A stretch of DNA of 64,000 bases from Runella defluvii. Lineage in GTDB: Bacteria; Bacteroidota; Bacteroidia; Cytophagales; Spirosomataceae. The translations under genes were made by a program, and so were the position numbers. Shown piece by piece: positions 1 through 64,000 of the stretch (positions within the stretch are counted from its first letter, which is position 1; each line of letters starts with the position of its first letter). The notes beneath the pieces were generated by a model. The model saw only the letters and a program-made list of their open reading frames with translations, made no database searches and was not told the origin of the DNA. Where the stretch lies: NCBI RefSeq assembly GCF_014195535.1, contig NZ_JACIBY010000005.1, forward strand, positions 317,845-381,844, read 5' to 3'.

Positions 1-286
1 TATCCGAAACGAGGGTTTCTCAAAACCCCGTCAATATAAATCACCCGCAAGCTGGGTTCTGAGCAACCCTTGCTGGAGGTTTTGAGAAACCTCCAACACA
101 TTTGCGTGCTTTCGGATACTCCTATCCGAAACGAGGGTTTCTCAAAACCCCGTTTTAATATAAATCACCCGCAAGCTGGGTTCTGAGCAACCCTTGCAGG
201 AGGTTTTGAGAAACCTCCTCCACATTTGCGTGCTTTCGGATACTCCTATCCGAAAACAGGGTTTCTCAAAACCCCGTTTTAATATG
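1..286. repeat. Tandem repeat of about 123 bp (2.3 copies)
   Basis: Units begin at 1, 123 and 247 with TATCCGAAA; the third is cut off where the SDR gene ends. Each full unit contains three small inverted repeats: one in the opening segment (GGGTTT/AAACCC around CTCA), one at about 54-69 (GGGTT/AACCC around TGAG) and one at 75-94 (an 8-bp stem around TGAG). The outer ends TATCCGAAA and TTTCGGATA are also complementary, so each unit could fold as a whole. It lies immediately 3' of the SDR gene and may act as transcript-end structure. Confidence 0.8.
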
Positions 287-1067
287 TTGCTCTGCCTCCC
301 GATAAATCGAAGGTAAAGCCCGTAGTGAAACTGTTTTTTTGCGAAATGATGTAAGCGGCCAAGTCGGCGGCTTCGTCCAACGTACCACAACGTTTCATAG
401 GAATCTTGTCCGTCATGTATTTGACCTGAACTTCGGGCATGGCATCCACCAAAGGTGTACGAATCACCGCTGGTGCCAAGGCATTGACCGTAATACCGTC
501 TTCGGCATATTCCTTTCCTTGGACTTTGGTCAAACCAATCACCGCGGCTTTGGAAGCTGAGTAGGCCAACATCCCCGCGTTTCCTTCTTTTCCCGCAATG
601 GATGCGATGTGCAAAATGCGCCCGTATTTTTGAGCTAACATCGACGGTATCACTGCCTTTGAAGTGTAGAAGCAACTCATAAAGTTGACATCAAACACCT
701 TTTGCAAGTTTTCGGTGCTTACTTCGTGGCTTTTTAGGTTGGTAACTCCCGTGATACCCACGCAATTGACCAAAATATCTACTTTCGAAAAGCGCGCTAC
801 TACGTCTGCCACGGCTTCTTGTACTTGGGCTTCGTTGGTAATATCGAGTCCGATGCGCAGGGTTTGCTCGCCATAGGATTCAAATTCTTGTTGAAGCCCT
901 TTTTCGTTAAAATCTAGCAATGCCACGTGGGCTCCCTCAACCAAGAGTTTCTTGGCTATTGCCAAACCTATGCCTGATGCCGCTCCCGTTACAATGGCTA
1001 TTTGTCCGTCAAATTCCCTACAAACGTTGTGCCTCTCCGAGGCAATTTTTGATGATGTTATTTCCAT
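279..1067 (-). CDS. SDR-family NAD(P)-dependent oxidoreductase
   Basis: A 262-residue classical short-chain dehydrogenase. Visible are the cofactor motif TGAASGIG (27-34), an NCVG version of NNAG (101-104), catalytic Ser156, and the YxxxK pair Tyr169/Lys173. Members oxidise or reduce secondary alcohols in the cytoplasm; beside sugar-acid genes, a keto-deoxy-sugar-acid or polyol dehydrogenase is plausible (inference). It is the last gene of the minus-strand catabolic locus, 319 bp after the DHDPS-like gene. The start is odd: the only in-frame ATG, and roughly the first 16 codons, lie inside the first unit of a 53-bp tandem array, so the N-terminal 16-18 residues are repeat-encoded and probably dispensable. 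No alternative start precedes the Rossmann motif. Family certain, substrate unknown. Confidence 0.9.
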   Translation of the reverse strand: MEITSSKIASERHNVCREFDGQIAIVTGAASGIGLAIAKKLLVEGAHVALLDFNEKGLQQEFESYGEQTLRIGLDITNEAQVQEAVADVVARFSKVDILVNCVGITGVTNLKSHEVSTENLQKVFDVNFMSCFYTSKAVIPSMLAQKYGRILHIASIAGKEGNAGMLAYSASKAAVIGLTKVQGKEYAEDGITVNALAPAVIRTPLVDAMPEVQVKYMTDKIPMKRCGTLDEAADLAAYIISQKNSFTTGFTFDLSGGRATY

Positions 1068-1316
1068 TTTCTACAAACGTTTTGCCTCGCCGAGGCAACT
1101 TTTGATGCCGTTATTTCCATTTTCTACAAACGTTGTGCCTCTCCGAGGCAACTTTTGATGCCGTTATTTCCATTTTCTACAAACGTTGTGCCTCGCCGAG
1201 GCAATTTTTGATGCCGTTATTTCCATTCTCTACAAACGTTGTGCCTCTCCGAGGCAACTTTTGATGCCGTTATTTCCATTCTCTACAAACGTTGTGCCTC
1301 TCCGAGGCAATTTTTA
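1018..1316. repeat. 53-bp tandem repeat array (about 5.6 copies)
   Basis: Units start at 1018, 1071, 1124, 1177, 1230 and 1283, an exact 53-bp period, each opening with CTACAAACGTT. Each has a small palindrome GCCTC-TCC-GAGGC or GCCTC-GCC-GAGGC. Unit 1 overlaps the 5' end of the SDR gene and supplies its ATG (1065-1067). The array fills nearly all of the gap to the DHDPS-like gene. There are no unique spacers, so it is not a CRISPR. Related palindromes recur near 6184 and 60651. Confidence 0.9.
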
Positions 1317-1351
1317 TCTATTCGACATTCTGCACTCTGCCTTCGACATTT

Positions 1352-1384
1352 AACCTCTCGAAAGTTTTGAACTTTCGAGAGGTT
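1352..1384. terminator. Hairpin after the DHDPS-like gene
   Basis: A perfect 15-bp inverted repeat (AACCTCTCGAAAGTT and its complement) with a 3-nt loop, just 3' of the DHDPS-like stop codon on the minus strand. A likely transcription terminator or mRNA-stabilising end, which would separate that gene from the SDR gene. Confidence 0.6.
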
Positions 1385-1386
1385 AT

Positions 1387-2337
1387 TTATACTGCTTCGG
1401 CTACTGGGCGAATGGCGTAGGTTTCGTCGTTGAGAACGTCGATGACCCGTTGGTTCAATTCTTTGATGTAGCTCACACTCGACGCGTCTGGAATGTAGGC
1501 TGCTTTGCGGGCGATGCTGTTGCTCAACACACCCCGCGCAATAAGCAATTCTTTTTCGGCGTAGTGGAACAACTCCATGTTTTGCAACGAGAAGAAAATT
1601 TGCGGCATTACTTTTTCAAACAAATCAAACGCTTTGCCGTCTTCCCCGTTACGGCGCAAATCAAACACGCGTTGTAGAATATCGGCCACGGCCAACCCTG
1701 GCATAACACCCTGAATACCAATCGGCACCAATTCGAGCATGTACAAGCCCCCCCATCCTTCAAACAAACCTACCTTGCCTTTGGTCGCTTTGATGATGCT
1801 CTCAAATTTAGGCGCACAAAGTGGTTCTTCCAGTTTAAGGTATTTGAAATTCGGGTTTTCGTCCATCAACTCTTTGATAAATTCTACACTGATGGAAGCG
1901 CCACCTGGGTTAAAATCTTGAATCAATACAGGCGTATTGGGAATCGACTGAAGAAACTCCGATAGGTATTGTTTCAACGAGCTTTCGGGCAGGCTGAAAA
2001 TACGAGGTACGGCCAACGACACCACATCGGCACCCGCTGCTACGTTGGCTTGGGCTAACCGAATCGCTACTTTCAGTGATGGATGATTCGACTGTGCTAC
2101 AATCTTGATACGCCCTGCTGCGTGCTCCACCGCCACGCGTACGACTTGAAGCTTTTCTTCGTCCGTAAGTTTGTAAAACTCACTGGCATAGGCGGGTAAG
2201 CAAACCGCTTTAATGCCTCCTGCAATGGCGAAATCGATCAAATTGCGAAGGGCGTTTTCGTCGATTTCTTCGTTTTCGGTAAAGGGTGTGGGAACAATCG
2301 GGACAACGCCGAATAGCTCGTTTGTTAGCTCTGACAT
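1387..2337 (-). CDS. Dihydrodipicolinate synthase/KDG aldolase family lyase
   Basis: A 316-residue class I (Schiff-base) TIM-barrel lyase of the DHDPS/N-acetylneuraminate lyase superfamily. The imine-forming lysine is Lys168 in YLKLEEP. The tyrosine expected in the YNxPxRT segment is absent: the segment reads IQDFNPGGAS (139-148), so it is not a standard DapA. Members with changed residues here act as keto-deoxy sugar-acid aldolases or dehydratases, which fits the neighbouring enolase-superfamily enzyme and SDR. Its start is 11 bp from the stop of the EamA transporter gene, so the two are probably cotranscribed. Cytoplasmic. Family firm, reaction inferred. Confidence 0.88.
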   Translation of the reverse strand: MSELTNELFGVVPIVPTPFTENEEIDENALRNLIDFAIAGGIKAVCLPAYASEFYKLTDEEKLQVVRVAVEHAAGRIKIVAQSNHPSLKVAIRLAQANVAAGADVVSLAVPRIFSLPESSLKQYLSEFLQSIPNTPVLIQDFNPGGASISVEFIKELMDENPNFKYLKLEEPLCAPKFESIIKATKGKVGLFEGWGGLYMLELVPIGIQGVMPGLAVADILQRVFDLRRNGEDGKAFDLFEKVMPQIFFSLQNMELFHYAEKELLIARGVLSNSIARKAAYIPDASSVSYIKELNQRVIDVLNDETYAIRPVAEAV

Positions 2338-2348
2338 ATCTGTACTGA

Positions 2349-3275
2349 TTATGGATTATTATTAATCATTTTTTTTTGTTGCACTCTGCTATCTACAATA
2401 GAAAGGATAAGGGTAGAAACTAGCACTAGAAGGCCGCCGATAATGGCCTGTGAATTAAGCTTTTCGCCCAGCCAAAAAGCGGCAATCGGAAGTCCCATAA
2501 ACGTAATGAGGTAGTTGGATAAAGCCACTTGGGTCGCGTCCAAATGTTTGAGGGCTTTAAAAAACAATACCATCGAAAGGAAGTTATGAAACACCGTCAG
2601 CGAAATCATCCCAATCCAGGTATTGGTGGTAAATTCGGGAATTTTGCCAAACATTTCGGGTTCGTAATAGAGCACCAGCGGCGTAAGCAAAATACACATC
2701 ACAAGGTAGGTATAAAACACCATTTCGATTTCGGTGTATTTCTCCGCAATTTTCTTACAGCCTACGTTGTAGTACGCATTGCCCAAAATAGCCAAGAAAA
2801 TAAGTACATTTCCCAACGCGTATTTGGAACTTAAATCGACCCGCTTGATGTCGTCCGTGGAGCATAGTGCCACCCCAATAATCGCAATGGCAAAACTGAC
2901 CCAACGGGCCACATTCATGCGTTCTTTGAGTATCAAGAAGGCAAAAACCGCCGTAATGACGGGCAAGGTAAGCACCAAAATGGCCGCATTACTGGCCAGG
3001 GAATACTGCGTTCCCCACGTCATTAGTACTTGTGAGGGAAAAGCACCCAACGCCGCCAACTGCACGAAAATCAAGATGTCGGAGAGTTTTTTACCTCCTT
3101 TCTTAAAATCGCGTACCACAAACGGCCCTAGCAAAATCGTAGCCAGTAGCATCGGTGCCCATACCGTAAAATACGGCCCGACTTGGTCTTGCGTCAGCTT
3201 GATGCTCGTAAAATGAAAGGCCCACATAAAGTTACAAGCAAACAGTATGGTCCAAGACATTGCCGATTTTTTCAT
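2349..3275 (-). CDS. EamA/DMT-family permease
   Basis: A 308-residue hydrophobic protein with two EamA repeats and about ten predicted membrane helices; the first begins right after an MKKSAMSW N-terminus and the last ends before a basic tail. Drug/metabolite transporters of this type sit in the inner membrane and move amino acids, sugar acids or nucleotides. Between the enolase-superfamily and DHDPS-like genes it is the natural inner-membrane partner for the SusC/SusD pair of this locus (inference). The gap upstream (3276-3369) holds two C/G-rich hairpins. Confidence 0.88.
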   Translation of the reverse strand: MKKSAMSWTILFACNFMWAFHFTSIKLTQDQVGPYFTVWAPMLLATILLGPFVVRDFKKGGKKLSDILIFVQLAALGAFPSQVLMTWGTQYSLASNAAILVLTLPVITAVFAFLILKERMNVARWVSFAIAIIGVALCSTDDIKRVDLSSKYALGNVLIFLAILGNAYYNVGCKKIAEKYTEIEMVFYTYLVMCILLTPLVLYYEPEMFGKIPEFTTNTWIGMISLTVFHNFLSMVLFFKALKHLDATQVALSNYLITFMGLPIAAFWLGEKLNSQAIIGGLLVLVSTLILSIVDSRVQQKKMINNNP

Positions 3276-3291
3276 AGTTCTTTTATTTACC

Positions 3292-3355
3292 CCCCCCCTA
3301 ACCCTCCCCTGTTAGGGGGGGACTTTTAACTCCCTTTCCCTAATAGGGGAAAGGG
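3292..3355. repeat. Two C/G-rich hairpins
   Basis: The first pairs CCCCCCCTAAC (3292-3302) with GTTAGGGGGGG (3311-3321). The second pairs CCCTTTCCC (3332-3340) with GGGAAAGGG (3347-3355). They resemble the repeat found again at 24157-24262, a dispersed family. On the minus strand they lie between the enolase-superfamily gene and the EamA gene and could attenuate transcription or process the mRNA. Confidence 0.6.
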
Positions 3356-3369
3356 TTGGGGATAGGGGT

Positions 3370-4494
3370 TTAATGAATCATTTCACTCACTTTATATCTA
3401 TCCAACGCCTTTCTATCCAGTTCGATACCCAGTCCTGCGCCTTGCGGGACGAGAGCCGCGCCGTTTTCAAATTGAATGGGAGTAACAATCAAATCATCCT
3501 CTCGAACCAATTCTCCAAATAAATCAGAGGGAATGGTACAGTTGATACTCGCCGCCGCGATGTGTAGTCCCATGGTTTCCGATATCCCTAAGTCCACTTC
3601 CGAACCTCTCCAACACGCTTTCCCCTCTAAATGAGCGATTTCGGCCAACAGTACGCAGTTATAAGCCGAACCGTTAAAATTATACCCATCCACGGCATCG
3701 GCACGAACAAAGGCAATCATGTCGCGGATGTCTTGGGTGTATGGCAACGAAATATGACGGTACATTGGAATACCCAACGTTTCGCGTAAGTGCTTAAATC
3801 CTGCTACGTCGGCGTGCAAAATAGGGTCTTCCAAACCTAGCATGATGTCGTTTTCTACGCCTTCCATCAATCGAAGCGTGGTAGCCACATCCGTCCAACG
3901 TTGGTTGGGGTCAAGCAATATTTTAATACCATCTCCGCATTTTTTCTTGATTTCAGCCGTCCACAAACGCACAGGGTCTTCGTCGGAGCACTTAAATTTG
4001 AAGGCTTTGTGGCCTTTTTGCATGGCTTCGTAGGCTTTTTGCGCGGCATCTTCGGGCGTTCGGCGACCCGTCCAACCAAAGCAATCGACGCGGTCGCGGT
4101 AGGCTCCACCAAGCAATTGAGCGACGGGTACGTTCAGTATTTTGCCCACCACATCCAGCACCGCCGTCTCAAAAGCTTCGTAAATTCGTTGGTCGGTCAC
4201 GGGCAATCGACGCCAGTTTAATTGGAGTACATTTTGCCCAACCAGTGTTTGCATGGCCTCAGACAACTGCTCTTTAGAAGCGCTTCGGTAGGTTTCGCCG
4301 ATGCCCGTCAGGCCATTTTTAAGCGTAATTTCAATGATCCACTTGGGCTGATTGGCAAACTCCGTCCAGCGCTCGCCCGTCAAAAACTTCTGGGCAAAGG
4401 CGGCGTCTTTGTCTATTACCTCCTCCGAATTTAGGCTTCCGGGCTTGGCAGGCACAATCACCTCCGTGGCTTTAATGGTGTGGATAGTCGTCAT
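3370..4494 (-). CDS. Mandelate racemase/muconate lactonizing enzyme family protein
   Basis: A 374-residue enolase-superfamily enzyme. The second-strand KxK base pair is Lys166/Lys168, and metal ligands Asp195 (LDPNQ) and Glu222 (LEDP) are present. The third metal ligand, normally Glu in a P-I-A-x-D-E-S context, is replaced (PMYRHIS, 243-249). The sixth-strand lysine of MLE-type members is Asn273, and no His stands where the racemase dyad His would be. Family members abstract an alpha-proton from carboxylates and are often sugar-acid dehydratases. Its ATG overlaps the upstream 3-hydroxyacyl-CoA dehydrogenase-like stop by one base (TAATG), indicating translational coupling. Specificity unknown. 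Confidence 0.88.
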   Translation of the reverse strand: MTTIHTIKATEVIVPAKPGSLNSEEVIDKDAAFAQKFLTGERWTEFANQPKWIIEITLKNGLTGIGETYRSASKEQLSEAMQTLVGQNVLQLNWRRLPVTDQRIYEAFETAVLDVVGKILNVPVAQLLGGAYRDRVDCFGWTGRRTPEDAAQKAYEAMQKGHKAFKFKCSDEDPVRLWTAEIKKKCGDGIKILLDPNQRWTDVATTLRLMEGVENDIMLGLEDPILHADVAGFKHLRETLGIPMYRHISLPYTQDIRDMIAFVRADAVDGYNFNGSAYNCVLLAEIAHLEGKACWRGSEVDLGISETMGLHIAAASINCTIPSDLFGELVREDDLIVTPIQFENGAALVPQGAGLGIELDRKALDRYKVSEMIH

Positions 4495-5453
4495 TAGATA
4501 TTTTCAATCGAACTGGATGAATACTTTTTGGCTAATTTTCGGACGTCATAGCTAAATTCAATGAATTTTTCCTCCCAACGCTCGGCACTTTCGGGCGTGT
4601 AGGTGTAAAATCCGTGGGCATTGCTAACGCCCTTGGCACCTGCCGACACGAGGTCGTCAATAAAAGCAGGTGCTTCGGTAGCGTTGCTGAGTTCTGGAAA
4701 CAAGTCTTTCATAACAGTAAGGTAGGCTGGAATACCCGTCAGGTCCATGAATCGGAACGGTCCTGCAAACGTAATCCAGTACCCCAAATCGTTTCGTAAC
4801 GAACGGTCCACGTCTTCCATAGTAGCGTAGCCGTTTTCGACCAAATAAAATGCTTCGCGCAGCATGGCGTACATGATGCGGTTGGTGATAAACCCACGAA
4901 TGTCTTTTTTCAACAATGAAGGCTCTTTGCCCCAGCTTTCGGCCAACTCGACCATTTTATAGGCATATTCTAACTGCGAATCTTTCCCACAAATCACCTC
5001 CATAAAACGAGTGATGTGGGCAGGCTCGGCCCAGTGAATTCCCAACACTCGCTCGGGATGTTGAAGTCCACTTTGAAGTACCGTGACAGGAATCGCCGAT
5101 GTATTGCTACCGATGATGGCCGTAGGCGAAAGCACCGTTTCTAGCTTTTTATAGACACTTTTCTTTTCGTCAACATTTTCGATGATGGATTCAATCACCA
5201 CTTCGTGCCCCGCCATCTTAGCGACGTCGTCGGTGATGGTATGGCGTTTTACTACCTCTTCGGGACGCTCAGTTAGGATACCTTCTTGGTGAAGTTGTTC
5301 CAAAAAAGAGAGAATACGCTGCCTTGCTTCATCCACGATGCCTAGGTCTTTGACCAATGATGTCACCTCATGCCCCGCCGCTAAAATGCAGGTGGCAATG
5401 CTGCTTCCCATCAGTCCTAGCCCAACTGTACCAATGCGTTTTGTTTGATTCAT
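4494..5453 (-). CDS. 3-hydroxyacyl-CoA dehydrogenase family protein (L-gulonate 3-dehydrogenase-like)
   Basis: 319 residues: an N-terminal NAD-binding Rossmann domain with GLGLMG (11-16), a catalytic-type GSNTSA segment, a GIHWAEPAH loop and FITNRI, then the helical C-terminal dimerisation domain. Length and layout match lambda-crystallin/L-gulonate 3-dehydrogenase as well as short 3-hydroxyacyl-CoA dehydrogenases. Beside a sugar-acid dehydratase-like enzyme, oxidation of a 3-hydroxy sugar acid is more likely than beta-oxidation (inference). Coupled by a one-base overlap to the downstream enolase-superfamily gene. Confidence 0.87.
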   Translation of the reverse strand: MNQTKRIGTVGLGLMGSSIATCILAAGHEVTSLVKDLGIVDEARQRILSFLEQLHQEGILTERPEEVVKRHTITDDVAKMAGHEVVIESIIENVDEKKSVYKKLETVLSPTAIIGSNTSAIPVTVLQSGLQHPERVLGIHWAEPAHITRFMEVICGKDSQLEYAYKMVELAESWGKEPSLLKKDIRGFITNRIMYAMLREAFYLVENGYATMEDVDRSLRNDLGYWITFAGPFRFMDLTGIPAYLTVMKDLFPELSNATEAPAFIDDLVSAGAKGVSNAHGFYTYTPESAERWEEKFIEFSYDVRKLAKKYSSSSIENI

Positions 5454-5552
5454 ACTCTACAAATTTGAGAATTTGAAAATTCGGCAATGTAAGAAATACA
5501 TCGTGTCATTAATTTTCAAATTGCCTCATTTTCAAATTAGAAAATTGTCCCT

Positions 5553-5942
5553 CTATTTTTGAGCAATAATCGCTATCGCGTCAATTTCAATTTTAATTCC
5601 GTCCGACAACACCGACTGCACGGTGGTTCTGGCAGGTTTGATTCCCTGAAAAAACGAGGCATAGGCCGCATCGTAGCGGTCGAAGTCGTTGATATCTTCT
5701 AAATGAACGGTACATTTGACGATGTCATCAATCGTTCCCCCTGCGGCTTCGACTACCTTCTGCACGTGTGAGAGGGTTAGCAGGGTTTCTTCTTCGATGG
5801 TACCGTGAATCACTTCTCCCGTGGTCAAGTCGAGTGGACCTTGTCCGCTGATAAACAACCATTCACCTACCATCACTCCTGCCGAATATGCACCCGTATT
5901 GGCGGCTTTATCGGGATGTTTTATTTCTATTTTTTTTGACAT
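5553..5942 (-). CDS. RidA/YjgF-family deaminase
   Basis: A 129-residue RidA-type protein with the SGQGPLD segment, the substrate carboxylate-binding arginine in PARTTVQ and the C-terminal EIDAIAI strand holding the catalytic glutamate. RidA proteins hydrolyse reactive enamines and imines to ketones plus ammonia. A family member inside this locus suggests that an amine-bearing intermediate is formed. The ATG at 5942 is chosen because the longer reading frame begins at TTG and adds nine residues of no family resemblance. Cytoplasmic trimer in known relatives. Confidence 0.9.
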   Translation of the reverse strand: MSKKIEIKHPDKAANTGAYSAGVMVGEWLFISGQGPLDLTTGEVIHGTIEEETLLTLSHVQKVVEAAGGTIDDIVKCTVHLEDINDFDRYDAAYASFFQGIKPARTTVQSVLSDGIKIEIDAIAIIAQK

Positions 5943-6050
5943 AACTATGTTGATTTTCAAAACTTTCAAATCTTTTTTATTTTACCAAAATGTTCGCAAA
6001 GAACCAGGTTGACCGCATTAAATAGCTTTTTATTGCTCCAGAGGAGCTAC

Positions 6051-6181
6051 ATCTTAGTAGAAAGAATGACCCAGGTATTCCCCCAAGCCCCATCGGGGTG
6101 ACATCTTTCACCGAGAGTCAGTCGCCCCGACGGAGCCTTGGGAGGTGGGGGACGTGTTTGCTTACCTTTTTCTACTAAGAT
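6051..6181. repeat. Long imperfect inverted repeat (possible MITE-like element)
   Basis: The arms start ATCTTAGTAGAAA (6051-6063) and end in its near complement (about 6168-6181). Inside, CCCCAAGCCCCATCGGGG on the left pairs with CCCCGACGGAGCCTTGGG on the right, around a short central loop near 6103-6120. A small palindrome AGCCTC-GCT-GAGGCT follows at about 6183. It occupies most of the gap between the creatininase and ridA genes. No open reading frame lies inside. Confidence 0.6.
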
Positions 6182-6259
6182 TTAGCCTCGCTGAGGCTAC
6201 TTTTTTTAAATGCGTTTAACCTGTCAAAGGGCATTCACTTGTGTTTCTTTGTACAATTC

Positions 6260-7063
6260 TTAGGGTTCTTTGTGGTTAAAAAGCCGCTCCGACAAAGGCC
6301 AGTTTTTGAATGATTCTATAAATGTAATTAATCCTTTGATAGCCTGTTCTACTAAATACTTTCCTTTTTCGGCCGTCCCCAATTGAGGCTCACCGCTGCT
6401 GCCATTGCTCGAAATAAAAGCCGTTTGTTTGAAAACCGTCACGCCGCGATAGGGCTCATCGTCTTCCCACGGAATATAGCCATTGCTTTCGGGGCGTTGT
6501 GCCCTTTCGACGCGCTCCATCCACACTTTATCGGCAAATAAGTGAAGCATCATGCTTGTTTCGTACTCACACGCGTGGCTCAGGGCAGGGCTTTCCATTG
6601 GTGGTTCGCCCGCAAAGGCTTTTCCGCCGACCTCCCAATACGTTGCCAACGCAATAGTAGGCTGGTGGCTTACGTCAAAACGCTTGCTCAACACCGCCAA
6701 TGCTTGGCGCACGGGGGTGATGTTTCCCCCGTGGCCATTGAGCAAAATAATCTTTTTAAAACCGCTTTCTACCAACGACCCCACCAAATCCATCACCACT
6801 TGGGTATAAAGCTCGGGCGAAATACTCATCGTTCCCCCCAAGGATAAATGATGGTGGCTCGACCCAAAAGGCAGCGTAGGACAAAGCAACACCGACTCTG
6901 GTAAGGCTTTTTCTATCTGCTGAGCAACGTACGTGACAATGTCGGTATCGGTCGAAACCGACAAATGTGGGCCGTGTTGTTCGATGGCGCCCAAAGGCAA
7001 CACCACCACCTTGTCGTTGGCTGCCTCGTTGAGGTCAGGGTATGTAGAAGCGTAAAAAAGCAT
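6260..7063 (-). CDS. Creatininase-family amidohydrolase
   Basis: 267 residues with the metal-site motifs of the creatininase/formamidase family: LGAIEQHGPHL (Glu28, His30), Asp39, NGHGGN (His111) and HACEYETS (163-170). Members are dinuclear metal hydrolases of cyclic or linear amides (creatinine, N-formyl compounds, lactams). With RidA in the same locus it suggests the substrate carries an amide or amino group (inference). No signal peptide, so cytoplasmic. The 130-bp gap upstream holds a degenerate TTAT/GTTA repeat. Confidence 0.9.
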   Translation of the reverse strand: MLFYASTYPDLNEAANDKVVVLPLGAIEQHGPHLSVSTDTDIVTYVAQQIEKALPESVLLCPTLPFGSSHHHLSLGGTMSISPELYTQVVMDLVGSLVESGFKKIILLNGHGGNITPVRQALAVLSKRFDVSHQPTIALATYWEVGGKAFAGEPPMESPALSHACEYETSMMLHLFADKVWMERVERAQRPESNGYIPWEDDEPYRGVTVFKQTAFISSNGSSGEPQLGTAEKGKYLVEQAIKGLITFIESFKNWPLSERLFNHKEP

Positions 7064-7064
7064 G

Positions 7065-7160
7065 GTGTATTTGTTATTCGTTATCTGTTACTGGTTATCC
7101 GTTATTAGTTATCCGTTAACTGTTAGTGGTTATTTGTTACCCGTTATTGGTTCAGATAAC
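7065..7160. repeat. Degenerate short-period repeat
   Basis: A run of near-identical 10-12 bp words built on GTTATC-CGTTA and GTTACTGGTTAT between the susD and creatininase genes. Its function is unclear; it may have arisen by replication slippage. A similar word appears near 8999-9020 upstream of susD. Confidence 0.55.
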
Positions 7161-7193
7161 AGATACACAGATGCCGGATACACAGTTAACAGC

Positions 7194-8981
7194 CTAATAA
7201 TTAGGATTTTGTTTCAATACGGGTTGACCGTTTACTACACTTAGGTCGATTTGAGCTTGCGGAATAGGGTACAACTCGGTCTTCCCTTTCTTAAACGTCG
7301 CACCTTTCATGTAAGTAAAATCATAGCCAGGGATGGTCGTTTCGTGCTGCACGTAGGCATTCAAAACGTTGGCCATGTAGCCCGTTCCATTGTCCCAACG
7401 GCGAAGGTCAAAGTAACGATGGCCTTCCATTCCAAACTCAATTTTACGCTCAAAACGCACCGCTTCCCGCGCAAACTCTTTGCCTTTGGCCGTAAATTCG
7501 GTGGTGTATAAGCCCACTTTGTAATTGGCCGCTGGTTCGTTGGTCACCCCTTTTAATGGTGCGGTGTTGTCCACATACTTTTTCACCCATCCCGCTGGAT
7601 TTGCCGCCCGTGAACGTACACGGTTGACATACTCTTGCGCTTTTGCCAAACTTCCCACTTCTACCTCTGCTTCTGCCGCCCACAACAATACATCCGCAAA
7701 ACGAATCATGGTGTAGTTGTTGGACGTCCAACGCGATGACGATGAAGTAGTTGCGGCTGCCGCTTGGTAATAAATACTCTTGATAGGACTATACGGCCCT
7801 GCGACCGACTGCACGCGAATCCACGCTTTTCCTGGGTGCAATCCCCAATCCAAATACGGTATTCCGCGACGACCTACCGTCCAATCCAAACGCGAATCGA
7901 GCGTTCCTGCATAAGGCGTAAACGGTGTGCTACTTTCGATTCCTTGGTCGTTGGTAACATCCGAATTGTTGAACGTATCAATTAAAGGCAAGCCCGTAGT
8001 AGCATCCGTTTTAAACGAATTGACCAAACTAAACGACGGCTGATACGCTCCGCAGCAAGTAGCAGGGCCGCCCATCGGGAAGTTGAGGGCATCGCCGTAG
8101 TTTCCATTTTGGAACGATTCGGCAATCGACATTTGCACGGCAAACACCGATTCTGGGCCGTTTTTCTTAGAAGGGTTAAAGTTGTCGGCATAGTTGACCA
8201 ACGCATACTTTGCTCCCGACGAAGTTACTCCGTTAGCAATCACATCTTCCAATACTGTTTTTGCTTCTGTGTATTTGTCTTGGAACATGTACGTTTTGGC
8301 CAAAAACGCCTTCGCTGCCCAGCTATTGGCACGGCCTACTTCGGTTTTAGTACCCGAGAGATTATCAGCCGCAAACTTAAAATCGGCCTCAATTTTAGGC
8401 CAAGCTGAGGTGGTATTAGCTACCTTGTAATTGTCGTTGGCGTAGCTGATGCTTTCGTCCAAATACGGAATATTTTCCCACATTTTGGCCGCTTCTAAAT
8501 GATAGACTGCACGCAAAAACGTTGCTTCGGCTTTGATTTGCTTGGCTTCTTCAGCCGAAAGCGCGGGGTCATTGGTTTTGGCCAAAACCCGCAACACGTC
8601 GTTGGCGCGCTGCACTCCTGCGTACAATACCATCCATTTGTTGTTGAACGGTGCCAACGTCGCGTCATAGTTGTAACTTTCAACGGCTTCCATTGGTGGC
8701 AATGCCGACGCTTGCGTTCCTGTATGGGCGTCGTCAGAGGTTACCCCGCCAAAAATCCAGTTGCTCACCCCCACAAAATAGTAAGTAGTGTTAGGCACAC
8801 CCCAGCCGTCGAGCAAGGAATACGCCCCCGTCAAGAGACCATTCAAACCTGCTTTGTTGGCAAGGGTAGCTTCGCTGGTAGAACCCAACGCCCCGATTTC
8901 GAGGTATTCTTCCTTGCAGGAGTTGGTTGTCAAAATCAACCCCAACCCAGTCGCATATAAAAGTGTTTTAAATCGTTTCAT
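7194..8981 (-). CDS. SusD/RagB-family outer-membrane nutrient-binding lipoprotein
   Basis: 595 residues. An N-terminal lipoprotein signal ends in TTNSC with Cys22 as lipidation site, followed by a SusD-like tetratricopeptide scaffold; the FDLRRWDN segment near the C-terminus and the PIPQAQID tail are typical. SusD proteins form the lid over a SusC barrel and capture glycans or other oligomers on the cell surface. The ATG at 8981 is chosen over an upstream TTG because it gives a clean signal peptide. It follows susC by 243 bp and is the first locus gene after it. Confidence 0.93.
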   Translation of the reverse strand: MKRFKTLLYATGLGLILTTNSCKEEYLEIGALGSTSEATLANKAGLNGLLTGAYSLLDGWGVPNTTYYFVGVSNWIFGGVTSDDAHTGTQASALPPMEAVESYNYDATLAPFNNKWMVLYAGVQRANDVLRVLAKTNDPALSAEEAKQIKAEATFLRAVYHLEAAKMWENIPYLDESISYANDNYKVANTTSAWPKIEADFKFAADNLSGTKTEVGRANSWAAKAFLAKTYMFQDKYTEAKTVLEDVIANGVTSSGAKYALVNYADNFNPSKKNGPESVFAVQMSIAESFQNGNYGDALNFPMGGPATCCGAYQPSFSLVNSFKTDATTGLPLIDTFNNSDVTNDQGIESSTPFTPYAGTLDSRLDWTVGRRGIPYLDWGLHPGKAWIRVQSVAGPYSPIKSIYYQAAAATTSSSSRWTSNNYTMIRFADVLLWAAEAEVEVGSLAKAQEYVNRVRSRAANPAGWVKKYVDNTAPLKGVTNEPAANYKVGLYTTEFTAKGKEFAREAVRFERKIEFGMEGHRYFDLRRWDNGTGYMANVLNAYVQHETTIPGYDFTYMKGATFKKGKTELYPIPQAQIDLSVVNGQPVLKQNPNY

Positions 8982-9224
8982 GTAAGTCAATGTTTAGACT
9001 GTTATTGGTTATCAGTTAATTCAGCGATTAAATTCATTTTTTAACCGACAACGATTAATAGAGTGTTAGCCAAGTTTTTTTAAAATTTTACCCGCAGATT
9101 AACGCAGATTGAGAGCCGCAGATAACGCCGATGAATGGCTTCATAAAGTCTTTTTTCAGCGCAAATCTGCGTTTGTATTAGTCAGCGGCTTCTGCGGGTA
9201 ACTAATGAAATTATTTACTTAACT

Positions 9225-12200
9225 TTAAAAAGAAAGGTTTAGACCAAAAATGAAGTTCTTCTGGTTGTTCGGATAGTTGGCATAGTCAATTCCAAAGGAC
9301 GAACTGTTTCCGCTCAACTCTGGGTCAAGACCCGTGTATTTGGTGAACGTAAACAAGTTCGCGGCCTGGGCGTACAAGCGAAGTTTGCTCATACCATATT
9401 TTTTGAGGAACGACGGTTGCACAGTATAACCTACCATCAACGAACGCATTTTGAGGAACGACCCATTTTCTACGTAAAATGAGTTAGAAACCCCCGACGA
9501 ACTGAACGAGCCCGTTGACTCAATTTTTGGAATGCTGCTGTTGGGGTTTTCTGGCGTCCAAGCATTCAACAAATCATTGCTTTTTGCCCCAACATACGTA
9601 CTAAAGAAGTGCGTAAACGACCGTACTGTATTGTAGATTTCGTTGCCTTGTGAGCCGTACAAAACAGTTGAGAAATCAAAGTTGCGGTAAGTTACGCCCA
9701 AGTTTAAGCCGTACGTAAAGTCAGGGTTAGGGCTGCCAAGGAAGGTACGGTCGCTGGCGTCGATTTTGCCATCTGCGTTGACGTCTTCGTATTTAAAGCG
9801 GCCTGGTGCGGCTCCCGATTGGGTGGGCGACGAGGTCACTTCGGCGTCGTTTTTAAACAACCCAATCACTTTGTAGCCAAAAAACGAGCTTACAGGCTGA
9901 CCGATTTGGTTGCGAACAACGTTTCCGAGGTTTTGGGTGTTGGCACCGTCAAAATACCCTGGGCTTGGTGTGTTTACGACTTTGTTTTGGTAGGTCGTAA
10001 TGTTGGCACCAATGCTAAATTTCAAACTTGGGCTAATCGTTTGGCGGTAGGTCAAAGCCAAATCCACCCCTTTGTTTTGGATGTCACCAATGTTCACCGT
10101 TGGTGCCGTAGCTCCCCCAGCCGTAGCAGGAAGCGGTTGGCTAAACAATAAGCCATTGATTGACTTTTTGTAGTATTCGACCGAAACGTCCAATTTGTTG
10201 TTCAAGATAGTACCGTCCAAACCGATGTTGGTCACGATGTTTTCTTCCCATCCTGTATTCGGGTTTCCGATGCTTGTTTGGGCAAAACCCTGTGCCAACG
10301 CACCGTTTCCGCCAATGTCGTAATAGGCATTAGCAAACGTACCCCCGAAAAGTGTATAGGCATTCTGCGGACTTACGTTGTTTTGCGAACCGAGCACCCC
10401 ATAGCTTCCTCTCAATTTCAATTCGTTGAGCCAAGCAACATCTTTCAAGAACTCCTCACCCGTCAAGCGCCAGCCGAGCGATACCGAAGGGAAAATACCG
10501 TAGCGGCGATTGGCGCCAAAACGCGACGAACCATCGCGACGAACCGTTACGCCCACCAAGTATTTGTCATCAAACGAATAATCAACACGGCTAAAAATAG
10601 AGAACAACGTATTGTTGTAAGCGCTGCTACCGTTGGTAATGTTGATGGTTCCGTTCGATAAGCTCAAATAATCGAAATTGGTAGAGAACAAGCGGCTTGC
10701 CGAACCAATGAGGTAACGTCCGTAGTTACGAATCGCTTCCGAACCCACAATTACCTTCAAATTGTTTTTGCCAAATGAATTGGTGTAGGTCAACGTATTC
10801 GTCCACATGGTGTTGCTGTTGTACAACGCAATTTCCGAAAACGAGTTAGGGTTCGTGTTACCTTCTGAATTGTTATAAGGGGTAAAGTTGAAGTTCGTAG
10901 CATACTGGTTATCAATGCTTCCACCAAAGCTGGTGCGTGCCGTAAAGTGCTTCAAGAAATCCACTTCGGCATACACGTTTCCAATCACATCCCAAGCGTT
11001 GCTTTTGTTGTTGATGGTGTTCATCTGTACCGCTACAGGGTTGGACGAACTTCCCAATTCAGGGCCTGCGAACGTTCCACCGTAGTTACCTCTGATGTCA
11101 TAGACAGGAATAATCGGCATCGCACGGTACGTCCAAGCGATTGGGTTACCTGTGCTCAAGTTGTCAAATCCTGGGTTGCGTTTGTAGAACATATAGACGT
11201 TTTCACCCACCCGAATGTTATTTTTAATCTTAAATTGGGTGTTGATACGCGCCGAATAACGCTCCAAGTAGCTTTTGAGCATCGTTCCTTGTTGGTTGAA
11301 ATACCCCAACGACACCATATAATTCGACTTATCAGTACCGCCGCTAGCCGTTAAGTTGTGGCTGGTCATGGCGGCAGGCTTAAACAACTCATGGAACCAA
11401 TCGGTACCTTCTTTGTTTACGGACTGAATCAAGTAGTTGCGACCTGGGTTATTGGCATCAAAATTATACTTGGAAGGATCCACCGCTGCATCGCCTGCTT
11501 TACCCACGCCCGTTGCACCTGGGCCTCTATACGTAAAGTCAGGAAGACCATTTTGGAATAAACCCGTCGTTGGGTAGGCAACTTTGGTCAAACGCGCAAA
11601 ATCCGTTGAATTAAGTAAGTTAAACACGTTTCCTTTCAACGGTTGTTGGCTTCCGTAGTAAGCATCGTACGAAATAACGGGTTGGCCTGACTTTCCTTTT
11701 TTGGTCGTCACAACAATCACCCCGTTTGAACCACGTACCCCATAAATGGCCGCCGCACCCGCATCTTTTAAGACTTGAATCGACTCCACGTCGTCCGAAC
11801 TTACATCGTTGAGTTCTGCCTGAACGCCGTCAACGAGCACCAAAGGCTGCGTATTTCCAAACGAAGTAATCCCCCGCACGAAGATATTGCTAGGGCTTCC
11901 TGGCGCGCCTGAGCTAATGACGTTGACCCCAGCCGCCTGACCTTGAAGGGCTTGCACCGCCGAACCCGACGGAATCGATTTCAACGCCTTCACATCCACC
12001 ACCGACACCGAGCCTGTAATGTCTTTTTTGCGCTCAGCCGAGTAGCCCGTTACTACCACTTCCCCGAGGGTAGTGGTGGAAGGAACTAGTGAAATGTTAA
12101 AAGTCGTTTGCGAACCTACATTCACCTCCTGCGCTTGGTATCCAATGTACGAAATTACCAACACCGCATTCGAGCCAACCGTCAATCTAAATGTGCCGTC

Positions 12201-12389
12201 GGCACCCGTGATGGCACCATTTGTCGTATTTCCTTTAATAAGCACCGAAGCGCCTGCAATGGGCTGAGAATCATCAGCCCCCACCACTTTACCCGAGATT
12301 TGGGTTTGGGCGTACACCGCAACGGACATAAGTAGGCAAAGCAATAGCATACTTACCCCTTTTTTTCGGAGTAGGAAGAAGTCATTCAT
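9225..12389 (-). CDS. SusC/RagA-family TonB-dependent transporter
   Basis: 1054 residues: a signal peptide ending VAVYAQ, an N-terminal carboxypeptidase-regulatory-like Ig domain (about 30-115), then the plug with GYSAERKKDITGSV and the NIFVRG/VLVDGVQ segment, then a 22-strand barrel ending FIFGLNLSF. It imports the oligomer bound by its SusD partner across the outer membrane using TonB energy. It heads the catabolic locus downstream of gntR. A pair of 12-bp operator-like palindromes lies about 150-180 bp upstream. Substrate cannot be read from sequence. Confidence 0.95.
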   Translation of the reverse strand: MNDFFLLRKKGVSMLLLCLLMSVAVYAQTQISGKVVGADDSQPIAGASVLIKGNTTNGAITGADGTFRLTVGSNAVLVISYIGYQAQEVNVGSQTTFNISLVPSTTTLGEVVVTGYSAERKKDITGSVSVVDVKALKSIPSGSAVQALQGQAAGVNVISSGAPGSPSNIFVRGITSFGNTQPLVLVDGVQAELNDVSSDDVESIQVLKDAGAAAIYGVRGSNGVIVVTTKKGKSGQPVISYDAYYGSQQPLKGNVFNLLNSTDFARLTKVAYPTTGLFQNGLPDFTYRGPGATGVGKAGDAAVDPSKYNFDANNPGRNYLIQSVNKEGTDWFHELFKPAAMTSHNLTASGGTDKSNYMVSLGYFNQQGTMLKSYLERYSARINTQFKIKNNIRVGENVYMFYKRNPGFDNLSTGNPIAWTYRAMPIIPVYDIRGNYGGTFAGPELGSSSNPVAVQMNTINNKSNAWDVIGNVYAEVDFLKHFTARTSFGGSIDNQYATNFNFTPYNNSEGNTNPNSFSEIALYNSNTMWTNTLTYTNSFGKNNLKVIVGSEAIRNYGRYLIGSASRLFSTNFDYLSLSNGTINITNGSSAYNNTLFSIFSRVDYSFDDKYLVGVTVRRDGSSRFGANRRYGIFPSVSLGWRLTGEEFLKDVAWLNELKLRGSYGVLGSQNNVSPQNAYTLFGGTFANAYYDIGGNGALAQGFAQTSIGNPNTGWEENIVTNIGLDGTILNNKLDVSVEYYKKSINGLLFSQPLPATAGGATAPTVNIGDIQNKGVDLALTYRQTISPSLKFSIGANITTYQNKVVNTPSPGYFDGANTQNLGNVVRNQIGQPVSSFFGYKVIGLFKNDAEVTSSPTQSGAAPGRFKYEDVNADGKIDASDRTFLGSPNPDFTYGLNLGVTYRNFDFSTVLYGSQGNEIYNTVRSFTHFFSTYVGAKSNDLLNAWTPENPNSSIPKIESTGSFSSSGVSNSFYVENGSFLKMRSLMVGYTVQPSFLKKYGMSKLRLYAQAANLFTFTKYTGLDPELSGNSSSFGIDYANYPNNQKNFIFGLNLSF

Positions 12390-12535
12390 GTGTGTGATGT
12401 TTTTTTAAAGAAAAGAGTTAATAGTAAATAGGGCTTTGCATTTAATGGTGTTTTAATAAGGGTTATTGGTAACATTCTCAACTCTCCAAATCTAGTTAGG
12501 CATTACGCGACTTTTGCCTACATATCTTTGCCGAA

Positions 12536-12570
12536 TTTGTTTACAAAGAAAACTTATTTTTGTAAACAAA
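12536..12570. promoter_or_regulatory. Two mirrored TTTGTTTACAAA-type operators
   Basis: TTTGTTTACAAA (12536-12547) and TTTGTAAACAAA (12559-12570) are exact reverse complements, centres 23 bp apart, so on one helix face two turns apart. Each contains TGTnnACA, the type of core bound by FadR/FCD-class GntR regulators. They lie upstream of susC beside a gntR gene. A near match, TGTAAACAAA, lies at 13372-13381 next to gntR itself. Confidence 0.55.
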
Positions 12571-12631
12571 AAAAGTTATGTTAATTTTTTTTTACGAAAC
12601 CCTTTCTTTCCCTATCCCCCTCAAAATCAAA

Positions 12632-12671
12632 ACCCCAAGGGTTTACTACGAGCGTAGCTTACCCTTGGGGT
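12632..12671. terminator. Hairpin terminator after gntR
   Basis: ACCCCAAGGGT (12632-12642) pairs with ACCCTTGGGGT (12661-12671), with an inner CTACG/CGTAG stem. It lies 34 bp past the gntR stop on the minus strand and before the susC control region. Confidence 0.65.
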
Positions 12672-12705
12672 GGTCAGAATACTGTTATATAATATAGATA
12701 AAGGC

Positions 12706-13344
12706 TTAATCTAGCTCCAGCGCCTCTACTTCTCCACGAAGCAAGTGCTTCGAAAGCGTCTCCTCCGCCAACTTTACATCTTTCTCTTTCAATGCTTTCA
12801 ATAACTGCCGATGTTCTTGGTCGGTGAGCTCGTAGTCATCCATGTGGGTTTGGGATTTACCCAGCTTTTGGTGGAAGAGTGGAATGTTACTGATTTCGTA
12901 AATGTCTTTTAACTTGTCATTTTGGGCAAAATCAATCAGGGTTTCGTGAAATTTCACATCCGCCTCGCAAGCCCCGCCAAAATACCCACGCTCTACCATC
13001 GACGAGAAATCATTACAAATCTCCTCCAACTTACGAATCCCCTCGTCATCAATCTTTTGAATGGCCAACCGAATTGCTCCTAGCTCTAATATTTCGCGCA
13101 ATTCGCGTATCTGACGTACATCTTCCACACTCATCGACTTCACAAAGTACCCCCCTTTTTCGCCCGTTTCAATCAACTGTTCCCCCAATAACCGCGTCAA
13201 CGCCTCACGCACTGCCATGCGGTTCACATCTAAACGCTTGGCCCAGATGTCTTCCTTTAGTCGAGTACCCGACACCAGTTGGTTCGACAGAATTTTTTTG
13301 CGAAGCTCATTATATACTTTATTAGCGAGGGAATCTACTTTCAT
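12706..13344 (-). CDS. GntR-family transcriptional regulator, FCD domain
   Basis: 212 residues: a winged-helix GntR domain (about 1-75, with the MAVREALTRLLGEQLIE recognition region) and an all-helical FCD domain (about 80-205) with D-x3-H (VKFHETL) and two later histidines typical of metal-assisted ligand binding. FCD regulators sense small carboxylates such as sugar acids and usually repress neighbouring catabolic genes. It stands between the minus-strand locus and the divergent plus-strand cluster, with TGTnnACA sites on both sides, so it may control both (inference). Confidence 0.92.
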   Translation of the reverse strand: MKVDSLANKVYNELRKKILSNQLVSGTRLKEDIWAKRLDVNRMAVREALTRLLGEQLIETGEKGGYFVKSMSVEDVRQIRELREILELGAIRLAIQKIDDEGIRKLEEICNDFSSMVERGYFGGACEADVKFHETLIDFAQNDKLKDIYEISNIPLFHQKLGKSQTHMDDYELTDQEHRQLLKALKEKDVKLAEETLSKHLLRGEVEALELD

Positions 13345-13371
13345 TTTTTGTAGTCAAATTTTATGCAAAAA

Positions 13372-13403
13372 TGTAAACAAATTTTAAGTATCTTTGTAAA
13401 GTT
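13372..13403. promoter_or_regulatory. GntR-type half-site and -7 element between gntR and the divergent cluster
   Basis: TGTAAACAAA at 13372-13381 matches ten of twelve bases of the susC operator. TATCTTTG at 13389-13396 fits the Bacteroidota -7 consensus TAnnTTTG on the plus strand, 104 bp before the Tat-exported oxidoreductase gene; no clear -33 TTTG is seen at the usual spacing. Suggests autoregulation and control of the divergent genes. Confidence 0.4.
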
Positions 13404-13499
13404 AAAAAATATTTATCCAATGACACCGTAATAGTAGTACAAATATGTCTTCCTAAATATAGATAATATATTGTCTATACCCAATCATCTGTTTTCATC

Positions 13500-14519
13500 A
13501 TGAAAAAAACCACATTTACTAGAAGAAATTTTGTTAAAAGCGCTACTGTCGGAAGTTTATCGTTGTCAGCCCTTGCCCCTTCCTCTTTTGCCTCTGCGTC
13601 CGCAACGGTAGCCGCAGGCAAGCGAGTAGGCATCATTGGCCTTGATACCTCGCACAGTACCGCCTTTACCAAAGTTCTCAATGCGTCCGATGCTAGTGCC
13701 GACTACCAAGGCTACAAAATAGTCGCGGCCTATCCACACGGCAGCAAAGACATTGAAAGTAGCACCAAACGCATTCCTAGTTATACCGAAGAAGTCAAAA
13801 AATTGAATGTCGAAATCGTCGATTCGATTGAAGCATTGTTAGAAAAAGTCGATGTGGTGTTGCTCGAAACCAACGACGGCCGCCGTCACCTCGAACAACT
13901 TATCCCTGTTCTTAAAGCAGGAAAACGCGTCTTTATCGACAAACCCATTGCCGCTTCGCTTTCCGACGTCCTCACCATCTTTGAAACCGCCAAAAAATAC
14001 CAAATGCCACTTTTCTCCGCTTCTTCGTTGCGGCACATAAAAGGCGTAGAAAAAGTGGATAAAACCAAAGTCGTAGGCGCTGATACCTTTAGCCCTGCGG
14101 TGTTGGAAAAAACGCACCCCGATTTATTCTGGTACGGCATTCACGGCGTCGAAACGCTCTACACTGTCATGGGTACGGGCTGCAAACAAGTGATTAGAAT
14201 CAACAACGAAGGTACCGACATTGTGGTAGGTACTTGGGCCGACGGGCGCGTGGGTACCTTCCGTGGAACACGCACGGGCAAACACGACTACGGCGGCACG
14301 GTTTATACCCAAAACGGCAACATCGTTCTCGGCCCTTATGGCGGTTACGAGCCTCTGTTAAAGGACATTGTCGCTTATTTTGAAACGGGCCAAGTCCCCG
14401 TTACCCCCGAAGAAACGATTGAAATTTTTGCCTTTATGGAAGCCGCCGACGAAAGTAAACGCCAAGGCGGAGTCCCCGTAACGCTTGAAAGTGTGTTAAA
14501 AAAAGCAAGAAAAAGCTAG
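13500..14519 (+). CDS. Tat-exported Gfo/Idh/MocA-family oxidoreductase
   Basis: 339 residues. The N-terminus has a twin-arginine signal (TRRNFVKS, then a hydrophobic stretch ending SFASASA), followed by a Rossmann domain (KRVGIIGLDTSHS, about 41-53) and the family DKP motif (VFIDKP) on the strand after VVLLETND. Gfo/Idh/MocA enzymes oxidise sugars or cyclitols with tightly held NAD(P); Tat export fits a protein folded around its cofactor in the cytoplasm. It is the first gene of the plus-strand cluster, divergent from gntR, followed after a hairpin by the exported DegT-type gene. Confidence 0.88.
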   Translation: MKKTTFTRRNFVKSATVGSLSLSALAPSSFASASATVAAGKRVGIIGLDTSHSTAFTKVLNASDASADYQGYKIVAAYPHGSKDIESSTKRIPSYTEEVKKLNVEIVDSIEALLEKVDVVLLETNDGRRHLEQLIPVLKAGKRVFIDKPIAASLSDVLTIFETAKKYQMPLFSASSLRHIKGVEKVDKTKVVGADTFSPAVLEKTHPDLFWYGIHGVETLYTVMGTGCKQVIRINNEGTDIVVGTWADGRVGTFRGTRTGKHDYGGTVYTQNGNIVLGPYGGYEPLLKDIVAYFETGQVPVTPEETIEIFAFMEAADESKRQGGVPVTLESVLKKARKS

Positions 14520-14526
14520 ACGGTGT

Positions 14527-14548
14527 GGGTGGTTTCTCAAAACCACCC
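14527..14548. terminator. TGAG/CTCA-loop hairpin
   Basis: GGGTGGTTT, loop CTCA, AAACCACCC: a perfect 9-bp stem 8 bp after the oxidoreductase stop. A second, truncated relative follows (GTTTCTCAAAAC at about 14554). Same hairpin class as at 75-94 and 17365-17578. Confidence 0.6.
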
Positions 14549-14616
14549 ATCGAGTTTCTCAAAACCCCCGTTTGTTGGTAGTAATCCCCTCATTTTGACT
14601 AAAAACCTGTATTTAT

Positions 14617-16011
14617 ATGCCTTCCCAACCCTTTTCACGACGAGAGTTTCTCAAACGAAATTCGCTTACGGGACTCGGCGCTGCCTTGGCTCCCACCCTG
14701 CTAACGACCTCACCCGCAGAAGCTAACGCAAAATCAGTCACGTTTTCGTTGGCAGAGCCTCCAGCGTTGTTGGGAGGCAAACCCGTACGGACGCAACAGT
14801 GGCCTACGTGGCCCATTTGGAAACCCGAAACTGATGAAAAACAACTGCTCGAAGTTATCCGCAGCGGCGTTTGGTCACGGGCCAATGTCGTCACCGACTT
14901 TGAAGCAAAATGGGCACAAGCCGTCGGTGCAAAGCGTTCGTTGGCGGTAGTCAATGGCACCAACGCCCTCATCACAGCATTGGCACAGCTCAACATTCGC
15001 GGGGGCGATGAAGTACTGGTACCTCCTTATACCTTTATCGGAACGGTCGCGCCCGTCATTGCCAACGGCGCTATGCCCGTATTTGTCGATGTTGACCCCG
15101 AAACGTTTCAGATTGACCCTGCCAAAATTGAGGCCAAAATCACGCCTCGCACCAAAGCCATTATCCCTGTGCATATTTTAGGCTTGCCAGCCAATATGCC
15201 ACAGATTTTGGCCATTGCCAAAAAACACAAATTGGCCGTGATTGAAGATGCTTGTCAGGCGCATTTGGCCGAAATCAACCACCAAAAAGTAGGAACTTTT
15301 GGCGATGCGGGCTGTTTTAGCTTCCAAAATTCCAAAAACTTAGCCATCGGCGAAGCTGGAGCGATTGTAAGCAACAACGACTTATTTATGGATCGTTGCT
15401 TTTCGTACCACAACTACGGTAACCCCTACGGGATGGCTTCGGGAGTGATTGGCGCGGGTACCATCATGCAGGGCAACAAACAACGCATTACTGAATACCA
15501 AGCCGCCATTGGGTTAGCACAACTCAAACGGCTGGAAGGAGAAACTAACCTCCGCAACGAAAATGCGGCTTACCTAAAAGCCAAAATCGAACAAATCCCA
15601 GGTATTATTCCGTACAAGCTGTACGGCAATGTCACCAAAGCAGCCTTCCATTTATTTCCGTTCCGTTATCAAAAATCGGCCTTTAAAGGACTTTCACGCG
15701 ACACGTTCTTAAAAGCGCTGACGGCCGAGGGAATCCCATGTTCGAAAGGTTACGCGACCCTCAACAACATGCCTTACCTCGACGATGCGTTCCAATCGAA
15801 AAATTTCCAGAAAATGTACCCCAAGGCCATGCTGGATTTTAAAAGCTACGTGGAGCGGAACCATTGTCCCAACAACGACCGCCTTTGCAACGAAGAAGCC
15901 GTTTGGTTTACCCAAAATATGCTCCTCGGTACACGCGCCGACATGGACGACATCGCCAATGCCATCGAAAAAATCTTTACCCACGCCGATAAACTCCTGA
16001 CAATGAAATGA
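14617..16011 (+). CDS. Tat-exported DegT/DnrJ/EryC1/StrS-family PLP aminotransferase
   Basis: 464 residues. A twin-arginine signal (SRREFLKRNS, hydrophobic stretch, SPAEA cleavage region about 35) precedes a full fold-type I domain: PYTFIGTVAP, EDACQAH with Asp211 against the pyridinium nitrogen, and FSFQNSKNL with Lys240 as PLP Schiff-base lysine. DegT enzymes transaminate keto-sugars, normally on cytoplasmic sugar nucleotides; export of one is unusual. It follows a Gfo/Idh/MocA gene, the usual partner that makes the keto group, and its stop overlaps the next gene start as ATGA, implying coupled translation. Confidence 0.88.
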   Translation: MPSQPFSRREFLKRNSLTGLGAALAPTLLTTSPAEANAKSVTFSLAEPPALLGGKPVRTQQWPTWPIWKPETDEKQLLEVIRSGVWSRANVVTDFEAKWAQAVGAKRSLAVVNGTNALITALAQLNIRGGDEVLVPPYTFIGTVAPVIANGAMPVFVDVDPETFQIDPAKIEAKITPRTKAIIPVHILGLPANMPQILAIAKKHKLAVIEDACQAHLAEINHQKVGTFGDAGCFSFQNSKNLAIGEAGAIVSNNDLFMDRCFSYHNYGNPYGMASGVIGAGTIMQGNKQRITEYQAAIGLAQLKRLEGETNLRNENAAYLKAKIEQIPGIIPYKLYGNVTKAAFHLFPFRYQKSAFKGLSRDTFLKALTAEGIPCSKGYATLNNMPYLDDAFQSKNFQKMYPKAMLDFKSYVERNHCPNNDRLCNEEAVWFTQNMLLGTRADMDDIANAIEKIFTHADKLLTMK

Positions 16012-17351
16012 GAAAGCATCTTTGGCTGGTGGGGTTATTCATCATTTCAACCACCTTTGCAAAAGGCTGGAAAGCAGGCGTTTCCAAAGTCGTTATTACA
16101 CCTAAAGAAGCGATTTGGCAAGCAGGGTATGCCTCGCGCACCCACGCTTCGGAAGGAAAACTGCACGATTTGTGGGCCAAAGCCGTGGCACTGGAAGACG
16201 AAAATGGCCAACGCTCGGTGCTGGTTACTACCGATATGCTGGGGTTTCCTAAAGCCATGTCAGACCGCATCCGAAGCCAGCTACAAGCACGTTTTGGGTT
16301 GAGTAAAGCGAATGTGCTCTTGAACAGTTCGCACACACATTCTGGCCCTGTGCTGTACGATGCCCTGCACGATATTTATCCCCTCAATGCCGCCGAAGAA
16401 GCCAAAATCAACCAGTATTCGCGTTGGTTGGAGGGGCAAGTGGTGGAGTTAATTGGCAATGCGTTGAAAAACTTGGAACCCGTTGAGCTGTTTTCCCAAA
16501 ACGGCGTAACCCGCTTTCAGGTCAACCGACGTAACAATAAAGAAGGGGCTCTGCTCGAACAAACCGAATTAAAAGGCCCCAACGACTACGCCGTCCCTGT
16601 CATCAAAGCCGTGACGCCCAAAGGAAAGCTCAAAGCCATTGTTTTCGGCTACGCTTGCCACCCTACCGTACTCGACCTTTACGCCCTTTCGGGGGATTAC
16701 CCTGGTTTTGCCCAAATCGAGTTAGAAAAAACGCACCCCGAAGCCACTGCTTTGTTTTTTCAAGGTGCCGCAGGCGACCAAAACCCTTTGCCTCGCCGCA
16801 CGGTTTCGTTGGCCAAGCAATACGGCAAAGAACTCGCCGCCGCCGTGGAACGGGTGTTGGAAGAACCCATGAAACCGCTGTCGGCGCAGTTTCAATCGGC
16901 TTACGCCGAGGTCACGTTACCGCTTTCGGCCCCACCTACGGAGGCACAACTGTTGAAAGTTCAGCAAACTGAAGCCCCCTACATGCAGCGTTGGGCTACT
17001 CGCCTGCTCAGTGAAATGAAGCAAGGAAAGCCGTTTGTCTCGTCTTACCCTTACCCCATCCAACTTTGGAAATTAGGCGAACAGGCTTTGTTCAGTTTTG
17101 GGGGGGAATTGGTCATTGAATACGCCATTGAGTGCAAAAAGCGCTACGGAACGGACATTTTTGTGGCGGCTTATTCCAACGACGTCATGGGTTATATCCC
17201 TTCCGCCACGATACTGAAAGAAGGGGGCTACGAAGGTCAATCGTCGCAAATGGTGTATGGCTTGCCGAGCGTTTGGGACGCATCAGTGCCTTCCTTGATT
17301 TATGTCGAAATTGACAAACTAGCAAAGCAAATTAAGCTCGTGCCGAAATAG
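16008..17351 (+). CDS. Neutral/alkaline ceramidase-like amidohydrolase (exported)
   Basis: 447 residues with a short signal peptide (LVGLFIISTTFAKG) and the N-terminal domain of the neutral ceramidase family: GVSKVVITP, GYASRTH, and the zinc/nucleophile segment NSSHTHSGP (about 105-113), then FGYACHPTVL and FFQGAAGDQNP. The family hydrolyses N-acyl amide bonds. Many bacterial members have unknown substrates and sit with sugar genes. Translational coupling (ATGA) to the exported aminotransferase suggests the two act on the same molecule, possibly an N-acylated amino sugar (inference). Confidence 0.85.
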   Translation: MRKHLWLVGLFIISTTFAKGWKAGVSKVVITPKEAIWQAGYASRTHASEGKLHDLWAKAVALEDENGQRSVLVTTDMLGFPKAMSDRIRSQLQARFGLSKANVLLNSSHTHSGPVLYDALHDIYPLNAAEEAKINQYSRWLEGQVVELIGNALKNLEPVELFSQNGVTRFQVNRRNNKEGALLEQTELKGPNDYAVPVIKAVTPKGKLKAIVFGYACHPTVLDLYALSGDYPGFAQIELEKTHPEATALFFQGAAGDQNPLPRRTVSLAKQYGKELAAAVERVLEEPMKPLSAQFQSAYAEVTLPLSAPPTEAQLLKVQQTEAPYMQRWATRLLSEMKQGKPFVSSYPYPIQLWKLGEQALFSFGGELVIEYAIECKKRYGTDIFVAAYSNDVMGYIPSATILKEGGYEGQSSQMVYGLPSVWDASVPSLIYVEIDKLAKQIKLVPK

Positions 17352-17364
17352 GGTATCTAACACA

Positions 17365-17586
17365 CGGTTGTAAGCAACCGTAACGTGAGGGTACTCATAC
17401 CCTCACGCACACAGAACACGCGGTTGTGAGCAACCGCGATGCGAGGGTATGAGTACCCTCGCTCACTAGGAACCCTTGCCGCGGAGCGGCTACCTGTTTG
17501 TAGCATAAAAATAATAACACAATCCACTTGCCACGTAGTGGCTACCCAGCTACAATGCGAGGGTATGAGTACCCTCGCTCACTAGG
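17365..17586. repeat. Cluster of six small hairpins, including TGAG-loop type
   Basis: In order: CGGTTG-TAAG-CAACCG (17365-17380); a 10-bp stem around CTCA (17384-17407); CGCGGTTG-TGAG-CAACCGCG (17419-17438); a 9-bp stem around TGAG (17441-17462); GCCGC-GGA-GCGGC (17478-17490); GCCAC-GTA-GTGGC (17530-17542); and a second copy of the 9-bp TGAG hairpin (17557-17578). A 30-bp segment at 17441-17470 recurs at 17557-17586. They fill the 277-bp gap before the beta-propeller gene. Confidence 0.85.
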
Positions 17587-17628
17587 CGCACACACCAATA
17601 ATTATTTTTTCCAAAAAACCACAACCAC

Positions 17629-18894
17629 ATGAATTCACTTACTGCCAAAGCCTACTTTTCGGGTTTTGAGTTGGCTCACGATACCTACAACGCCATTTCA
17701 GTGGCGAGCAACGGTAAAGTTTATTACGTTCTTTGTTCAGAATCGTACGACATCGGCGGACAAATGTACGCTTACGACCCCGCTACTGACCAAACCGAAT
17801 GGGTAGCCGACCTCACCGACGTCTGCGGCGAAAAAGAAGCTAACGCCATTCCGCAGGGAAAAAGCCACGTTCGTTTTTACGAAAACAACGGCAAACTTTA
17901 TTTTGCTACCCACATTGGCGTCTATGAGATGATTGAGGGCATGGAGCGCCTTCCTACCCAAGCACCCAATGGAAAAAATCTCTACCCTGGGGGACATTTT
18001 CTTTCCTACGATTTGGCTACGGGTGAATTTGAAGACCTCGCTCTTGCCCCTGATGGCGAAGGGATTTTAACCATGACTATCGACCGTGAACGAGGGCATT
18101 TGTACGGCATTACGTGGCCGTTGGGGTATTTTATTGACCTCGACCTTTCGACCAAAACCCTTAAAAAAGTAGCGTTAGTTTCGGCCAATGGTGAGGCTGG
18201 TATTCCTGGAGATGACTACCGTGTTTTGTGCCGTTCGATGCTCGTTGACCCGCGTGATGGTAACGTTTATTTTTCCACCGCCGAAGGAGACATTTTCACT
18301 TACCAACCTGATGATGAAGGGCTAACCAAGCTAGAAAACATTGACTTACGTATCGACTATTTTGGCAAATACGACCCCAAACACCCAGGCAGCATGGGGT
18401 ACAATTGGCGGAAAATTTTCTGGTATGCTCCTGAACAAGTTGCCTACGGAATCCACGGAAATTCGGGGTATTTGTTCCGTTTTGACCCCAAAGCTCAAAA
18501 AATAGAACTTGTTGAACGCCTCACGTCGGAGCCTTCGCGCAAAAGTGGCATGTTCGACCAATTTAGCTACGGGTATTTGGGCTTCCAATTAGGCCCCGAC
18601 CACGAAACCATTTATTACCTCACAGGTGGTCCTATTTACATCGACGGGAAACGGGTCAAAGGAGCCGACCAAATTGCCAAAGGAGCCGCCAAAGGACTCG
18701 AAAACCTGCATTTGGTTACGTACCACTTACCGACCCTCACTTACCACGACCACGGCCCGATTTTCTACGCCGACGGCAGCCGCCCTACTTACGTTAATTC
18801 CGTTGCCATTGGCGCCGATAAGTCGGTCTATACCTTGGCACGCTTTGACCACCAAGGACACGAGATTCAAGATTTAGTAAAAATCAGTTTGTAA
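17629..18894 (+). CDS. Beta-propeller protein of unknown function
   Basis: 421 residues without signal peptide or membrane segment. The sequence shows blade-like repeats, such as GKVYYVLCSES, GQMYAYDPATD, GKLYFATHIGVYE, GHFLSYDLATGEF, GHLYGITWP, GNVYFSTAEGDIFTYQPD, SGYLFRFDPK and KSVYTLARFD, typical of YncE/SMP-30-type propellers. No catalytic motif is recognised. It lies 7 bp before the lipoprotein dehydrogenase-like gene and probably shares its transcript. It could bind or act on a sugar, but no function should be assigned. If the start is right it is cytoplasmic, unlike most of its neighbours. Confidence 0.75.
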   Translation: MNSLTAKAYFSGFELAHDTYNAISVASNGKVYYVLCSESYDIGGQMYAYDPATDQTEWVADLTDVCGEKEANAIPQGKSHVRFYENNGKLYFATHIGVYEMIEGMERLPTQAPNGKNLYPGGHFLSYDLATGEFEDLALAPDGEGILTMTIDRERGHLYGITWPLGYFIDLDLSTKTLKKVALVSANGEAGIPGDDYRVLCRSMLVDPRDGNVYFSTAEGDIFTYQPDDEGLTKLENIDLRIDYFGKYDPKHPGSMGYNWRKIFWYAPEQVAYGIHGNSGYLFRFDPKAQKIELVERLTSEPSRKSGMFDQFSYGYLGFQLGPDHETIYYLTGGPIYIDGKRVKGADQIAKGAAKGLENLHLVTYHLPTLTYHDHGPIFYADGSRPTYVNSVAIGADKSVYTLARFDHQGHEIQDLVKISL

Positions 18895-18901
18895 TATCCC
18901 A

Positions 18902-20836
18902 ATGAATGCCTCGAAAAACCTTCTCTTCTTCGCACTTGTAGGACTCAGTTGGTCGTGTGCGCATTATACCGACCCCCTCACCCCCGACGAAGCCCTCAAA
19001 AGCTTTACCTTGAGCGACGACCGCCTCCAAGTCGAAGTATTTGCCACCGAACCGCACGTACTCGACCCCGTTGAAATGGTGTTTGACGAGGAGGGAAACG
19101 CGTTTGTTGTCGAGATGCCCGACTACCCTTCCAAACCCGAAGATGGGACGTTGGGAGGAGCGATTCGGCTCCTGCGCGATACCAACCAAGACGGGCGCAT
19201 TGATTCGGCCATTGTTTTTGCCGACAACCTTTCGGAAGCTACTAGCATTTTGCCGTGGGAAGGAGGACTACTAGTCGCCGCCGCTCCCGATATTTTGTTT
19301 TTAAAAGATACTACAGGCGACTACCGCGCCGATATTCGTGAGGTACTTTTTACGGGCTTTTTTGCCAACAATTCGGAAGCACAAATCACCAACTTGCACT
19401 ACAACGTCGATAACTGGATTTATGCCTCCAACTGTGGGCAAGATGGGCTAGTAAAATTTATGCGAAACCCCAAATTACCACCCATTTCGGTCAAAGGCGG
19501 CGATTTTCGTTTTCGTCTCGACCGAGGGCAGTTTGAAATTGAGTCGAGTACGGGGCAATTTGGGATGTCGGTCGATGACTGGGGCAACCGCTTTTTTACC
19601 GAAAACTCCCTGCACATTCAGCACGCCCCCATTGCAGGACGTTATTTGTTCCGTCATCCATTTTTGCCGTCGTACGATGTGGCTTTGAATATCTCCGACC
19701 ACGACCCTGACATGTTTCAAGAAACGCCCGCTCCCTACTGGCGTCAAGAACGTACCAAGCGCCGCAATGAGCAGTTTGCCGAAGCCAAACTCGACCGCCA
19801 CGAATACGCCGAAGATCATTTTACAGGAGCTTCGGGAGGAACATTTTACGGCGGAAATTTACTTCCCGACGACTACCATGGTTCGGTGTTTACGGGCGAA
19901 GTGGCGGGAAATTTGATTCACCGTGACGTTATACAACCATTGCCCAATAGCCCAACGTTTGTTGCCAAACGCGGGGAAAAAGAAAAGACCACCGAGTTTT
20001 TGACCTCTTCCGACCCGTGGTTTCGACCTGCGCAACTGAGCGTGGGCCCCAACGGCGTGCTGTACGTCATCGACATGTACCGACAGCACATCGAAACTCC
20101 CACGGCCATTCCTGAAGATTTAAAAGAAGAAATGGATTTTTTCAACGGTAACAAACTCGGGCGCATTTACCAGATTGCCCCAAAAGAAGCCAAACTAACG
20201 CACGAAGCGCCTAAATTACGTTCAAAATCATCGGCCGAATTGGTTGCGCTTTTAGCTCATCCGCAGCAATGGTGGCGGCTCAATGCCCAGCGACTTTTGC
20301 TCGAAAAGAAAGATAAATCGATACTTCCCGCCGTGACTGACCTTTTCTTAACGCACGCCGACGCTCGCGCTCGTTTGCACGCATTTTTTGTCTTGGAAGG
20401 ACTTAATACCCTGACGCCCAGCTTGATCAAAAAAGCCCTCACCGACGCTCAGCCCGACCTCCGCGCCTATGGCCTCATCGAAGCCGAAAAGTGGCCTGAG
20501 TTAGTACCTGAACTTATCGAAAAAACCACTGACCTGTCGCCCAAAGTATCGTTTCAAGCTTGTTTGAGCCTTGGGCAGTACAAAACCCCTGCTGCTTCAA
20601 CCGCATTGGCCCGTGCCCTCTCAAAACACGTTCAGGACAAATGGTACCGCATGGGAATTTTAAGTTCGGAGACAGGAGCCTCTTTTGCACTCATTGAAGT
20701 ATTGCAAAAGGAAGGTTTTTTTGATCGAATGACACCCGACAAAGAAAGTTTCCTCAACGACTTTGCTCACGTGGTGCGTACCCGCAATCGCTCAGGGGAA
20801 GCTCAGCGATTAGCCCTTTTGTTGGGGAAGAAATAA
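18902..20836 (+). CDS. Membrane-bound dehydrogenase-like lipoprotein (PVC-type N-terminal domain with HEAT-like C-terminus)
   Basis: 644 residues. Lipoprotein signal LSWSC with Cys19. Residues 35-440 form a beta-propeller of the kind in putative membrane-bound dehydrogenases of Planctomycetes and Bacteroidota (VFATEPHVLDPVEMVFDEEGNAFVVEMPDYP region, GPNGVLYVIDMYRQHIE, GNKLGRIYQI). Residues about 450-630 look like helical HEAT repeats. Relatives often end in a c-type cytochrome with CxxCH; none is present here, so any electrons would have to leave through another carrier. The HiPIP gene 25 bp downstream is an obvious candidate (inference). Confidence 0.8.
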   Translation: MNASKNLLFFALVGLSWSCAHYTDPLTPDEALKSFTLSDDRLQVEVFATEPHVLDPVEMVFDEEGNAFVVEMPDYPSKPEDGTLGGAIRLLRDTNQDGRIDSAIVFADNLSEATSILPWEGGLLVAAAPDILFLKDTTGDYRADIREVLFTGFFANNSEAQITNLHYNVDNWIYASNCGQDGLVKFMRNPKLPPISVKGGDFRFRLDRGQFEIESSTGQFGMSVDDWGNRFFTENSLHIQHAPIAGRYLFRHPFLPSYDVALNISDHDPDMFQETPAPYWRQERTKRRNEQFAEAKLDRHEYAEDHFTGASGGTFYGGNLLPDDYHGSVFTGEVAGNLIHRDVIQPLPNSPTFVAKRGEKEKTTEFLTSSDPWFRPAQLSVGPNGVLYVIDMYRQHIETPTAIPEDLKEEMDFFNGNKLGRIYQIAPKEAKLTHEAPKLRSKSSAELVALLAHPQQWWRLNAQRLLLEKKDKSILPAVTDLFLTHADARARLHAFFVLEGLNTLTPSLIKKALTDAQPDLRAYGLIEAEKWPELVPELIEKTTDLSPKVSFQACLSLGQYKTPAASTALARALSKHVQDKWYRMGILSSETGASFALIEVLQKEGFFDRMTPDKESFLNDFAHVVRTRNRSGEAQRLALLLGKK

Positions 20837-20861
20837 CAGGTTTATTTTATCATTAACCCGC

Positions 20862-21185
20862 ATGAAAAGAAGAGAATTTATCGCCACTGCGTTACCGATA
20901 GTACCCGCCTCCGCATTTTTAGTGAGTAGCTGTCAACCAAAATCGGCTTCTCATTCTGAAACGACCGACCCTTGCAAAGATTTTTCAATGGTTAGTGAGA
21001 ATGACCTAAAAACTCGGAAAAAACTGGGGTATGTCGATGCCTCACCCCGTGCCGAGTCTCAGTGTGGAAATTGCAATTTGTGGCTTCCTCCCAAAGATGG
21101 CAAAGCCTGCGGTGGCTGTATGTTGTTCAAAGGCCCCGTTCAAACGGCAGGTTATTGTACGTATTGGGCACCGCAAAGCAAATAA
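20862..21185 (+). CDS. High-potential iron-sulfur protein (HiPIP), Tat-exported
   Basis: 107 residues. The N-terminus MKRREFIATALP is a twin-arginine signal; VSSC (Cys24) could also make it a lipoprotein. The C-terminal half has the HiPIP cluster pattern Cys68-x2-Cys71-x14-Cys86-x12-Cys99 with GGCMLFKG and GYCTYWAP. Extra cysteines are Cys38 and Cys83. HiPIPs carry one electron at high potential in the periplasm. Its place after a dehydrogenase-like lipoprotein suggests it is that enzyme's electron acceptor (inference). Confidence 0.9.
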   Translation: MKRREFIATALPIVPASAFLVSSCQPKSASHSETTDPCKDFSMVSENDLKTRKKLGYVDASPRAESQCGNCNLWLPPKDGKACGGCMLFKGPVQTAGYCTYWAPQSK

Positions 21186-21353
21186 CAAACCTTTCCAAGT
21201 TTTGTAAACCATCGAAAAAGAAACTTGGAAAGACTAAGATACTTTCCAAGGTTCGTAAAGCGTCGAAAAATAGCCTTGGAAAGGTTAAAAACCTTTCCAA
21301 GGTTCACAGGAAACTTGGAAAGTTTAGGCAAAACCTCGGGCTAACCTTTATTT
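21186..21353. repeat. AACCTTTCCAAG inverted-repeat cluster
   Basis: Alternating copies of ACCTTTCCAAG/CTTTCCAAGG and their complement CTTGGAAAGGT fill this gap. The clearest pair is CCTTGGAAAGGTT followed by AACCTTTCCAAGG near 21279-21304. They can form nested hairpins after the HiPIP gene. A related terminator is at 60592-60624. Confidence 0.65.
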
Positions 21354-21398
21354 TTGCAGGTGTCAATAAACACATTATTTCTAACCAAAAACCTTTAC

Positions 21399-22766
21399 AT
21401 GAGCCAAAACTCAACTTCATCCAACAGCGCTTCTCGCCGCGATTTTCTCAAAAAAAGCCTAACAGGAACGGCCGTTTTGACCGTAGGCGGTGTTCTTCCA
21501 GGCTTTAGTGCAAAAAGTTATGCCAATATTTTGGGCGCTAACGACAAGGTACGCCTCGGTGTCATGGGAGTCAACAGCCGTGGATTTGCCTTGGCAACCA
21601 ACTTTGCTCTTCAACCTAACTGCGAAGTCGTCAGTATTTCAGACGTGGATTCAAAAGCCGCTGCAAAGTGCGTGGCGGGGGTAGAGAAAATCCAAAACCG
21701 CAAGCCAAAAGAAACGCCCGACTTCCGCAAAGCACTGGAAGACAAAGACATGGACGGCCTCATCGTTGCTGCTCCTGACCACTGGCACGCCCCTGCGGCT
21801 ATTTTGGCTTCAAAAGCAGGTAAACACGTGTATTTGGAAAAACCATGCAGCCACAACCCGCACGAAGGCGAATTGTTGATGGCCGTAGCTGCCAAGTACA
21901 AAAACGTGATTCAGATGGGAAACCAGCGTCGGTCGTGGCCCAACGTCAAACAAGCCATCAAAGAAATTCACGACGGAGTAATTGGTCGCCCGTATTTTGC
22001 CAAAGGCTGGTACACCAACAACCGCCCTACCATCGGGACGGGCAAAGCAACGGCCGTACCGTCGTGGCTCAACTTTGATTTGTGGCAAGGCCCCGCGCCA
22101 CGCAAAGCCTATAAAGACAACATCATCCACTACAACTGGCACTGGTTTTGGAATTGGGGAACGGGTGAAGCCCTCAACAACGGCACCCATATGCTCGACC
22201 TCATGCGTTGGGGATTGCAGGTAAGTTATCCGACCAAAGTTTCCTCTTCGGGTGGGCGTTACCGCTACCAAGACGACTGGGAAACACCAGATACCCAAGT
22301 TATTAACCTCGAATTTGGCAAGGATAAATTCATGACGTGGGAAGGCCGTAGCTGCAACAGCCGCAATATCGAAGGCAGCAGCGTAGGCGTTTCGTTTTAC
22401 GGAGAAAAAGGTACGTTGGAATACGGCGGCGGCAATGCGTACAAAATTTATGATTTGGACAACAAGGTCATCAAAGACGTTACCAACGACATGCCGATTG
22501 ATCCTCGAAACAAAATGAATCCTTCGCAAGCATTGGACGCCACTCACTTCCAAAACTTTGTGGAAGCCATCAAAAAAGGGACGCCGTTGGCATCCGATAT
22601 TATAAGCGGACACCAGAGTACGCTTTTGTGTCAGTTGGGGAACATCGCTTTGCGTTCCAACAGCATTTTGGACATTGACCCCACCAACGGGCACATCAAG
22701 AACAACAAAGAAGCGCAGAAATTCTGGAAACGTGAGTACGAAAAAGGCTGGGAGCCAACGTTGTAA
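21399..22766 (+). CDS. Tat-exported Gfo/Idh/MocA-family oxidoreductase
   Basis: 455 residues from the ATG at 21399; the longer frame adds 15 unrelated residues before it. A twin-arginine signal (SRRDFLKKS, then TAVLTVGGVLPGFSA) leads into a Rossmann domain (DKVRLGVMGVNSRG) and the family EKP motif (VYLEKPCSHNP), then a C-terminal sheet domain with the conserved NWHWFWNWGTGEALNNGTHMLD-type segment seen in secreted Bacteroidota/Planctomycetes members. It oxidises or epimerises a sugar, probably with bound NAD(P). It is the second Tat-exported member of the cluster, upstream of the sugar permease gene. Confidence 0.9.
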   Translation: MSQNSTSSNSASRRDFLKKSLTGTAVLTVGGVLPGFSAKSYANILGANDKVRLGVMGVNSRGFALATNFALQPNCEVVSISDVDSKAAAKCVAGVEKIQNRKPKETPDFRKALEDKDMDGLIVAAPDHWHAPAAILASKAGKHVYLEKPCSHNPHEGELLMAVAAKYKNVIQMGNQRRSWPNVKQAIKEIHDGVIGRPYFAKGWYTNNRPTIGTGKATAVPSWLNFDLWQGPAPRKAYKDNIIHYNWHWFWNWGTGEALNNGTHMLDLMRWGLQVSYPTKVSSSGGRYRYQDDWETPDTQVINLEFGKDKFMTWEGRSCNSRNIEGSSVGVSFYGEKGTLEYGGGNAYKIYDLDNKVIKDVTNDMPIDPRNKMNPSQALDATHFQNFVEAIKKGTPLASDIISGHQSTLLCQLGNIALRSNSILDIDPTNGHIKNNKEAQKFWKREYEKGWEPTL

Positions 22767-22788
22767 CGATTCTTTCTAAACCTAACCA

Positions 22789-22819
22789 ACTTCCCGAAAG
22801 TGGGTAACTTTCGGGAAGT
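22789..22819. terminator. Hairpin between the oxidoreductase and MFS genes
   Basis: ACTTCCCGAAAGT, loop GGGTA, ACTTTCGGGAAGT: a perfect 13-bp stem starting 23 bp after the stop. Likely terminator or processing site. Confidence 0.65.
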
Positions 22820-22836
22820 CCAAAACCATCCTTTCT

Positions 22837-24192
22837 ATGAAATCCTCTACTGCTGCCGTTGAAGTAAGCAGCCTAAGCCCGCGCGAAACCACCGTTTCTA
22901 TTTTCTTGATTGGGCTGATGTTTTTTATCTTCGGCTTCATTTCGTGGGTCAACTCCATTCTGATTCCTTACTTCAAAATTGCCTGCGAACTCACCAGCTT
23001 TCAAGCCTATTTGGTGGCGTTTGCGTTTTACATTGCCTACTTTATCATGTCGGTACCTGCCTCGTATCTGCTCAAAACCCAAGGGTTCAAAAAGGGCATG
23101 ATGTTTGGCTTTTGGGCGATGGCGTTGGGTGCGTTTATTTTCGTTCCTGCTGCTATGACGCGCACTTATGGCATTTTCTTGATGGGACTGTTTACGATTG
23201 GCATTGGGTTAGCCATTTTACAAACCGCTGCCAATCCTTACATCACCATTTTAGGCCCAAAAGAACGTGGTGCTCAACGAATTAGCATCATGGGAATTTG
23301 CAACAAAGCCGCGGGAATTTTGTCACCGTTGGTATTTGCTGCCGTGATTTTACGCCCCACCGACACCGATTTATTTGCGCAACTTGGCACGATGAATCCC
23401 ACCGAAAAAAGCGCTGCTTTGGACGAACTCGTCCGTCGGGTGATTCAGCCTTACACTGTTTTAGGAATATTTTTATTTGTGTTGGGGTACTTGGTGTATC
23501 GCTCGCCTTTACCCGAAATCAATACCGAACACGAAAGCCCCGAAGTCGCCAGTGCCAACGCGGGCAAAACCAGCATTTTCCAGTTTCCGCACCTTATTTT
23601 GGGGGCTGTGGCCATTTTCCTTCACGTAGGTACGCAGGTGATTGCCATTGATACCGTCATTGGGTATGCCAACTCCATGGGCATTGATTTGCTCAAGGCC
23701 AAAACATTTCCGTCCTACACCTTGGCTTGTACCATTTGTGGGTACATCATCGGGATTATCACCATCCCCAGATTTGTCAGTCAGGTCAATGCCCTGCGCT
23801 TTTGTACGGTGTTGGGAACGGTGTTTACGTTGCTCATTATTTTTGCCAAAGGCACCGTTCAATTTCTAGGCCATACCGCCGACCTTTCGATTTGGTTTGT
23901 GGTATTACTTGGCTTGGCCAACTCACTCGTATGGGCGGGAATTTGGCCCTTGGCGTTGGACGGCCTTGGACGTTATACCAAACTCGGCGCCTCGATTCTC
24001 ATCATGGGCTTGTGTGGCAATGCCATTATGCCGCTTTTCTACGGCTATTTTGCCGATTTGTACGACGTGCGCACTGCGTATTGGGTGTTGTTGCCTTGTT
24101 ATTTGTACTTGGTGTATTATGCGGCCTACGGCCATAAAGTGAAACGTTGGGGAACCTCACCCCAACCCCTCTCCTTTCAGGAGAAGGGCTAA
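22837..24192 (+). CDS. Sugar MFS transporter (FucP/GluP type)
   Basis: 451 residues with about twelve membrane helices. FIFGFISWVNSILIPYFK in helix 1 and the QTAANPYITILGP segment are hallmarks of the FucP/GluP/NagP group that takes up fucose, glucose/galactose or N-acetylglucosamine by proton symport across the inner membrane. Next to nagA and a nagB-like gene, GlcNAc or a related amino sugar is the likely cargo (inference). The last dozen residues (TSPQPLSFQEKG) are encoded by a dispersed intergenic repeat whose second copy follows at about 24228, so the natural C-terminus may have been extended by the repeat. Confidence 0.9.
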   Translation: MKSSTAAVEVSSLSPRETTVSIFLIGLMFFIFGFISWVNSILIPYFKIACELTSFQAYLVAFAFYIAYFIMSVPASYLLKTQGFKKGMMFGFWAMALGAFIFVPAAMTRTYGIFLMGLFTIGIGLAILQTAANPYITILGPKERGAQRISIMGICNKAAGILSPLVFAAVILRPTDTDLFAQLGTMNPTEKSAALDELVRRVIQPYTVLGIFLFVLGYLVYRSPLPEINTEHESPEVASANAGKTSIFQFPHLILGAVAIFLHVGTQVIAIDTVIGYANSMGIDLLKAKTFPSYTLACTICGYIIGIITIPRFVSQVNALRFCTVLGTVFTLLIIFAKGTVQFLGHTADLSIWFVVLLGLANSLVWAGIWPLALDGLGRYTKLGASILIMGLCGNAIMPLFYGYFADLYDVRTAYWVLLPCYLYLVYYAAYGHKVKRWGTSPQPLSFQEKG

Positions 24193-24262
24193 ACTTTGCT
24201 CTTAAACCCCTTATCATGGGGTTTATCCTTACCCCAACTCCTCTCAGGAGAAGGGCTAATTT
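24157..24262. repeat. Dispersed repeat, two copies, one within the MFS coding end
   Basis: CTCACCCCAACCCCTCTCC...GGAGAAGGGCTAA at about 24157-24192 recurs as TTACCCCAACTCCTCTC...AGGAGAAGGGCTAA at about 24228-24259. Each copy can fold around its CTCTCC/GGAGAAG part. The first ends the MFS gene. Confidence 0.65.
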
Positions 24263-24286
24263 TTTAGCCAAAAAGACCTGCATTTT

Positions 24287-25474
24287 ATGAAAATAAAAAT
24301 CAGTAACGGGACTGTTCTCACGCCCTTTCGCGCCATTAAAAATGGAACGGTGGTGGTGGAAAATGGTCAAGTCCTCGGTGTCCATGAAGGCAATATAGAC
24401 GTACCCGAAGCCGAAGAAATCGACGCCCAAGGGCGATACATTTCTCCTGGGTTTATCGACATCCACGTCCACGGCGGTGGTGGCGCCGATTTTATGGATG
24501 GTACCGAAGAAGCATTTCTGACGGTTGCCAAACTGCACGCGCGTTTCGGTACAACTGCCTTGGTACCTACCACGCTCACCGCCGAAAAGGAAGATTTTCT
24601 CCACACGCTCGATGTGTATGAAAAAGCCCATCGACGCAATACCAACGGCGCGGCCTTTTTAGGGATTCACCTCGAAGGCCCCTATTTTGCGCTAAGTCAG
24701 CGGGGAGCGCAAGACCCGCGTTACATCCGCAAGCCTGACCCCGCCGAATACGAGGAAATTCTGAACTATTCGTCGTCCATCGTCCGCTGGAGCGCGGCTC
24801 CTGAATTAGAAGGAGCGATTCCGTTTGGACAACGGTTACGTCAAAAAGGGATTTTGGCGGCTATTGCTCATACCGATGCTTATTACGACGATGTGTTGGC
24901 AGCCTACGAAAATGGCTATTCACTCGTCACTCATTTGTATTCAGCGATGTCGGGTGTGACGCGCAAAAACGCCTTTCGCTACGCGGGGGTGATTGAAAGC
25001 TCGTACTTACTTGACTTAGACGTAGAAATCATCGGTGATGGCATTCATTTGCCCGCTCCTTTGCTCCAATTTGTCTATAAATTCAAAGGCCCTGACCGCA
25101 CTGCCCTCATCACCGACGCCATGCGCGGCGCAGGGATGCCCGAAGGAGAAAGTGTGCTGGGGTCATTGAAAAATGGCTTGCCCGTTATCATCGAAGACGG
25201 TGTGGCCAAACTCCCCGACCGTACCTCGTTTGCGGGCAGCGTCGCCACCTTCGACCGACTAGTGCGCAACATGATTACGATGGCCAATGTACCGTTGTTG
25301 GATGCCGTTCGCATGGCAAGCACCACCCCCGCCCGCATCATGGGCGTTAGCGACCGCAAAGGCTCGCTCGCCAAAGGCAAAGACGCTGACATTGTTATTT
25401 TTGATGAAAATATCAACGTCGGGATGACGATGGTGGGGGGGAAAGTAGTGTATAATCAGATGCCTACGGCATGA
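24287..25474 (+). CDS. nagA: N-acetylglucosamine-6-phosphate deacetylase
   Basis: 395 residues of the amidohydrolase superfamily. Metal and catalytic residues are visible: HVHG (His60, His62), GIHLEGP (Glu130), AHTDA (His195), VTHLYSAM (His216) and ITDAM (Asp277). It removes acetate from GlcNAc-6-phosphate in the cytoplasm to give glucosamine-6-phosphate. It is followed after 12 bp by the nagB-like gene, the classical pair. Assignment strong, though related N-acyl amino-sugar phosphates cannot be excluded. Confidence 0.93.
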   Translation: MKIKISNGTVLTPFRAIKNGTVVVENGQVLGVHEGNIDVPEAEEIDAQGRYISPGFIDIHVHGGGGADFMDGTEEAFLTVAKLHARFGTTALVPTTLTAEKEDFLHTLDVYEKAHRRNTNGAAFLGIHLEGPYFALSQRGAQDPRYIRKPDPAEYEEILNYSSSIVRWSAAPELEGAIPFGQRLRQKGILAAIAHTDAYYDDVLAAYENGYSLVTHLYSAMSGVTRKNAFRYAGVIESSYLLDLDVEIIGDGIHLPAPLLQFVYKFKGPDRTALITDAMRGAGMPEGESVLGSLKNGLPVIIEDGVAKLPDRTSFAGSVATFDRLVRNMITMANVPLLDAVRMASTTPARIMGVSDRKGSLAKGKDADIVIFDENINVGMTMVGGKVVYNQMPTA

Positions 25475-25486
25475 CAAATCGTTTAA

Positions 25487-26299
25487 ATGTATCAACCTTA
25501 CGTTCAAAAAATGCCTCTTTTGCAAGAAACAACCGTTGACAAACTCCACGTCAAATTAGCCCAAAATCGCCAAGAATTAGGGCAATATGCCGCCGAAATG
25601 GCTGCTACAAACATTAAATCATTGCTCCAAAGCCAAGAAACCGTCAATATTATTTTTGCCGCTGCTCCGTCGCAAAACGAGTTTTTGGACGCCCTCGCTA
25701 TTCAGCCTGGTATTGAATGGCAACGGGTGAATGCCTTTCACATGGACGAATACATTGGCTTGTCGGACGACGCGCCGCAGCGGTTTGGCAACTTTCTCAA
25801 AGACCGATTTTTTGCCAAAGTACCGTTGAGAGAAGTGTTTTACATCCATGGAAACGTAGCAGACGCCGAAGCAGAATGTCAACTTTACTCGGCTTTGTTG
25901 ACCCAATACCCTACCGACATCGTTTGCATGGGCATCGGCGAAAACTGCCACATTGCGTTCAACGACCCGCACATTGCGTTTTTCAACGACCCTGTGCTAG
26001 TCAAAAGGGTGGACTTAGACCTTACGAGCCGTCAGCAGCAAGTACACGACGGCTGTTTTGCGTCGTTGGAGCTTGTTCCCGAGTATGCCCTTACGCTTAC
26101 GATTCCTGCGTTGGTGAAAGCGCCCACGGTGTTTTGCATGGTTCCTGCGGCCCACAAAGCCGAAGCCATTTACCACACCCTCCTCGATGACATCAGCGAA
26201 GTATATCCATCAACGATTTTGCGTACCCACTCCAACGCCACCCTGTTTATCGATCCTAATAGCGCTCAGCAGTGGTTGGAAGCTAGGGAAACTAAGTAA
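25487..26299 (+). CDS. Glucosamine-6-phosphate deaminase-like protein (NagB family)
   Basis: 270 residues with the family motifs FHMDEYIG (84-91, Asp87 in the general-base position) and GIGENCHIAFNDP (149-161, His155 in the ring-opening position). Where most members have GNGH or GDGH this one has ENCH, with Cys154 replacing glycine beside the active site. NagB converts glucosamine-6-phosphate to fructose-6-phosphate and ammonia. Placement after nagA supports that role; the divergent loop allows a different amino sugar phosphate. Confidence 0.85.
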   Translation: MYQPYVQKMPLLQETTVDKLHVKLAQNRQELGQYAAEMAATNIKSLLQSQETVNIIFAAAPSQNEFLDALAIQPGIEWQRVNAFHMDEYIGLSDDAPQRFGNFLKDRFFAKVPLREVFYIHGNVADAEAECQLYSALLTQYPTDIVCMGIGENCHIAFNDPHIAFFNDPVLVKRVDLDLTSRQQQVHDGCFASLELVPEYALTLTIPALVKAPTVFCMVPAAHKAEAIYHTLLDDISEVYPSTILRTHSNATLFIDPNSAQQWLEARETK

Positions 26300-26347
26300 A
26301 TTTGTGGCCACAAACGCTTATTCCTTAAAAAATCACCCACAAATTCT

Positions 26348-27712
26348 ATGAAGAATCGCCTTCTAGGCTGCTTATTAGCTGCAAGTAGTTTAACCCTCCC
26401 CAGCATGGGACAACAAGCCAAAAAGCCCATTAGCCTCATCGTGCTTGAGCCTGGGCACTTTCATGCCGCACTGGTACAAAATACCCGCTACGACAACGTC
26501 AACCCCGTCGTGCACGTGTATGCCACCAAAGGCCCCGATGTAGAGGCGTATCTCGATAAAATTAAAAAGTACAACACCCGCTCTGACGACCCTACGCAGT
26601 GGGACGAGAAAGTTTATACGGGCACTGACTTTTTCCAGAAGATGTTGAGCGAAAAAGCAGGAAATTTGGTGGTTTTGGCAGGAAATAACCAAAAGAAAAC
26701 CGACTACATCAAAAAATCGGTGGACGCGGGGCTGAACGTGTTGGCCGATAAACCCATGGCCATTGATGCCGCTGGTTTTTCGTTGTTGCAAGAAGCTTTT
26801 GCCCAAGCCAAAAAGAAAAACGTATTGCTCTACGACATCATGACGGAGCGCTACGAAATCAGCAATGCCCTCCAACGCGAGCTTGCGCTGGTGCCCGCCA
26901 TTTTTGGTACACTCCAAAAAGGCACGCCCCAAGACCCTGCTGTTACCAAAGAGAGCGTTCACCACTTTTTCAAGTACGTTTCGGGCGAGCCGCTGATTCG
27001 TCCATCGTGGTTTTTTGACGTAAAACAACAAGGGGAAGGCGTAGTGGACGTGACGACTCACTTGGTGGATTTGATTCAATGGAGCTGTTTTCCCAACCAA
27101 ATCATTGACTACAAAAAAGACATCAAGCTCCTCAATGCGACTCACAGCGCCACGACCATGACGCCTGAGCAATTTAAACTCGTCACCAAAAATGACACTT
27201 ACCCCGATTATTTGAAAAAAGACGTAAAAGGTAAAAATCTTGAGGTCTATGCCAACGGTCAGATTGACTACACACTCAGGGGCGTACACGCACGCGCATC
27301 GGTGATTTGGAACTTCCAAGCGCCACAAGGCACGGGCGATACGCACTATTCAATTATGAAGGGAAGCAAAGCGAATCTGATTATACGTCAGGGCAAGGAG
27401 CAGAATTTTAAGCCTGTGTTGTATATCGAATCCCTTAGCAATACGCCAGCGTACGAAAAAGTAGTGGCCGAAGCGTTCAAAAAAGTACAGACAACGTATC
27501 CAGGCATCGAACTCAAGAAAAATGACAAAGGCTGGGAAGTAGTGATTCCGAAAAAATACGACATCGGCCACGAGGCGCACTTCTCACAAGTAGCGAAGAA
27601 ATACATGGACTTTTTGAAGGCTGGAAAACTGCCCGAGTGGGAAGTTCCTAACATGATTTCGAAGTATTATACCACCACGCAAGCCCTCAAAATGGCACAA
27701 AGCAAAAAATAA
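26348..27712 (+). CDS. Exported Gfo/Idh/MocA-like oxidoreductase
   Basis: 454 residues with a Sec-type signal (MKNRLLGCLLAASSLTLPSMGQQ) rather than Tat. The N-terminal domain reads ISLIVLEPGHFHAALV, an atypical start for a Rossmann fold without GxGxxG, but the DKP motif (LADKPMAID) and the layout that follows match the Gfo/Idh/MocA superfamily. A large C-terminal domain (about 190-445) is of the type common in Bacteroidota 'putative oxidoreductase' proteins. No nucleotide-binding glycine cluster is evident, so dinucleotide use is uncertain. It closes the plus-strand sugar cluster. Confidence 0.8.
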   Translation: MKNRLLGCLLAASSLTLPSMGQQAKKPISLIVLEPGHFHAALVQNTRYDNVNPVVHVYATKGPDVEAYLDKIKKYNTRSDDPTQWDEKVYTGTDFFQKMLSEKAGNLVVLAGNNQKKTDYIKKSVDAGLNVLADKPMAIDAAGFSLLQEAFAQAKKKNVLLYDIMTERYEISNALQRELALVPAIFGTLQKGTPQDPAVTKESVHHFFKYVSGEPLIRPSWFFDVKQQGEGVVDVTTHLVDLIQWSCFPNQIIDYKKDIKLLNATHSATTMTPEQFKLVTKNDTYPDYLKKDVKGKNLEVYANGQIDYTLRGVHARASVIWNFQAPQGTGDTHYSIMKGSKANLIIRQGKEQNFKPVLYIESLSNTPAYEKVVAEAFKKVQTTYPGIELKKNDKGWEVVIPKKYDIGHEAHFSQVAKKYMDFLKAGKLPEWEVPNMISKYYTTTQALKMAQSKK

Positions 27713-27797
27713 GTAAATGGGCAAATTTGCAAATGGGGCAAAACAGCAAAATTTGCTAAATGTCTTGTCCTAGCCTAAGTTGACAATTCTGTGCTGA

Positions 27798-27881
27798 GGG
27801 TTGCTCACAACCCGATTGTTAGTGTCGAATTGAGAATGCAGAGTGTCGAATGGTATTTTTCTTATTCGACACTCTGCATTC
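27798..27881. terminator. Hairpins between convergent genes
   Basis: GGGTTG-CTCA-CAACCC at 27798-27813, then an 18-bp perfect stem (27834-27851 with 27864-27881, 12-nt loop with a T-run). They stand between the exported oxidoreductase and the convergent DUF3127 gene, so the long stem probably works as a two-way terminator. The word TTCGACA-TCTGCA also appears at 1321-1340. Confidence 0.7.
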
Positions 27882-27895
27882 GACCCTCGACATTC

Positions 27896-28267
27896 CTAAA
27901 ATGGTAAATTATCTTCTTCGCTGGCTTCAAAGGTGGTAGGTAGCGATGTAGTAGGGCGGGTGCTTCCGCCAAAACTTGCCTCTTCGCTTGCGCCACCGCC
28001 GCCGCTCATTGAATCAATTTTCCACGCTTTTACGTCGGTGTACCAGCGGCCGTTGTATTCGCGGCTTTCGATGTCAAACGACACATTTACTTCATTACCT
28101 ACTTTCAAGGCGCCTTCGTTGATTTTATCACCCCATGCCGAGATACACACTTTTTTGGGGTATTGGCCGTCGGTTTCAATGACAAAATCTTGTTTTTTCC
28201 ACGTCCCATTTTTACCCTCGCCTGTTTGCAAAGGCAATAGTTGGAGTACTCTTCCTTTGATGTCCAT
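27896..28267 (-). CDS. DUF3127 protein with SSB-like acidic tail
   Basis: 123 residues. The N-terminal 85 form a predicted small beta-barrel (MDIKGRVLQLLP, WKKQDFVIET, KVCISAWGDK, VNVSFDIESREYNGRWYTDVKAWKI), the DUF3127 family. A Gly/Ser/Thr-rich linker leads to a terminal ASEEDNLPF (115-123). Beta-barrel, flexible linker, then acidic residues ending in hydrophobic-Pro-Phe is the plan of bacterial single-stranded-DNA-binding protein, whose tip (DDDIPF) recruits repair enzymes. Function not established; a nucleic-acid role is inference. Single gene, convergent with the sugar cluster. Confidence 0.85.
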   Translation of the reverse strand: MDIKGRVLQLLPLQTGEGKNGTWKKQDFVIETDGQYPKKVCISAWGDKINEGALKVGNEVNVSFDIESREYNGRWYTDVKAWKIDSMSGGGGASEEASFGGSTRPTTSLPTTFEASEEDNLPF

Positions 28268-28309
28268 AGTCCGTTATTCGTTTTATTGTTGATATTCGAT
28301 GATTCATTT

Positions 28310-28506
28310 GTGGTTGTGAGCAACCACAGGCACATTATTCATTTGTAGTTGTGCGCAACCACAGGCACTTTTGCCCTTCTGACTACCTTCTCAACAAAAA
28401 GTTACATGGGTTATCAGAAGTGCTAGATACAAAAATGCGAGCTACTGATGTTCCTCAATAGCTCGCGTTTGAAATTGATGTATCGAAGACGATGAGCTTA
28501 CGCTCA
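28310..28506. repeat. Hairpins between DUF3127 and the small membrane gene
   Basis: GTGGTTG-TGAG-CAACCAC (28310-28327), a degenerate relative with TGCG loop near 28344-28360, GCGAGCTA...TAGCTCGC (28437-28444 with 28459-28466), and ATGAGC-TTAC-GCTCAT at about 28491-28506. The last two follow the small membrane gene on the minus strand and may terminate it. Confidence 0.65.
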
Positions 28507-28516
28507 TGCGTTTTGA

Positions 28517-28639
28517 TTAATCTTCTTTGAAATATTTTGTGTATTTACGCTCGTTTTTCTCTAAAAGGCCTCCTACCCAAAACGCAACGCCTAACAATAC
28601 TGCATAAAATATGAGGGTACCGATGGTTCTTAAGTCCAT
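28517..28639 (-). CDS. Small single-span membrane protein (40 aa)
   Basis: A 40-codon frame starting ATG at 28639: MDLRTIGTLIFYAV, continuing through one hydrophobic helix (about 6-26, rich in Leu/Val/Gly with FWVGG) into a charged tail EKNERKYTKYFKED. Charged tail, single helix and clean start/stop favour a real small membrane protein. No family recognised. It stands alone between DUF3127 and hisB, followed by two hairpins. Similar short proteins act as subunits or regulators of membrane complexes, but nothing here tells which. Confidence 0.6.
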   Translation of the reverse strand: MDLRTIGTLIFYAVLLGVAFWVGGLLEKNERKYTKYFKED

Positions 28640-28759
28640 TATGATTCGTAATTTATTGTGTAAAACCTTATTTTAAAGATAGTACAAAAGTAATAGCATT
28701 CGGCATTTAGACCCAAAAAAACTGGTGTTTTTTTGTAAAATTATCCGAATGCTTTCTTG

Positions 28760-29881
28760 CTAAAGTACTCCCTTGGTGGATGGCAAAACATCCAGCGCTT
28801 TTAAATCACGTTTTACCGCCATTTTAATCGCTTTGGCCCACCCCTTAAAAATCGCTTCAATTTTATGGTGTTCGTTGCTTCCTTCGCACTTGATGTTGAG
28901 GTTGCACTGAGCCGTATCCGAAAACGATTTGAAGAAATGGTAAAACATTTCGGTCGGCATTTCTCCGATTTTTTCCCGCTTAAAATCAGCATCCCACACC
29001 AACCACGGACGACCCGAAAAGTCGATAGCTACTTGGGCCAATGCCTCGTCCATCGGCAACAAAAAACCATAACGACTAATACCTCGTTTGTCGCCCAATG
29101 CCTTGCGGTAGGCTTCTCCCAACGCCAAAGCGGTATCTTCAATGGTATGATGCTCGTCGATGTGCAAATCGCCCACCACCGAAATCGCTAAATCGACCCC
29201 TGAGTGTTTGGCAAGCTGGTCGAGCATGTGGTCAAAGAACCCAAGTCCTGTGTTCATTTCTGACTTACCTGTACCGTCGAGGTTGAGCTCAATTTTAATT
29301 TGAGTTTCTTTCGTCACTCGCTCTACCGAAGCCGTGCGGGCAGGCAAGCGAAGGTGTTCATAGATGACATCCCAATCGGTACTTACAAGCGAGATGGCAT
29401 TGGCCAATTCGGGAGCAAGGTCGGCGGGGAGTTCGTTGGCAATATAAATGGCTTTACATCCCATATTAACCGCCAATTGCACGTCCGTCAGGCGGTCGCC
29501 CAGCACGTAGCTGTTTGCTAAATCGTACGAACCATTGAAATACTCCGTCAACAAAGCCGTGCCAGGTTTACGCGTGGGGGCGTTTTCGTGCGGGAAGGTA
29601 CGATCCACGTGAATCGCCTGAAACGTCACGCCTTCGCCTTCGAGGACTTGGAGCATTTTATTTTGGGCAGGCCAAAACGTATCTTCAGGGAAAGAGTCCG
29701 TTCCTAATCCATCTTGGTTGGTTACCATCACAAAACCAAAATCGGTTTCTTCGGCCAAACGGCGAAGATTTGAGATGGATTTGGGCAAAAAAGCCAATTT
29801 TTCTAGGGAATCTACCTGAAAATCGACGGGTGGTTCAACGATAATAGTTCCGTCGCGGTCTATGAAGAGAAGTTTTTGCAT
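28760..29881 (-). CDS. hisB: Bifunctional histidinol-phosphatase/imidazoleglycerol-phosphate dehydratase
   Basis: 373 residues. The N-terminal HAD phosphatase (about 1-165) has LFIDRDGTI and VTNQDGLG; the C-terminal IGPD domain (about 180-373) has the manganese motifs [14 protein letters not shown] and NEHHKIEA. It catalyses two steps of histidine synthesis in the cytoplasm. The ATG at 29881 is used because the longer frame adds 40 unrelated residues and overlaps the divergent M20 gene. Notably no other his gene adjoins it. Confidence 0.95.
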
Positions 29882-29973
29882 CAGTTTTCGATTTTGAACC
29901 GCGAATATCGAACATCCAAGGGCGTTTTTTGTTAAATTGCTCAAAATTTTTCCTAACGACAAACTAAAATCCG

Positions 29974-31320
29974 ATGAAAAAACCTCTCCTAAGTGGTGCA
30001 TTGTTAGCTCTGAGCCTTGGCACAGGATACGCGCAAAGTGCCCTCAAGCCCGTCATCAACCAAGCGTCTGACGCTATCGAAAGCAAGGTAATTGCGTGGC
30101 GTCGCGATTTCCACGAGCACCCAGAGCTTGGAAACCAAGAATTTAGAACGGCTAAGATCGTGGCGGAGCACCTCCGTAAATTAGGCTATGAAGTAAAAGA
30201 AAAAGTAGCCGTTACGGGCGTAATTGGGGTATTGAAAGGTGGAAAACCTGGCCCCGTAGTCGCCCTTCGCGCCGACATGGACGGTCTGCCTGTGACGGAA
30301 CGCGTGGATATTCCTTTCAAATCGAAAGTGGTAACGGAGTTCAACAACCAAAAAACGGGCGTCATGCACGCTTGCGGTCACGATAGCCACGTCGCTATTT
30401 TGATGGGGGTTGCTGAGGTATTGGCGTCGATGCAAAAAGACTTGGCAGGAACGGTTAAGCTTATTTTCCAACCTGCCGAAGAAGGTGTTTATACAGGCGG
30501 GACTTTTGGCGCGAATCGAATGGTGGAAGAAGGCGCATTGGACAACCCAAAAGTGGATGCTATTTTTGGACTTCATATCAATTCTCAAACCGAAGTAGGC
30601 AAAATCCGCTACCGCCCAGGTGCGACCATGGCAGCCGTTGACCAGTTGACCATCAAATTAAAAGGAAAACAAACCCACGGCGCCAACCCTTGGTCGGGCG
30701 TTGACCCTATTGTTACGGCTTCTCAGGTAGTGATGGGTTTACAAACCATCGTAAGTCGCAACGTTGATATTACTGAAAACCCTGCGGTAGTTACGGTAGG
30801 CGCGATTCACGGCGGTATTCGCTACAACATCATTCCTGAGTCACTCGAAATGATTGGTACCATCCGTACCTTCGGCGATGACCAGCAGGCGCTTGTTCAC
30901 CGTCGCATCAAAGAAATTTCAACGAATATTGCCGAAAGCGCAGGCGCAAAAGCCGACGTTGAAATCGGAATTGGCTACCCAGCTACGGTCAACGACCCCG
31001 CACTTACCGATAAAATGATTCCGACGTTGGAGGCATTGGCAGGCAAAGACAACGTTCTTCTTTCACCCGTTGCTACTGGTGCTGAAGACTTTAGCTACTT
31101 CCAAAAGAAAATCCCTGGGTTCTTCTTCTTCTTGGGTGGAATGGCCAAAGGCAAAAGCCCCTATGACGTAGCACCACACCACACGCCAGATTTTTATCTC
31201 GATGAAAGCGGGTTTACGTTAGGCGTAAAATCTCTTAGCCACTTGGTGGTAGATTATATGGAGATGAACTCAAAAGCGGCAGCTTCAAGCACTACCAAAG
31301 GGAAGAAAGCGACAAAATGA
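29974..31320 (+). CDS. Exported M20-family amidohydrolase
   Basis: 448 residues with a signal peptide ([17 protein letters not shown]). Metal motifs of the M20D amidohydrolase group are present: [21 protein letters not shown] (Cys134, His136), PAEEG (Glu169/Glu170), and [10 protein letters not shown] near the C-terminus. Such enzymes remove N-acyl groups from amino acids (hippurate, IAA-amino acids) or hydrolyse small peptides. The signal peptide places this one in the periplasm, which is less common for the group. Divergent from hisB (92 bp); ends in a lysine/threonine-rich tail. Confidence 0.9.
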
Positions 31321-31350
31321 CGTGGGTAACCACATAGTTCAGATAGAATT

Positions 31351-31393
31351 TTCACATAGTAAACATAGCTGTGTTCTATGTTTACTATGTGAA
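31351..31393. terminator. Two-way terminator hairpin
   Basis: TTCACATAGTAAACATAG (31351-31368) pairs perfectly with 31376-31393; 7-nt loop. Lies between the M20 gene (plus) and rimO (minus), whose stops face each other. Confidence 0.75.
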
Positions 31394-31430
31394 AAACTCT
31401 TATGTACTCTATGTTTTTAATGAATCTGCG

Positions 31431-32738
31431 TTATACCAACTGCCCGTACAAATCAAACTCTTCGGCGTTGTTGATTTTCACGTTGGCAAAATCCCCTACT
31501 CGAACGTACTGTTCGGCCGAAATCAACACTTCATTATCTACTTCGGGGGAATCAAATTCGGTACGGCCAATGAAATAACCACCTTCTTTACGGTCGAACA
31601 ACACCTTGTACGTATTGCCAATTTTTGCTTGGTTCAACGACCACGAAATGTCTTGCTGCACCGCCATGATGTCGTCGGTGCGTTGTTGTTTTACGTCGGC
31701 AGGCACGTCGTCGGGCATGGTAAACGAGTGCGTCTGGTCTTCGTGCGAATAAGCAAATACACCCAAGCGGTCGAAACGGGTACGCTCGACAAACTCAAGG
31801 GTTTCTTCAAACATTTCTTCCGTTTCCCCTGGGTGACCTGCAATGAGGGTCGTACGCAGCGCAATGCCTGGTACTTTATCCCGAATGGTTTTGATGAGGT
31901 CTTCGGTTTTCTCGCGTGTGATACCACGACGCATGAGTTTCAGCATTTCGGTGCTACCACTTTGAAGCGGCATGTCCAAATACTTACAAATGTTGGAACG
32001 CTCGCGCATCACATCCAACACATCTAGCGGAAAACCCGACGGGTACGCGTATTGCAAACGAATCCAGTCGATGCCTTCTACATCGGCCAGGTGATTGAGT
32101 AACTCCGACAAATTGCGTTTTTTGTAAATATCCAACCCGTAGTAGGTCAAATCTTGGGCAATCAAAATCAACTCTTTCGTCCCACGACGCGCCAATGATT
32201 TCGCCTCGGTCACCAGCTCATCAATCGAACGGGACACGTGGCCTCCGCGCATCAACGGAATCGCGCAAAAACTACAAGGGCGATCGCAGCCTTCCGCGAT
32301 TTTGAGGTAGGCATAGTGCGCGGGCGTCGTCAATAAACGCTCTCCTACAAGTTCTTGTTTGTAGTCGGCTTTGAGGGTTTTGAGCAAACGAGGGAGTTCA
32401 TTCGTTCCAAACCACGCATCTACGGTAGGGATTTCAACCGCCAATTCGTCCTTATAACGATGTGACAAACAACCCGTTACATATACTTTATCCACCAGCC
32501 CTGCTTCTTTGGCATCGGCATAGCGAAGAATGGTATCCACCGATTCTTGTTTGGCATTGTCGATAAACCCACAGGTATTGACAATCACGATATTGGCATC
32601 GTCTTTTTGCGACTCATGGGTCACGTTGTAGCCATTGCCTTTGAGTTGGGTAAAGATATTTTCGCTATCCACCAAGTTTTTACTACAACCCAGTGTCACG
32701 ATATTGACTTTGTTTCGTTTGGTTCCTTTGGTTTTCAT
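31431..32738 (-). CDS. rimO: Ribosomal protein S12 methylthiotransferase
   Basis: 435 residues. The N-terminal UPF0004 domain has cluster cysteines Cys18, Cys56 and Cys90; the radical SAM domain has CDRPCSFC (Cys151, Cys155, Cys158); a TRAM domain ends the protein. It adds a methylthio group to the conserved aspartate of ribosomal protein S12. The GGHVSR motif after the SAM cysteines and the overall length separate RimO from MiaB. Cytoplasmic housekeeping enzyme. Confidence 0.95.
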   Translation of the reverse strand: MKTKGTKRNKVNIVTLGCSKNLVDSENIFTQLKGNGYNVTHESQKDDANIVIVNTCGFIDNAKQESVDTILRYADAKEAGLVDKVYVTGCLSHRYKDELAVEIPTVDAWFGTNELPRLLKTLKADYKQELVGERLLTTPAHYAYLKIAEGCDRPCSFCAIPLMRGGHVSRSIDELVTEAKSLARRGTKELILIAQDLTYYGLDIYKKRNLSELLNHLADVEGIDWIRLQYAYPSGFPLDVLDVMRERSNICKYLDMPLQSGSTEMLKLMRRGITREKTEDLIKTIRDKVPGIALRTTLIAGHPGETEEMFEETLEFVERTRFDRLGVFAYSHEDQTHSFTMPDDVPADVKQQRTDDIMAVQQDISWSLNQAKIGNTYKVLFDRKEGGYFIGRTEFDSPEVDNEVLISAEQYVRVGDFANVKINNAEEFDLYGQLV

Positions 32739-32842
32739 TGATTATTTGTACGACTCTCCCGCTTTGGGTAAAGCCTCTTTTATTTCTTCCAAATGTGAAA
32801 GAATACTTGTTAAAACTACTAAGCGAGGGGAATAAAACAGAA

Positions 32843-32980
32843 TTATGTATGAGGAACGATGAACTTGATACCATGCTCTTTTGCGGCTTGTTCTACGCCT
32901 TTTTCATGGATAATTTTTTTATCCTTAGAAATACGTAAAGCAATTTCTTTCAGCCGTTGATATTTTTCTTGTTCGCTCAT
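32843..32980 (-). CDS. Small hypothetical protein (45 aa)
   Basis: A 45-codon frame starting ATG at 32980: MSEQEKYQRLKEIALRISKD, ending GIKFIVPHT. It is charged, lysine-rich, predicted mainly helical, and has no signal or membrane segment. Codon choice resembles neighbours. No family recognised. It lies upstream of rimO on the same strand; the 104 bp between them contain no complete gene, although a second frame ends ...ALPKAGESYK just before rimO, which could be the remnant of a longer or frameshifted gene. Confidence 0.45.
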   Translation of the reverse strand: MSEQEKYQRLKEIALRISKDKKIIHEKGVEQAAKEHGIKFIVPHT

Positions 32981-33066
32981 AGCGACTTATTTTTTTACAA
33001 AATTACAAAAACCTCCCTGATGAACACTAGCTTACACAAACAAAGTTCGTAAAGTATTAACTATCT

Positions 33067-33720
33067 CTAAACAGCTGGCGCGTACAAGCAGCGGTCTTGC
33101 CGACGAGGCGTTAACTTTTTGACTTTGGTGGGTTTGGACTGCCTATCGGGTTTTACGCTCAAGTTCCAATAAAGACCCAACGAGGCAAAAGAACCAACGG
33201 GTCGTTTGAATGGAACAGCTACTTTCTCAAGTTGGGTAAAATGATTTCTTAAACAAGAGGCTTGCAGGGACACCCGCGTCGAGATTCGGTAGCGAGTCCC
33301 TAAGCCATACATAAAGCCTGCAGATTCGTTTGGAGAACCAGAAGCATACACAGTAACGCTTCCATTGGGTCTGACATATGCTACTTCCAAATAGACTCGC
33401 CACCTTTTTTTGCCTGTTCCTATGCGCGTGCCCATAAGTATAGAAGAATCTTCAATGCTATTTTCTAAGCATCGTGCATGAAGAAAAACTTCTGCAAAAT
33501 GTCCTTCTATGGATTCAAAGTGCAACCCAAGGTTGGCGTTGACTAGCGCTCGTGGTGTCCAGGCATCAACTTGAGTTGCACCATAGCGAATTGCCTGAGA
33601 TTTTTGAAAGATGGGGGCGGCATAGCTCATTTCGGCTTGCCAATAGCTGGTATTTGGGTATTGTGCCAAAGTTTCCTTGCCCAGAAGATACGCAAGCGTA
33701 AAGAAATAGAGGATTCTCAT
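33067..33720 (-). CDS. Hypothetical exported protein, probable outer-membrane barrel
   Basis: 217 residues with a signal peptide (MRILYFFTLAYLLGKETLAQ). The mature part alternates polar and hydrophobic residues in strands (VNANLGLHFESIEGHFAEVFLHAR, WRVYLEVAYVRP, GFMYGLGTRYRIS, VSLQASCLRNHF, SFASLGLYWNLSV), as in small outer-membrane beta-barrels. It ends with a basic tail (KPTKVKKLTPRRQDR) after the last strand, so it does not finish in the usual aromatic residue. No family recognised. Single gene. Confidence 0.6.
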   Translation of the reverse strand: MRILYFFTLAYLLGKETLAQYPNTSYWQAEMSYAAPIFQKSQAIRYGATQVDAWTPRALVNANLGLHFESIEGHFAEVFLHARCLENSIEDSSILMGTRIGTGKKRWRVYLEVAYVRPNGSVTVYASGSPNESAGFMYGLGTRYRISTRVSLQASCLRNHFTQLEKVAVPFKRPVGSFASLGLYWNLSVKPDRQSKPTKVKKLTPRRQDRCLYAPAV

Positions 33721-33880
33721 GTCATAGCCGTTATAATGATAAAACGGCTACTGGTATTATTTATTTCTTTTTTAGTTTTTGTTTGTTAATAGGTGGTGAA
33801 CCATATAAGAAATATAAGGCCATATTAGGGTAAAAGCATTAAAGACAGACTCAAAGTGGCGGGATAGACCACTATTTTTT

Positions 33881-34459
33881 TCATAGTCCATAACGGGTTT
33901 GAGTAGCGAGGTGTATTCCTAGGGCGGTGATACTATTGGAGATGATTCCAAGCACGGGAATGATAAACCAAAGCACATATTCGTGCTTGATGGCAAAAGG
34001 CAAAATGAATTTGCCGCCCACTAAAACCCCTATCCAGACCGCCGCTGCAATAAGATTGGCGGCTGACCAATAGCCAAAGCGCCAAGAAGGAAATAACTTA
34101 AAGAAAACCCACTCATTGAAGCACTGGAATAGGTAGTACGTTCCGAACAAGATAAAAAGGAGATAGTCATCGTATTGGTTTGTCCACATCTTATCCACCA
34201 TCACCACAATAAGCAGACCTGTTACCAACAACGTCACCAAATTCAGCAACCATAAGGTCATTGGTTTTTGTTTTTTATGAAAACTCTCCAATGCGACCCA
34301 TTGTCCAATGACCAAAAACAACGGAAAAGGCATCATCATTAATAACCAACTTGCATAATAGGCGCCGATGGGCAATAACGCCCACAACCAAAACCATTTT
34401 TTGCGAAACGCCGAACGGATGTCTGGCGCTTGGGGCGGAAGGTTCATGACACGATTCAT
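33881..34459 (-). CDS. Hypothetical multi-pass membrane protein
   Basis: 192 residues with about five or six hydrophobic helices (WLWALLPIGAYYASWLLMM, PLFLVIGQWV, LWLLNLVTLLVTGLLIVVMV, YLLFILFGTYYLFQCF, AANLIAAAVWIGVLVGGKF, VLWFIIPVLGIISNSITALGI). No family recognised. Met5 is a possible alternative start. Downstream of a GbsR-type regulator gene on the same strand, 85 bp after its stop, with the same palindrome in its own leader as in the regulator's promoter, so it is probably that regulator's target. Confidence 0.65.
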   Translation of the reverse strand: MNRVMNLPPQAPDIRSAFRKKWFWLWALLPIGAYYASWLLMMMPFPLFLVIGQWVALESFHKKQKPMTLWLLNLVTLLVTGLLIVVMVDKMWTNQYDDYLLFILFGTYYLFQCFNEWVFFKLFPSWRFGYWSAANLIAAAVWIGVLVGGKFILPFAIKHEYVLWFIIPVLGIISNSITALGIHLATQTRYGL

Positions 34460-34478
34460 CTTTTTGTATATTTAGATA

Positions 34479-34496
34479 TTTCAGAAATTATTGAAA
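34479..34496. promoter_or_regulatory. TTTCA-N8-TGAAA operator before the membrane protein gene
   Basis: TTTCA (34479-34483), eight bases, TGAAA (34492-34496), 20 bp upstream of the start. Same arms and same spacing as the site at 35079-35096 in the promoter of the GbsR-type gene. Confidence 0.5.
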
Positions 34497-34544
34497 TCTA
34501 AAACTCAATAAATAGGCACCTAAGTGCCCGTTTGTTCGCCATTA

Positions 34545-35051
34545 TTAGCGCAATAACTTGATTAGCGTCCCTAAGATTAAGCTTTCTTCCGCCTTCATTG
34601 CAGCATCTAAGGCTCCGTCTGCTAAGTTTACCACTCGACTGATGCTTTCGATGGTCGCATGGAATGTTTCTGAATCGGCATCACCCGCCCGAACAGGGAC
34701 ACTCCGAAGCTCATCTAGCAACTTAATGACAGGCTCAATCTCTCTTCTTCGACGTTCTTTTGCTACTTGTTTAGCTACTTTCCAAGCGTCTTTTTCGGCA
34801 AAAAAGTACTCTTTACGCTCTCCAGGACGTAATTCTTTAAAAACCAATCCCCAATCCATCAAATCCCGTAAGTTCATGCTTACATTTCCACGAGAAATTT
34901 GAAGCTGCGCCATCAAGTCTTCGGTCGTGAGCGGATTAGGAGAAATCATCAATAGCGCGTGAATCTGCGCCATCGTACGATTAATTCCCCATTGGGTCGC
35001 TAATGTTCCCCATGCCTGAACAAAGCGGTCTTTTGCCTCTTGTAATTCCAT
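34545..35051 (-). CDS. GbsR/MarR-family transcriptional regulator
   Basis: 168 residues: a winged-helix domain with TEDLMAQLQISRGNVSMNLRDLMDWGLV as recognition helix region and wing (GERKEYFFAEKD), followed by helices for dimerisation (ERRRREIEPVIKLLDEL). It belongs to the GbsR-type branch of MarR proteins, which in Bacillus represses choline/glycine-betaine genes; here its ligand is unknown. The ATG at 35051 is preferred to an upstream in-frame TTG because a full promoter ends just before it. The next gene downstream, an integral membrane protein, shares its operator. Confidence 0.85.
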   Translation of the reverse strand: MELQEAKDRFVQAWGTLATQWGINRTMAQIHALLMISPNPLTTEDLMAQLQISRGNVSMNLRDLMDWGLVFKELRPGERKEYFFAEKDAWKVAKQVAKERRRREIEPVIKLLDELRSVPVRAGDADSETFHATIESISRVVNLADGALDAAMKAEESLILGTLIKLLR

Positions 35052-35054
35052 AGC

Positions 35055-35096
35055 CAAAAGTAAAACAAATTATTGTATTTTCAAAAATAATTGAAA
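35055..35096 (-). promoter_or_regulatory. Promoter and operator of the GbsR-type gene
   Basis: On the minus strand a -33 TTTG (35082-35085), exactly 19 bp, then -7 TACTTTTG (35055-35062): a full match to the Bacteroidota promoter pattern TTTG/TAnnTTTG. The expected transcription start falls on or next to the ATG at 35051, so the mRNA may be leaderless. TTTCA-N8-TGAAA (35079-35096) overlaps the -33 box, which suits autorepression. Confidence 0.6.
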
Positions 35097-35102
35097 ATAA
35101 AT

Positions 35103-36584
35103 TTATTCTCCCAACACTACACAACTAAACGGTGCCAACGAAATGGTATCGACCTTTTCAAAACGCGACGCGGTGTCAGTGGTCAATAGCAACTCGGTGG
35201 GCATGAAGGAGGCGAAATAAGTCACTGTTGTACTCGAAAGATTATGAAGTACCCATACTTCCTGCTCGGCGAGGCCACGCTTGAATGCGACCAAGCGAGG
35301 GTTGCGGTTGGGTAAAGGTTCGATTTGCCCGTAAAAACTACCGATGACGGCATTGGATTTACGGAAATGAATCAAGCGTTTGTAGTGATTATAGAGCGAA
35401 TTGGGGTCATTTTGTTGCCCCACCAACGGGGTTACGGTCACGCTTTTGCTGTACTTGGGCTTCATCCATCGCGCTCGTTCGCGGTCGTGTTGACGATACC
35501 CCCACAAAAACGGCTCACGGATAAAATCATCGGGTTTTTGTCCCAGCATCCCCAATTCTTCGCCATAATAAACGTACGGCTGTCCTGGTAATGTAAAGAG
35601 CAAATTGGCTGCCACTTTCAAGTGCGTCTGCTTGCCGTGCAACACACTTCCAATGCGCGTTTGATCGTGATTGGTCAGCATCGTTGCATCAATAAAACGG
35701 GGATTTGTTTGGGCAAATACTTGACGATTTTTGGCCAGAGTGACAATCAAATGCACGGTATCTCGCTCTTCTGCCGTGATTTTTTGAAGCGCTAGACTCA
35801 AATCAAAGTTAAAATTGGCCGTCAGCCCGCGAAAATAAGGGGCTATTTTATCGGCTGCATTCCACACTTCCCCGACCAAATACACCTGCGGGTTTACTTT
35901 CTGCATTTCCGTCCGAAATTCGACCCAAAAATCGTAGTTTTTGTACTCTTCCCATTCGGGATAAATATGGCGTGCGGCGTCCAATCGAAAACCGTCCACG
36001 CCCATTTCAAGCCAATAGTTACCAATTTCATAAATCGCTTGGCGCACAGGTGGGTGGTCGCAGTTGAGGTCAGGCATTCCTTTCCAAAACAGGCCGTAGT
36101 ATTTTTCCGTATTGCCCACCGCACTGTGCCAAGGCTTTCGTTCCCACGTATCGGGCGTAGCTTCGCGCGTGGCAATACCCAACGCCTCGATTTCCTCGGG
36201 ACTTTTCCAATTATAATAGTTTCGGTAGGGACTCGCTTTACCCTTGGCCGACTCTACAAACCAAGGATGGCGCACACTCGTGTGGTTAATCACCAAATCT
36301 AGGATGACTTTAATACCGCGTGCGTGGGCTTCAGTCAGGAGGTTTTTAAAATCGTCGAGCGTTCCATATTCAGGTTCAATGCCATAATAATCAACGACAT
36401 CGTATTTATGATAACTCGGTGACGGCTGAATCGGAGTAAGCCATATTGCCTCAACTCCAAATTCCTGAAGGTAAGGCAGCTTGGAACGAATGCCGTTCAA
36501 ATCACCGATTCCGTCCCCGTTGGAATCGCAAAAAGAACGAACAAAAATTTCGTAACAAATTCGGGGGTGCGTCAAGATTTCCAA
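35103..36584 (-). CDS. GH13 alpha-amylase family glucosidase
   Basis: 493 residues, no signal peptide, so cytoplasmic. GH13 landmarks: DLVINHTS (96-103), GFRLDAARH with nucleophile Asp202, GEVW with acid/base Glu239, and LTNHDQTR with Asp307. It resembles maltogenic amylase/oligo-1,6-glucosidase/trehalose-synthase-type enzymes acting on alpha-glucosides. The start is a TTG three bases after the ribE stop; no ATG precedes the first barrel strand, so a TTG start (or the TTG four codons later) seems real. Last gene of an rmlA-ribE-GH13 run. Confidence 0.9.
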   Translation of the reverse strand: MEILTHPRICYEIFVRSFCDSNGDGIGDLNGIRSKLPYLQEFGVEAIWLTPIQPSPSYHKYDVVDYYGIEPEYGTLDDFKNLLTEAHARGIKVILDLVINHTSVRHPWFVESAKGKASPYRNYYNWKSPEEIEALGIATREATPDTWERKPWHSAVGNTEKYYGLFWKGMPDLNCDHPPVRQAIYEIGNYWLEMGVDGFRLDAARHIYPEWEEYKNYDFWVEFRTEMQKVNPQVYLVGEVWNAADKIAPYFRGLTANFNFDLSLALQKITAEERDTVHLIVTLAKNRQVFAQTNPRFIDATMLTNHDQTRIGSVLHGKQTHLKVAANLLFTLPGQPYVYYGEELGMLGQKPDDFIREPFLWGYRQHDRERARWMKPKYSKSVTVTPLVGQQNDPNSLYNHYKRLIHFRKSNAVIGSFYGQIEPLPNRNPRLVAFKRGLAEQEVWVLHNLSSTTVTYFASFMPTELLLTTDTASRFEKVDTISLAPFSCVVLGE

Positions 36585-36587
36585 GGT

Positions 36588-37196
36588 TTATTTAACGGCA
36601 ATGGGCGCCATTGATTTCGCCAAAATCTTCTGCATGTATTTCCCCAAAATATCAAACTCCAAGTTGACGATGTCACCCACCTTCAATTGATGAAAATTGG
36701 TATGCTCGTAGGTGTAAGGAATAATCGTTACGCGGAAGCCGTCATCGTGCGAGTTAAAGACCGTCAAGCTCACTCCATTGACACAAATCGAGCCTTTTTC
36801 TACGGTAATATTGCCCACAGCGGCATCGTACGTAAAATCAAACAACCAACTTCCACCCACTTCAGCGATGTAAGTACAAACTCCCGTTTGGTCAACGTGG
36901 CCTTGAACAATGTGCCCGTCAAAACGGCCATGCGCAGGCATACAGCGTTCCACGTTTACCTTTGTGCCTACTTTCCACTGGCCTAAGTTTGTTTTTTTGA
37001 GGGTTTCGTCCACCGCCGTCACCGTGTAGGTAGTTCCTTCAATGCTCGTAACCGTCAGACAAACGCCATTGTGGCTTACGCTCTGATCCACTTTGAGTTC
37101 GGGCGCCAAAGCTGCGCTCAACCTAAACGTCAGGTTCGTTCCTTCCGCAACAATTTCGACGATTTCGGCCGTCGCTTCTACAATTCCTGTGAACAT
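36588..37196 (-). CDS. ribE: Riboflavin synthase, alpha chain
   Basis: 202 residues with the diagnostic N-terminus MFTGIVEATAEI and two homologous lumazine-binding repeats (VSHNGVCLTVTSI in the first, ICVNGVSLTVFN in the second). Converts two molecules of dimethyl-ribityllumazine to riboflavin plus a pyrimidine. It sits between rmlA (6-bp gap) and the GH13 gene (3-bp gap), an operon of unrelated functions. Cytoplasmic. Confidence 0.96.
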   Translation of the reverse strand: MFTGIVEATAEIVEIVAEGTNLTFRLSAALAPELKVDQSVSHNGVCLTVTSIEGTTYTVTAVDETLKKTNLGQWKVGTKVNVERCMPAHGRFDGHIVQGHVDQTGVCTYIAEVGGSWLFDFTYDAAVGNITVEKGSICVNGVSLTVFNSHDDGFRVTIIPYTYEHTNFHQLKVGDIVNLEFDILGKYMQKILAKSMAPIAVK

Positions 37197-37202
37197 CTGA
37201 TT

Positions 37203-38063
37203 TTACTTCAAAATTCCTAGTAAATACTGGCCATAACCGCTTTTGAGCAACGGCTGGGCGATTTCGCGAAGTGCATCGGCCGTAATGAAACCCATACGGT
37301 AGGCCACTTCTTCGATACAACCGATTTTAAGTCCTTGGCGTTCTTCAATCACTTGAACAAATTGTCCTGCTTGCATCAACGACGCAAACGTACCTGTATC
37401 TAACCAAGCTGTTCCACGGTTCAACACCCCTACTTTGAGTTTTCCACGCTCCAAATACACGCGATTGATGTCCGTAATTTCAAGTTCTCCGCGCGGACTA
37501 GGTTGGATATTTTTGGCAATCTCCACCACTTCATTATCGTAAAAATAAAGTCCTGGAACGGCGTAATTTGACTTGGGTGCTTCGGGTTTTTCTTCAATTG
37601 AAAGGACGTTAAAGTCTTTATCAAATTCTACCACACCGTAGCGCTCGGGGTCGTGCACTTGGTAGGCATACACCACACCTCCATCGGGGTCGTTGTTGGC
37701 TTGTAATAATTTACTGAGTCCACTACCGTAGAAAATATTATCGCCCAACACCAACGCCACTTTATCGTCTCCAATAAAATCAGCACCAATAATGAACGCT
37801 TGGGCAAGGCCATCGGGACTGGGTTGTTCGGCGTAGCTAAATTCACAACCGATGCGACTTCCATCTCCTAAGAGTTTTTGAAAGTGCGGTAAATCATGGG
37901 GAGTCGAAATAATCAAGATTTCACGAATACCCGCCAACATCAAAATTGATAACGGATAGTATATCATTGGCTTATCGTAAACGGGCATCAACTGCTTACT
38001 AACGGCCAACGTGAGTGGGTGTAAGCGAGTGCCTGAGCCACCCGCCAAAATAATTCCTTTCAT
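37203..38063 (-). CDS. rmlA: Glucose-1-phosphate thymidylyltransferase
   Basis: 286 residues with the nucleotidyltransferase motif [11 protein letters not shown] near the N-terminus, [24 protein letters not shown] and [20 protein letters not shown]. It makes dTDP-glucose, first step of dTDP-rhamnose and related sugars for cell-surface polysaccharide. The rmlBCD genes are not next to it. First gene of the rmlA-ribE-GH13 run. Confidence 0.95.
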
Positions 38064-38396
38064 AGAATGCGGAAGTTCTAATTGTGTTTCGGTGATTTAG
38101 CATCAAAATTAGCTATTTCATTGTGAAACTCAGCACCAAAAAATAAAGTCCGCCAAAACTGGCGGACTTACTACGGTCTGACTATCGTAAACCCAGTCAG
38201 ACGGCAGTCAGACTGAGATACGATTCCGAGGCGGTTTGACTATCGTCTGACCTTATTTCAGTCAGACGACAGTCAGACTTACGATTCCGAGGCGGTCTGA
38301 CTATCGTCTGACCTTATCTCAGTCAGACGGTAGTCAGACTGAGATACTATTCCGAAGCGGTCTGACTATCGTCTGACCGAAAAATCGTCTGACCTA
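38064..38396. repeat. GTCTGAC/GTCAGAC palindromic repeat array and hairpin
   Basis: The 333-bp gap holds AAGTCCGCC-AAAACT-GGCGGACTT (38146-38169) and then about 3.5 copies of a 58-65-bp unit starting at 38175, 38233, 38294 and 38359. Each unit has GTCTGAC-TATC-GTCTGAC on one side and GTCAGAC-NNNN-GTCAGAC on the other, so every unit is a direct repeat nested in an inverted repeat and could extrude a cruciform. Units are separated by GATTCCGAGGC. No ORF. Confidence 0.85.
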
Positions 38397-39437
38397 TTAA
38401 TCATTTACTGAAATAGAGCCCGCACTTGCACGCATCGACACCAACGTGCCACCGCCGTTGAGTGAGCCTTTTACACGGTCTTTTTCTACAATACCATTGA
38501 AGTTTTTAAGCGTACCTACGTTGACGCGATTAGCGCGTAAATCGAGTTCCATGCCTTTGTTGAATGGCATTTGAACGTGAATCCCACCTGCTGAAGTTGA
38601 CAAGTCTAAAAATTGACCTACCGATACAATGTCAGCGTGGATACTTCCTGCGCTGGTGGATGCCCGCAACGATGCCGCTACGTCATTCAAACGAATCGAA
38701 CCACCCGAAGTTGAAGCCGTCAACTCCCCTTTGATACCGCCACCTCTGATGCTTCCACCGCTCGTACTAGCTCTTAAAACCCCATCCACTTGGTTGAGCT
38801 CGATGCTTCCTCCTGAAGTTACGAGTTTGATGTCCCCTTTGCATTCGTCGGCATGGATGCTCCCACCGCTCGTACTGAGGTCGATTTGCTCACGGCATTT
38901 TGCCAAATGAATACTGCCACCCGATGTGCGTCCTTTAACATTTCCGCTCAATTCGTCTAAATGCAAGCTCCCACCACTGGTAGAGAAGCTTTGCGTTCCC
39001 GACAAGTTCGCCAAACGGATACTTCCCCCGCTCGTAACCAAATCGGTAGCGGTTTTTTCGGGAACAATGATTTTAAATGAAATACTCAATGAGCGTTTCC
39101 AATCCCATTTTTCGTCTTCGTTTTTGCGTTTCACGCGGCAAACGAGCGTTTCGCCTTCCATCGCCACGCGTACTTCGTATTCTTTGAGGCGTTCGTCAAT
39201 TTCTTCTTTGCTCAATTCCGAACTGCCGTTCCAGTTGTTGGCGCGTACGTACATTTCGACTTTGGGTTCGTTGGTACTCCCTGCTACGCGAATGCTCCCG
39301 CCCGAGGTACGTACTTGAAGGGCTTTTACAGCCGAAGCGCTAAATGTTTTGGTAAAATAAGGGGTTTCGTTGTCCTTTTGAGAGAATGCGGCAAAAGCGA
39401 CTAAAACGAACGATAATGTAAAGACGATGGCTTTCAT
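38397..39437 (-). CDS. DUF4097-family beta-repeat exported protein
   Basis: 346 residues from the ATG at 39437, with signal peptide KAIVFTLSFVLVAFAAFSQ. From about residue 40 to the end there are some eleven copies of a TSGGSI-type motif (last ones TSAGSI, TSAGGI, ASAGSI), spaced about 20 residues, the pattern of a beta-solenoid built of identical rungs; this is the DUF4097 group. A ten-kilodalton charged insert (about 60-115) interrupts the early part. Probably periplasmic or surface. Function unknown. Confidence 0.85.
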   Translation of the reverse strand: MKAIVFTLSFVLVAFAAFSQKDNETPYFTKTFSASAVKALQVRTSGGSIRVAGSTNEPKVEMYVRANNWNGSSELSKEEIDERLKEYEVRVAMEGETLVCRVKRKNEDEKWDWKRSLSISFKIIVPEKTATDLVTSGGSIRLANLSGTQSFSTSGGSLHLDELSGNVKGRTSGGSIHLAKCREQIDLSTSGGSIHADECKGDIKLVTSGGSIELNQVDGVLRASTSGGSIRGGGIKGELTASTSGGSIRLNDVAASLRASTSAGSIHADIVSVGQFLDLSTSAGGIHVQMPFNKGMELDLRANRVNVGTLKNFNGIVEKDRVKGSLNGGGTLVSMRASAGSISVND

Positions 39438-39525
39438 GGTTGTATGAGTTTGTGTTTTGTTAAATAGATGCAAAACCTCAAGCTCAAGTTGCACACGAAG
39501 CGCTGTTTTTTCAAAAAGTTTTTCC

Positions 39526-40209
39526 CTAGTTCAAATGGAAAGGCTGGGAATCTTGGCGAATGATTTTGGAATTCACTACCAACGACACCACGATAGTGCC
39601 GATAATGATGGTAATGATGATTTGAAGGTTTGAAAGGAGATTGCAGTAATACGTCTCGGTGTGCGAATCTTTAATAAGTTTTTGCCCAACTACCGACTGA
39701 ATTTTGGTCAGTTCACTCAACCGATGAATCGACTGCTGAAACAATTGGCTTCCTTCCGATTGAAACAACTCTTTTCCCTCTTGGGAGGCTGAGTGAGCAG
39801 CTAATCGTACAATTTTTTGTTCTAACGTCGCATAAGCTTGGGCGTGAGTCTTCAACGCATTGAGCGCTTTTACTTCCTCTTCCACCAACTTTGTTTTCTG
39901 AAACTCTACCAATAAGGAATCAATCTTGTGGGTATGAACCGAGAGTTGTTTCCCTAGTTCCTGCCACGAAGTAGAGGCATTCTTTTCTAGCCCTTGTTCT
40001 AACAACAAGCGCTTTGAGTATAAATGCTCGCTCAAATACACAATATCGACGGTAGGCACCAATCTATCTTGGTAAATAGACGACAGCGAGTGGTCGATGT
40101 TATCCAAACTCATGCGCGACACAAGGGCACTCAGCAAAATCACAACCATAATTCCGCCTAGAAGCAACGATGCTTTTACTTTTTGCTGAATAACAAATGA
40201 CCATTTCAT
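39526..40209 (-). CDS. MCP-type four-helix-bundle sensor domain without signalling domain
   Basis: 227 residues: membrane helix 1 (about 14-32), a periplasmic all-helical domain of about 160 residues like the four-helix-bundle sensor of chemoreceptors and histidine kinases, membrane helix 2 (about 195-214), and only a dozen cytoplasmic residues. There is no HAMP, methyl-accepting or kinase domain, and the gene is complete. It could signal through a partner protein or be a stand-alone ligand sensor. Flanked by DUF4097 and DUF1684 genes on the same strand. Confidence 0.7.
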   Translation of the reverse strand: MKWSFVIQQKVKASLLLGGIMVVILLSALVSRMSLDNIDHSLSSIYQDRLVPTVDIVYLSEHLYSKRLLLEQGLEKNASTSWQELGKQLSVHTHKIDSLLVEFQKTKLVEEEVKALNALKTHAQAYATLEQKIVRLAAHSASQEGKELFQSEGSQLFQQSIHRLSELTKIQSVVGQKLIKDSHTETYYCNLLSNLQIIITIIIGTIVVSLVVNSKIIRQDSQPFHLN

Positions 40210-40266
40210 GAGGTGTCGCGTAGATTAGTTTACCAACGAATATAGGAAAAAAACTGTCTCTTTCCT

Positions 40267-40905
40267 TTATTCTTCGTGGTAGATTTTTTCGCCCGCCTCT
40301 ATCCGCACAGGTAAGGTGTTTTCTTTGGGAGGAATAGGGCACGAATATTCGTGATTATACGCGCAGTAAGGGTTATAAGCTTTGTTAAAATCAATGGCCA
40401 ACTTACCGTCGTTCACGTCTTCCAGTTTGAAATCTAAGTAACGTCCACCGCCGTAAGTTTCTTTGGGAGCAGTGGCATCACGAAACAGAATCGACAGTCC
40501 TGATTCGTGTTTATAAATCAGCAACCGATAGACGTTAAGGTCGGCAGCGGCGCTCTCGCCTGGCAACGTAAATTCCGCAAAGCCGTATTTTTCGTATGCT
40601 ACCGTTGTGCCATCGGTCATTGGCACGTTGACTTTTTTATCAGTAGCGTGGTAAGGCACCACCGTGGCAGTTACTTTATAAATAGAGCTCGGAGAGAAAT
40701 AATCAATGCCTTTAAAATCGTCCGTTTTACGGAAAGGAGACTCCTCCGAATCGCGGAAAAACTTGTCTTTGTCTTTGCGCTCTTGCACCATTTCCGCCGC
40801 ATAATCCGCTTCTGACACGGTTGTTTCTTCTCCCAAAAATGTGTAGCCAATGACCCCAACAATAACCGCTACAATCAATCCGATGACAAATTTGTTTTTA
40901 AACAT
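40267..40905 (-). CDS. DUF1684-family protein
   Basis: 212 residues. An N-terminal membrane anchor (FVIGLIVAVIVGVIGYTFL, 6-24) is followed by the DUF1684 domain, ending in its signature YNPYCAYNHEYSCPIPPKENTLPV. The two conserved cysteines and the GGGRYLDF segment are present. Family function is not established. Probably anchored facing the periplasm. Same strand as the sensor-domain gene, 57 bp apart. Confidence 0.88.
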   Translation of the reverse strand: MFKNKFVIGLIVAVIVGVIGYTFLGEETTVSEADYAAEMVQERKDKDKFFRDSEESPFRKTDDFKGIDYFSPSSIYKVTATVVPYHATDKKVNVPMTDGTTVAYEKYGFAEFTLPGESAAADLNVYRLLIYKHESGLSILFRDATAPKETYGGGRYLDFKLEDVNDGKLAIDFNKAYNPYCAYNHEYSCPIPPKENTLPVRIEAGEKIYHEE

Positions 40906-40986
40906 ACTGGCTTAAAATTAATGAGACAAAGCGACGGCATCGCTTGAGGCGATGCCGTCGCAAGTAGTCTATCTATAAATTTATAC

Positions 40987-42477
40987 TTACAAAATCGCTT
41001 TTTCGAGCGTTGCTTTGACCCCATTGTTCATCATTTCGGTCAACAACTCGGTGACCGTTTCGGCAAAACCTGCCAATTTGGTCAAGTTAGTATCCCAAAT
41101 TTTTGTATTGCTCAACACCTCATTTACTAGCGTTCCCACCGTTTCTACCGTCACACCTTGCCATTGTTCAGAGAAATAGGCCGCTTGGTCGTCGTTGATG
41201 AGGTAGAAGCTCTCGCCACGCTGTCCAAAATACTGGTTGTTTTCGCTCTTTACCGCTTTCATAAAAAGCAAATAAGCCGCAAAACCTAACGCAAAGTGCT
41301 TAGGTACGGTGCCAAATTGCTTGTAATAACGCTGAATGGTGGCTACGTTACGAGCGTTCATTTTCGAGGTTTGTTGGAGCGTAATACCAATCAACTTTTG
41401 TTGAATGAACGGGTTACGGTAACGGCTCAAGATGTCGCCCGCAAATACTTTCAACTCCGCTAGTTGGTCTTCAAAAGGCAAGGTTGGCACCACTTCATCG
41501 TAAATAACACTTTCGTAGTATTTCGACATCGCAGGGTCTTGCATACACTGATACGTAATGTCAAATCCGCTCAAATACCCCAACGGAGCAGAAGCACTGT
41601 GGCTTCCGTTAAGGATGCGAAGCTTGCGCTCGCGGTAATAGGAAATATCTTCGTCAACAATCACATTGTCAAACAATTGCTCAAACGATAGCACTTTTTT
41701 CACGCGGTCGTCGCCCTCAATGGCCCACAAATAATACGGTTCGGCTACCGTCAATAGGCTATCTTCGTACCCAAGTTTTGCTTCCAATTGCGCCTGAGTA
41801 GCTGCATCGGGCTTCCCTGGCACAATTCTGTCCACCAAGGAGTTACAAAACTTAACGTGGTATTTCAACCATTTATTAAACAATTTACCAAGCTCATTAT
41901 AAGCAGAAAGTTTTTCGACACACTCACGGAGTTTAAGACCATTGTCGGTAATCAACTCCGTCGGAATTACGACCACGCCTTTGTCTCTTTTTCCACCATA
42001 GGTGCGGAAGCGTTCGTACAAAAACGCCGTCAATTTGGCGGGAAACGATTGAGGTGGATTTTGAAAAATATTTTCTTCCACGTACTGAATTCCCACTTCG
42101 GTCGTGTTCGAGATAATTACTTCGAGGTGCGGATTGCGAGCCACTTGCAAAATACTGCGCCAATTGTCTTGTGCCGATACTACGCGGCTAATTGCCCCCA
42201 CTGTCACGGCTTCGTCAATGGTTTCGCCGTTGCTGTCCACCCCACGCACACATACCGTATATAAACCATCTTGCTCGGCAAAATCGTCGGATAGACCTGC
42301 GGTAGATTTCACCACCACAATACGTCCGTTGAAAACGTGTTGTCTATTGGCTTGGTCAATCAAATAATCACACAACCCTCTGAGCAACACACCCGTACCA
42401 AATTGGAGTACTTTTACGGGCAAGTCAAGGCTATATTGGGTTTCGTTATCAACAATTTGTTTGGTTAATTTAGGCAT
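40987..42477 (-). CDS. uxaB: Tagaturonate reductase (altronate oxidoreductase)
   Basis: 496 residues from the ATG at 42477; the longer frame adds 107 residues lacking any resemblance and overlaps the divergent GlmU-like gene. It is a polyol-specific long-chain dehydrogenase: VLQFGTGVLLRG nucleotide-binding start, SNTTEVG, and the mannitol-dehydrogenase segment NGSHSASAPLGYLSG. UxaB interconverts tagaturonate and altronate with NADH in galacturonate catabolism. No uxaA or uxaC adjoins, so it serves a pathway encoded elsewhere. Confidence 0.9.
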   Translation of the reverse strand: MPKLTKQIVDNETQYSLDLPVKVLQFGTGVLLRGLCDYLIDQANRQHVFNGRIVVVKSTAGLSDDFAEQDGLYTVCVRGVDSNGETIDEAVTVGAISRVVSAQDNWRSILQVARNPHLEVIISNTTEVGIQYVEENIFQNPPQSFPAKLTAFLYERFRTYGGKRDKGVVVIPTELITDNGLKLRECVEKLSAYNELGKLFNKWLKYHVKFCNSLVDRIVPGKPDAATQAQLEAKLGYEDSLLTVAEPYYLWAIEGDDRVKKVLSFEQLFDNVIVDEDISYYRERKLRILNGSHSASAPLGYLSGFDITYQCMQDPAMSKYYESVIYDEVVPTLPFEDQLAELKVFAGDILSRYRNPFIQQKLIGITLQQTSKMNARNVATIQRYYKQFGTVPKHFALGFAAYLLFMKAVKSENNQYFGQRGESFYLINDDQAAYFSEQWQGVTVETVGTLVNEVLSNTKIWDTNLTKLAGFAETVTELLTEMMNNGVKATLEKAIL

Positions 42478-42552
42478 GGTTCTAAAAGATTGAGCAGTTT
42501 GGTAGGTTAAAAATGTTTGTATTGGCAAACCTAATAAATTTTGCGCAAAACT

Positions 42553-42560
42553 TATCTTTG
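42553..42560 (+). promoter_or_regulatory. -7-like element before the GlmU-like gene
   Basis: TATCTTTG fits TAnnTTTG, 43 bp upstream of the ATG. No TTTG at the usual -33 spacing, so only tentative. Confidence 0.3.
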
Positions 42561-42603
42561 TGGCTACCAAAGGCTTACAAACTCTAATAGATTTTATTGA
42601 TTT

Positions 42604-43785
42604 ATGACCAATTTTATTTTGTACGACGACGCGGCCATCCGCCCTCATTTGCTCCCGTTCACGTTCACCCGTCCTGTTTCCGACGTACGTTGTGGAATTA
42701 TGACTTTGACCGAAAAATGGGTGCATTACCTTGGTAAAACCCCTTCTTTTTTGACCGAACCCTACCTTCAGTATAAATTTCCGCTCATTACCACCCACGA
42801 CAATACCTTCCTCAACGGTGCTGTTTGTGCCACCGTTGCCATCGCCAATGCCGTTGAAAAATTACAAGTAGGACAAGTATTAGTGGGTTCCAATGGCATT
42901 ACAATTGCCTACCGTTCGCCGTTTGAAGTGGTACAGCCGCAGACTGAGCTTTCGGTCATTCCTTTTCCCGAACCTATTACGGTTATTCAACATGTATGGG
43001 ACATTTTTGTGGAAAACGGCGCGCAAATCAACGCTGATTTTGCAGCCATCACCCACCAGCGAACTTCCCAACCACTGAACGACCCACACACGCATTGCTA
43101 TGCCCCTGAGCGTATTTTTATCGAAGAAGGAGCCAAAGTACGTGCGGCGATTTTAAACGCCGAAAATGGCCCCATTTATATTGGCAAAAATGCAACCATT
43201 TGCGAAGGCAGTGTGGTCATGGGTCCATTTTCACTGGGAGAAAGCGCGACCGTCAACTGGGGAGCAAAAATGCGCATGAACACGACCATTGGGCCTCACT
43301 GTAAAGTAGGAGGAGAAATTAGCAACTCTGTTCTTTTTAGTTATAGCAACAAAGGCCACGACGGTTTTTTGGGGAATTCAGTTCTTGGTGAATGGTGCAA
43401 CCTAGGTGCCAACTGCAACAACTCTAACCTCAAAAACGATTATACCAACGTAAAGCTGTATAGCTACGCCACGCATACCCTCGAAGATACGGGGCGCTTG
43501 TTTTGTGGTTTGTTTATGGGCGACTACACCAAAGCGGGCATCAGCACCATGTTCAACACGGGGACAGTTGTCGGGGTCAATGCCAACGTTTTTGGGGCAG
43601 GATTTCAGTCAAAGCACATCCCTTCGTTTTCGTGGGGAGGCGCTGCCGAAGGCACCACCGAATACCGTCTCGAAAAGGCCATTCAAGTGGCCTACGAAAC
43701 AGTTAGCAGACGAAACGTTCGTTTTGGAGAAATAGAACAAGACATTTTAAGAAGTATATTTGAGCAGACTCGGCCGCGTTTATAA
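42604..43785 (+). CDS. GlmU-like bifunctional sugar-nucleotide enzyme (Bacteroidota type)
   Basis: 393 residues. The N-terminal part (about 1-165) is a nucleotidyltransferase-like domain beginning ILYDDAAIRPHLLPFTFTRP; the C-terminal part (about 175-345) is a left-handed beta-helix (IYIGKNATICEGSVVMGPFSLGES region, GDYTKAGISTMFNTGTVVG). This layout is the alternative GlmU found in Bacteroidota, thought to acetylate glucosamine-1-phosphate and make UDP-GlcNAc. The canonical GxGTR loop is missing, as in that subfamily. Followed after 20 bp by the thioredoxin-fold gene. Confidence 0.85.
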   Translation: MTNFILYDDAAIRPHLLPFTFTRPVSDVRCGIMTLTEKWVHYLGKTPSFLTEPYLQYKFPLITTHDNTFLNGAVCATVAIANAVEKLQVGQVLVGSNGITIAYRSPFEVVQPQTELSVIPFPEPITVIQHVWDIFVENGAQINADFAAITHQRTSQPLNDPHTHCYAPERIFIEEGAKVRAAILNAENGPIYIGKNATICEGSVVMGPFSLGESATVNWGAKMRMNTTIGPHCKVGGEISNSVLFSYSNKGHDGFLGNSVLGEWCNLGANCNNSNLKNDYTNVKLYSYATHTLEDTGRLFCGLFMGDYTKAGISTMFNTGTVVGVNANVFGAGFQSKHIPSFSWGGAAEGTTEYRLEKAIQVAYETVSRRNVRFGEIEQDILRSIFEQTRPRL

Positions 43786-43805
43786 AATTTTCGTTCGTTA
43801 CTACT

Positions 43806-45521
43806 ATGACATTGCGTTGGTATTTTTTCTTAACCCTAGGGCTATTTTTGTCCATCCAAAACAGTTATGCACAAACTGACACCTTGGTGGTGCGGGGAAA
43901 AATCGAAAACCTTACGGCACGTCTTTATCGACAAGCGTCGGAGGTGGTGGTCGCACGGGTCAATATTTTACAACCCAACCACGAAATCATACGGGCTGCC
44001 CCTTTGCAACCCAACGGTAGTTTTGAACTCAAAATGCCCCTTATTTTTCCCAAAGAAGAGTGTTATTTGACGTATAACAACGTCGTGATGCCCTTCTTGG
44101 GAAGTAAAGGCGTCGTTGAAGTGACGATTTATGCCGATTCTTTGGCCAAAAGTGATATTCCACTCCGCTTTGCAGGAGTCAATGCCGAGGTGAATAATTT
44201 GCACGCTCAGTTTTATATCCAACGCAAAAAGTGGCTGGAAGCCAACCCTGCAACAACGACAAACACCACTGACGCAAGCAAATACTGGCAGCACTTAGAT
44301 ACCGAAAGTAACCGACAAATTGCGTTTTTTCGCTCTCTTCCAGCCTTTACTAAAGCTCCTCCCTTGCTAGAAGAATGGGTGGTTTCTTCAATTGAAAATA
44401 CCGCCAAAGCGCAATTGTATTCTTTTTTGCAGCAAACTCTACAGCGTGTGCCAAATTCACTTTGGGTGATTTCTTCGACCGAGACTGAGCAACGAACAAC
44501 CCGCATGGGGCCTCAAGGAAAGCCGATTGTTACCGTTGCCGACTTAGACCAATCGAGTTTGCTTACTTTTGCACGCGCAGATTTTTTTCAGCAATTCAGC
44601 GCCCACGCGCAGCTGACCACCCCTGCCCTCTCTATCAATACATTGCCTGTTGCCAAAGTTGCGTCACTCATTCTTACCTACATTCCTGACATCTCCGAAG
44701 AACAAAAAAGCAAGCTACTGGAAATATCACTGGGTGGCTCGGCCAAAACGCGGGATTTGACGATGCTCAATACCCTTTTCAGCAAAAAACGCGATACGTT
44801 AGAGGTAATCAATACGTTTGAACTTGAAAACCGAAAATATAGCTTCTATTTTGGAGACAGAGGAGTCGATTACCTCAACGCGACGTTTTATGTTAGACAC
44901 CTCTACACCGCACCTATTTTAAATAAAATGGTCTGGTACCAACACATTCGCCCTACCTTGACTTCGCCCTATTACCAAAAATCGTTGGACGAACTGCATC
45001 ACATCGAGTGTAACGACTCCACCGCCATCAATGAAGCACACGACATTATAGATTTGCAAACCCAAGGAAATTTCGAAGCAGAATTGGGAAATGGCATTAC
45101 GCTCTACCAAAAAATCTACATGGGCGGGCGTGAGTTTTGGGATGAAATCAAAAGAAAAGTACGGGGAACACCCACCTATTTGCTCTTTTGGACCAACGAC
45201 GAATACGGAATGCGCGCCCTTGCTGAAGCCCGTCAGCTAGAAGCGTCTTTGCCGAAAGGGCAGCTTAATTTTGTCTATTTGTCAGAATACAAAGAGAGCA
45301 CTAACGTGTGGGTTGAAAATGTGGTCAAACGTAAATCTAGGGGACTGCACGGAAAACTTACCCAAGACCAAAACGAATTTTTAGAAGCGGAATGGGAAAT
45401 AACACGAGCTCCTTATGCTGTTATTCTGGATGCCCAAGGCAGGTACATCAAACGCGACGCCCCCCTTCCTGGCGACCGCGAAGGATGGAGCAAGATTTGG
45501 CCAAAGGTTTTTAAGAGATAG
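43806..45521 (+). CDS. Exported TlpA/DUF4369-like protein lacking the thioredoxin cysteines
   Basis: 571 residues with signal peptide (FFLTLGLFLSIQNSYAQ). Residues about 25-120 look like the small beta domain seen in front of TlpA-type proteins (GKIENL...GSFELKMPL). A long helical middle follows, and the last 130 residues have a thioredoxin fold (GTPTYLLFWTNDEYGMRAL, LNFVYLSEYKE, YAVILDAQGRYIKRDAP). Where a redox CxxC should be, the sequence is TNDEYG, so no disulfide chemistry is possible. Probably a periplasmic binding or chaperone role. Cotranscribed with the GlmU-like gene. Confidence 0.75.
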   Translation: MTLRWYFFLTLGLFLSIQNSYAQTDTLVVRGKIENLTARLYRQASEVVVARVNILQPNHEIIRAAPLQPNGSFELKMPLIFPKEECYLTYNNVVMPFLGSKGVVEVTIYADSLAKSDIPLRFAGVNAEVNNLHAQFYIQRKKWLEANPATTTNTTDASKYWQHLDTESNRQIAFFRSLPAFTKAPPLLEEWVVSSIENTAKAQLYSFLQQTLQRVPNSLWVISSTETEQRTTRMGPQGKPIVTVADLDQSSLLTFARADFFQQFSAHAQLTTPALSINTLPVAKVASLILTYIPDISEEQKSKLLEISLGGSAKTRDLTMLNTLFSKKRDTLEVINTFELENRKYSFYFGDRGVDYLNATFYVRHLYTAPILNKMVWYQHIRPTLTSPYYQKSLDELHHIECNDSTAINEAHDIIDLQTQGNFEAELGNGITLYQKIYMGGREFWDEIKRKVRGTPTYLLFWTNDEYGMRALAEARQLEASLPKGQLNFVYLSEYKESTNVWVENVVKRKSRGLHGKLTQDQNEFLEAEWEITRAPYAVILDAQGRYIKRDAPLPGDREGWSKIWPKVFKR

Positions 45522-45534
45522 ATAAAGACAGCGA

Positions 45535-46434
45535 TTATCCTTTAGAAAAACGGCTGTTGAGTATCGGGTACAAAATTACTGTCAGTAAAATAACACCCGT
45601 TCCTGCATAAAAACCTGCGGTCATGCGCTCATTGAGAATAAAATACGCCAGCGCCATGCCATACACAGGTTCTAGGTTGATGGTAAGGTTGAGGGTAAAA
45701 GGGGACATTTTTTTCAGCAAATGCACGCCTGCCGAATACGCATAAACGGTACAAACACTGGCCAAAATTCCCAACCACAGCCAATCCATGCTTTGAGGAA
45801 CAACCTGTGCTTGTGTAAGGCCGCTCACCATTCCAATACCCACTAGCCCAAGAAACATCCCCATGGTAGCACCGCTCATTTCATAAAAAGTAATGACCAA
45901 AGCAGGATGGGTTTTGACAAAACGGCTATTGGCAATCGTAAACAAGGCGGCCAGCAAGGACGAAATCAGCGCCAAGCCCAAGCCCCACGATTGGTCAAAC
46001 TCAAAACGAAAAATCAGGTAAAGCCCCAACATTACTAACAGGCTCATCAGAATTTCTAACGGTCGTACTTGTTTACGGCTAAACAACGGTTCCAACAAAG
46101 CCGTAAACAATGACGTAGTGGACATTCCTGCCAAACATACCGACGCACTTGATACGTGGGCAGAGGCAAAAAACGTCAACCAATGAACGCCCATAATCAC
46201 GCCTACGCCCAGCATTTTATTACGGTCTTGGGGCGCTACTTTTTTCCATTCTTTGCGTAGCGTAAGCACCAAAGCCAAGCCAATGGCCGCTAAAAGTGTC
46301 CGAAAGAACGTCAGACTAACCCGCGACAAATCGGCGTTGATTAATTTTCCCAAAATGGCCGTAAAGCCCCAAATAATGACCAAAAAATGCAGGTGTAAGT
46401 AATCGAACAGGGTAGGTTTGGGCGAGGTGTTCAT
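45535..46434 (-). CDS. EamA/DMT-family permease
   Basis: 299 residues from the ATG at 46434 (an upstream TTG frame adds ten residues). Two EamA repeats with about ten membrane helices: HFLVIIWGFTAILGKLI opens the first; the second carries LWLGILASVCTVYAYSAGVHLLKKMSPF and LEPVYGMALAYFILNE, typical of RhaT/YdcZ-like permeases. Inner-membrane exporter or importer of small metabolites; substrate unknown. It is convergent with the thioredoxin-fold gene, 13 bp apart, and separated from the upstream susD by a terminator. Confidence 0.88.
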   Translation of the reverse strand: MNTSPKPTLFDYLHLHFLVIIWGFTAILGKLINADLSRVSLTFFRTLLAAIGLALVLTLRKEWKKVAPQDRNKMLGVGVIMGVHWLTFFASAHVSSASVCLAGMSTTSLFTALLEPLFSRKQVRPLEILMSLLVMLGLYLIFRFEFDQSWGLGLALISSLLAALFTIANSRFVKTHPALVITFYEMSGATMGMFLGLVGIGMVSGLTQAQVVPQSMDWLWLGILASVCTVYAYSAGVHLLKKMSPFTLNLTINLEPVYGMALAYFILNERMTAGFYAGTGVILLTVILYPILNSRFSKG

Positions 46435-46478
46435 CAGTGTTGGTATTAGACGACAAAGGTACAATTATAATACAAAAA

Positions 46479-46506
46479 AGAAGGCAGCGCCGTGGCGCTG
46501 CCTTCT
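46479..46506 (-). terminator. Rho-independent terminator of the second susCD operon
   Basis: A 13-bp perfect stem (46479-46491 with 46494-46506) with a 2-base loop, followed on the minus strand by a run of T residues. It lies 38 bp after the susD stop. Confidence 0.8.
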
Positions 46507-46543
46507 GTACATACGAAATCAACGAATCGTTTTTTGGGCGTAA

Positions 46544-48070
46544 TTAGTCAATATCCCAGAAGATTTTGGTAGAAAATACATCCACCGTTCCTTGGGCATT
46601 TACGTTGGCTGAGTTTGAACCACCTTCAGAGTTTGGATAGAATAAACGAACGGGGCGTTTTGCATCAGGTACGCCCAAGCTTTGTGGCGTAACAGGCACA
46701 CCCGTTTTACGGTATTCTGCCCATGCTTCTAAGCCAGTGAAGTTACAAGAAGCAAGCCATTTTTGGTAGGCAATTGCCGTAAGCTTGTTGGTTGAAGCTA
46801 CGTAGTCGTAGTTCTCAATTTTACTTCCTTTAAACGCCGCCGCTCCAGTAGTGGCTGCTCCCAATGCTCTGAATGATTGGACTAGACCTTCTTCAAAGTA
46901 CGACTGTGCCGTTCCTGCCAAGCTTACTCCAGTTCCGAATTTCTCTTTTGCTTCTGCCAAGTTCAATTGGATTTCTGCTGCTGTCATGATAAGGTACGGG
47001 CGGTTAAACGCACCTTTGGCAATGATACTTGGCCCAAGCGCCGAAACAGTAGTTGGCAAATAGCCTGAGCTTGCACCGAAAGGTACACCTGCATAGTTGG
47101 CAGCCACTTCGGCACGGGTACTTACACCCGCTGTGCTACCTTCGCCACCGATGGCGTAGCCAATACGTTTCAAGCGAAGCGTATCGCCAGAAGTTTTGAG
47201 TCCATCAATCAAATACTTTGTAAGGCGAGGGTAATTGTTCAACGCTTTTTTAGCACCAGCGGCGCTATAACCCCAGCTTTCATAAATTGGGTTCATTTGA
47301 CCATCCGCTGGCTGCCAGAAAGAGGCACTACCAATACCTACATCTTCGCCCGTGATGAAACCAGAACCTTCCGTTACAATTTTATTGATTTCGGTTTTGA
47401 TAGTTGCTTCTTTAGCAGCTACACGTGCCTGACGCATCAAGATGCGTAATTTAACAGAGTTCGCAAAACGAATCCATTTGGTGTTGCTACCCGCAAAAAC
47501 AATATCTGAACCTGCAAAAGCACTGGCAAACGCATTGGCTTTTAAGTCCACTATTGCGTCATCAAGAAGTTTGATAAGATTGTCATAAACCGACTGTTGC
47601 TCATCAAATTTAGGAGCCAATGAAGATACCCCTTTCAAAGCATCCGTGTAGGGAAGGTTTCCGTACATGTCCACCAATTGTTGGAACAATAACGCCTTCA
47701 TTACTTTAGCTGGCCCTTTCAAAAACTTCTGGTTTTGCGCATCCGCATTATCAATAACCACCTGATAATCTTGGAGGTTGTCATAGTAGCCATCCCAGTA
47801 ATTAAAATCACCATTGGTGAAATTATACGTAAAAATGGTTGTGCTCAAGATATAACCGTTCGACTGCGTCCATTGTCCCGACCAGTACGAAGCGGTTTCG
47901 TTTGGCCCCAGCATGTTAGATGCCGTTTGACGAAGCGCATTGGTAAAAATATAGTTTGGCGATGCCGTTGGCAACGAGTTGGGGTTGGTGTTTATGTCTA
48001 GGAATTGCTCGTTACAAGCAGTACTTAGCAAGGCCAACACCGCAATGAGAAAATATGATTTTAATTTCAT
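46544..48070 (-). CDS. SusD/RagB-family lipoprotein (SusD_2 type)
   Basis: 508 residues with lipoprotein signal LSTAC (Cys19), then INTNPNSLPTASPNYIFTNALRQ, the typical opening of the SusD_2 subgroup. Surface lipoprotein that binds the ligand transported by its SusC partner, encoded 65 bp upstream. The FTGLEAWAEYRKTGVP segment near the C-terminus is also characteristic. Substrate not readable; no glycoside hydrolase or regulator gene lies nearby, so this is a minimal two-gene uptake operon. Confidence 0.93.
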   Translation of the reverse strand: MKLKSYFLIAVLALLSTACNEQFLDINTNPNSLPTASPNYIFTNALRQTASNMLGPNETASYWSGQWTQSNGYILSTTIFTYNFTNGDFNYWDGYYDNLQDYQVVIDNADAQNQKFLKGPAKVMKALLFQQLVDMYGNLPYTDALKGVSSLAPKFDEQQSVYDNLIKLLDDAIVDLKANAFASAFAGSDIVFAGSNTKWIRFANSVKLRILMRQARVAAKEATIKTEINKIVTEGSGFITGEDVGIGSASFWQPADGQMNPIYESWGYSAAGAKKALNNYPRLTKYLIDGLKTSGDTLRLKRIGYAIGGEGSTAGVSTRAEVAANYAGVPFGASSGYLPTTVSALGPSIIAKGAFNRPYLIMTAAEIQLNLAEAKEKFGTGVSLAGTAQSYFEEGLVQSFRALGAATTGAAAFKGSKIENYDYVASTNKLTAIAYQKWLASCNFTGLEAWAEYRKTGVPVTPQSLGVPDAKRPVRLFYPNSEGGSNSANVNAQGTVDVFSTKIFWDID

Positions 48071-48135
48071 TGTGAACTTCTTTATAAGGTTGTAAAAAAT
48101 TGAGAAACATCCAGAAACTGTCTGCTGCTCTCCTC

Positions 48136-51100
48136 TTAGAATGTCAAGTTAAGGCTTACACCATACTGACGAACAGGTGGCGTTTGCCCTGTCGTGTTGA
48201 TACCCACGTTGTTACTTCCACTTGGTGCTGTAACCGCCGAAATCGTTCCTGTAAAGCTGTTGGTAGCTACGTTACTAAACTCAGGGTCGGTGTAGTAGTT
48301 TTTCTTATCAACAATCGTGAACAAGTTGCGTCCGAAGAACGCGATTTCTGCCCGTGAGAATACCTTTGTTTTCTCCATAAGGCTAGTAGGTAGCGTGTAA
48401 GCAAGGTTTACATCTCTTAATTTGATAAACCAACCTGGAGTTACGAAGTTTTCCGAAATCAAACGGTAGTTGTCCACCCAATATCCATATTCAGACTCGC
48501 GAACATTGATGTTGGTATTTGGCGTCACTGTTTTACCATCGGCATTAAGCGTTGCTGAGTTTGGCACCATTTGTGGGTCGCGGTTCTCTGTCCACTTACC
48601 TGCCCCTGTAAAGGTCATCTGACGGCCTAAGTCGCTAAACATCACGTTTCCACCACGGTACTCAAAGTTGAAGTTAAACGTCAAGTTACCGTAGCTAACT
48701 TTTGAACCTAAACCCGCAATGTGGCGTGGCAGTGTTCCCCCTCTGTTGACCAAAGCCGTATTAAGAATAGGATAGCCAGTAGTTGGGTTAACAAGAACGT
48801 AACCCGAGCCATCTGGAGCGTATGTATATCCATTTGTTTTGAGCATTGGAAAACGCTCACCTTTGATTACATTGGTTGTAGCATAGGTGAATCCGCCATA
48901 TTGGAATTCATTGATACCAGGGTAAAGGTCAATTACCTTGTTGTCGTTGTAAGAATATCTCACACTCACATCCCAGTTAAGTTTGCTTCCACGAGCGATA
49001 AGGTACTTAAATTCACCCTCATATCCCCAGTTTTTGGTTTCACCTACGTTGATAAGCAAGTTGCTAAAACCAGTAGTGTTTGGTACACGTACGGTGATTA
49101 CTTGGCCTTTCGAAGTTTGGCTATAGGCCGAGAACTCTAAATTTACGCGGTTATTAAACATCTGAAATTCAGCGCCAATCTCACCAGAATATACAATTTC
49201 AGGCTTTAGGTTGGCATCAGGAAGTGTGTTACCCACGGTCAACCCTACCGTGTTTCCAAATGGGAAACCACTACCGTTAGGATACGTCAAGTCCAATCCG
49301 TAAAGAGGAATGTTGTCGTTCGCATTTTTGTTGTAGTTCATCCGCACTTTAGCGAAGTTAAGTACATTGCTCTTCAAACCAGGGAAGGCGTCGGTTGGGA
49401 TGAACGACAAACCTGCTCCATAGTATAAATACGACCAATAATTTTTGTTACGTGCAGGTTTGTAGAAACGAGACGTGGCATCATAACGGGCAGAAGCATT
49501 AAGAATCAACCAGTTTTTATAGTTAGAACTGATGTCAGCATAATATCCATAACGACGCTCCATGGTGTTTCCTTCACCACCCCCTAAGATACCTTGACGG
49601 TTCGATACGTTATACACATCAGGTACAACAATAGAAGACGAACTGATGGCAATCGCTTTGGTGTAACGCTGATACAAGCTTCCCCCCAAAATCAAGTTGT
49701 TTTTGAAGTCACCAAAATCTTTGTTTACGTGTGCTTGGAATTCGTTGTTGATGACATTTTCTGTGCTTGAGTAATCTGAAACACCTCCTAAGATGTCAGA
49801 AATAGCACGGTAGATACCCGTTCCGTCCACATCGTCGATACCCCAAGGAGCAGGAACAAATGCTTTTGTTTTTGCCCAGTCAGAGTAAAGGAACTTGCTC
49901 GTGTAGTTTTTACCCGTACGTGAGTTGTTCATCACTCCCAAACGGTTTACTAATCTCAACCAATCCGTTGCTCTAAATTCCAAAGCAATGTTGCTTGAAA
50001 TATTGGCATCTTTGTAGTTGTTACGGTTGATGTCCTTATTAAAATAAGGGTTGTTGTAGTAGTCGTTGTAATACCCATTAGGGTTCGCAAACTTATTGTT
50101 TTGCCAATCGCGCAAGTCGTACAATGGCAAGTTGGCAGGCTGGTTCAATACGTCGTTATAGAAATCGGCAGACGTACGATCATACTTTGCTTGGGTATAG
50201 TTAGCCGTGAAGCTCGCCGTCAAACGCTTGTACTCTTTCGACGCCGCGAAACGAATCCCCGTTCTATCACTTTTATCTTTAGGAACAATACCCGCAATTT
50301 TCTGATTTTCTAATGACAAACGGAACGTTGTTGATTCATCACCGCCTTCAAAGTTGATTTGGTTGTTCATTGACACTCCTCTATCGAAGGTCTTACGACG
50401 AACATTGTCAAGGGCAGCATACGGAATTTCTAATTTTGAACCATCTTCCAATACCCGTCCCTGAATACGCATCGAGCCATCAAAAGCATCTCCGTACTGT
50501 TGGTTTTCGTAAGGGCGCCAGTTTTGTTTCAAACGATCAAGGTGATTGGTCAAATATCCTGCTGACCCGAAAGAGGCAGCGTAGTGTGACCCTGACCCAT
50601 ATTTATTTTGAAACTGTGGTAAAAAGCTAATTTCTTCAAAGTTGGTACTGTTGGTATAGTTTACTTTCAACTTTCCTTTTGCACCTTTTTTGGTTGAAAT
50701 AACAATCGCACCGTTGATACCCGCCGAGCCATAAAGCGTAGCCGCCTGACCACCTTTCAATACTGTCACGCTCTCGATGTCGTTGGGGTTGATGAGGGCC
50801 AATACCGTCGAGGTTGTTTGCATACCATCAACCACGACAAGCGCTTCATTATTACCTGTCAATGACCGATACCCACGCAATACCACCTTCACCGAAGGGT
50901 CAACGCTGTTATTTACGTTATAAACAGCCAAACCTGTTACTTTACCCGCAAGCGCTTGTGCCAAACGAGGTGCACGCCCAAGCGTGATGTCTTCGTTGGC
51001 TACTTTTGCATACGAGTAATTGATTTCGCGTTGGCTTTTACGAATTCCTTGCGCCGTTACTACTACTTCTTGCAATTGTGAAGCGTCTGCTACGAGCTTT

Positions 51101-51378
51101 ACATTCACCACAGATTGAGCACCTACTGCAACTTCTTGCGATTTAAAACCAATGAAACTGAATACTAAAACAGCATTGTTTGGGACAGCAATTTGGTAAG
51201 TACCTTCCGCTGTTGTGTTTGTACCGCGGTTAGAACCACGAAGCGTAATGTTTACCCCAGGAAGAACAGAACCGTCGTCAGCGGTTACTTTACCCGAAAT
51301 CGAGCGGTCTTGGGCAAACAACGTGAGGCCACAAAATAGCATCGCCACTGCGGCCAGCAGTGTAAACCTTTGTTTCAT
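48136..51378 (-). CDS. SusC/RagA-family TonB-dependent transporter
   Basis: 1080 residues: signal peptide (LLAAVAMLFCGLTLFAQ), carboxypeptidase-regulatory-like domain (about 25-105, DGSVLPGVNITLRGSNRGT), TonB-box/plug region (LQEVVVTAQGIRKSQ, ALVVVDGMQTT), and the barrel ending YGVSLNLTF. Imports a substrate across the outer membrane with the SusD_2 partner downstream. The plug segment is QG-I-R-K-S-Q-R-E-I rather than the GYG/GYS type in the first pair, so the two systems belong to different branches. Confidence 0.95.
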   Translation of the reverse strand: MKQRFTLLAAVAMLFCGLTLFAQDRSISGKVTADDGSVLPGVNITLRGSNRGTNTTAEGTYQIAVPNNAVLVFSFIGFKSQEVAVGAQSVVNVKLVADASQLQEVVVTAQGIRKSQREINYSYAKVANEDITLGRAPRLAQALAGKVTGLAVYNVNNSVDPSVKVVLRGYRSLTGNNEALVVVDGMQTTSTVLALINPNDIESVTVLKGGQAATLYGSAGINGAIVISTKKGAKGKLKVNYTNSTNFEEISFLPQFQNKYGSGSHYAASFGSAGYLTNHLDRLKQNWRPYENQQYGDAFDGSMRIQGRVLEDGSKLEIPYAALDNVRRKTFDRGVSMNNQINFEGGDESTTFRLSLENQKIAGIVPKDKSDRTGIRFAASKEYKRLTASFTANYTQAKYDRTSADFYNDVLNQPANLPLYDLRDWQNNKFANPNGYYNDYYNNPYFNKDINRNNYKDANISSNIALEFRATDWLRLVNRLGVMNNSRTGKNYTSKFLYSDWAKTKAFVPAPWGIDDVDGTGIYRAISDILGGVSDYSSTENVINNEFQAHVNKDFGDFKNNLILGGSLYQRYTKAIAISSSSIVVPDVYNVSNRQGILGGGEGNTMERRYGYYADISSNYKNWLILNASARYDATSRFYKPARNKNYWSYLYYGAGLSFIPTDAFPGLKSNVLNFAKVRMNYNKNANDNIPLYGLDLTYPNGSGFPFGNTVGLTVGNTLPDANLKPEIVYSGEIGAEFQMFNNRVNLEFSAYSQTSKGQVITVRVPNTTGFSNLLINVGETKNWGYEGEFKYLIARGSKLNWDVSVRYSYNDNKVIDLYPGINEFQYGGFTYATTNVIKGERFPMLKTNGYTYAPDGSGYVLVNPTTGYPILNTALVNRGGTLPRHIAGLGSKVSYGNLTFNFNFEYRGGNVMFSDLGRQMTFTGAGKWTENRDPQMVPNSATLNADGKTVTPNTNINVRESEYGYWVDNYRLISENFVTPGWFIKLRDVNLAYTLPTSLMEKTKVFSRAEIAFFGRNLFTIVDKKNYYTDPEFSNVATNSFTGTISAVTAPSGSNNVGINTTGQTPPVRQYGVSLNLTF

Positions 51379-51787
51379 ACTTTTACTTGTTTTTTAGTTT
51401 AGATTAAGAAATACTTCCGCGGGTAAATCTAAAGAAGATACTATCTGCCGAGATGAAAATTAGATTAAAGTTATTTTGCATATCTACAAAACCCCCAAAT
51501 CTATCTACCAAAACCCCCTCTTTAATGACGTTTTGCCATTAAAATAGCTATTAAAACCTTTCTTTGTTCGTTTTACTCTCTCACAAAGAGCTTACATTTC
51601 TATTTTGGTTTTAGTACTTTTTCAATAATGGCTTTTTCTCTTCTTCTTGCCCTAAACAAATATCAAGTCATCTCCACCCTAAAAAAAAGACTTTAGTCAT
51701 CTTTTCAGCGAAATAAAAATGGGCTTTCCTATTGACACAGTTGATTGGTTTATTTTACTTTGTATTTCAAAGTTCTTTTTTATAAAA
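51379..51787. other. Divergent control region between susC and DUF1361 genes
   Basis: About 400 bp, A/T-rich. A minus-strand TAnnTTTG element is at 51496-51503 (TAGATTTG, the same octamer that precedes the first susC at 12487-12494). Two GGGTTTTG-type runs lie around it. No ORF or strong hairpin is seen; a 23-codon in-frame upstream extension of DUF1361 begins at 51719. Confidence 0.5.
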
Positions 51788-52423
51788 ATGAAAAACAAAA
51801 ACCATCTACTCGCTGCGGTGTCGCTCATAAGCATCATTTTGCTTTGTGGCCGCGTTACGTTTACCGAAAACTTTGGAGGAATTTTCCTTACGTGGAATCT
51901 TTTTCTGGCTTGGGTTCCGTTCGGAATCGCCTGTATTGTAGAAGATTTGGCTCAGCACCGTTTTATCCACCAACGGGGAGTACTCTTAGGAGCAGCAGCT
52001 TGGCTGTTGTTTTTTCCCAATGCTCCTTACCTCATCACCGACCTAATTCACCTGAGGGCTTCCCCCGACCATTTGATTTGGTACGATGCGTTGATGAGTT
52101 TTTCGTTTGCGTTGGCAGGACTACTAACGGGCTTTTATTCTGTCCTGAAAATCCATGCACTTTTGGAGGATTATTACAGCCGAATCACCAGTTGGCTGCT
52201 GATTGGGGGGAGTTTGGTCGTCGCAAGTTATGGAATCTACTTGGGGAGGTTTGGTCGTTGGAATAGCTGGCACGTGGCTACTCATCCTTTATCGTTGGTT
52301 CGGTATATTGGGAATAACCTACTACACAACCCTGTAGCACTACAACTCACGCTGGCATTTTCCTTCGTGATGTTGTCCACCTATGGGGCATTTTGGGTAT
52401 TGGCACGCTCTAAAGCTGAGTAA
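51788..52423 (+). CDS. DUF1361 integral membrane protein
   Basis: 211 residues from the ATG at 51788 (an ATG at 51719 would add 23 hydrophobic residues). About six membrane helices and the DUF1361 pattern: WNLFLAWVPF, FPNAPYLITDLIHL, and YLGRFGRWNSW. Function of the family is unknown. Single gene; its 3' side is a repeat field with TGAG-loop hairpins. The shorter start is preferred because it matches the usual MK-basic start of the first helix, but the choice is uncertain. Confidence 0.8.
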   Translation: MKNKNHLLAAVSLISIILLCGRVTFTENFGGIFLTWNLFLAWVPFGIACIVEDLAQHRFIHQRGVLLGAAAWLLFFPNAPYLITDLIHLRASPDHLIWYDALMSFSFALAGLLTGFYSVLKIHALLEDYYSRITSWLLIGGSLVVASYGIYLGRFGRWNSWHVATHPLSLVRYIGNNLLHNPVALQLTLAFSFVMLSTYGAFWVLARSKAE

Positions 52424-52440
52424 TGTGTTTCCTGTTTGGG

Positions 52441-52650
52441 GTTATCAGGCGGGTTGTGAGCAACCCTTAGCACGAGCATTTGCCTTTTGCTTCTTGCCTT
52501 TTGTTCGTTATCAGGCGGGTTGTGAGCAACCCTTAGCACGACGTGAGCCCCCCTTAGCACGAGCATTTGCCTTTTGCTTCTTGCCTTTTGTTTGTCCTTC
52601 GGGCGGGTTGTGAGCAACCCTTGGCACGACATGAGCAACCCTTGGCACAC
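52441..52650. repeat. 66-bp imperfect repeats with TGAG-loop hairpins
   Basis: GTTATCAGGC opens copies at 52441 and 52507, each containing GGGTTG-TGAG-CAACCC (52451-52466, 52517-52532) and a pyrimidine-rich TTGCCTTTTGCTTCTTGCC stretch; a third hairpin is at 52605-52620. Shorter words CAACCCTTGGCAC follow. It separates the DUF1361 and M28 genes, which face each other. Confidence 0.85.
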
Positions 52651-52653
52651 TTA

Positions 52654-54120
52654 TCAGTCCGTCCATTTCCAATCTTTGCCAAGAACCAACTCTTTTTTGA
52701 GCCCTTGCGCCACCATTAAATCGCGGGTTTTGTAGGTATCTAGTTTTTGGGCGGGCAAATCGTTGGCATTGGCCAAAGCATAAAGCAGCATGGCCGAAAA
52801 ACGAACGCCATTGACCATTTCATCGCGATTAATCAAATCAAATTTGTCACAATCAGCGTGATAGCATCCATAGACATTAGCGCCGAGTCGTCCCGCAGGT
52901 GCTCCCGTCGGAATGCCTTCCAACATAAACGGTTGGTGGTCTGAATGGAGTCCTGCACGGCTGCTAACGATGTTTGAGTAGGTATCGTCCACTTTTTTGA
53001 TTTGTTCCCCCACCGCTTGGAAGAACGGAATCAGTTCGTCGCGCCCTCCCACGCTCATTCCAAACACATTGTTGGTCATGTCGAGGTTCATCATAAACTT
53101 GACCTTCTCAAGCTGTTTGGCCTTGGCCAATTCTTTCACCATCTGCCTCGAACCTAGCAAGCCTTGCTCTTCCCCCATAAACAACACGAAATCAATCGTC
53201 CGTTTAGGCTTGATTTTTAAGGCTTTAAACGTACGAGCAATGTCCATAATCGTAAATGACCCTAGGCCGTTATCGGCTGCGCCCGTTGCCAAATCCCACG
53301 AATCAAGGTGCCCTCCAATCACGATTCGGTCGTCGCTTTTGCCTGGAATCGTGGCAATGACATTCCTTGCTTTTATTTTTTTACTCACGTTGGTCATATC
53401 CACAATGGCATGGAGGTCGTTGTCCACCTTCATCCAACTCCGAATTTCTTCGCCACTTTCACGCGAGATGTTCACGGCAGGAATACCTATCAACGCCCCC
53501 GTCACCGAGGCCGTCCCTGTCAAAAGCACATTCCCTACCACTTGGTTGACGGTGATAATCGCATTTGCGCCATATTTGATGGCCAAGGCCGTTTTTTCGG
53601 AACGGTGCAAATTCTTTTGCCCTGCTTTTCCGTTGACCAATCCAATATTTACTAGCGCTACTTTGCCTTTGATAATGTCTTTGACCGCTTCAAAATCTTC
53701 TTCCAAGCCATTTCCCACGTCCACTATTGCCCCGCTAACTTTGGCACGAACGGGCGAATGCGCCAACGCCACCACGGGCACTGTCCTGAAATTATCACTT
53801 TTGTTGGGCACTACGTCCAACGTCACGGTGTCACGCATCCACGATTCTACCTCAAACGATTGGAACTTAACATCTGTGTAGCCGTATTTTTTGAGAAGAT
53901 TAAACGCATACTGTTCTGCCTTGGCTCCGTTTGGACTTCCCGTCAGACGATGTCCGATGGTCGAAGTAGCATCGCCGAGGGTTTCGTACGCTTGGCTATT
54001 TTTCAGGGTTTCGTTGTTAATTTTTTGAAAAGCCGAGACAAATTCGCTGTTGTCTCGAAATGCAACAATTACGCAAAAACTCGCACTGACCAAAAAGGAA
54101 GGAAAAAGGTGGCGATACAT
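52654..54120 (-). CDS. Exported M28-family zinc aminopeptidase
   Basis: 488 residues. A short N-terminal hydrophobic signal (LFPSFLVSASFCVIVAF), a protease-associated-type domain (about 120-245), and the M28 catalytic domain: GGHLDSWDLATGAADNG (His271, Asp273, Asp283), MGEEQGLLGS (Glu317/Glu318). Removes N-terminal amino acids from peptides, probably in the periplasm or at the surface. Some relatives are glutamate carboxypeptidase-like. Single gene. Confidence 0.92.
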   Translation of the reverse strand: MYRHLFPSFLVSASFCVIVAFRDNSEFVSAFQKINNETLKNSQAYETLGDATSTIGHRLTGSPNGAKAEQYAFNLLKKYGYTDVKFQSFEVESWMRDTVTLDVVPNKSDNFRTVPVVALAHSPVRAKVSGAIVDVGNGLEEDFEAVKDIIKGKVALVNIGLVNGKAGQKNLHRSEKTALAIKYGANAIITVNQVVGNVLLTGTASVTGALIGIPAVNISRESGEEIRSWMKVDNDLHAIVDMTNVSKKIKARNVIATIPGKSDDRIVIGGHLDSWDLATGAADNGLGSFTIMDIARTFKALKIKPKRTIDFVLFMGEEQGLLGSRQMVKELAKAKQLEKVKFMMNLDMTNNVFGMSVGGRDELIPFFQAVGEQIKKVDDTYSNIVSSRAGLHSDHQPFMLEGIPTGAPAGRLGANVYGCYHADCDKFDLINRDEMVNGVRFSAMLLYALANANDLPAQKLDTYKTRDLMVAQGLKKELVLGKDWKWTD

Positions 54121-54205
54121 GGGGGCTTGTATAGTTTTACAACTTTAAAGAATACAAAAATAGTAAGTGTTTGGTTTAAAAAGAATCTAAGTATTTATCT
54201 AACGG

Positions 54206-55480
54206 TCAGGGAGATTTCAGCAACGATGTACCAATAGCACACTGCAAACATCCCTTTTTTACACAAAAATGGGTATAGAGTTCGATAATAGCTTGGGAAT
54301 CAAAGGCTGTTTTTGATTCTATCCCCATCTGATGCCACCTATCGGTGAGGTGGTTTGTTTCGGCAGGAAGTTGTTCCAATAATTCGGTTGCTTTGGTCAT
54401 AAAATCTAGATTATCTTTTGCTTCAGCATAAGCTGCTACTAAAGGAACGACCGTATTGACAACAATATTTTCGACTGATGCTTTTCCTAAGGTAGCTACT
54501 TTCGCTGCCGTTGTTTTTTGAAAGTGATAATGTGTCTGCCAATAGTCCGACTGCTTGGCGCGGAGTACCTCCTCCAATTTTTTAACATTTTCACCATGAA
54601 TAAAGAGTGAAAACAGGCTGGGTTGTTGCTGGATAAACGCCGCCAACTGCGCCAGTCGCACCGTGGGAAAATTGGCAGGACGCAAGCGCAAAAACTTCCA
54701 TTCGTGGGCCTGTAGTTGGGTGGACTTTAAACTATATTTTGCCGCCAAAAACGCGTACTCTTTCTGCAAAGACAGTGCGTATTCGTCTGCGGGAATCAAA
54801 AGTCCCGCTTGTCCAAACAACAGGGCTTCTAGTTGAAAAAGGTTATCGCGGTGTTTGTGAAGAATTTTCAGGGGCAATCCCTGCGCCAGCCGAAGCATCG
54901 GTTCGGCATTGACTTTAAAACCGAAGTTTTGGGCTAACAATTGATACGTCGTTTCTTCCCAATCTTGGTGGTTTTGGGTCAACAACTCCAATACGCCCTG
55001 CGCTTTACGCTCAAGACGCTGCGTAGCCGCGCGGTCGAGCATCATGCGTTTTTGCAAGTTCGAAACCGCTCCCAATTGGTTTTCACACGGAATCGTTGCT
55101 TTGCTTCCTATCAGTACGTGATATTTGTGCAACAGTTTGGGAGAGGTAATGTTTTTTAAAGCCAAGGTAGGAACTGCCGTGCCATCGTGCCGACAAATAT
55201 CCGTATCGTTTTCCCAAACTACGTGCAAAACAACGCTCTCGTAGGCACGGTCGGTGGTATGGGCATGTCGGTGCCAGTCTGAGCTTCGCAAGTGCATTTC
55301 GATACTTCCTGCCCATTCGATATTTTCTACAATGACGCGCCCATTGATAAAATCGGGGCCTGCATTGGCGTTTCGTTGTCCAATGGCCAGTACTTGGAGC
55401 GATTCTCCCGCCGTAGTTGTGAGGTGAGCAGCGTCAAAATACTGAAACTGCCACAAGAAGTACAGAAAATCTTCGGACAT
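54206..55480 (-). CDS. DUF2851-family protein
   Basis: 424 residues with the family's opening MSEDFLYFLWQFQYFD, GPDFINGRV, and SIEMHLRSSDWHRHAH, a charged and histidine-rich core reminiscent of nuclease-like folds, though no catalytic assignment is made. No signal peptide. The C-terminus has a CVKKGCLQC cysteine cluster that could bind a metal. The family is nearly confined to Bacteroidota. Divergent from the giant exported protein gene (96 bp). Confidence 0.88.
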   Translation of the reverse strand: MSEDFLYFLWQFQYFDAAHLTTTAGESLQVLAIGQRNANAGPDFINGRVIVENIEWAGSIEMHLRSSDWHRHAHTTDRAYESVVLHVVWENDTDICRHDGTAVPTLALKNITSPKLLHKYHVLIGSKATIPCENQLGAVSNLQKRMMLDRAATQRLERKAQGVLELLTQNHQDWEETTYQLLAQNFGFKVNAEPMLRLAQGLPLKILHKHRDNLFQLEALLFGQAGLLIPADEYALSLQKEYAFLAAKYSLKSTQLQAHEWKFLRLRPANFPTVRLAQLAAFIQQQPSLFSLFIHGENVKKLEEVLRAKQSDYWQTHYHFQKTTAAKVATLGKASVENIVVNTVVPLVAAYAEAKDNLDFMTKATELLEQLPAETNHLTDRWHQMGIESKTAFDSQAIIELYTHFCVKKGCLQCAIGTSLLKSP

Positions 55481-55576
55481 AGCGCTTTATTGAAATAATT
55501 TTGAATTAAATTGAGTTAAATAGGTATATTGATAGTTCTATACCTAGTTTTGGTTTCGACAAATTCCGCAGATACT

Positions 55577-58500
55577 ATGAAACGTTTTACGCCCTACTTC
55601 ATCGTTTTTTTATGGCTTACAGGGTTGGTTCTTCACGCTCAAGTCGTCAAACTTTCTGACGACCCTGCGCAGTTTATAGCCGACGTGCAGAAAATGATGG
55701 CTGCAAGCGGCAACCCTACCTATCTCAAAGCTGCCAAAAACCTCGAAACCCTTTGGCTGGACAGTCGTTTGACGCAAGCGCACCAAAAAAGTATCGTTAC
55801 CCTTACCAAACGCATGGTAGCGAAAGGATATAAACCTACCACACCTCATTTTGAGCAGTTTTTCAACAGTTTTTACGCGGCTTTCAATGGAACACACGCC
55901 AATCCTAACGAAGTAGATGGCTACCTAACCACCACCACCCAAGCCGTAGAAGCATACGATACCAAAGCGACTTTAAAGTATTTTGAGACAGCTCGCAATC
56001 TGTTTGAGAATCGCCTGATTTATACCTCGAATTTCAATCGCCTTTACGCGCTCGAAGGAACGTTTAGTTTCCGTTTTAGTGACGTCAATTCTGAGCTTAT
56101 CAAGACCGTAGAGTCGGCAAAAAACAGTGCAACCAACGATGGTTGGGGAGCCGTAACCGATACTTCAAACGCCGTCACCCTGCTGCCTGCTTACGAGAAA
56201 AAACCTCTACCTGACGTTTCGGGAGCCATTATTGAATTCAAGAACACCAACCTCGTTATGCTCACCGCCAACGACTCGGTGCCTATTCTGCAAACCAGCG
56301 GAAAATTGGCCATTCGCGAAGGAAACTGGGTTGGCATGGGTGGAAAAGTAAGCTGGGAAACAGCAGGCGCACCCGATATCTTTGTCAACCTGAGTGCCTA
56401 TAGCTTTAATGTAGGACTTCCTAAACTCGTGACCGACGACGCCAAACTCCAATACGGCGCCAAGCTCAATGCTCCCGTCGAAGGGGTATTTGAATACGAA
56501 AGCAAACGACGCACCAAAGGCCAACCTTCGCCCTATCCTCGTTTTATTTCGTACCGCAACGACGCCCAAATCAAAGGATTAAGCAAAAATATCATGTACC
56601 AAGGGGGAATTTCGCTGGTGGGTCAAAAAATGACCAGCGCTTCCTTGAGCCAATCCCCCTCAACGGTGATGGTCAATTACAACGGAAAATTGGCGTTCAA
56701 ATCGAGCAGCCGCCACTTCGACATCACCGATTCCTTGATTACCTCCCCCATCGCTACCTTCACTAGCTACATGGGCACTGATTCGCTGCATCACCCTGGC
56801 GTTCAGCTTTCGTACAGCGAAGCCACGGGGACAGTCAAAACGCAACCCGCTTCGGTCAAATCAGGCTTTCACTATACACCTTATTCCGATTCGTACCACA
56901 AAATGTACATCGACGCAGAAATGCTTCGCTGGAATTTCCCCAAAAATCAAATTGAGTTTTTGCGTATTTCGGGAAAAAACGTCGTTCCCATTTCGTTCGA
57001 GTCGTTTAGCTATTTCAAACCCGAACGCTTCCGTGCCATGAACGAGCAGTCGGGTTTTCACCCGCTGCAAATGGCGTCAAACTACGTTACCAAACAAAAA
57101 GTAACCAGCTTTGCCCCCGAAGAAGTTGCCCAGTTTTTCAAACGCGACATGAACGCCGTACGCTCAGCTTTTATGCAACTATACTACGACGGCTTTCTGT
57201 CTATCGACCCTAAAAATGGTCTTTTCCGCTTTACCAATAAAGGAGCTTTGTACGTGATGGCTAACAACAAACAAGCCGATTTTGATAACTTCAAAGTCTC
57301 GTCGTTGTACCCTGCCAACAACGACATCGCCAACGCTAGCATCGACCTCAAAGACAATGTATTGACCATTAGGGGTGTTGAAAAATTCACCATTAGTGAC
57401 TCGCTCAAAATCGTCGCTTCGCCTTCGGACAAAGAAATCAAGGTGCTCAAAAACCGCGATTTTCGCATGAATGGTTTGTTGGTTTCGGCCAACTTCCGCT
57501 TCAATGGCCGCGATTTGATGTTTAATTACGACAAGTTTTTTGTTGATTTGAACAAAATTGACAACATCACGTTCGTGCCAAAATCAGCCTACGACAAAGG
57601 AAGCAATACCGAAGTGGGTGGTGATATTGTGTATGAAAAATCAGGACGGATTTATCTAAATGACCCTAGTAATAAATCGGGGGGACGTAAAAACTCCATT
57701 TTTCCGCGCTTGCACGTCCCCGAAGGGATGACGGTTTATTTTGATCAACCTGACCGTGGAAATTTCAAATACGACCGCAAAGTTTTCTTTAAAATTCCGT
57801 CGCTCGACTACGATAGCCTTGGTCTTCAAGACATTGTATTTATCGGAACGTTCAACTCCAACGGTATTTTCCCTACCTTCCAAGCCGAACTCCGCTCCAT
57901 GCCCGACAACTCGCTGGGTTTCAATTACATTCCACCCGTCACGGGCTATAAAGTGTATGGCACCAATACCGTCGTGAAGTTTACCAAAGAACTTGTGATG
58001 GACAAACAAGGGTTACGTTCGCAAGGCGAAATTACCCACTTGAGCGCGCGTATTCCTACCGAGAGCCTGTTGTTTATGTCAGATTCGTTGATTGCCAACG
58101 GCGCGCAGGCCGAAGTCAAAGAGGCAACCATTGGTAAGGCGTATTTCCCTAAGGTGGATTTGAGAAATTTCACCCTACGCTGGACGCCAAAAGCCGACAG
58201 TATGTCGCTGACAACCAAGGGAAATACCTTTAATTTTTACAACGGAACCACCAAGCTTGACGGGCGGATTGTGCTTCGTTCGACGGGTTTGTACGGAAAA
58301 GGGCTACTTCGCCGCGACGACTCAGAGCTTACTTCTCAGGACATCAAGTTTAATAAAGAAGGTTTTTTTGCGGGCGAATCGCAGTACAAAATTATCTCGG
58401 CTACCAATGCCACCCGCCCCGTTTTGTTAGGCTCTAATGTGGACGTGGACTTTAACCTTGTAAAGGGATTGGTCGGTATTTCAACCAGTAAAAATACGCT

Positions 58501-60550
58501 GGAAAACCCGCTTATGGAGTTCCCATTTGCCTCATATCAAACCTCTATCAACCGCGCTCAGTGGAACATCAACGCCAAAACCATTGCCATGAAAGGCGAT
58601 GTGGCCACTTCCACCTTTACCTCCACTGCTCCCGAACAAGCAGGGTTGACGTTTAACGGTTCTTCGGCCTTGTACGAAATCGAAAAAATGACCCTCAACA
58701 TTGGCGGTGTTCCATTTATCAAATCTGCTGATGCGAAGGTATTGCCCGATAAAGGACTTGTGGTGATTCACCGCAACGGCGAAATGACACCTTTCAAAAA
58801 TGCGCGCTTGGTCCTTGATACCCTCAACGAATACCACCGACTCAAAAACGGTAACATCAAGATTGAATCACGCACGAAGTTTACGGGCGACGCCACTTAC
58901 CTTTATACTACCGTCTCAAACGACACCATTCCTGTCAAAATGGGGAACTTTAGTCTGCGCCAAGGCGTAGCAGCGTCGTCGGGTAGCAACCGCACTGCGC
59001 CTTCCAAAGAAAAGACTTCTTACACCGTGGCCAAGGCCGAAATTGTGGAGCTCGACAACTTTGTGGCCGCTCCTCGCCTGCAATACAAAGGCGCTATGAC
59101 CATGCTCGCCCCCGAACCGAACTTACAATTTGATGGGTATGTCAAGCCTATTCTCAAAAAACGCCCCGATTTGGTCGCATCTTGGATTCCGTTTAAAGAA
59201 ACCCCGACCAAAGACGTAGCCCTCAAAGTGACACCTGCCCTCAAAAACGAAGCAGACATGCCTATTTCGGTTGGGTTGCATTATCGGGCAGGTACTGATG
59301 GATTGTACCCAACGTTTTTATCGGGCAAAGAAGCGCGTAACGACCAGATTATCTTTGAAGCCTACGGGCTTTTACGCTTTGATGATAAACTAAAAGCGTT
59401 TCGTGTGACGCCCGAAACCAAAACCGCCGATGAGCTAGTCGATGAAGAAAATGCTTATACTTTCAACGACACGAAAGGCACTATTTCGTATTCGGGTAAA
59501 ATCAGCCTCATCAACGACCGCAGCACCAAAGAAGCCGAACAGCTCTTTATGATTTCGGGGGGAGTGCAGGCCAATATCGACAGCAGTACGTATCGTTTCA
59601 ATACCCTCATGTCGCTCAACTTCCCTGCAAACCGTGAGATTATTACCAAAGCGGCAGAAAACCTTGTTCAAACCAACTTAGACGAACAAAACAGCGACCC
59701 CGCCGAACCGAGTATCGAGCGGTTGGGTAATAAATTGGCCGCACTCATTGGTCGCAAAGCCACCGACGGCTACATCAGTCGCAGTGCTGCTGCGTACAAG
59801 CCGCTGTTTGATGCTTCGCCTAAATTCAACAGTACACTCGTTTTATCGAACGTCAATCTTCGCTGGTCGGCGCCTCAAAATGCGTTTTATAGTGTGGGTA
59901 AAATTGGGGTCTCCAACCTTGGCAATACCGACATCAACGCCGAGCTAGAAGGTATGGTGGAAATTCGTAAAAATGCCCGTGGCGACGAAGTGAGCATCTA
60001 CATCGAAGCATCCGAAGATGTGTGGTATTATTTTGATTGGCAACAAGACAAACTTGCCGTTGTGTCGTCGGTGCAGGAAATTAATGATTTGATTTCGGTT
60101 AAATCAAAAGATAAAAAAGACGGTTCTATTCTGCCAATTGGCTTTGAAGAACGTGACTTGTTTGTGGATCGTTTTACGGCGTACTACCGTCCGAAAGTGA
60201 AAAAACCGTTGGCCAAAGATACCAAAACCCCTGCAAAAGGTGCTCCTGCGAAAACCACTGCGCCATCGACTGCGTCAAAATCAACGCCTGCTGCTACTCA
60301 AAAAGCAACGACGACGACGCCTGCCGAAGAGCCTGAGGAGGAGGAAGTAAAAGTGGCAGATAAGACTACCAAACCTACCACCAAAGACACTAAAGCAACA
60401 ACGGATCCGAAAGCAAAAGATACCAAAACGGCAGCAAAAACGACAGCTACTGACCCTAAAGCAAAACCTGGTGCTAAAGTAGCGCAAACGCCACCTGCCA
60501 AAACCCCAACGAAAAAGAAAGAGAAGGAAGAAGAGAAAGAAGGGTTCTAA
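55577..60550 (+). CDS. Giant exported protein of unknown function (1657 aa)
   Basis: Start at the ATG at 55577, which gives a signal peptide (FTPYFIVFLWLTGLVLHAQ); the longer frame adds 16 residues. After a helical first part (about 20-150) the mature chain is largely beta-rich with few aromatic-rich barrel strands, and has no membrane helix. Residues about 511-555 (FAPEEVAQFF...FRFTNKGALYV) look like a winged helix, odd in an exported protein. The last 120 residues (from about 1540) are low-complexity Lys/Thr/Ala/Pro with an acidic EEPEEEEVKVAD patch, like a linker or surface tail. No family recognised with confidence. Stands alone after DUF2851. Confidence 0.85.
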   Translation: MKRFTPYFIVFLWLTGLVLHAQVVKLSDDPAQFIADVQKMMAASGNPTYLKAAKNLETLWLDSRLTQAHQKSIVTLTKRMVAKGYKPTTPHFEQFFNSFYAAFNGTHANPNEVDGYLTTTTQAVEAYDTKATLKYFETARNLFENRLIYTSNFNRLYALEGTFSFRFSDVNSELIKTVESAKNSATNDGWGAVTDTSNAVTLLPAYEKKPLPDVSGAIIEFKNTNLVMLTANDSVPILQTSGKLAIREGNWVGMGGKVSWETAGAPDIFVNLSAYSFNVGLPKLVTDDAKLQYGAKLNAPVEGVFEYESKRRTKGQPSPYPRFISYRNDAQIKGLSKNIMYQGGISLVGQKMTSASLSQSPSTVMVNYNGKLAFKSSSRHFDITDSLITSPIATFTSYMGTDSLHHPGVQLSYSEATGTVKTQPASVKSGFHYTPYSDSYHKMYIDAEMLRWNFPKNQIEFLRISGKNVVPISFESFSYFKPERFRAMNEQSGFHPLQMASNYVTKQKVTSFAPEEVAQFFKRDMNAVRSAFMQLYYDGFLSIDPKNGLFRFTNKGALYVMANNKQADFDNFKVSSLYPANNDIANASIDLKDNVLTIRGVEKFTISDSLKIVASPSDKEIKVLKNRDFRMNGLLVSANFRFNGRDLMFNYDKFFVDLNKIDNITFVPKSAYDKGSNTEVGGDIVYEKSGRIYLNDPSNKSGGRKNSIFPRLHVPEGMTVYFDQPDRGNFKYDRKVFFKIPSLDYDSLGLQDIVFIGTFNSNGIFPTFQAELRSMPDNSLGFNYIPPVTGYKVYGTNTVVKFTKELVMDKQGLRSQGEITHLSARIPTESLLFMSDSLIANGAQAEVKEATIGKAYFPKVDLRNFTLRWTPKADSMSLTTKGNTFNFYNGTTKLDGRIVLRSTGLYGKGLLRRDDSELTSQDIKFNKEGFFAGESQYKIISATNATRPVLLGSNVDVDFNLVKGLVGISTSKNTLENPLMEFPFASYQTSINRAQWNINAKTIAMKGDVATSTFTSTAPEQAGLTFNGSSALYEIEKMTLNIGGVPFIKSADAKVLPDKGLVVIHRNGEMTPFKNARLVLDTLNEYHRLKNGNIKIESRTKFTGDATYLYTTVSNDTIPVKMGNFSLRQGVAASSGSNRTAPSKEKTSYTVAKAEIVELDNFVAAPRLQYKGAMTMLAPEPNLQFDGYVKPILKKRPDLVASWIPFKETPTKDVALKVTPALKNEADMPISVGLHYRAGTDGLYPTFLSGKEARNDQIIFEAYGLLRFDDKLKAFRVTPETKTADELVDEENAYTFNDTKGTISYSGKISLINDRSTKEAEQLFMISGGVQANIDSSTYRFNTLMSLNFPANREIITKAAENLVQTNLDEQNSDPAEPSIERLGNKLAALIGRKATDGYISRSAAAYKPLFDASPKFNSTLVLSNVNLRWSAPQNAFYSVGKIGVSNLGNTDINAELEGMVEIRKNARGDEVSIYIEASEDVWYYFDWQQDKLAVVSSVQEINDLISVKSKDKKDGSILPIGFEERDLFVDRFTAYYRPKVKKPLAKDTKTPAKGAPAKTTAPSTASKSTPAATQKATTTTPAEEPEEEEVKVADKTTKPTTKDTKATTDPKAKDTKTAAKTTATDPKAKPGAKVAQTPPAKTPTKKKEKEEEKEGF

Positions 60551-60557
60551 ACAATCT

Positions 60558-60624
60558 CGCCCCGAGGTTAGTTCGGGGCGAAACAAACGCAAAACCTTCC
60601 AAGTTTTGAAAACTTGGAAGGTTT
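60558..60624 (+). terminator. Two hairpins after the giant gene
   Basis: CGCCCCGA/TCGGGGCG (60558-60565 with 60573-60580) and a long A/T stem AAACCTTCCAAGTTTT with its complement (60592-60624) followed by a T-run. The second looks like a good intrinsic terminator for the plus strand. Confidence 0.7.
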
Positions 60625-60942
60625 ATTTTTTCCAGGGCTACAAAGGTTTCGCCTCTCCGAGGCTGTTTTAAGTAATAAAGCAAAAGTTTTAGAGTAGTTC
60701 AAAGCCGCCTCGGTAGAGGCACAACATTTGTAGTAGCAGCAGGAGTTTTTTTTAATTTTTGCTTCGGTGAAGCATAACAAAGCATCTAGTTATGCTTCCG
60801 CACAGGCGGCCCTGTCCGAAGCAAAAGGGTTTCATGGATGCCCCCTCTACTACTACAAAGGTTGCGCTTCCGCACAGGCGGCCCTGTCCGAAGCAATATA
60901 AACTACTAACACACTAAAACTTTTGCCCAACTACTTAAAAAA
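60625..60942. repeat. Repeat-filled gap before rnr
   Basis: About 320 bp, no gene. Contains GCCTC-TCC-GAGGC (about 60651), GCTTC-GGT-GAAGC (about 60760), and two identical 29-bp copies (60794-60822 and 60866-60894) that fold as GCTTC...ACAGG-CGG-CCTGT...GAAGC. Separates two genes facing each other. Confidence 0.8.
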
Positions 60943-63279
60943 CTATTTGCGGCGCTTTTCCTTCGTTCGAGGACGTTTTTCTTTCACACTTCCTCTACCA
61001 CGGCCACGCGCAGGCAATGCCGAAACAACATTGGAAGTAGTTTCTGCCAACGTCAAATCCATGCTTCGGCGCGAAATATTCGTGTCTTTGACTTTTACTT
61101 TCACCGTATCTCCAAACGTGTAAAAACGCTGCGTGCGCTTTCCGACTAGTCGGTAGTTTTCTTTGTCTAGTTCGTAAAAATCATCGTTCAGGTCGTTCAT
61201 TCTGACCAATCCTTCCGATGCCGTTTCGGTAATTTCGACAAACAAGCCAAATTCGGTAACGCCCGTAATAATCCCGTCCCAAACGCGCTCAGGGTCCATC
61301 GAGGCCATAAATTCCACTTGCTTGTACTTGATACTTGCCCGTTCGGCATTGGCGGCCAATTGCTCCCTCGACGACGAATGTTTGCAAGCAGGCTCGTATT
61401 CGGCTCGGTCGGGCGATGGCTTTCCGTCCAAATAATGCTGCAACAAACGGTGCGCCATCATATCGGGATAGCGGCGAATCGGCGATGTAAAGTGCGAATA
61501 CCGACGAAAAGCCAAACCAAAGTGGCCGACATCTTCGGTGCTGTATCGCGCTTTGGCCATGGTGCGAATCGCCAATTGTTCGAGTGCGTTTTGTTCAGGT
61601 TTCCCCTCCAAATCCGACATCAATTGATTGAGCGACTTGGCCACTACTTTTTCATCGTCGAGCTTCATTTTATAGCCTAACCGACCCGCGAAGGCGGCAA
61701 ACATCCGCAGCTTTTCCATGTCGGGCTCCTCGTGAATCCGATAGACCATGGTATTGGGCTGCTCCTTGTTTTTCGATTTTCGGTAAATGTATTCGGGTAC
61801 GCGCTTGTTGGCCAACAACATAAATTCCTCAATCAGCTTGTGGGCGTCTTTGCGGATTTTGGTGTAGAGCCCCAACGGCTTGCCATTTTCGTCCAACCTA
61901 AACTTCACTTCGGTGGTTTCAAAATTGACTGCTCCTTTGGCAAAACGCTCATCTCGAAGTTTGTAGGCCAACTGATTGAGCAAGGTAAGTTCTTTAGCAA
62001 AAGGCCCTGCCTCTTCTTCTCCGCGCGCGGTCGCTTCAAGTACTTCTTGTGCTTCCTCGTAGGTAAAACGTTTGTCAGAATGAATCACGGTACGGCCAAA
62101 CCATTCGTTGACGATTTTGGCGTTTTCGTTTAACTCAAACACCACCGAAAACGTCAATTTATCTTCATTGGGGCGCAATGAACACAAGTTGTTGGATAGT
62201 TTTTCGGGCAACATAGGCACCGTTCTATCCACCAAATACACCGACGTAGCACGGGCATACGCTTCCCGCTCCAACGCCGTGTTAGGACGTACGTAGTGCG
62301 AAACGTCCGCGATGTGAACCCCGATTTCGAAATGACCATTTTCCAACAACTGAACCGAAAGTGCATCGTCAAAGTCTTTGGCATCGGCAGGGTCAATGGT
62401 AAACGTTGTCACGGCACGCATATCGCGACGGCGCTTTATTTCGTCGTTTTCTATCACCTCCGAAATCGCATTTGATTCCGCTTCTACATCTTCAGGAAAC
62501 TTATAAGGTAACCCAAACTCCGCCAAAATCGCGTGCATTTCGGTTTCGTGAGCTCCTGCTTTGCCTAATACTTCCAGCACTTCTCCTTCCATACGACGCG
62601 AGCGCGTTGGGTACTGCGTAATTTTCAGCAACACCTTGTCTCCGTCTTGCGCATTGTTGAGTTTGGCCTCAGGAATATACACATCGTCATAAATGCGACG
62701 GTTGTCCAACACCACAATGCCGTACTTAGGCCAAAGTTCGACTTCACCCACCAGTTCGACCCGTCCACGCTCTAAAATCTCTTCCACTCGGCCTTCGCGG
62801 CGGCGGCCACTTCGGTAATCACTCAAAAGTTTTACCCGAACGGTATCGCCATCAATTGCTCCCCGCAAATCGTCGGAATCCACCCAAATGTCGGTATTTT
62901 CTAACTTAGGCTGCTCGCTTGATTTTTGGGTATCTAGTACGATAAAGGCATAGTTTTTATTGACGTGTTCGACTTTCCCGATAAACACATTTGCGTTTTC
63001 GTTGGTCGCATACAGCCCTTCTTTCGTTCGGATTACTTTACTTTCTTCCACAAGCTCATCGAGCAATCCATTGAAAATAAGCCGAAGTTTTGGGTCATCG
63101 GCATCAAAATGACTGTGAAGTTCATGCAATTCAAAAGGTCGCTCGGTATTGATTTCAAAAAAAGTAGCAATCTCGGATTTGAGTTCATCCAAAAACGAGA
63201 CTATTTGTCGATGCGTACGTCCCCCTTGTTTCTTTTTGGGGCTACGCGTTTTCTGTGATTTTTTCTTCATACTTTTCAT
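60943..63279 (-). CDS. rnr: Ribonuclease R
   Basis: About 778 residues from the ATG at 63279; in-frame ATGs at 63300 and 63270 are alternatives, and the 63378 start is unlikely because it extends far into the shared promoter. After a basic N-terminus come cold-shock-type OB domains, the RNB catalytic domain (TIDPADAKDFDDALSV, YVRPNTALEREAYARATSVYLVDR, MLPEKLSNNLCSLRPNEDKLTFSV), and a C-terminal S1 domain (WDGIITGVTEFGLFVEI). Degrades structured RNA 3'-5'. The tail is rich in Lys/Arg (GRGRGSVKEKRPRTKEKRRK). Confidence 0.95.
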   Translation of the reverse strand: MKSMKKKSQKTRSPKKKQGGRTHRQIVSFLDELKSEIATFFEINTERPFELHELHSHFDADDPKLRLIFNGLLDELVEESKVIRTKEGLYATNENANVFIGKVEHVNKNYAFIVLDTQKSSEQPKLENTDIWVDSDDLRGAIDGDTVRVKLLSDYRSGRRREGRVEEILERGRVELVGEVELWPKYGIVVLDNRRIYDDVYIPEAKLNNAQDGDKVLLKITQYPTRSRRMEGEVLEVLGKAGAHETEMHAILAEFGLPYKFPEDVEAESNAISEVIENDEIKRRRDMRAVTTFTIDPADAKDFDDALSVQLLENGHFEIGVHIADVSHYVRPNTALEREAYARATSVYLVDRTVPMLPEKLSNNLCSLRPNEDKLTFSVVFELNENAKIVNEWFGRTVIHSDKRFTYEEAQEVLEATARGEEEAGPFAKELTLLNQLAYKLRDERFAKGAVNFETTEVKFRLDENGKPLGLYTKIRKDAHKLIEEFMLLANKRVPEYIYRKSKNKEQPNTMVYRIHEEPDMEKLRMFAAFAGRLGYKMKLDDEKVVAKSLNQLMSDLEGKPEQNALEQLAIRTMAKARYSTEDVGHFGLAFRRYSHFTSPIRRYPDMMAHRLLQHYLDGKPSPDRAEYEPACKHSSSREQLAANAERASIKYKQVEFMASMDPERVWDGIITGVTEFGLFVEITETASEGLVRMNDLNDDFYELDKENYRLVGKRTQRFYTFGDTVKVKVKDTNISRRSMDLTLAETTSNVVSALPARGRGRGSVKEKRPRTKEKRRK

Positions 63280-63391
63280 ACTTCTACTCAAATTAACCAT
63301 TTTTTTCCGAAAATCATTGCATTTCCCTAGTTTTTCAAACCAAAACACCTCTATTTGCGTAAATAAGTAAACACCCAAGACATTTTAAACT

Positions 63392-63727
63392 ATGGCATCG
63401 TACTACAACTCTGAAGACCTTAAAAAATTTGGCGCCATTGGCGATTTTGGTGCAAAAAATTTAGCGCAAGATTTCTTCAAATACTACGGCGACGTATTTG
63501 CAGAAGGCGCTCTCACCTCTCGCGAAAAATCACTCATTGCTTTGGCCGTAGCCCACGTGCTCAAATGCCCCTATTGCATTGATGCTTACACCACCGACAC
63601 CCTCGAAAAAGGCTGCTCAGAAGACGAAATGATGGAAGCCGTACACGTAAGTGCTGTGATGGCCGCAGGTATTACCTTGGTACACAGTACTCAAATGATT
63701 AACAAGGCGAAAGAAGTCACGATGTAA
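63392..63727 (+). CDS. Carboxymuconolactone decarboxylase/AhpD-like protein, arsenosugar-associated type
   Basis: 111 residues, all-helical AhpD fold with the redox pair Cys59-x2-Cys62 in AHVLKCPYCIDAYT. Members of this family are thiol peroxidase-like. Because the next gene, 30 bp downstream, begins like the radical SAM enzyme ArsS, this matches the small peroxidase-like protein that accompanies arsenosugar biosynthesis. Role in that pathway is inferred from context. Divergent from rnr. Confidence 0.85.
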   Translation: MASYYNSEDLKKFGAIGDFGAKNLAQDFFKYYGDVFAEGALTSREKSLIALAVAHVLKCPYCIDAYTTDTLEKGCSEDEMMEAVHVSAVMAAGITLVHSTQMINKAKEVTM

Positions 63728-63756
63728 TTGTTGCAGGTTTTATTCTCCCCATTTTC

Positions 63757-64000
63757 ATGAATCCCGTCAAATCTCTCAAGGCACAAAAACACGAACTCGG
63801 AAACACCCAGTACCAGCTTGATGTACTGAACGATTCGGGAAAATTAGGGCATCACTTTCCCTTATTTCAGGAAAAACTCGCGCCCATCGGTTTGTTTCCG
63901 TTGAAACCCACGCAAATTGATATTTTTCAAATCAATGTGGGGAAAATGTGCAATCAAGTGTGTAAACATTGCCACGTGGACGCAGGTCCCGATCGCAAGG
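63757..64000 (+). CDS. arsS: Radical SAM protein, ArsS-like (truncated by window end)
   Basis: The first 81 codons are present. After about 60 residues comes CNQVCKHCHVDAGPDRK: the radical SAM C-x3-C-x2-C cluster with the HCHVDAGP context typical of the arsenosugar-biosynthesis enzyme ArsS (5'-deoxyadenosyl transfer to dimethylarsenite). The remaining three quarters lie beyond the window, so the assignment rests on this motif plus the AhpD-like neighbour. Cytoplasmic. Confidence 0.8.
   Translation, partial: MNPVKSLKAQKHELGNTQYQLDVLNDSGKLGHHFPLFQEKLAPIGLFPLKPTQIDIFQINVGKMCNQVCKHCHVDAGPDRK

Follow-up and report, generated by a model that had tools for sequence, protein, structure and literature searches.

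A modular gene cluster of Runella defluvii predicted to process amino sugars outside the cytoplasm

The gene cluster at positions 13500 to 27712 of the window, by which is meant the whole 64,000-nucleotide stretch of DNA that was analysed, is modular, and the exported processing of amino sugars predicted for it from sequence is well supported. A PLP enzyme, an amidase and sugar oxidoreductases appear to leave the cytoplasm and to act on amino sugars prior to uptake. The locus as a whole is tentatively read, with a confidence somewhat short of even, as a SusCD-kind glycan-utilisation locus with an unusual exported half. No described pathway of this form was found in the literature, as covered by open-licence PMC papers.

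Gene content of the locus

Every gene named in a preliminary description of this DNA is present where it had been placed; the propeller gene at 17629-18894 had been omitted. The locus comprises the following features.

279..7063, minus strand: divergent arm of SDR, DHDPS-family, EamA, enolase-superfamily, 3HCDH, RidA and creatininase-family genes
5553-5969, minus strand: RidA, named via its R. limosa counterpart (PF01042)
7194-8990, minus strand: SusD-like (PF07980)
9225-12389, minus strand: SusC-like, named from the ORF sequence alone
12706..13344, minus strand: GntR/FCD regulator, divergent from GfoA (PF07729, PF00392)
13500..14519, plus strand: GfoA, Gfo/Idh/MocA fold, Tat signal (PF01408, 46.6 bits)
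14617..16011, plus strand: DegT, PLP-dependent aminotransferase-fold enzyme, Tat signal (PF01041, 315.9 bits)
16008..17351, plus strand: Cer, exported ceramidase-type metallo-amidase, short form of 447 aa (PF04734, 56 bits)
17352..17628, no strand: gap between Cer and Prop, strongly folding (z -7.7), in which an 18-bp palindrome occurs three times
17629..18894, plus strand: Prop, beta-propeller without assigned function, signal-less in the window's clade (propeller fold matches)
18902..20836, plus strand: PVC-type/DUF7133 lipoprotein with HEAT repeat (TIGR02604, 245.2 bits against a cut-off of 122.2; PF23500 and PF13646)
20862..21185, plus strand: HiPIP-like Tat lipoprotein (PF01355, 26.6 bits)
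21399..22766, plus strand: GfoB, Gfo/Idh enzyme with Tat signal (nearest model NF058561, below cut-off)
22837..24192, plus strand: NagP-like MFS sugar permease (NF046060, 381.4 bits against 625)
24287..25474, plus strand: NagA, GlcNAc-6-P deacetylase (TIGR00221, 270.1 bits against 225.65)
25487..26299, plus strand: NagB-like protein (TIGR00502, 119.2 bits against 236.9; variant motif GIGENCHIAFNDP)
26348..27712, plus strand: GfoC, exported PF16490-type oxidoreductase-like protein, the third Gfo/Idh (PF16490, 468.1 bits)

An adjacent SusC and SusD together with degradative genes, as in a SusCD-type utilisation locus, are present in the window, and none of the window genes scanned was recognised as a glycoside hydrolase. 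That NagA exceeds the cut-off of its named family speaks for the preferred reading, while the scores of the NagP-like protein, the NagB-like protein and GfoB, all below such cut-offs, count against it. The PVC-type protein contains no CxxCH haem motif. The ORF of GfoB opens at a TTG codon at 21354, and relatives favour the ATG at 21399 as its start. The palindrome pattern of the Cer-Prop gap has no further exact match in the genome.

Modules and neighbourhoods in relatives

The cluster recurs across several families of Bacteroidota, which bears out the earlier expectation of a conserved neighbourhood. Its base module, GfoA-GfoB-NagP-NagA-NagB-GfoC, occurs without the aminotransferase too. DegT-Cer-Prop, likewise found in several families of Bacteroidota, is a cassette between GfoA and GfoB that is missing in some genomes, and PVC-HiPIP is a second accessory pair. 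At the thresholds used, 25 genomes are GfoA-positive and DegT-less; in all 16 of these that were fetched, GfoB lies within the same 18-kb stretch as GfoA, joined by NagP in 13. The obligate oxidation-transamination pair of Gfo/Idh and DegT that had been proposed is ruled out by these loci.

In the 54 named loci, DegT is accompanied by Cer in 49 and by Prop in 46, and this company weighs in favour of the preferred reading. PVC and HiPIP are either both present (13 loci) or both absent throughout the 54; they are not inseparable, for among DegT-less loci HiPIP stands alone in L208 and PVC alone in L210 and L211. Across all genomes checked, Prop was seen solely where DegT is also carried. The partnership is not obligate both ways: of eight genomes with a Prop-less DegT locus, three have Prop elsewhere, and five (L064, L065, L066, L074 and L104) have no genomic Prop match in records whose completeness is not stated. 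Nor does Prop always adjoin DegT, since the two lie on different contigs in G447 and G455; in L229 the order is GfoA-Prop-GfoB, with a signal-less Prop and with DegT on another contig of the same genome.

The divergent arm (SusC, SusD, creatininase, RidA, 3HCDH, enolase-type, EamA, DHDPS and SDR genes) adjoins the cassette, whole or in part, in other genera as well. Orthologues of SusC/SusD are found beside the cassette in Runella (L055, L057, L058, L060 and L061) and Arsenicibacter (L062), and creatininase and 3HCDH genes adjoin DegT in 10 of the 54 loci. The neighbours of DegT in relatives also speak for the preferred reading, with a GH109-type ORF cluster at 13 and a GH20 cluster at 6 of 100 loci. 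One member of each cluster was Pfam-checked, and at least six places are represented twice in this set of loci; in L063, a protein with the PF21252 domain and an RR-type N-terminus adjoins the cassette. A catabolic context is supported by the NagP-like, NagA, NagB-like and SusCD genes and, in some relatives, by GH20 and GH109-type neighbours. Furthermore, L219, L220 and L081 have a second, paralogous Tat-DegT/Cer-like pair next to a MurNAc-6-P etherase-like gene, with a NagP-like permease at this pair too in the first two, and the pairing therefore recurs in another amino-sugar setting, in favour of the preferred reading. Against it count the scores of the paralogous etherase-like genes, 259.7 and 271.5 where the stricter equivalog cut-off is 302, and that of the Cer-like gene paired with the second DegT of L094, 19.7 where the Pfam cut-off is 32.1.

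Export signals and enzyme families

The RR-type signals that had been noted on GfoA, DegT, GfoB and HiPIP proved both real and conserved in alignments and in an RR test across loci. The RR motif is invariant in 12 of 12 aligned DegT, 9 of 9 GfoA and 8 of 8 GfoB sequences, while the remaining signal sequence is variable. The RR test was a home-made RR-plus-hydrophobic rule, not a trained predictor, applied to ORFs from 80 named loci that were assigned at no less than 34% identity to a window gene, paralogues included. It was positive for 79/82 DegT, 36/38 GfoA, 24/26 GfoB and 13/14 HiPIP sequences, as against 1/16 for PVC, 0/55 for Cer, 0/59 for Prop, 0/27 for NagP and 0/26 for NagA; the background among unassigned ORFs of 150 aa or more in the same loci was 27/400. 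A tatC gene is encoded in the genome (168.3 bits, cut-off 132.7), and together with the conserved RR amid variable flanks in DegT, GfoA and GfoB it favours the preferred reading. Judged by eye, the N-terminus of Cer is Sec-type and GfoC carries an export signal.

The characterization of the exported proteins as cofactor enzymes fits DegT, in which Lys240, in the PLP-lysine position, is invariant in 12 of 12 aligned sequences and the EDACQA motif is kept in 12 of 12, both in favour of the preferred reading. It does not fit GfoA in the same way, whose dinucleotide motif is not GxGxxG but GLDTSH (77 of 82 distinct homologues, with GLDTGH in one and the pattern absent in four). As this motif is degenerate, NAD binding by GfoA is not assured, which tells against the preferred reading.

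The closest solved relatives of DegT by profile are 5w71 and 2c7t (241 and 237 bits), both 2-deoxy-scyllo-inosose aminotransferases, and a further match is 7b0d, named glutamine--scyllo-inositol transaminase. The likeness is near full-length (profile positions 46-445 of 461 for 5w71). DegT has an ungapped FSxQxxK...GE stretch at its PLP lysine in common with all three, and the N-terminal WxxWP in common with 5w71 and 2c7t. In NCBIfam, the closest models are other sugar aminotransferases, none of them over its cut-off. These nearest solved relatives work on cyclitols, and that they are glutamine-dependent cyclitol aminotransferases counts against the preferred reading. A 3-amino sugar is only one option among others for the substrate; moreover, NagP is missing near DegT in 30 of the 54 loci, and the substrate therefore need not be a HexNAc, which likewise counts against the preferred reading. 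In contrast to DegT with its predicted export, the 2-deoxy-scyllo-inosose and scyllo-inosose aminotransferases are cytoplasmic, and they are biosynthetic; we know of none with a Tat signal.

A parallel for the route of export is offered by PvdN and PtaA, two PLP enzymes that Tat carries to the periplasm, where they take part in the maturation of pyoverdine (PMC6206403). As in the route suggested for DegT, PLP is loaded in the cytoplasm, and Tat export and action outside follow. They act, however, on a glutamate side chain within the precursor of a siderophore, whereas DegT belongs to a glycan locus and is of the sugar/cyclitol aminotransferase type. Searches of open-licence PMC papers brought up no Tat-exported DegT in a glycan locus.

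Among the Gfo/Idh proteins, GfoC matches the solved structure 4oo3 (E 3.5e-176). The best fold match of GfoA is 3ezy, TM_0414, which we take to be an inositol dehydrogenase, and its sequence matches to solved dehydrogenases are all weak. GfoB has 8tdf and 8tdh as its nearest solved chains. GH109 enzymes are NAD-containing glycosidases with the same Gfo/Idh fold as GfoA and GfoB, from which the two window proteins differ in giving no match to the C-terminal domain PF21252 at E 0.001; an assignment of GfoB to GH109 is thereby ruled out.

Cer has the PF04734 domain and an HTHSGP motif, a metal site, that aligns with the neutral ceramidases 4wgk and 2zws. At 447 aa it is shorter than those chains of 646-688, and it scores only 20.3 bits against the cut-off of 1200 of NF041649 (neutral ceramidase). 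Cer and Prop are fused in five loci, with PF04734 verified in the two scanned, which also favours the preferred reading.

No Pfam family matches the window Prop above its cut-off. Its AlphaFold model has a pLDDT of 80.7, and at E 10 the 12 members searched give weak matches to 13 families in all, SSL_N being matched by 9 of them with a best E of 0.00078. Prop is at best a candidate oligogalacturonate lyase, as 3pe7 ranks only 23 among generic propellers and the pectate-lyase family is absent even at E 10 in the 12 members. Some relatives have Prop as a lipoprotein, as a Sec protein or fused to Cer, but the export signal is missing in 42 of 61 tree rows, the window included, apparently through a single loss; stops in all three frames of the gap rule out a hidden signal or a frameshift ahead of the window gene. 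This signal-less Prop counts against the preferred reading. It is quite possible that Prop is a cytoplasmic pathway enzyme in the window's clade, its ancestors alone having been exported, with DegT and Prop in separate compartments. The missing signal and the L229 locus, in which Prop sits between GfoA and GfoB without an adjoining DegT, agree with this; the exported or Cer-fused forms of other lineages, and the confinement of Prop to genomes that also have DegT, do not. It is doubtful that an extracytoplasmic transaminase and amidase strip amino-sugar nitrogen before uptake with the window-clade Prop exported as a Tat hitchhiker on DegT, an arrangement that would account for the occurrence of Prop only in the DegT-bearing genomes sampled.

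Proposed pathway and alternatives

Building on what is documented above, namely which genes are present, that RR signals are conserved, how the modules are built and what co-occurs, we infer a reaction direction, a substrate, an order of steps, and donors and acceptors as follows. SusCD would import oligosaccharides bearing an N-acylated amino sugar or aminocyclitol, from which Cer would take off the N-acyl group in the periplasm. DegT, having folded around PLP in the cytoplasm before Tat export, would then pass the freed amino group to a keto acid and leave a keto sugar. Oxidation or reduction at ring hydroxyl or keto groups would fall to Tat-exported GfoA and GfoB; Prop may work on the same intermediate. 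Leftover HexNAc would enter by the NagP-like permease and go to NagA and the NagB-like enzyme, and the divergent arm, whose RidA would suit imine or enamine intermediates, may break down a sugar-acid or amino-acid by-product.

A different substrate class is unlikely but has to be weighed: the cassette would serve aminocyclitols, or another free non-nucleotide keto or amino ring, rather than HexNAc. Cer would free the amine, DegT would interconvert amine and ketone, GfoA would resemble an inositol dehydrogenase, and the creatininase-family protein would open a diketo ring as IolN does. The top solved matches of the DegT profile, the 3ezy fold match of GfoA, the frequent lack of NagP near DegT and the 77 bits of the creatininase gene with the IolN model point this way. 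However, the last value falls short of a cut-off of 245 and ranks behind creatininase and MftE models, the sequence matches of GfoA to any solved dehydrogenase are weak, and the NagA, NagB-like, GH20 and GH109 neighbours indicate HexNAc.

It is rather unlikely that this is an ordinary GlcNAc/chitin-type locus in which GfoB and GfoA are NAD-containing, glycosidase-like enzymes or 3-dehydrogenases in the manner of GH109 or BT2158, and DegT-Cer-Prop cuts one special decoration. A 2024 paper on BT2157-2160 reportedly describes a Bacteroides glycoside 3-dehydrogenase pathway. The closest NCBIfam model of GfoB is that of the BT_2158 family, and genomes lacking DegT have the base module by itself. 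Periplasmic Gfo/Idh enzymes take part in glycan breakdown in this pathway, and BT2158 is termed a periplasmic glycoside 3-dehydrogenase (PMC11300592). Yet GfoB scores 160.1 bits against the cut-off of 750 of that model (NF058561), the GH109 C-terminal domain is not matched, the recurring DegT-Cer pairing is left unexplained, and the window cluster has a PLP enzyme, an amidase and Nag genes beyond those of the BT2158-type pathway.

A biosynthetic role, in which oxidation, transamination and N-acylation outside the cytoplasm would equip a surface glycan with an amino sugar, be it a 3-amino sugar or another, is very unlikely: although Gfo/Idh followed by DegT is an established biosynthetic order (as in WlbA/WbpE and GnnA/GnnB), DegT is missing from the base module in many genomes, the window genes scanned yielded no glycosyltransferase, and SusCD, NagA, the sugar permease, GH20/GH109 neighbours and GntR or LacI regulators all point to catabolism.

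To our knowledge, siderophore tailoring is the sole known case of periplasmic PLP chemistry. If DegT, as part of a carbon-catabolic locus, does act on extracytoplasmic sugars, as the preferred reading has it, this would be a new kind of glycan-breakdown step, and it would raise the question of how a periplasmic transaminase is supplied with its donor and acceptor partners. Clean, testable predictions follow from the variable occurrence of the cassette between two conserved genes, from the fusions of Cer and Prop and from the apparent single loss of the Prop signal.

Gene content and conservation of the cluster

Every gene named in the preliminary description was found in the window, and one that it had overlooked, Prop, is added here. 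Besides NagP (permease) and NagA (deacetylase), the features are:

279-12389, minus strand: divergent arm (SusC, SusD, creatininase family, RidA, 3HCDH, enolase superfamily, EamA, DHDPS family, SDR)
13500-14519: GfoA, Gfo/Idh-type protein
14617-16011: DegT, PLP aminotransferase fold
16008-17351: Cer, ceramidase-like amidase
17629-18894: Prop, 421 aa
18902-20836: PVC-type lipoprotein
20862-21185: HiPIP
21399-22766: GfoB, Gfo/Idh-type protein
25487-26299: NagB-like protein
26348-27712: GfoC, third Gfo/Idh-like protein

At E 0.001 the window Prop matches no family in Pfam or NCBIfam; its AlphaFold model is a beta-propeller (pLDDT 80.7), as are the matches of a fold search. The Cer-Prop gap (17352-17628) contains an 18-bp palindrome, GAGGGTA..TACCCTC, in three copies and folds much more strongly than shuffled sequences (z -7.7). 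No further exact match to the palindrome was found in the window's genome (8.0 Mb, 50 contigs); one copy is present in a very close relative, Runella limosa (L055), whose DegT is 99% identical, and none in L035, L036, L056-L059, or L061. In the NagB-like protein the active-site motif is altered, GIGENCHIAFNDP; E. coli NagB carries D and E at two of these positions, and the window protein may act on a different amino-sugar phosphate.

Among 291 genomes of the window's order, DegT (E up to 1e-100) and Prop (1e-50) occur in the same 22, and GfoA (1e-50) in 47, including all of those 22. Stretches of up to 20 kb were fetched for 20 DegT places and 80 loci (the best 80 of 574 confirmed matches), with at least six of the 20 also among the 80. 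The Runella order, GfoA-DegT-Cer-Prop-[PVC-HiPIP]-GfoB-NagP-NagA-NagB-GfoC, recurs in variously modified form in Spirosoma, Larkinella, and Dyadobacter, and the recurring cluster of Ferruginibacter and Puia has the internal order DegT-Prop-Cer; the co-occurrence in relatives that had been proposed as a check is borne out. Three Larkinella and Spirosoma loci (L064, L065, L066) possess DegT and Cer without the other cluster genes, and L074 possesses DegT alone.

The ORF-based gene orders miss DegT in six of the 80 loci (L098, L101, L104, L109, L115, L122). Co-occurrence was counted by tblastn. A locus entered the count if its DegT was at least 50% identical and its stretch extended 6 kb or more on both flanks; 54 of the 80 qualified and 26 were dropped. 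In these 54, which are related and so do not represent independent events, Cer was found in 49, Prop in 46, GfoA in 31, NagB in 25, NagP in 24, NagA in 23, GfoB in 21, and GfoC in 18; PVC and HiPIP (13 loci) always occur together, as do creatininase and 3HCDH (10 loci).

Export signals and putative cofactor enzymes

The Tat-type signals claimed earlier are upheld by ortholog alignments, in rows selected from the 20 fetched loci: the RR pair is invariant in DegT (12/12), GfoA (9/9), and GfoB (8/8), the rest of the signal being variable. A wider GfoA set has RR in 76 of 82. A simple home-made test for RR plus a hydrophobic segment, applied to ORFs of the 80 loci, agrees: DegT (79/82), GfoA (36/38), GfoB (24/26), and HiPIP (13/14) are positive, as against Cer (0/55), Prop (0/59), NagP (0/27), NagA (0/26), and PVC (1/16). 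For background, unassigned ORFs of 150 aa or longer gave 27 positives in 400, and some of these 27 will be true Tat proteins. The genome encodes tatC. By eye, the start of Cer is Sec-type and a lipobox can be seen in the PVC-type protein; HiPIP is a predicted Tat lipoprotein.

EDACQA and K240, the PLP-holding residues of the family, are invariant in the DegT alignment. The top solved matches of a DegT profile are two 2-deoxy-scyllo-inosose aminotransferases, 5w71 (241 bits) and 2c7t (237 bits), followed by 7b0d (234 bits), which ranks first in a single-sequence search; the nearest NCBIfam model is PseC, at 192.6 bits well under its cut-off of 423.5. GfoA has a Gfo/Idh model fold (pLDDT 78) and a Pfam alignment starting at residue 42. 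Its description as an NAD-binding enzyme nonetheless goes beyond the evidence: of 82 distinct homologues, 77 have GLDTSH at the glycine motif, and sequence alignments with solved dehydrogenases start no earlier than residue 85.

Pyoverdine tailoring provides known cases of PLP enzymes exported by Tat: PtaA is a periplasmic transaminase, and export of PvdN requires PLP binding in the cytoplasm (PMC6206403). Periplasmic Gfo/Idh enzymes are known in glycan use, for example BT2158, described as a glycoside 3-dehydrogenase (PMC11300592). A search of open-licence papers found no description of both in one glycan locus.

The compartment of Prop

As called, 74 distinct Prop N-termini comprise five Cer fusions, eight lipoproteins, four odd extensions, and 57 signal-less forms. 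The fusions (L077, L083, L087, L093, L094) are about 900 aa long, with a Sec-type start and the Cer domain N-terminal; PF04734 was confirmed in the two scanned, L094 and L077. By eye, five of the 57 have Sec signals (L095, L097, L107, L121, L132), L124, called a lipoprotein, looks Sec-type, and the odd extension of L075 has a lipobox. A tree was built by a quick method from 61 Prop domains, that of the window and those of 60 loci, with export labels that include these by-eye readings. One change suffices to separate its 19 exported from its 42 signal-less rows, on a branch of moderate support (SH-aLRT 83). The tree is midpoint-rooted for drawing only, and exported forms fall on both sides of the root. 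This pattern suggests that Prop was most likely outside the cytoplasm originally and lost its signal once.

No upstream frame restores an export signal to the window Prop. Prop occurs only in DegT-bearing genomes, both in the order sample (22/22) and in a phylum sample of 395 genomes (6/6, three shared with the order sample). In two of these genomes, G447 and G455, the two genes lie on separate contigs, and the G447 DegT frame contains one TAG; among eight genomes searched that have DegT without a nearby Prop, five have no Prop match at all. The simpler explanation for the signal-less clade is that Prop relocated to the cytoplasm. Export of Prop as a Tat hitchhiker on DegT is possible but unproven; for E. 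coli PaoABC and hydrogenase 2, a Tat substrate is described as carrying out a partner that has no signal of its own (PMC4273604).

A base module and its cassette

In the order sample, at the thresholds given for it above, 25 genomes are GfoA-positive and DegT-negative, and 16 were fetched. GfoB lies in the same stretch as GfoA in all 16, together with NagP (13), NagA (11), and NagB (15), and none of the 16 contains DegT, Cer, or Prop. GfoA and GfoB are less than 500 nt apart in 9 of 11 measured loci (L203-L213); between them L210 and L211 carry a PVC-type gene, and L210 an amidohydrolase as well. These loci identify GfoA-GfoB-Nag as a base module, and DegT-Cer-Prop as a unit that was either inserted between GfoA and GfoB or lost from there.

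In several loci the base module also contains a protein starting S(L/I)D(A/T)LRGFDM (L216:9286-10404, L222:2461-3615, L229:12326-13507), which is reminiscent of heparan-glucosaminide acetyltransferases; the L222 member, the one scanned, has no Pfam match. Proteins of the Amidohydro_2 type (PF04909), some of them bearing an RR signal, replace or accompany Prop beside DegT or GfoA (L050, L051, L079, L081, L085, L086, L092, L106, L110, L120, L125, L210; representatives scanned).

In the stretches fetched, part of the divergent arm adjoins the cassette in Runella (L055, L057, L058, L060, L061), Arsenicibacter (L062), Spirosoma (L063, L072), Dyadobacter (L080, L092), and Chitinophagaceae-type loci (L107, L121, L124). 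Across 100 loci (L035-L134), a GH109-domain-type ORF cluster is found in 13 and a GH20-type cluster in six, one member of each being Pfam-identified; GH20 is present in L075 too. A conserved protein of about 360 aa occurs in 10 loci (e.g. L097:6061-7137, L121:6056-7243, L063:6322-7404), in some near GH20 or GH109-type genes; the L097 member, when scanned, had no Pfam or NCBIfam match.

A second Tat-DegT, less than 50% identical to that of the window, is found in L219, L220, and Adhaeribacter L081, with a MurNAc-6-phosphate etherase-like gene and a Cer-like protein downstream. The etherase-like genes of L219 and L081 score 312.7 and 324.0 bits against NF003915 (cut-off 168), and 259.7 and 271.5 against TIGR00274, under its stricter cut-off of 302. 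The Cer-like partners are 28-31% identical by BLAST, and the L219 copy, the one Pfam-scanned, scores 32.8 against a cut-off of 32.1. A NagP-like permease follows in L219 and L220, where a BadF-type kinase-like gene and SusCD are also neighbours. This gene content suggests that the two enzymes are put to a MurNAc-related use there. Further Tat-DegT/Cer-like pairs occur in L094, L111, L119, and L131 (Cer-like 21-25% by BLAST; the scanned L094 copy, at 19.7, is under the Pfam cut-off of 32.1), and an M55 D-aminopeptidase adjoins that of L111. The DegT-amidase pairing therefore recurs, in amino-sugar and possibly cell-wall contexts. In L125 (Bacteroidales), four DegT-type genes are adjacent, three with clear RR N-termini.

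The core of the pathway first proposed, in which a PLP enzyme carried by Tat takes part in exported amino-sugar processing, is supported. The scheme as drawn needs to be replaced by one with a base Gfo/Nag module and a DegT-Cer-Prop cassette within a larger SusCD locus, a HexNAc derivative, an aminocyclitol, and a cell-wall sugar being candidate substrates.
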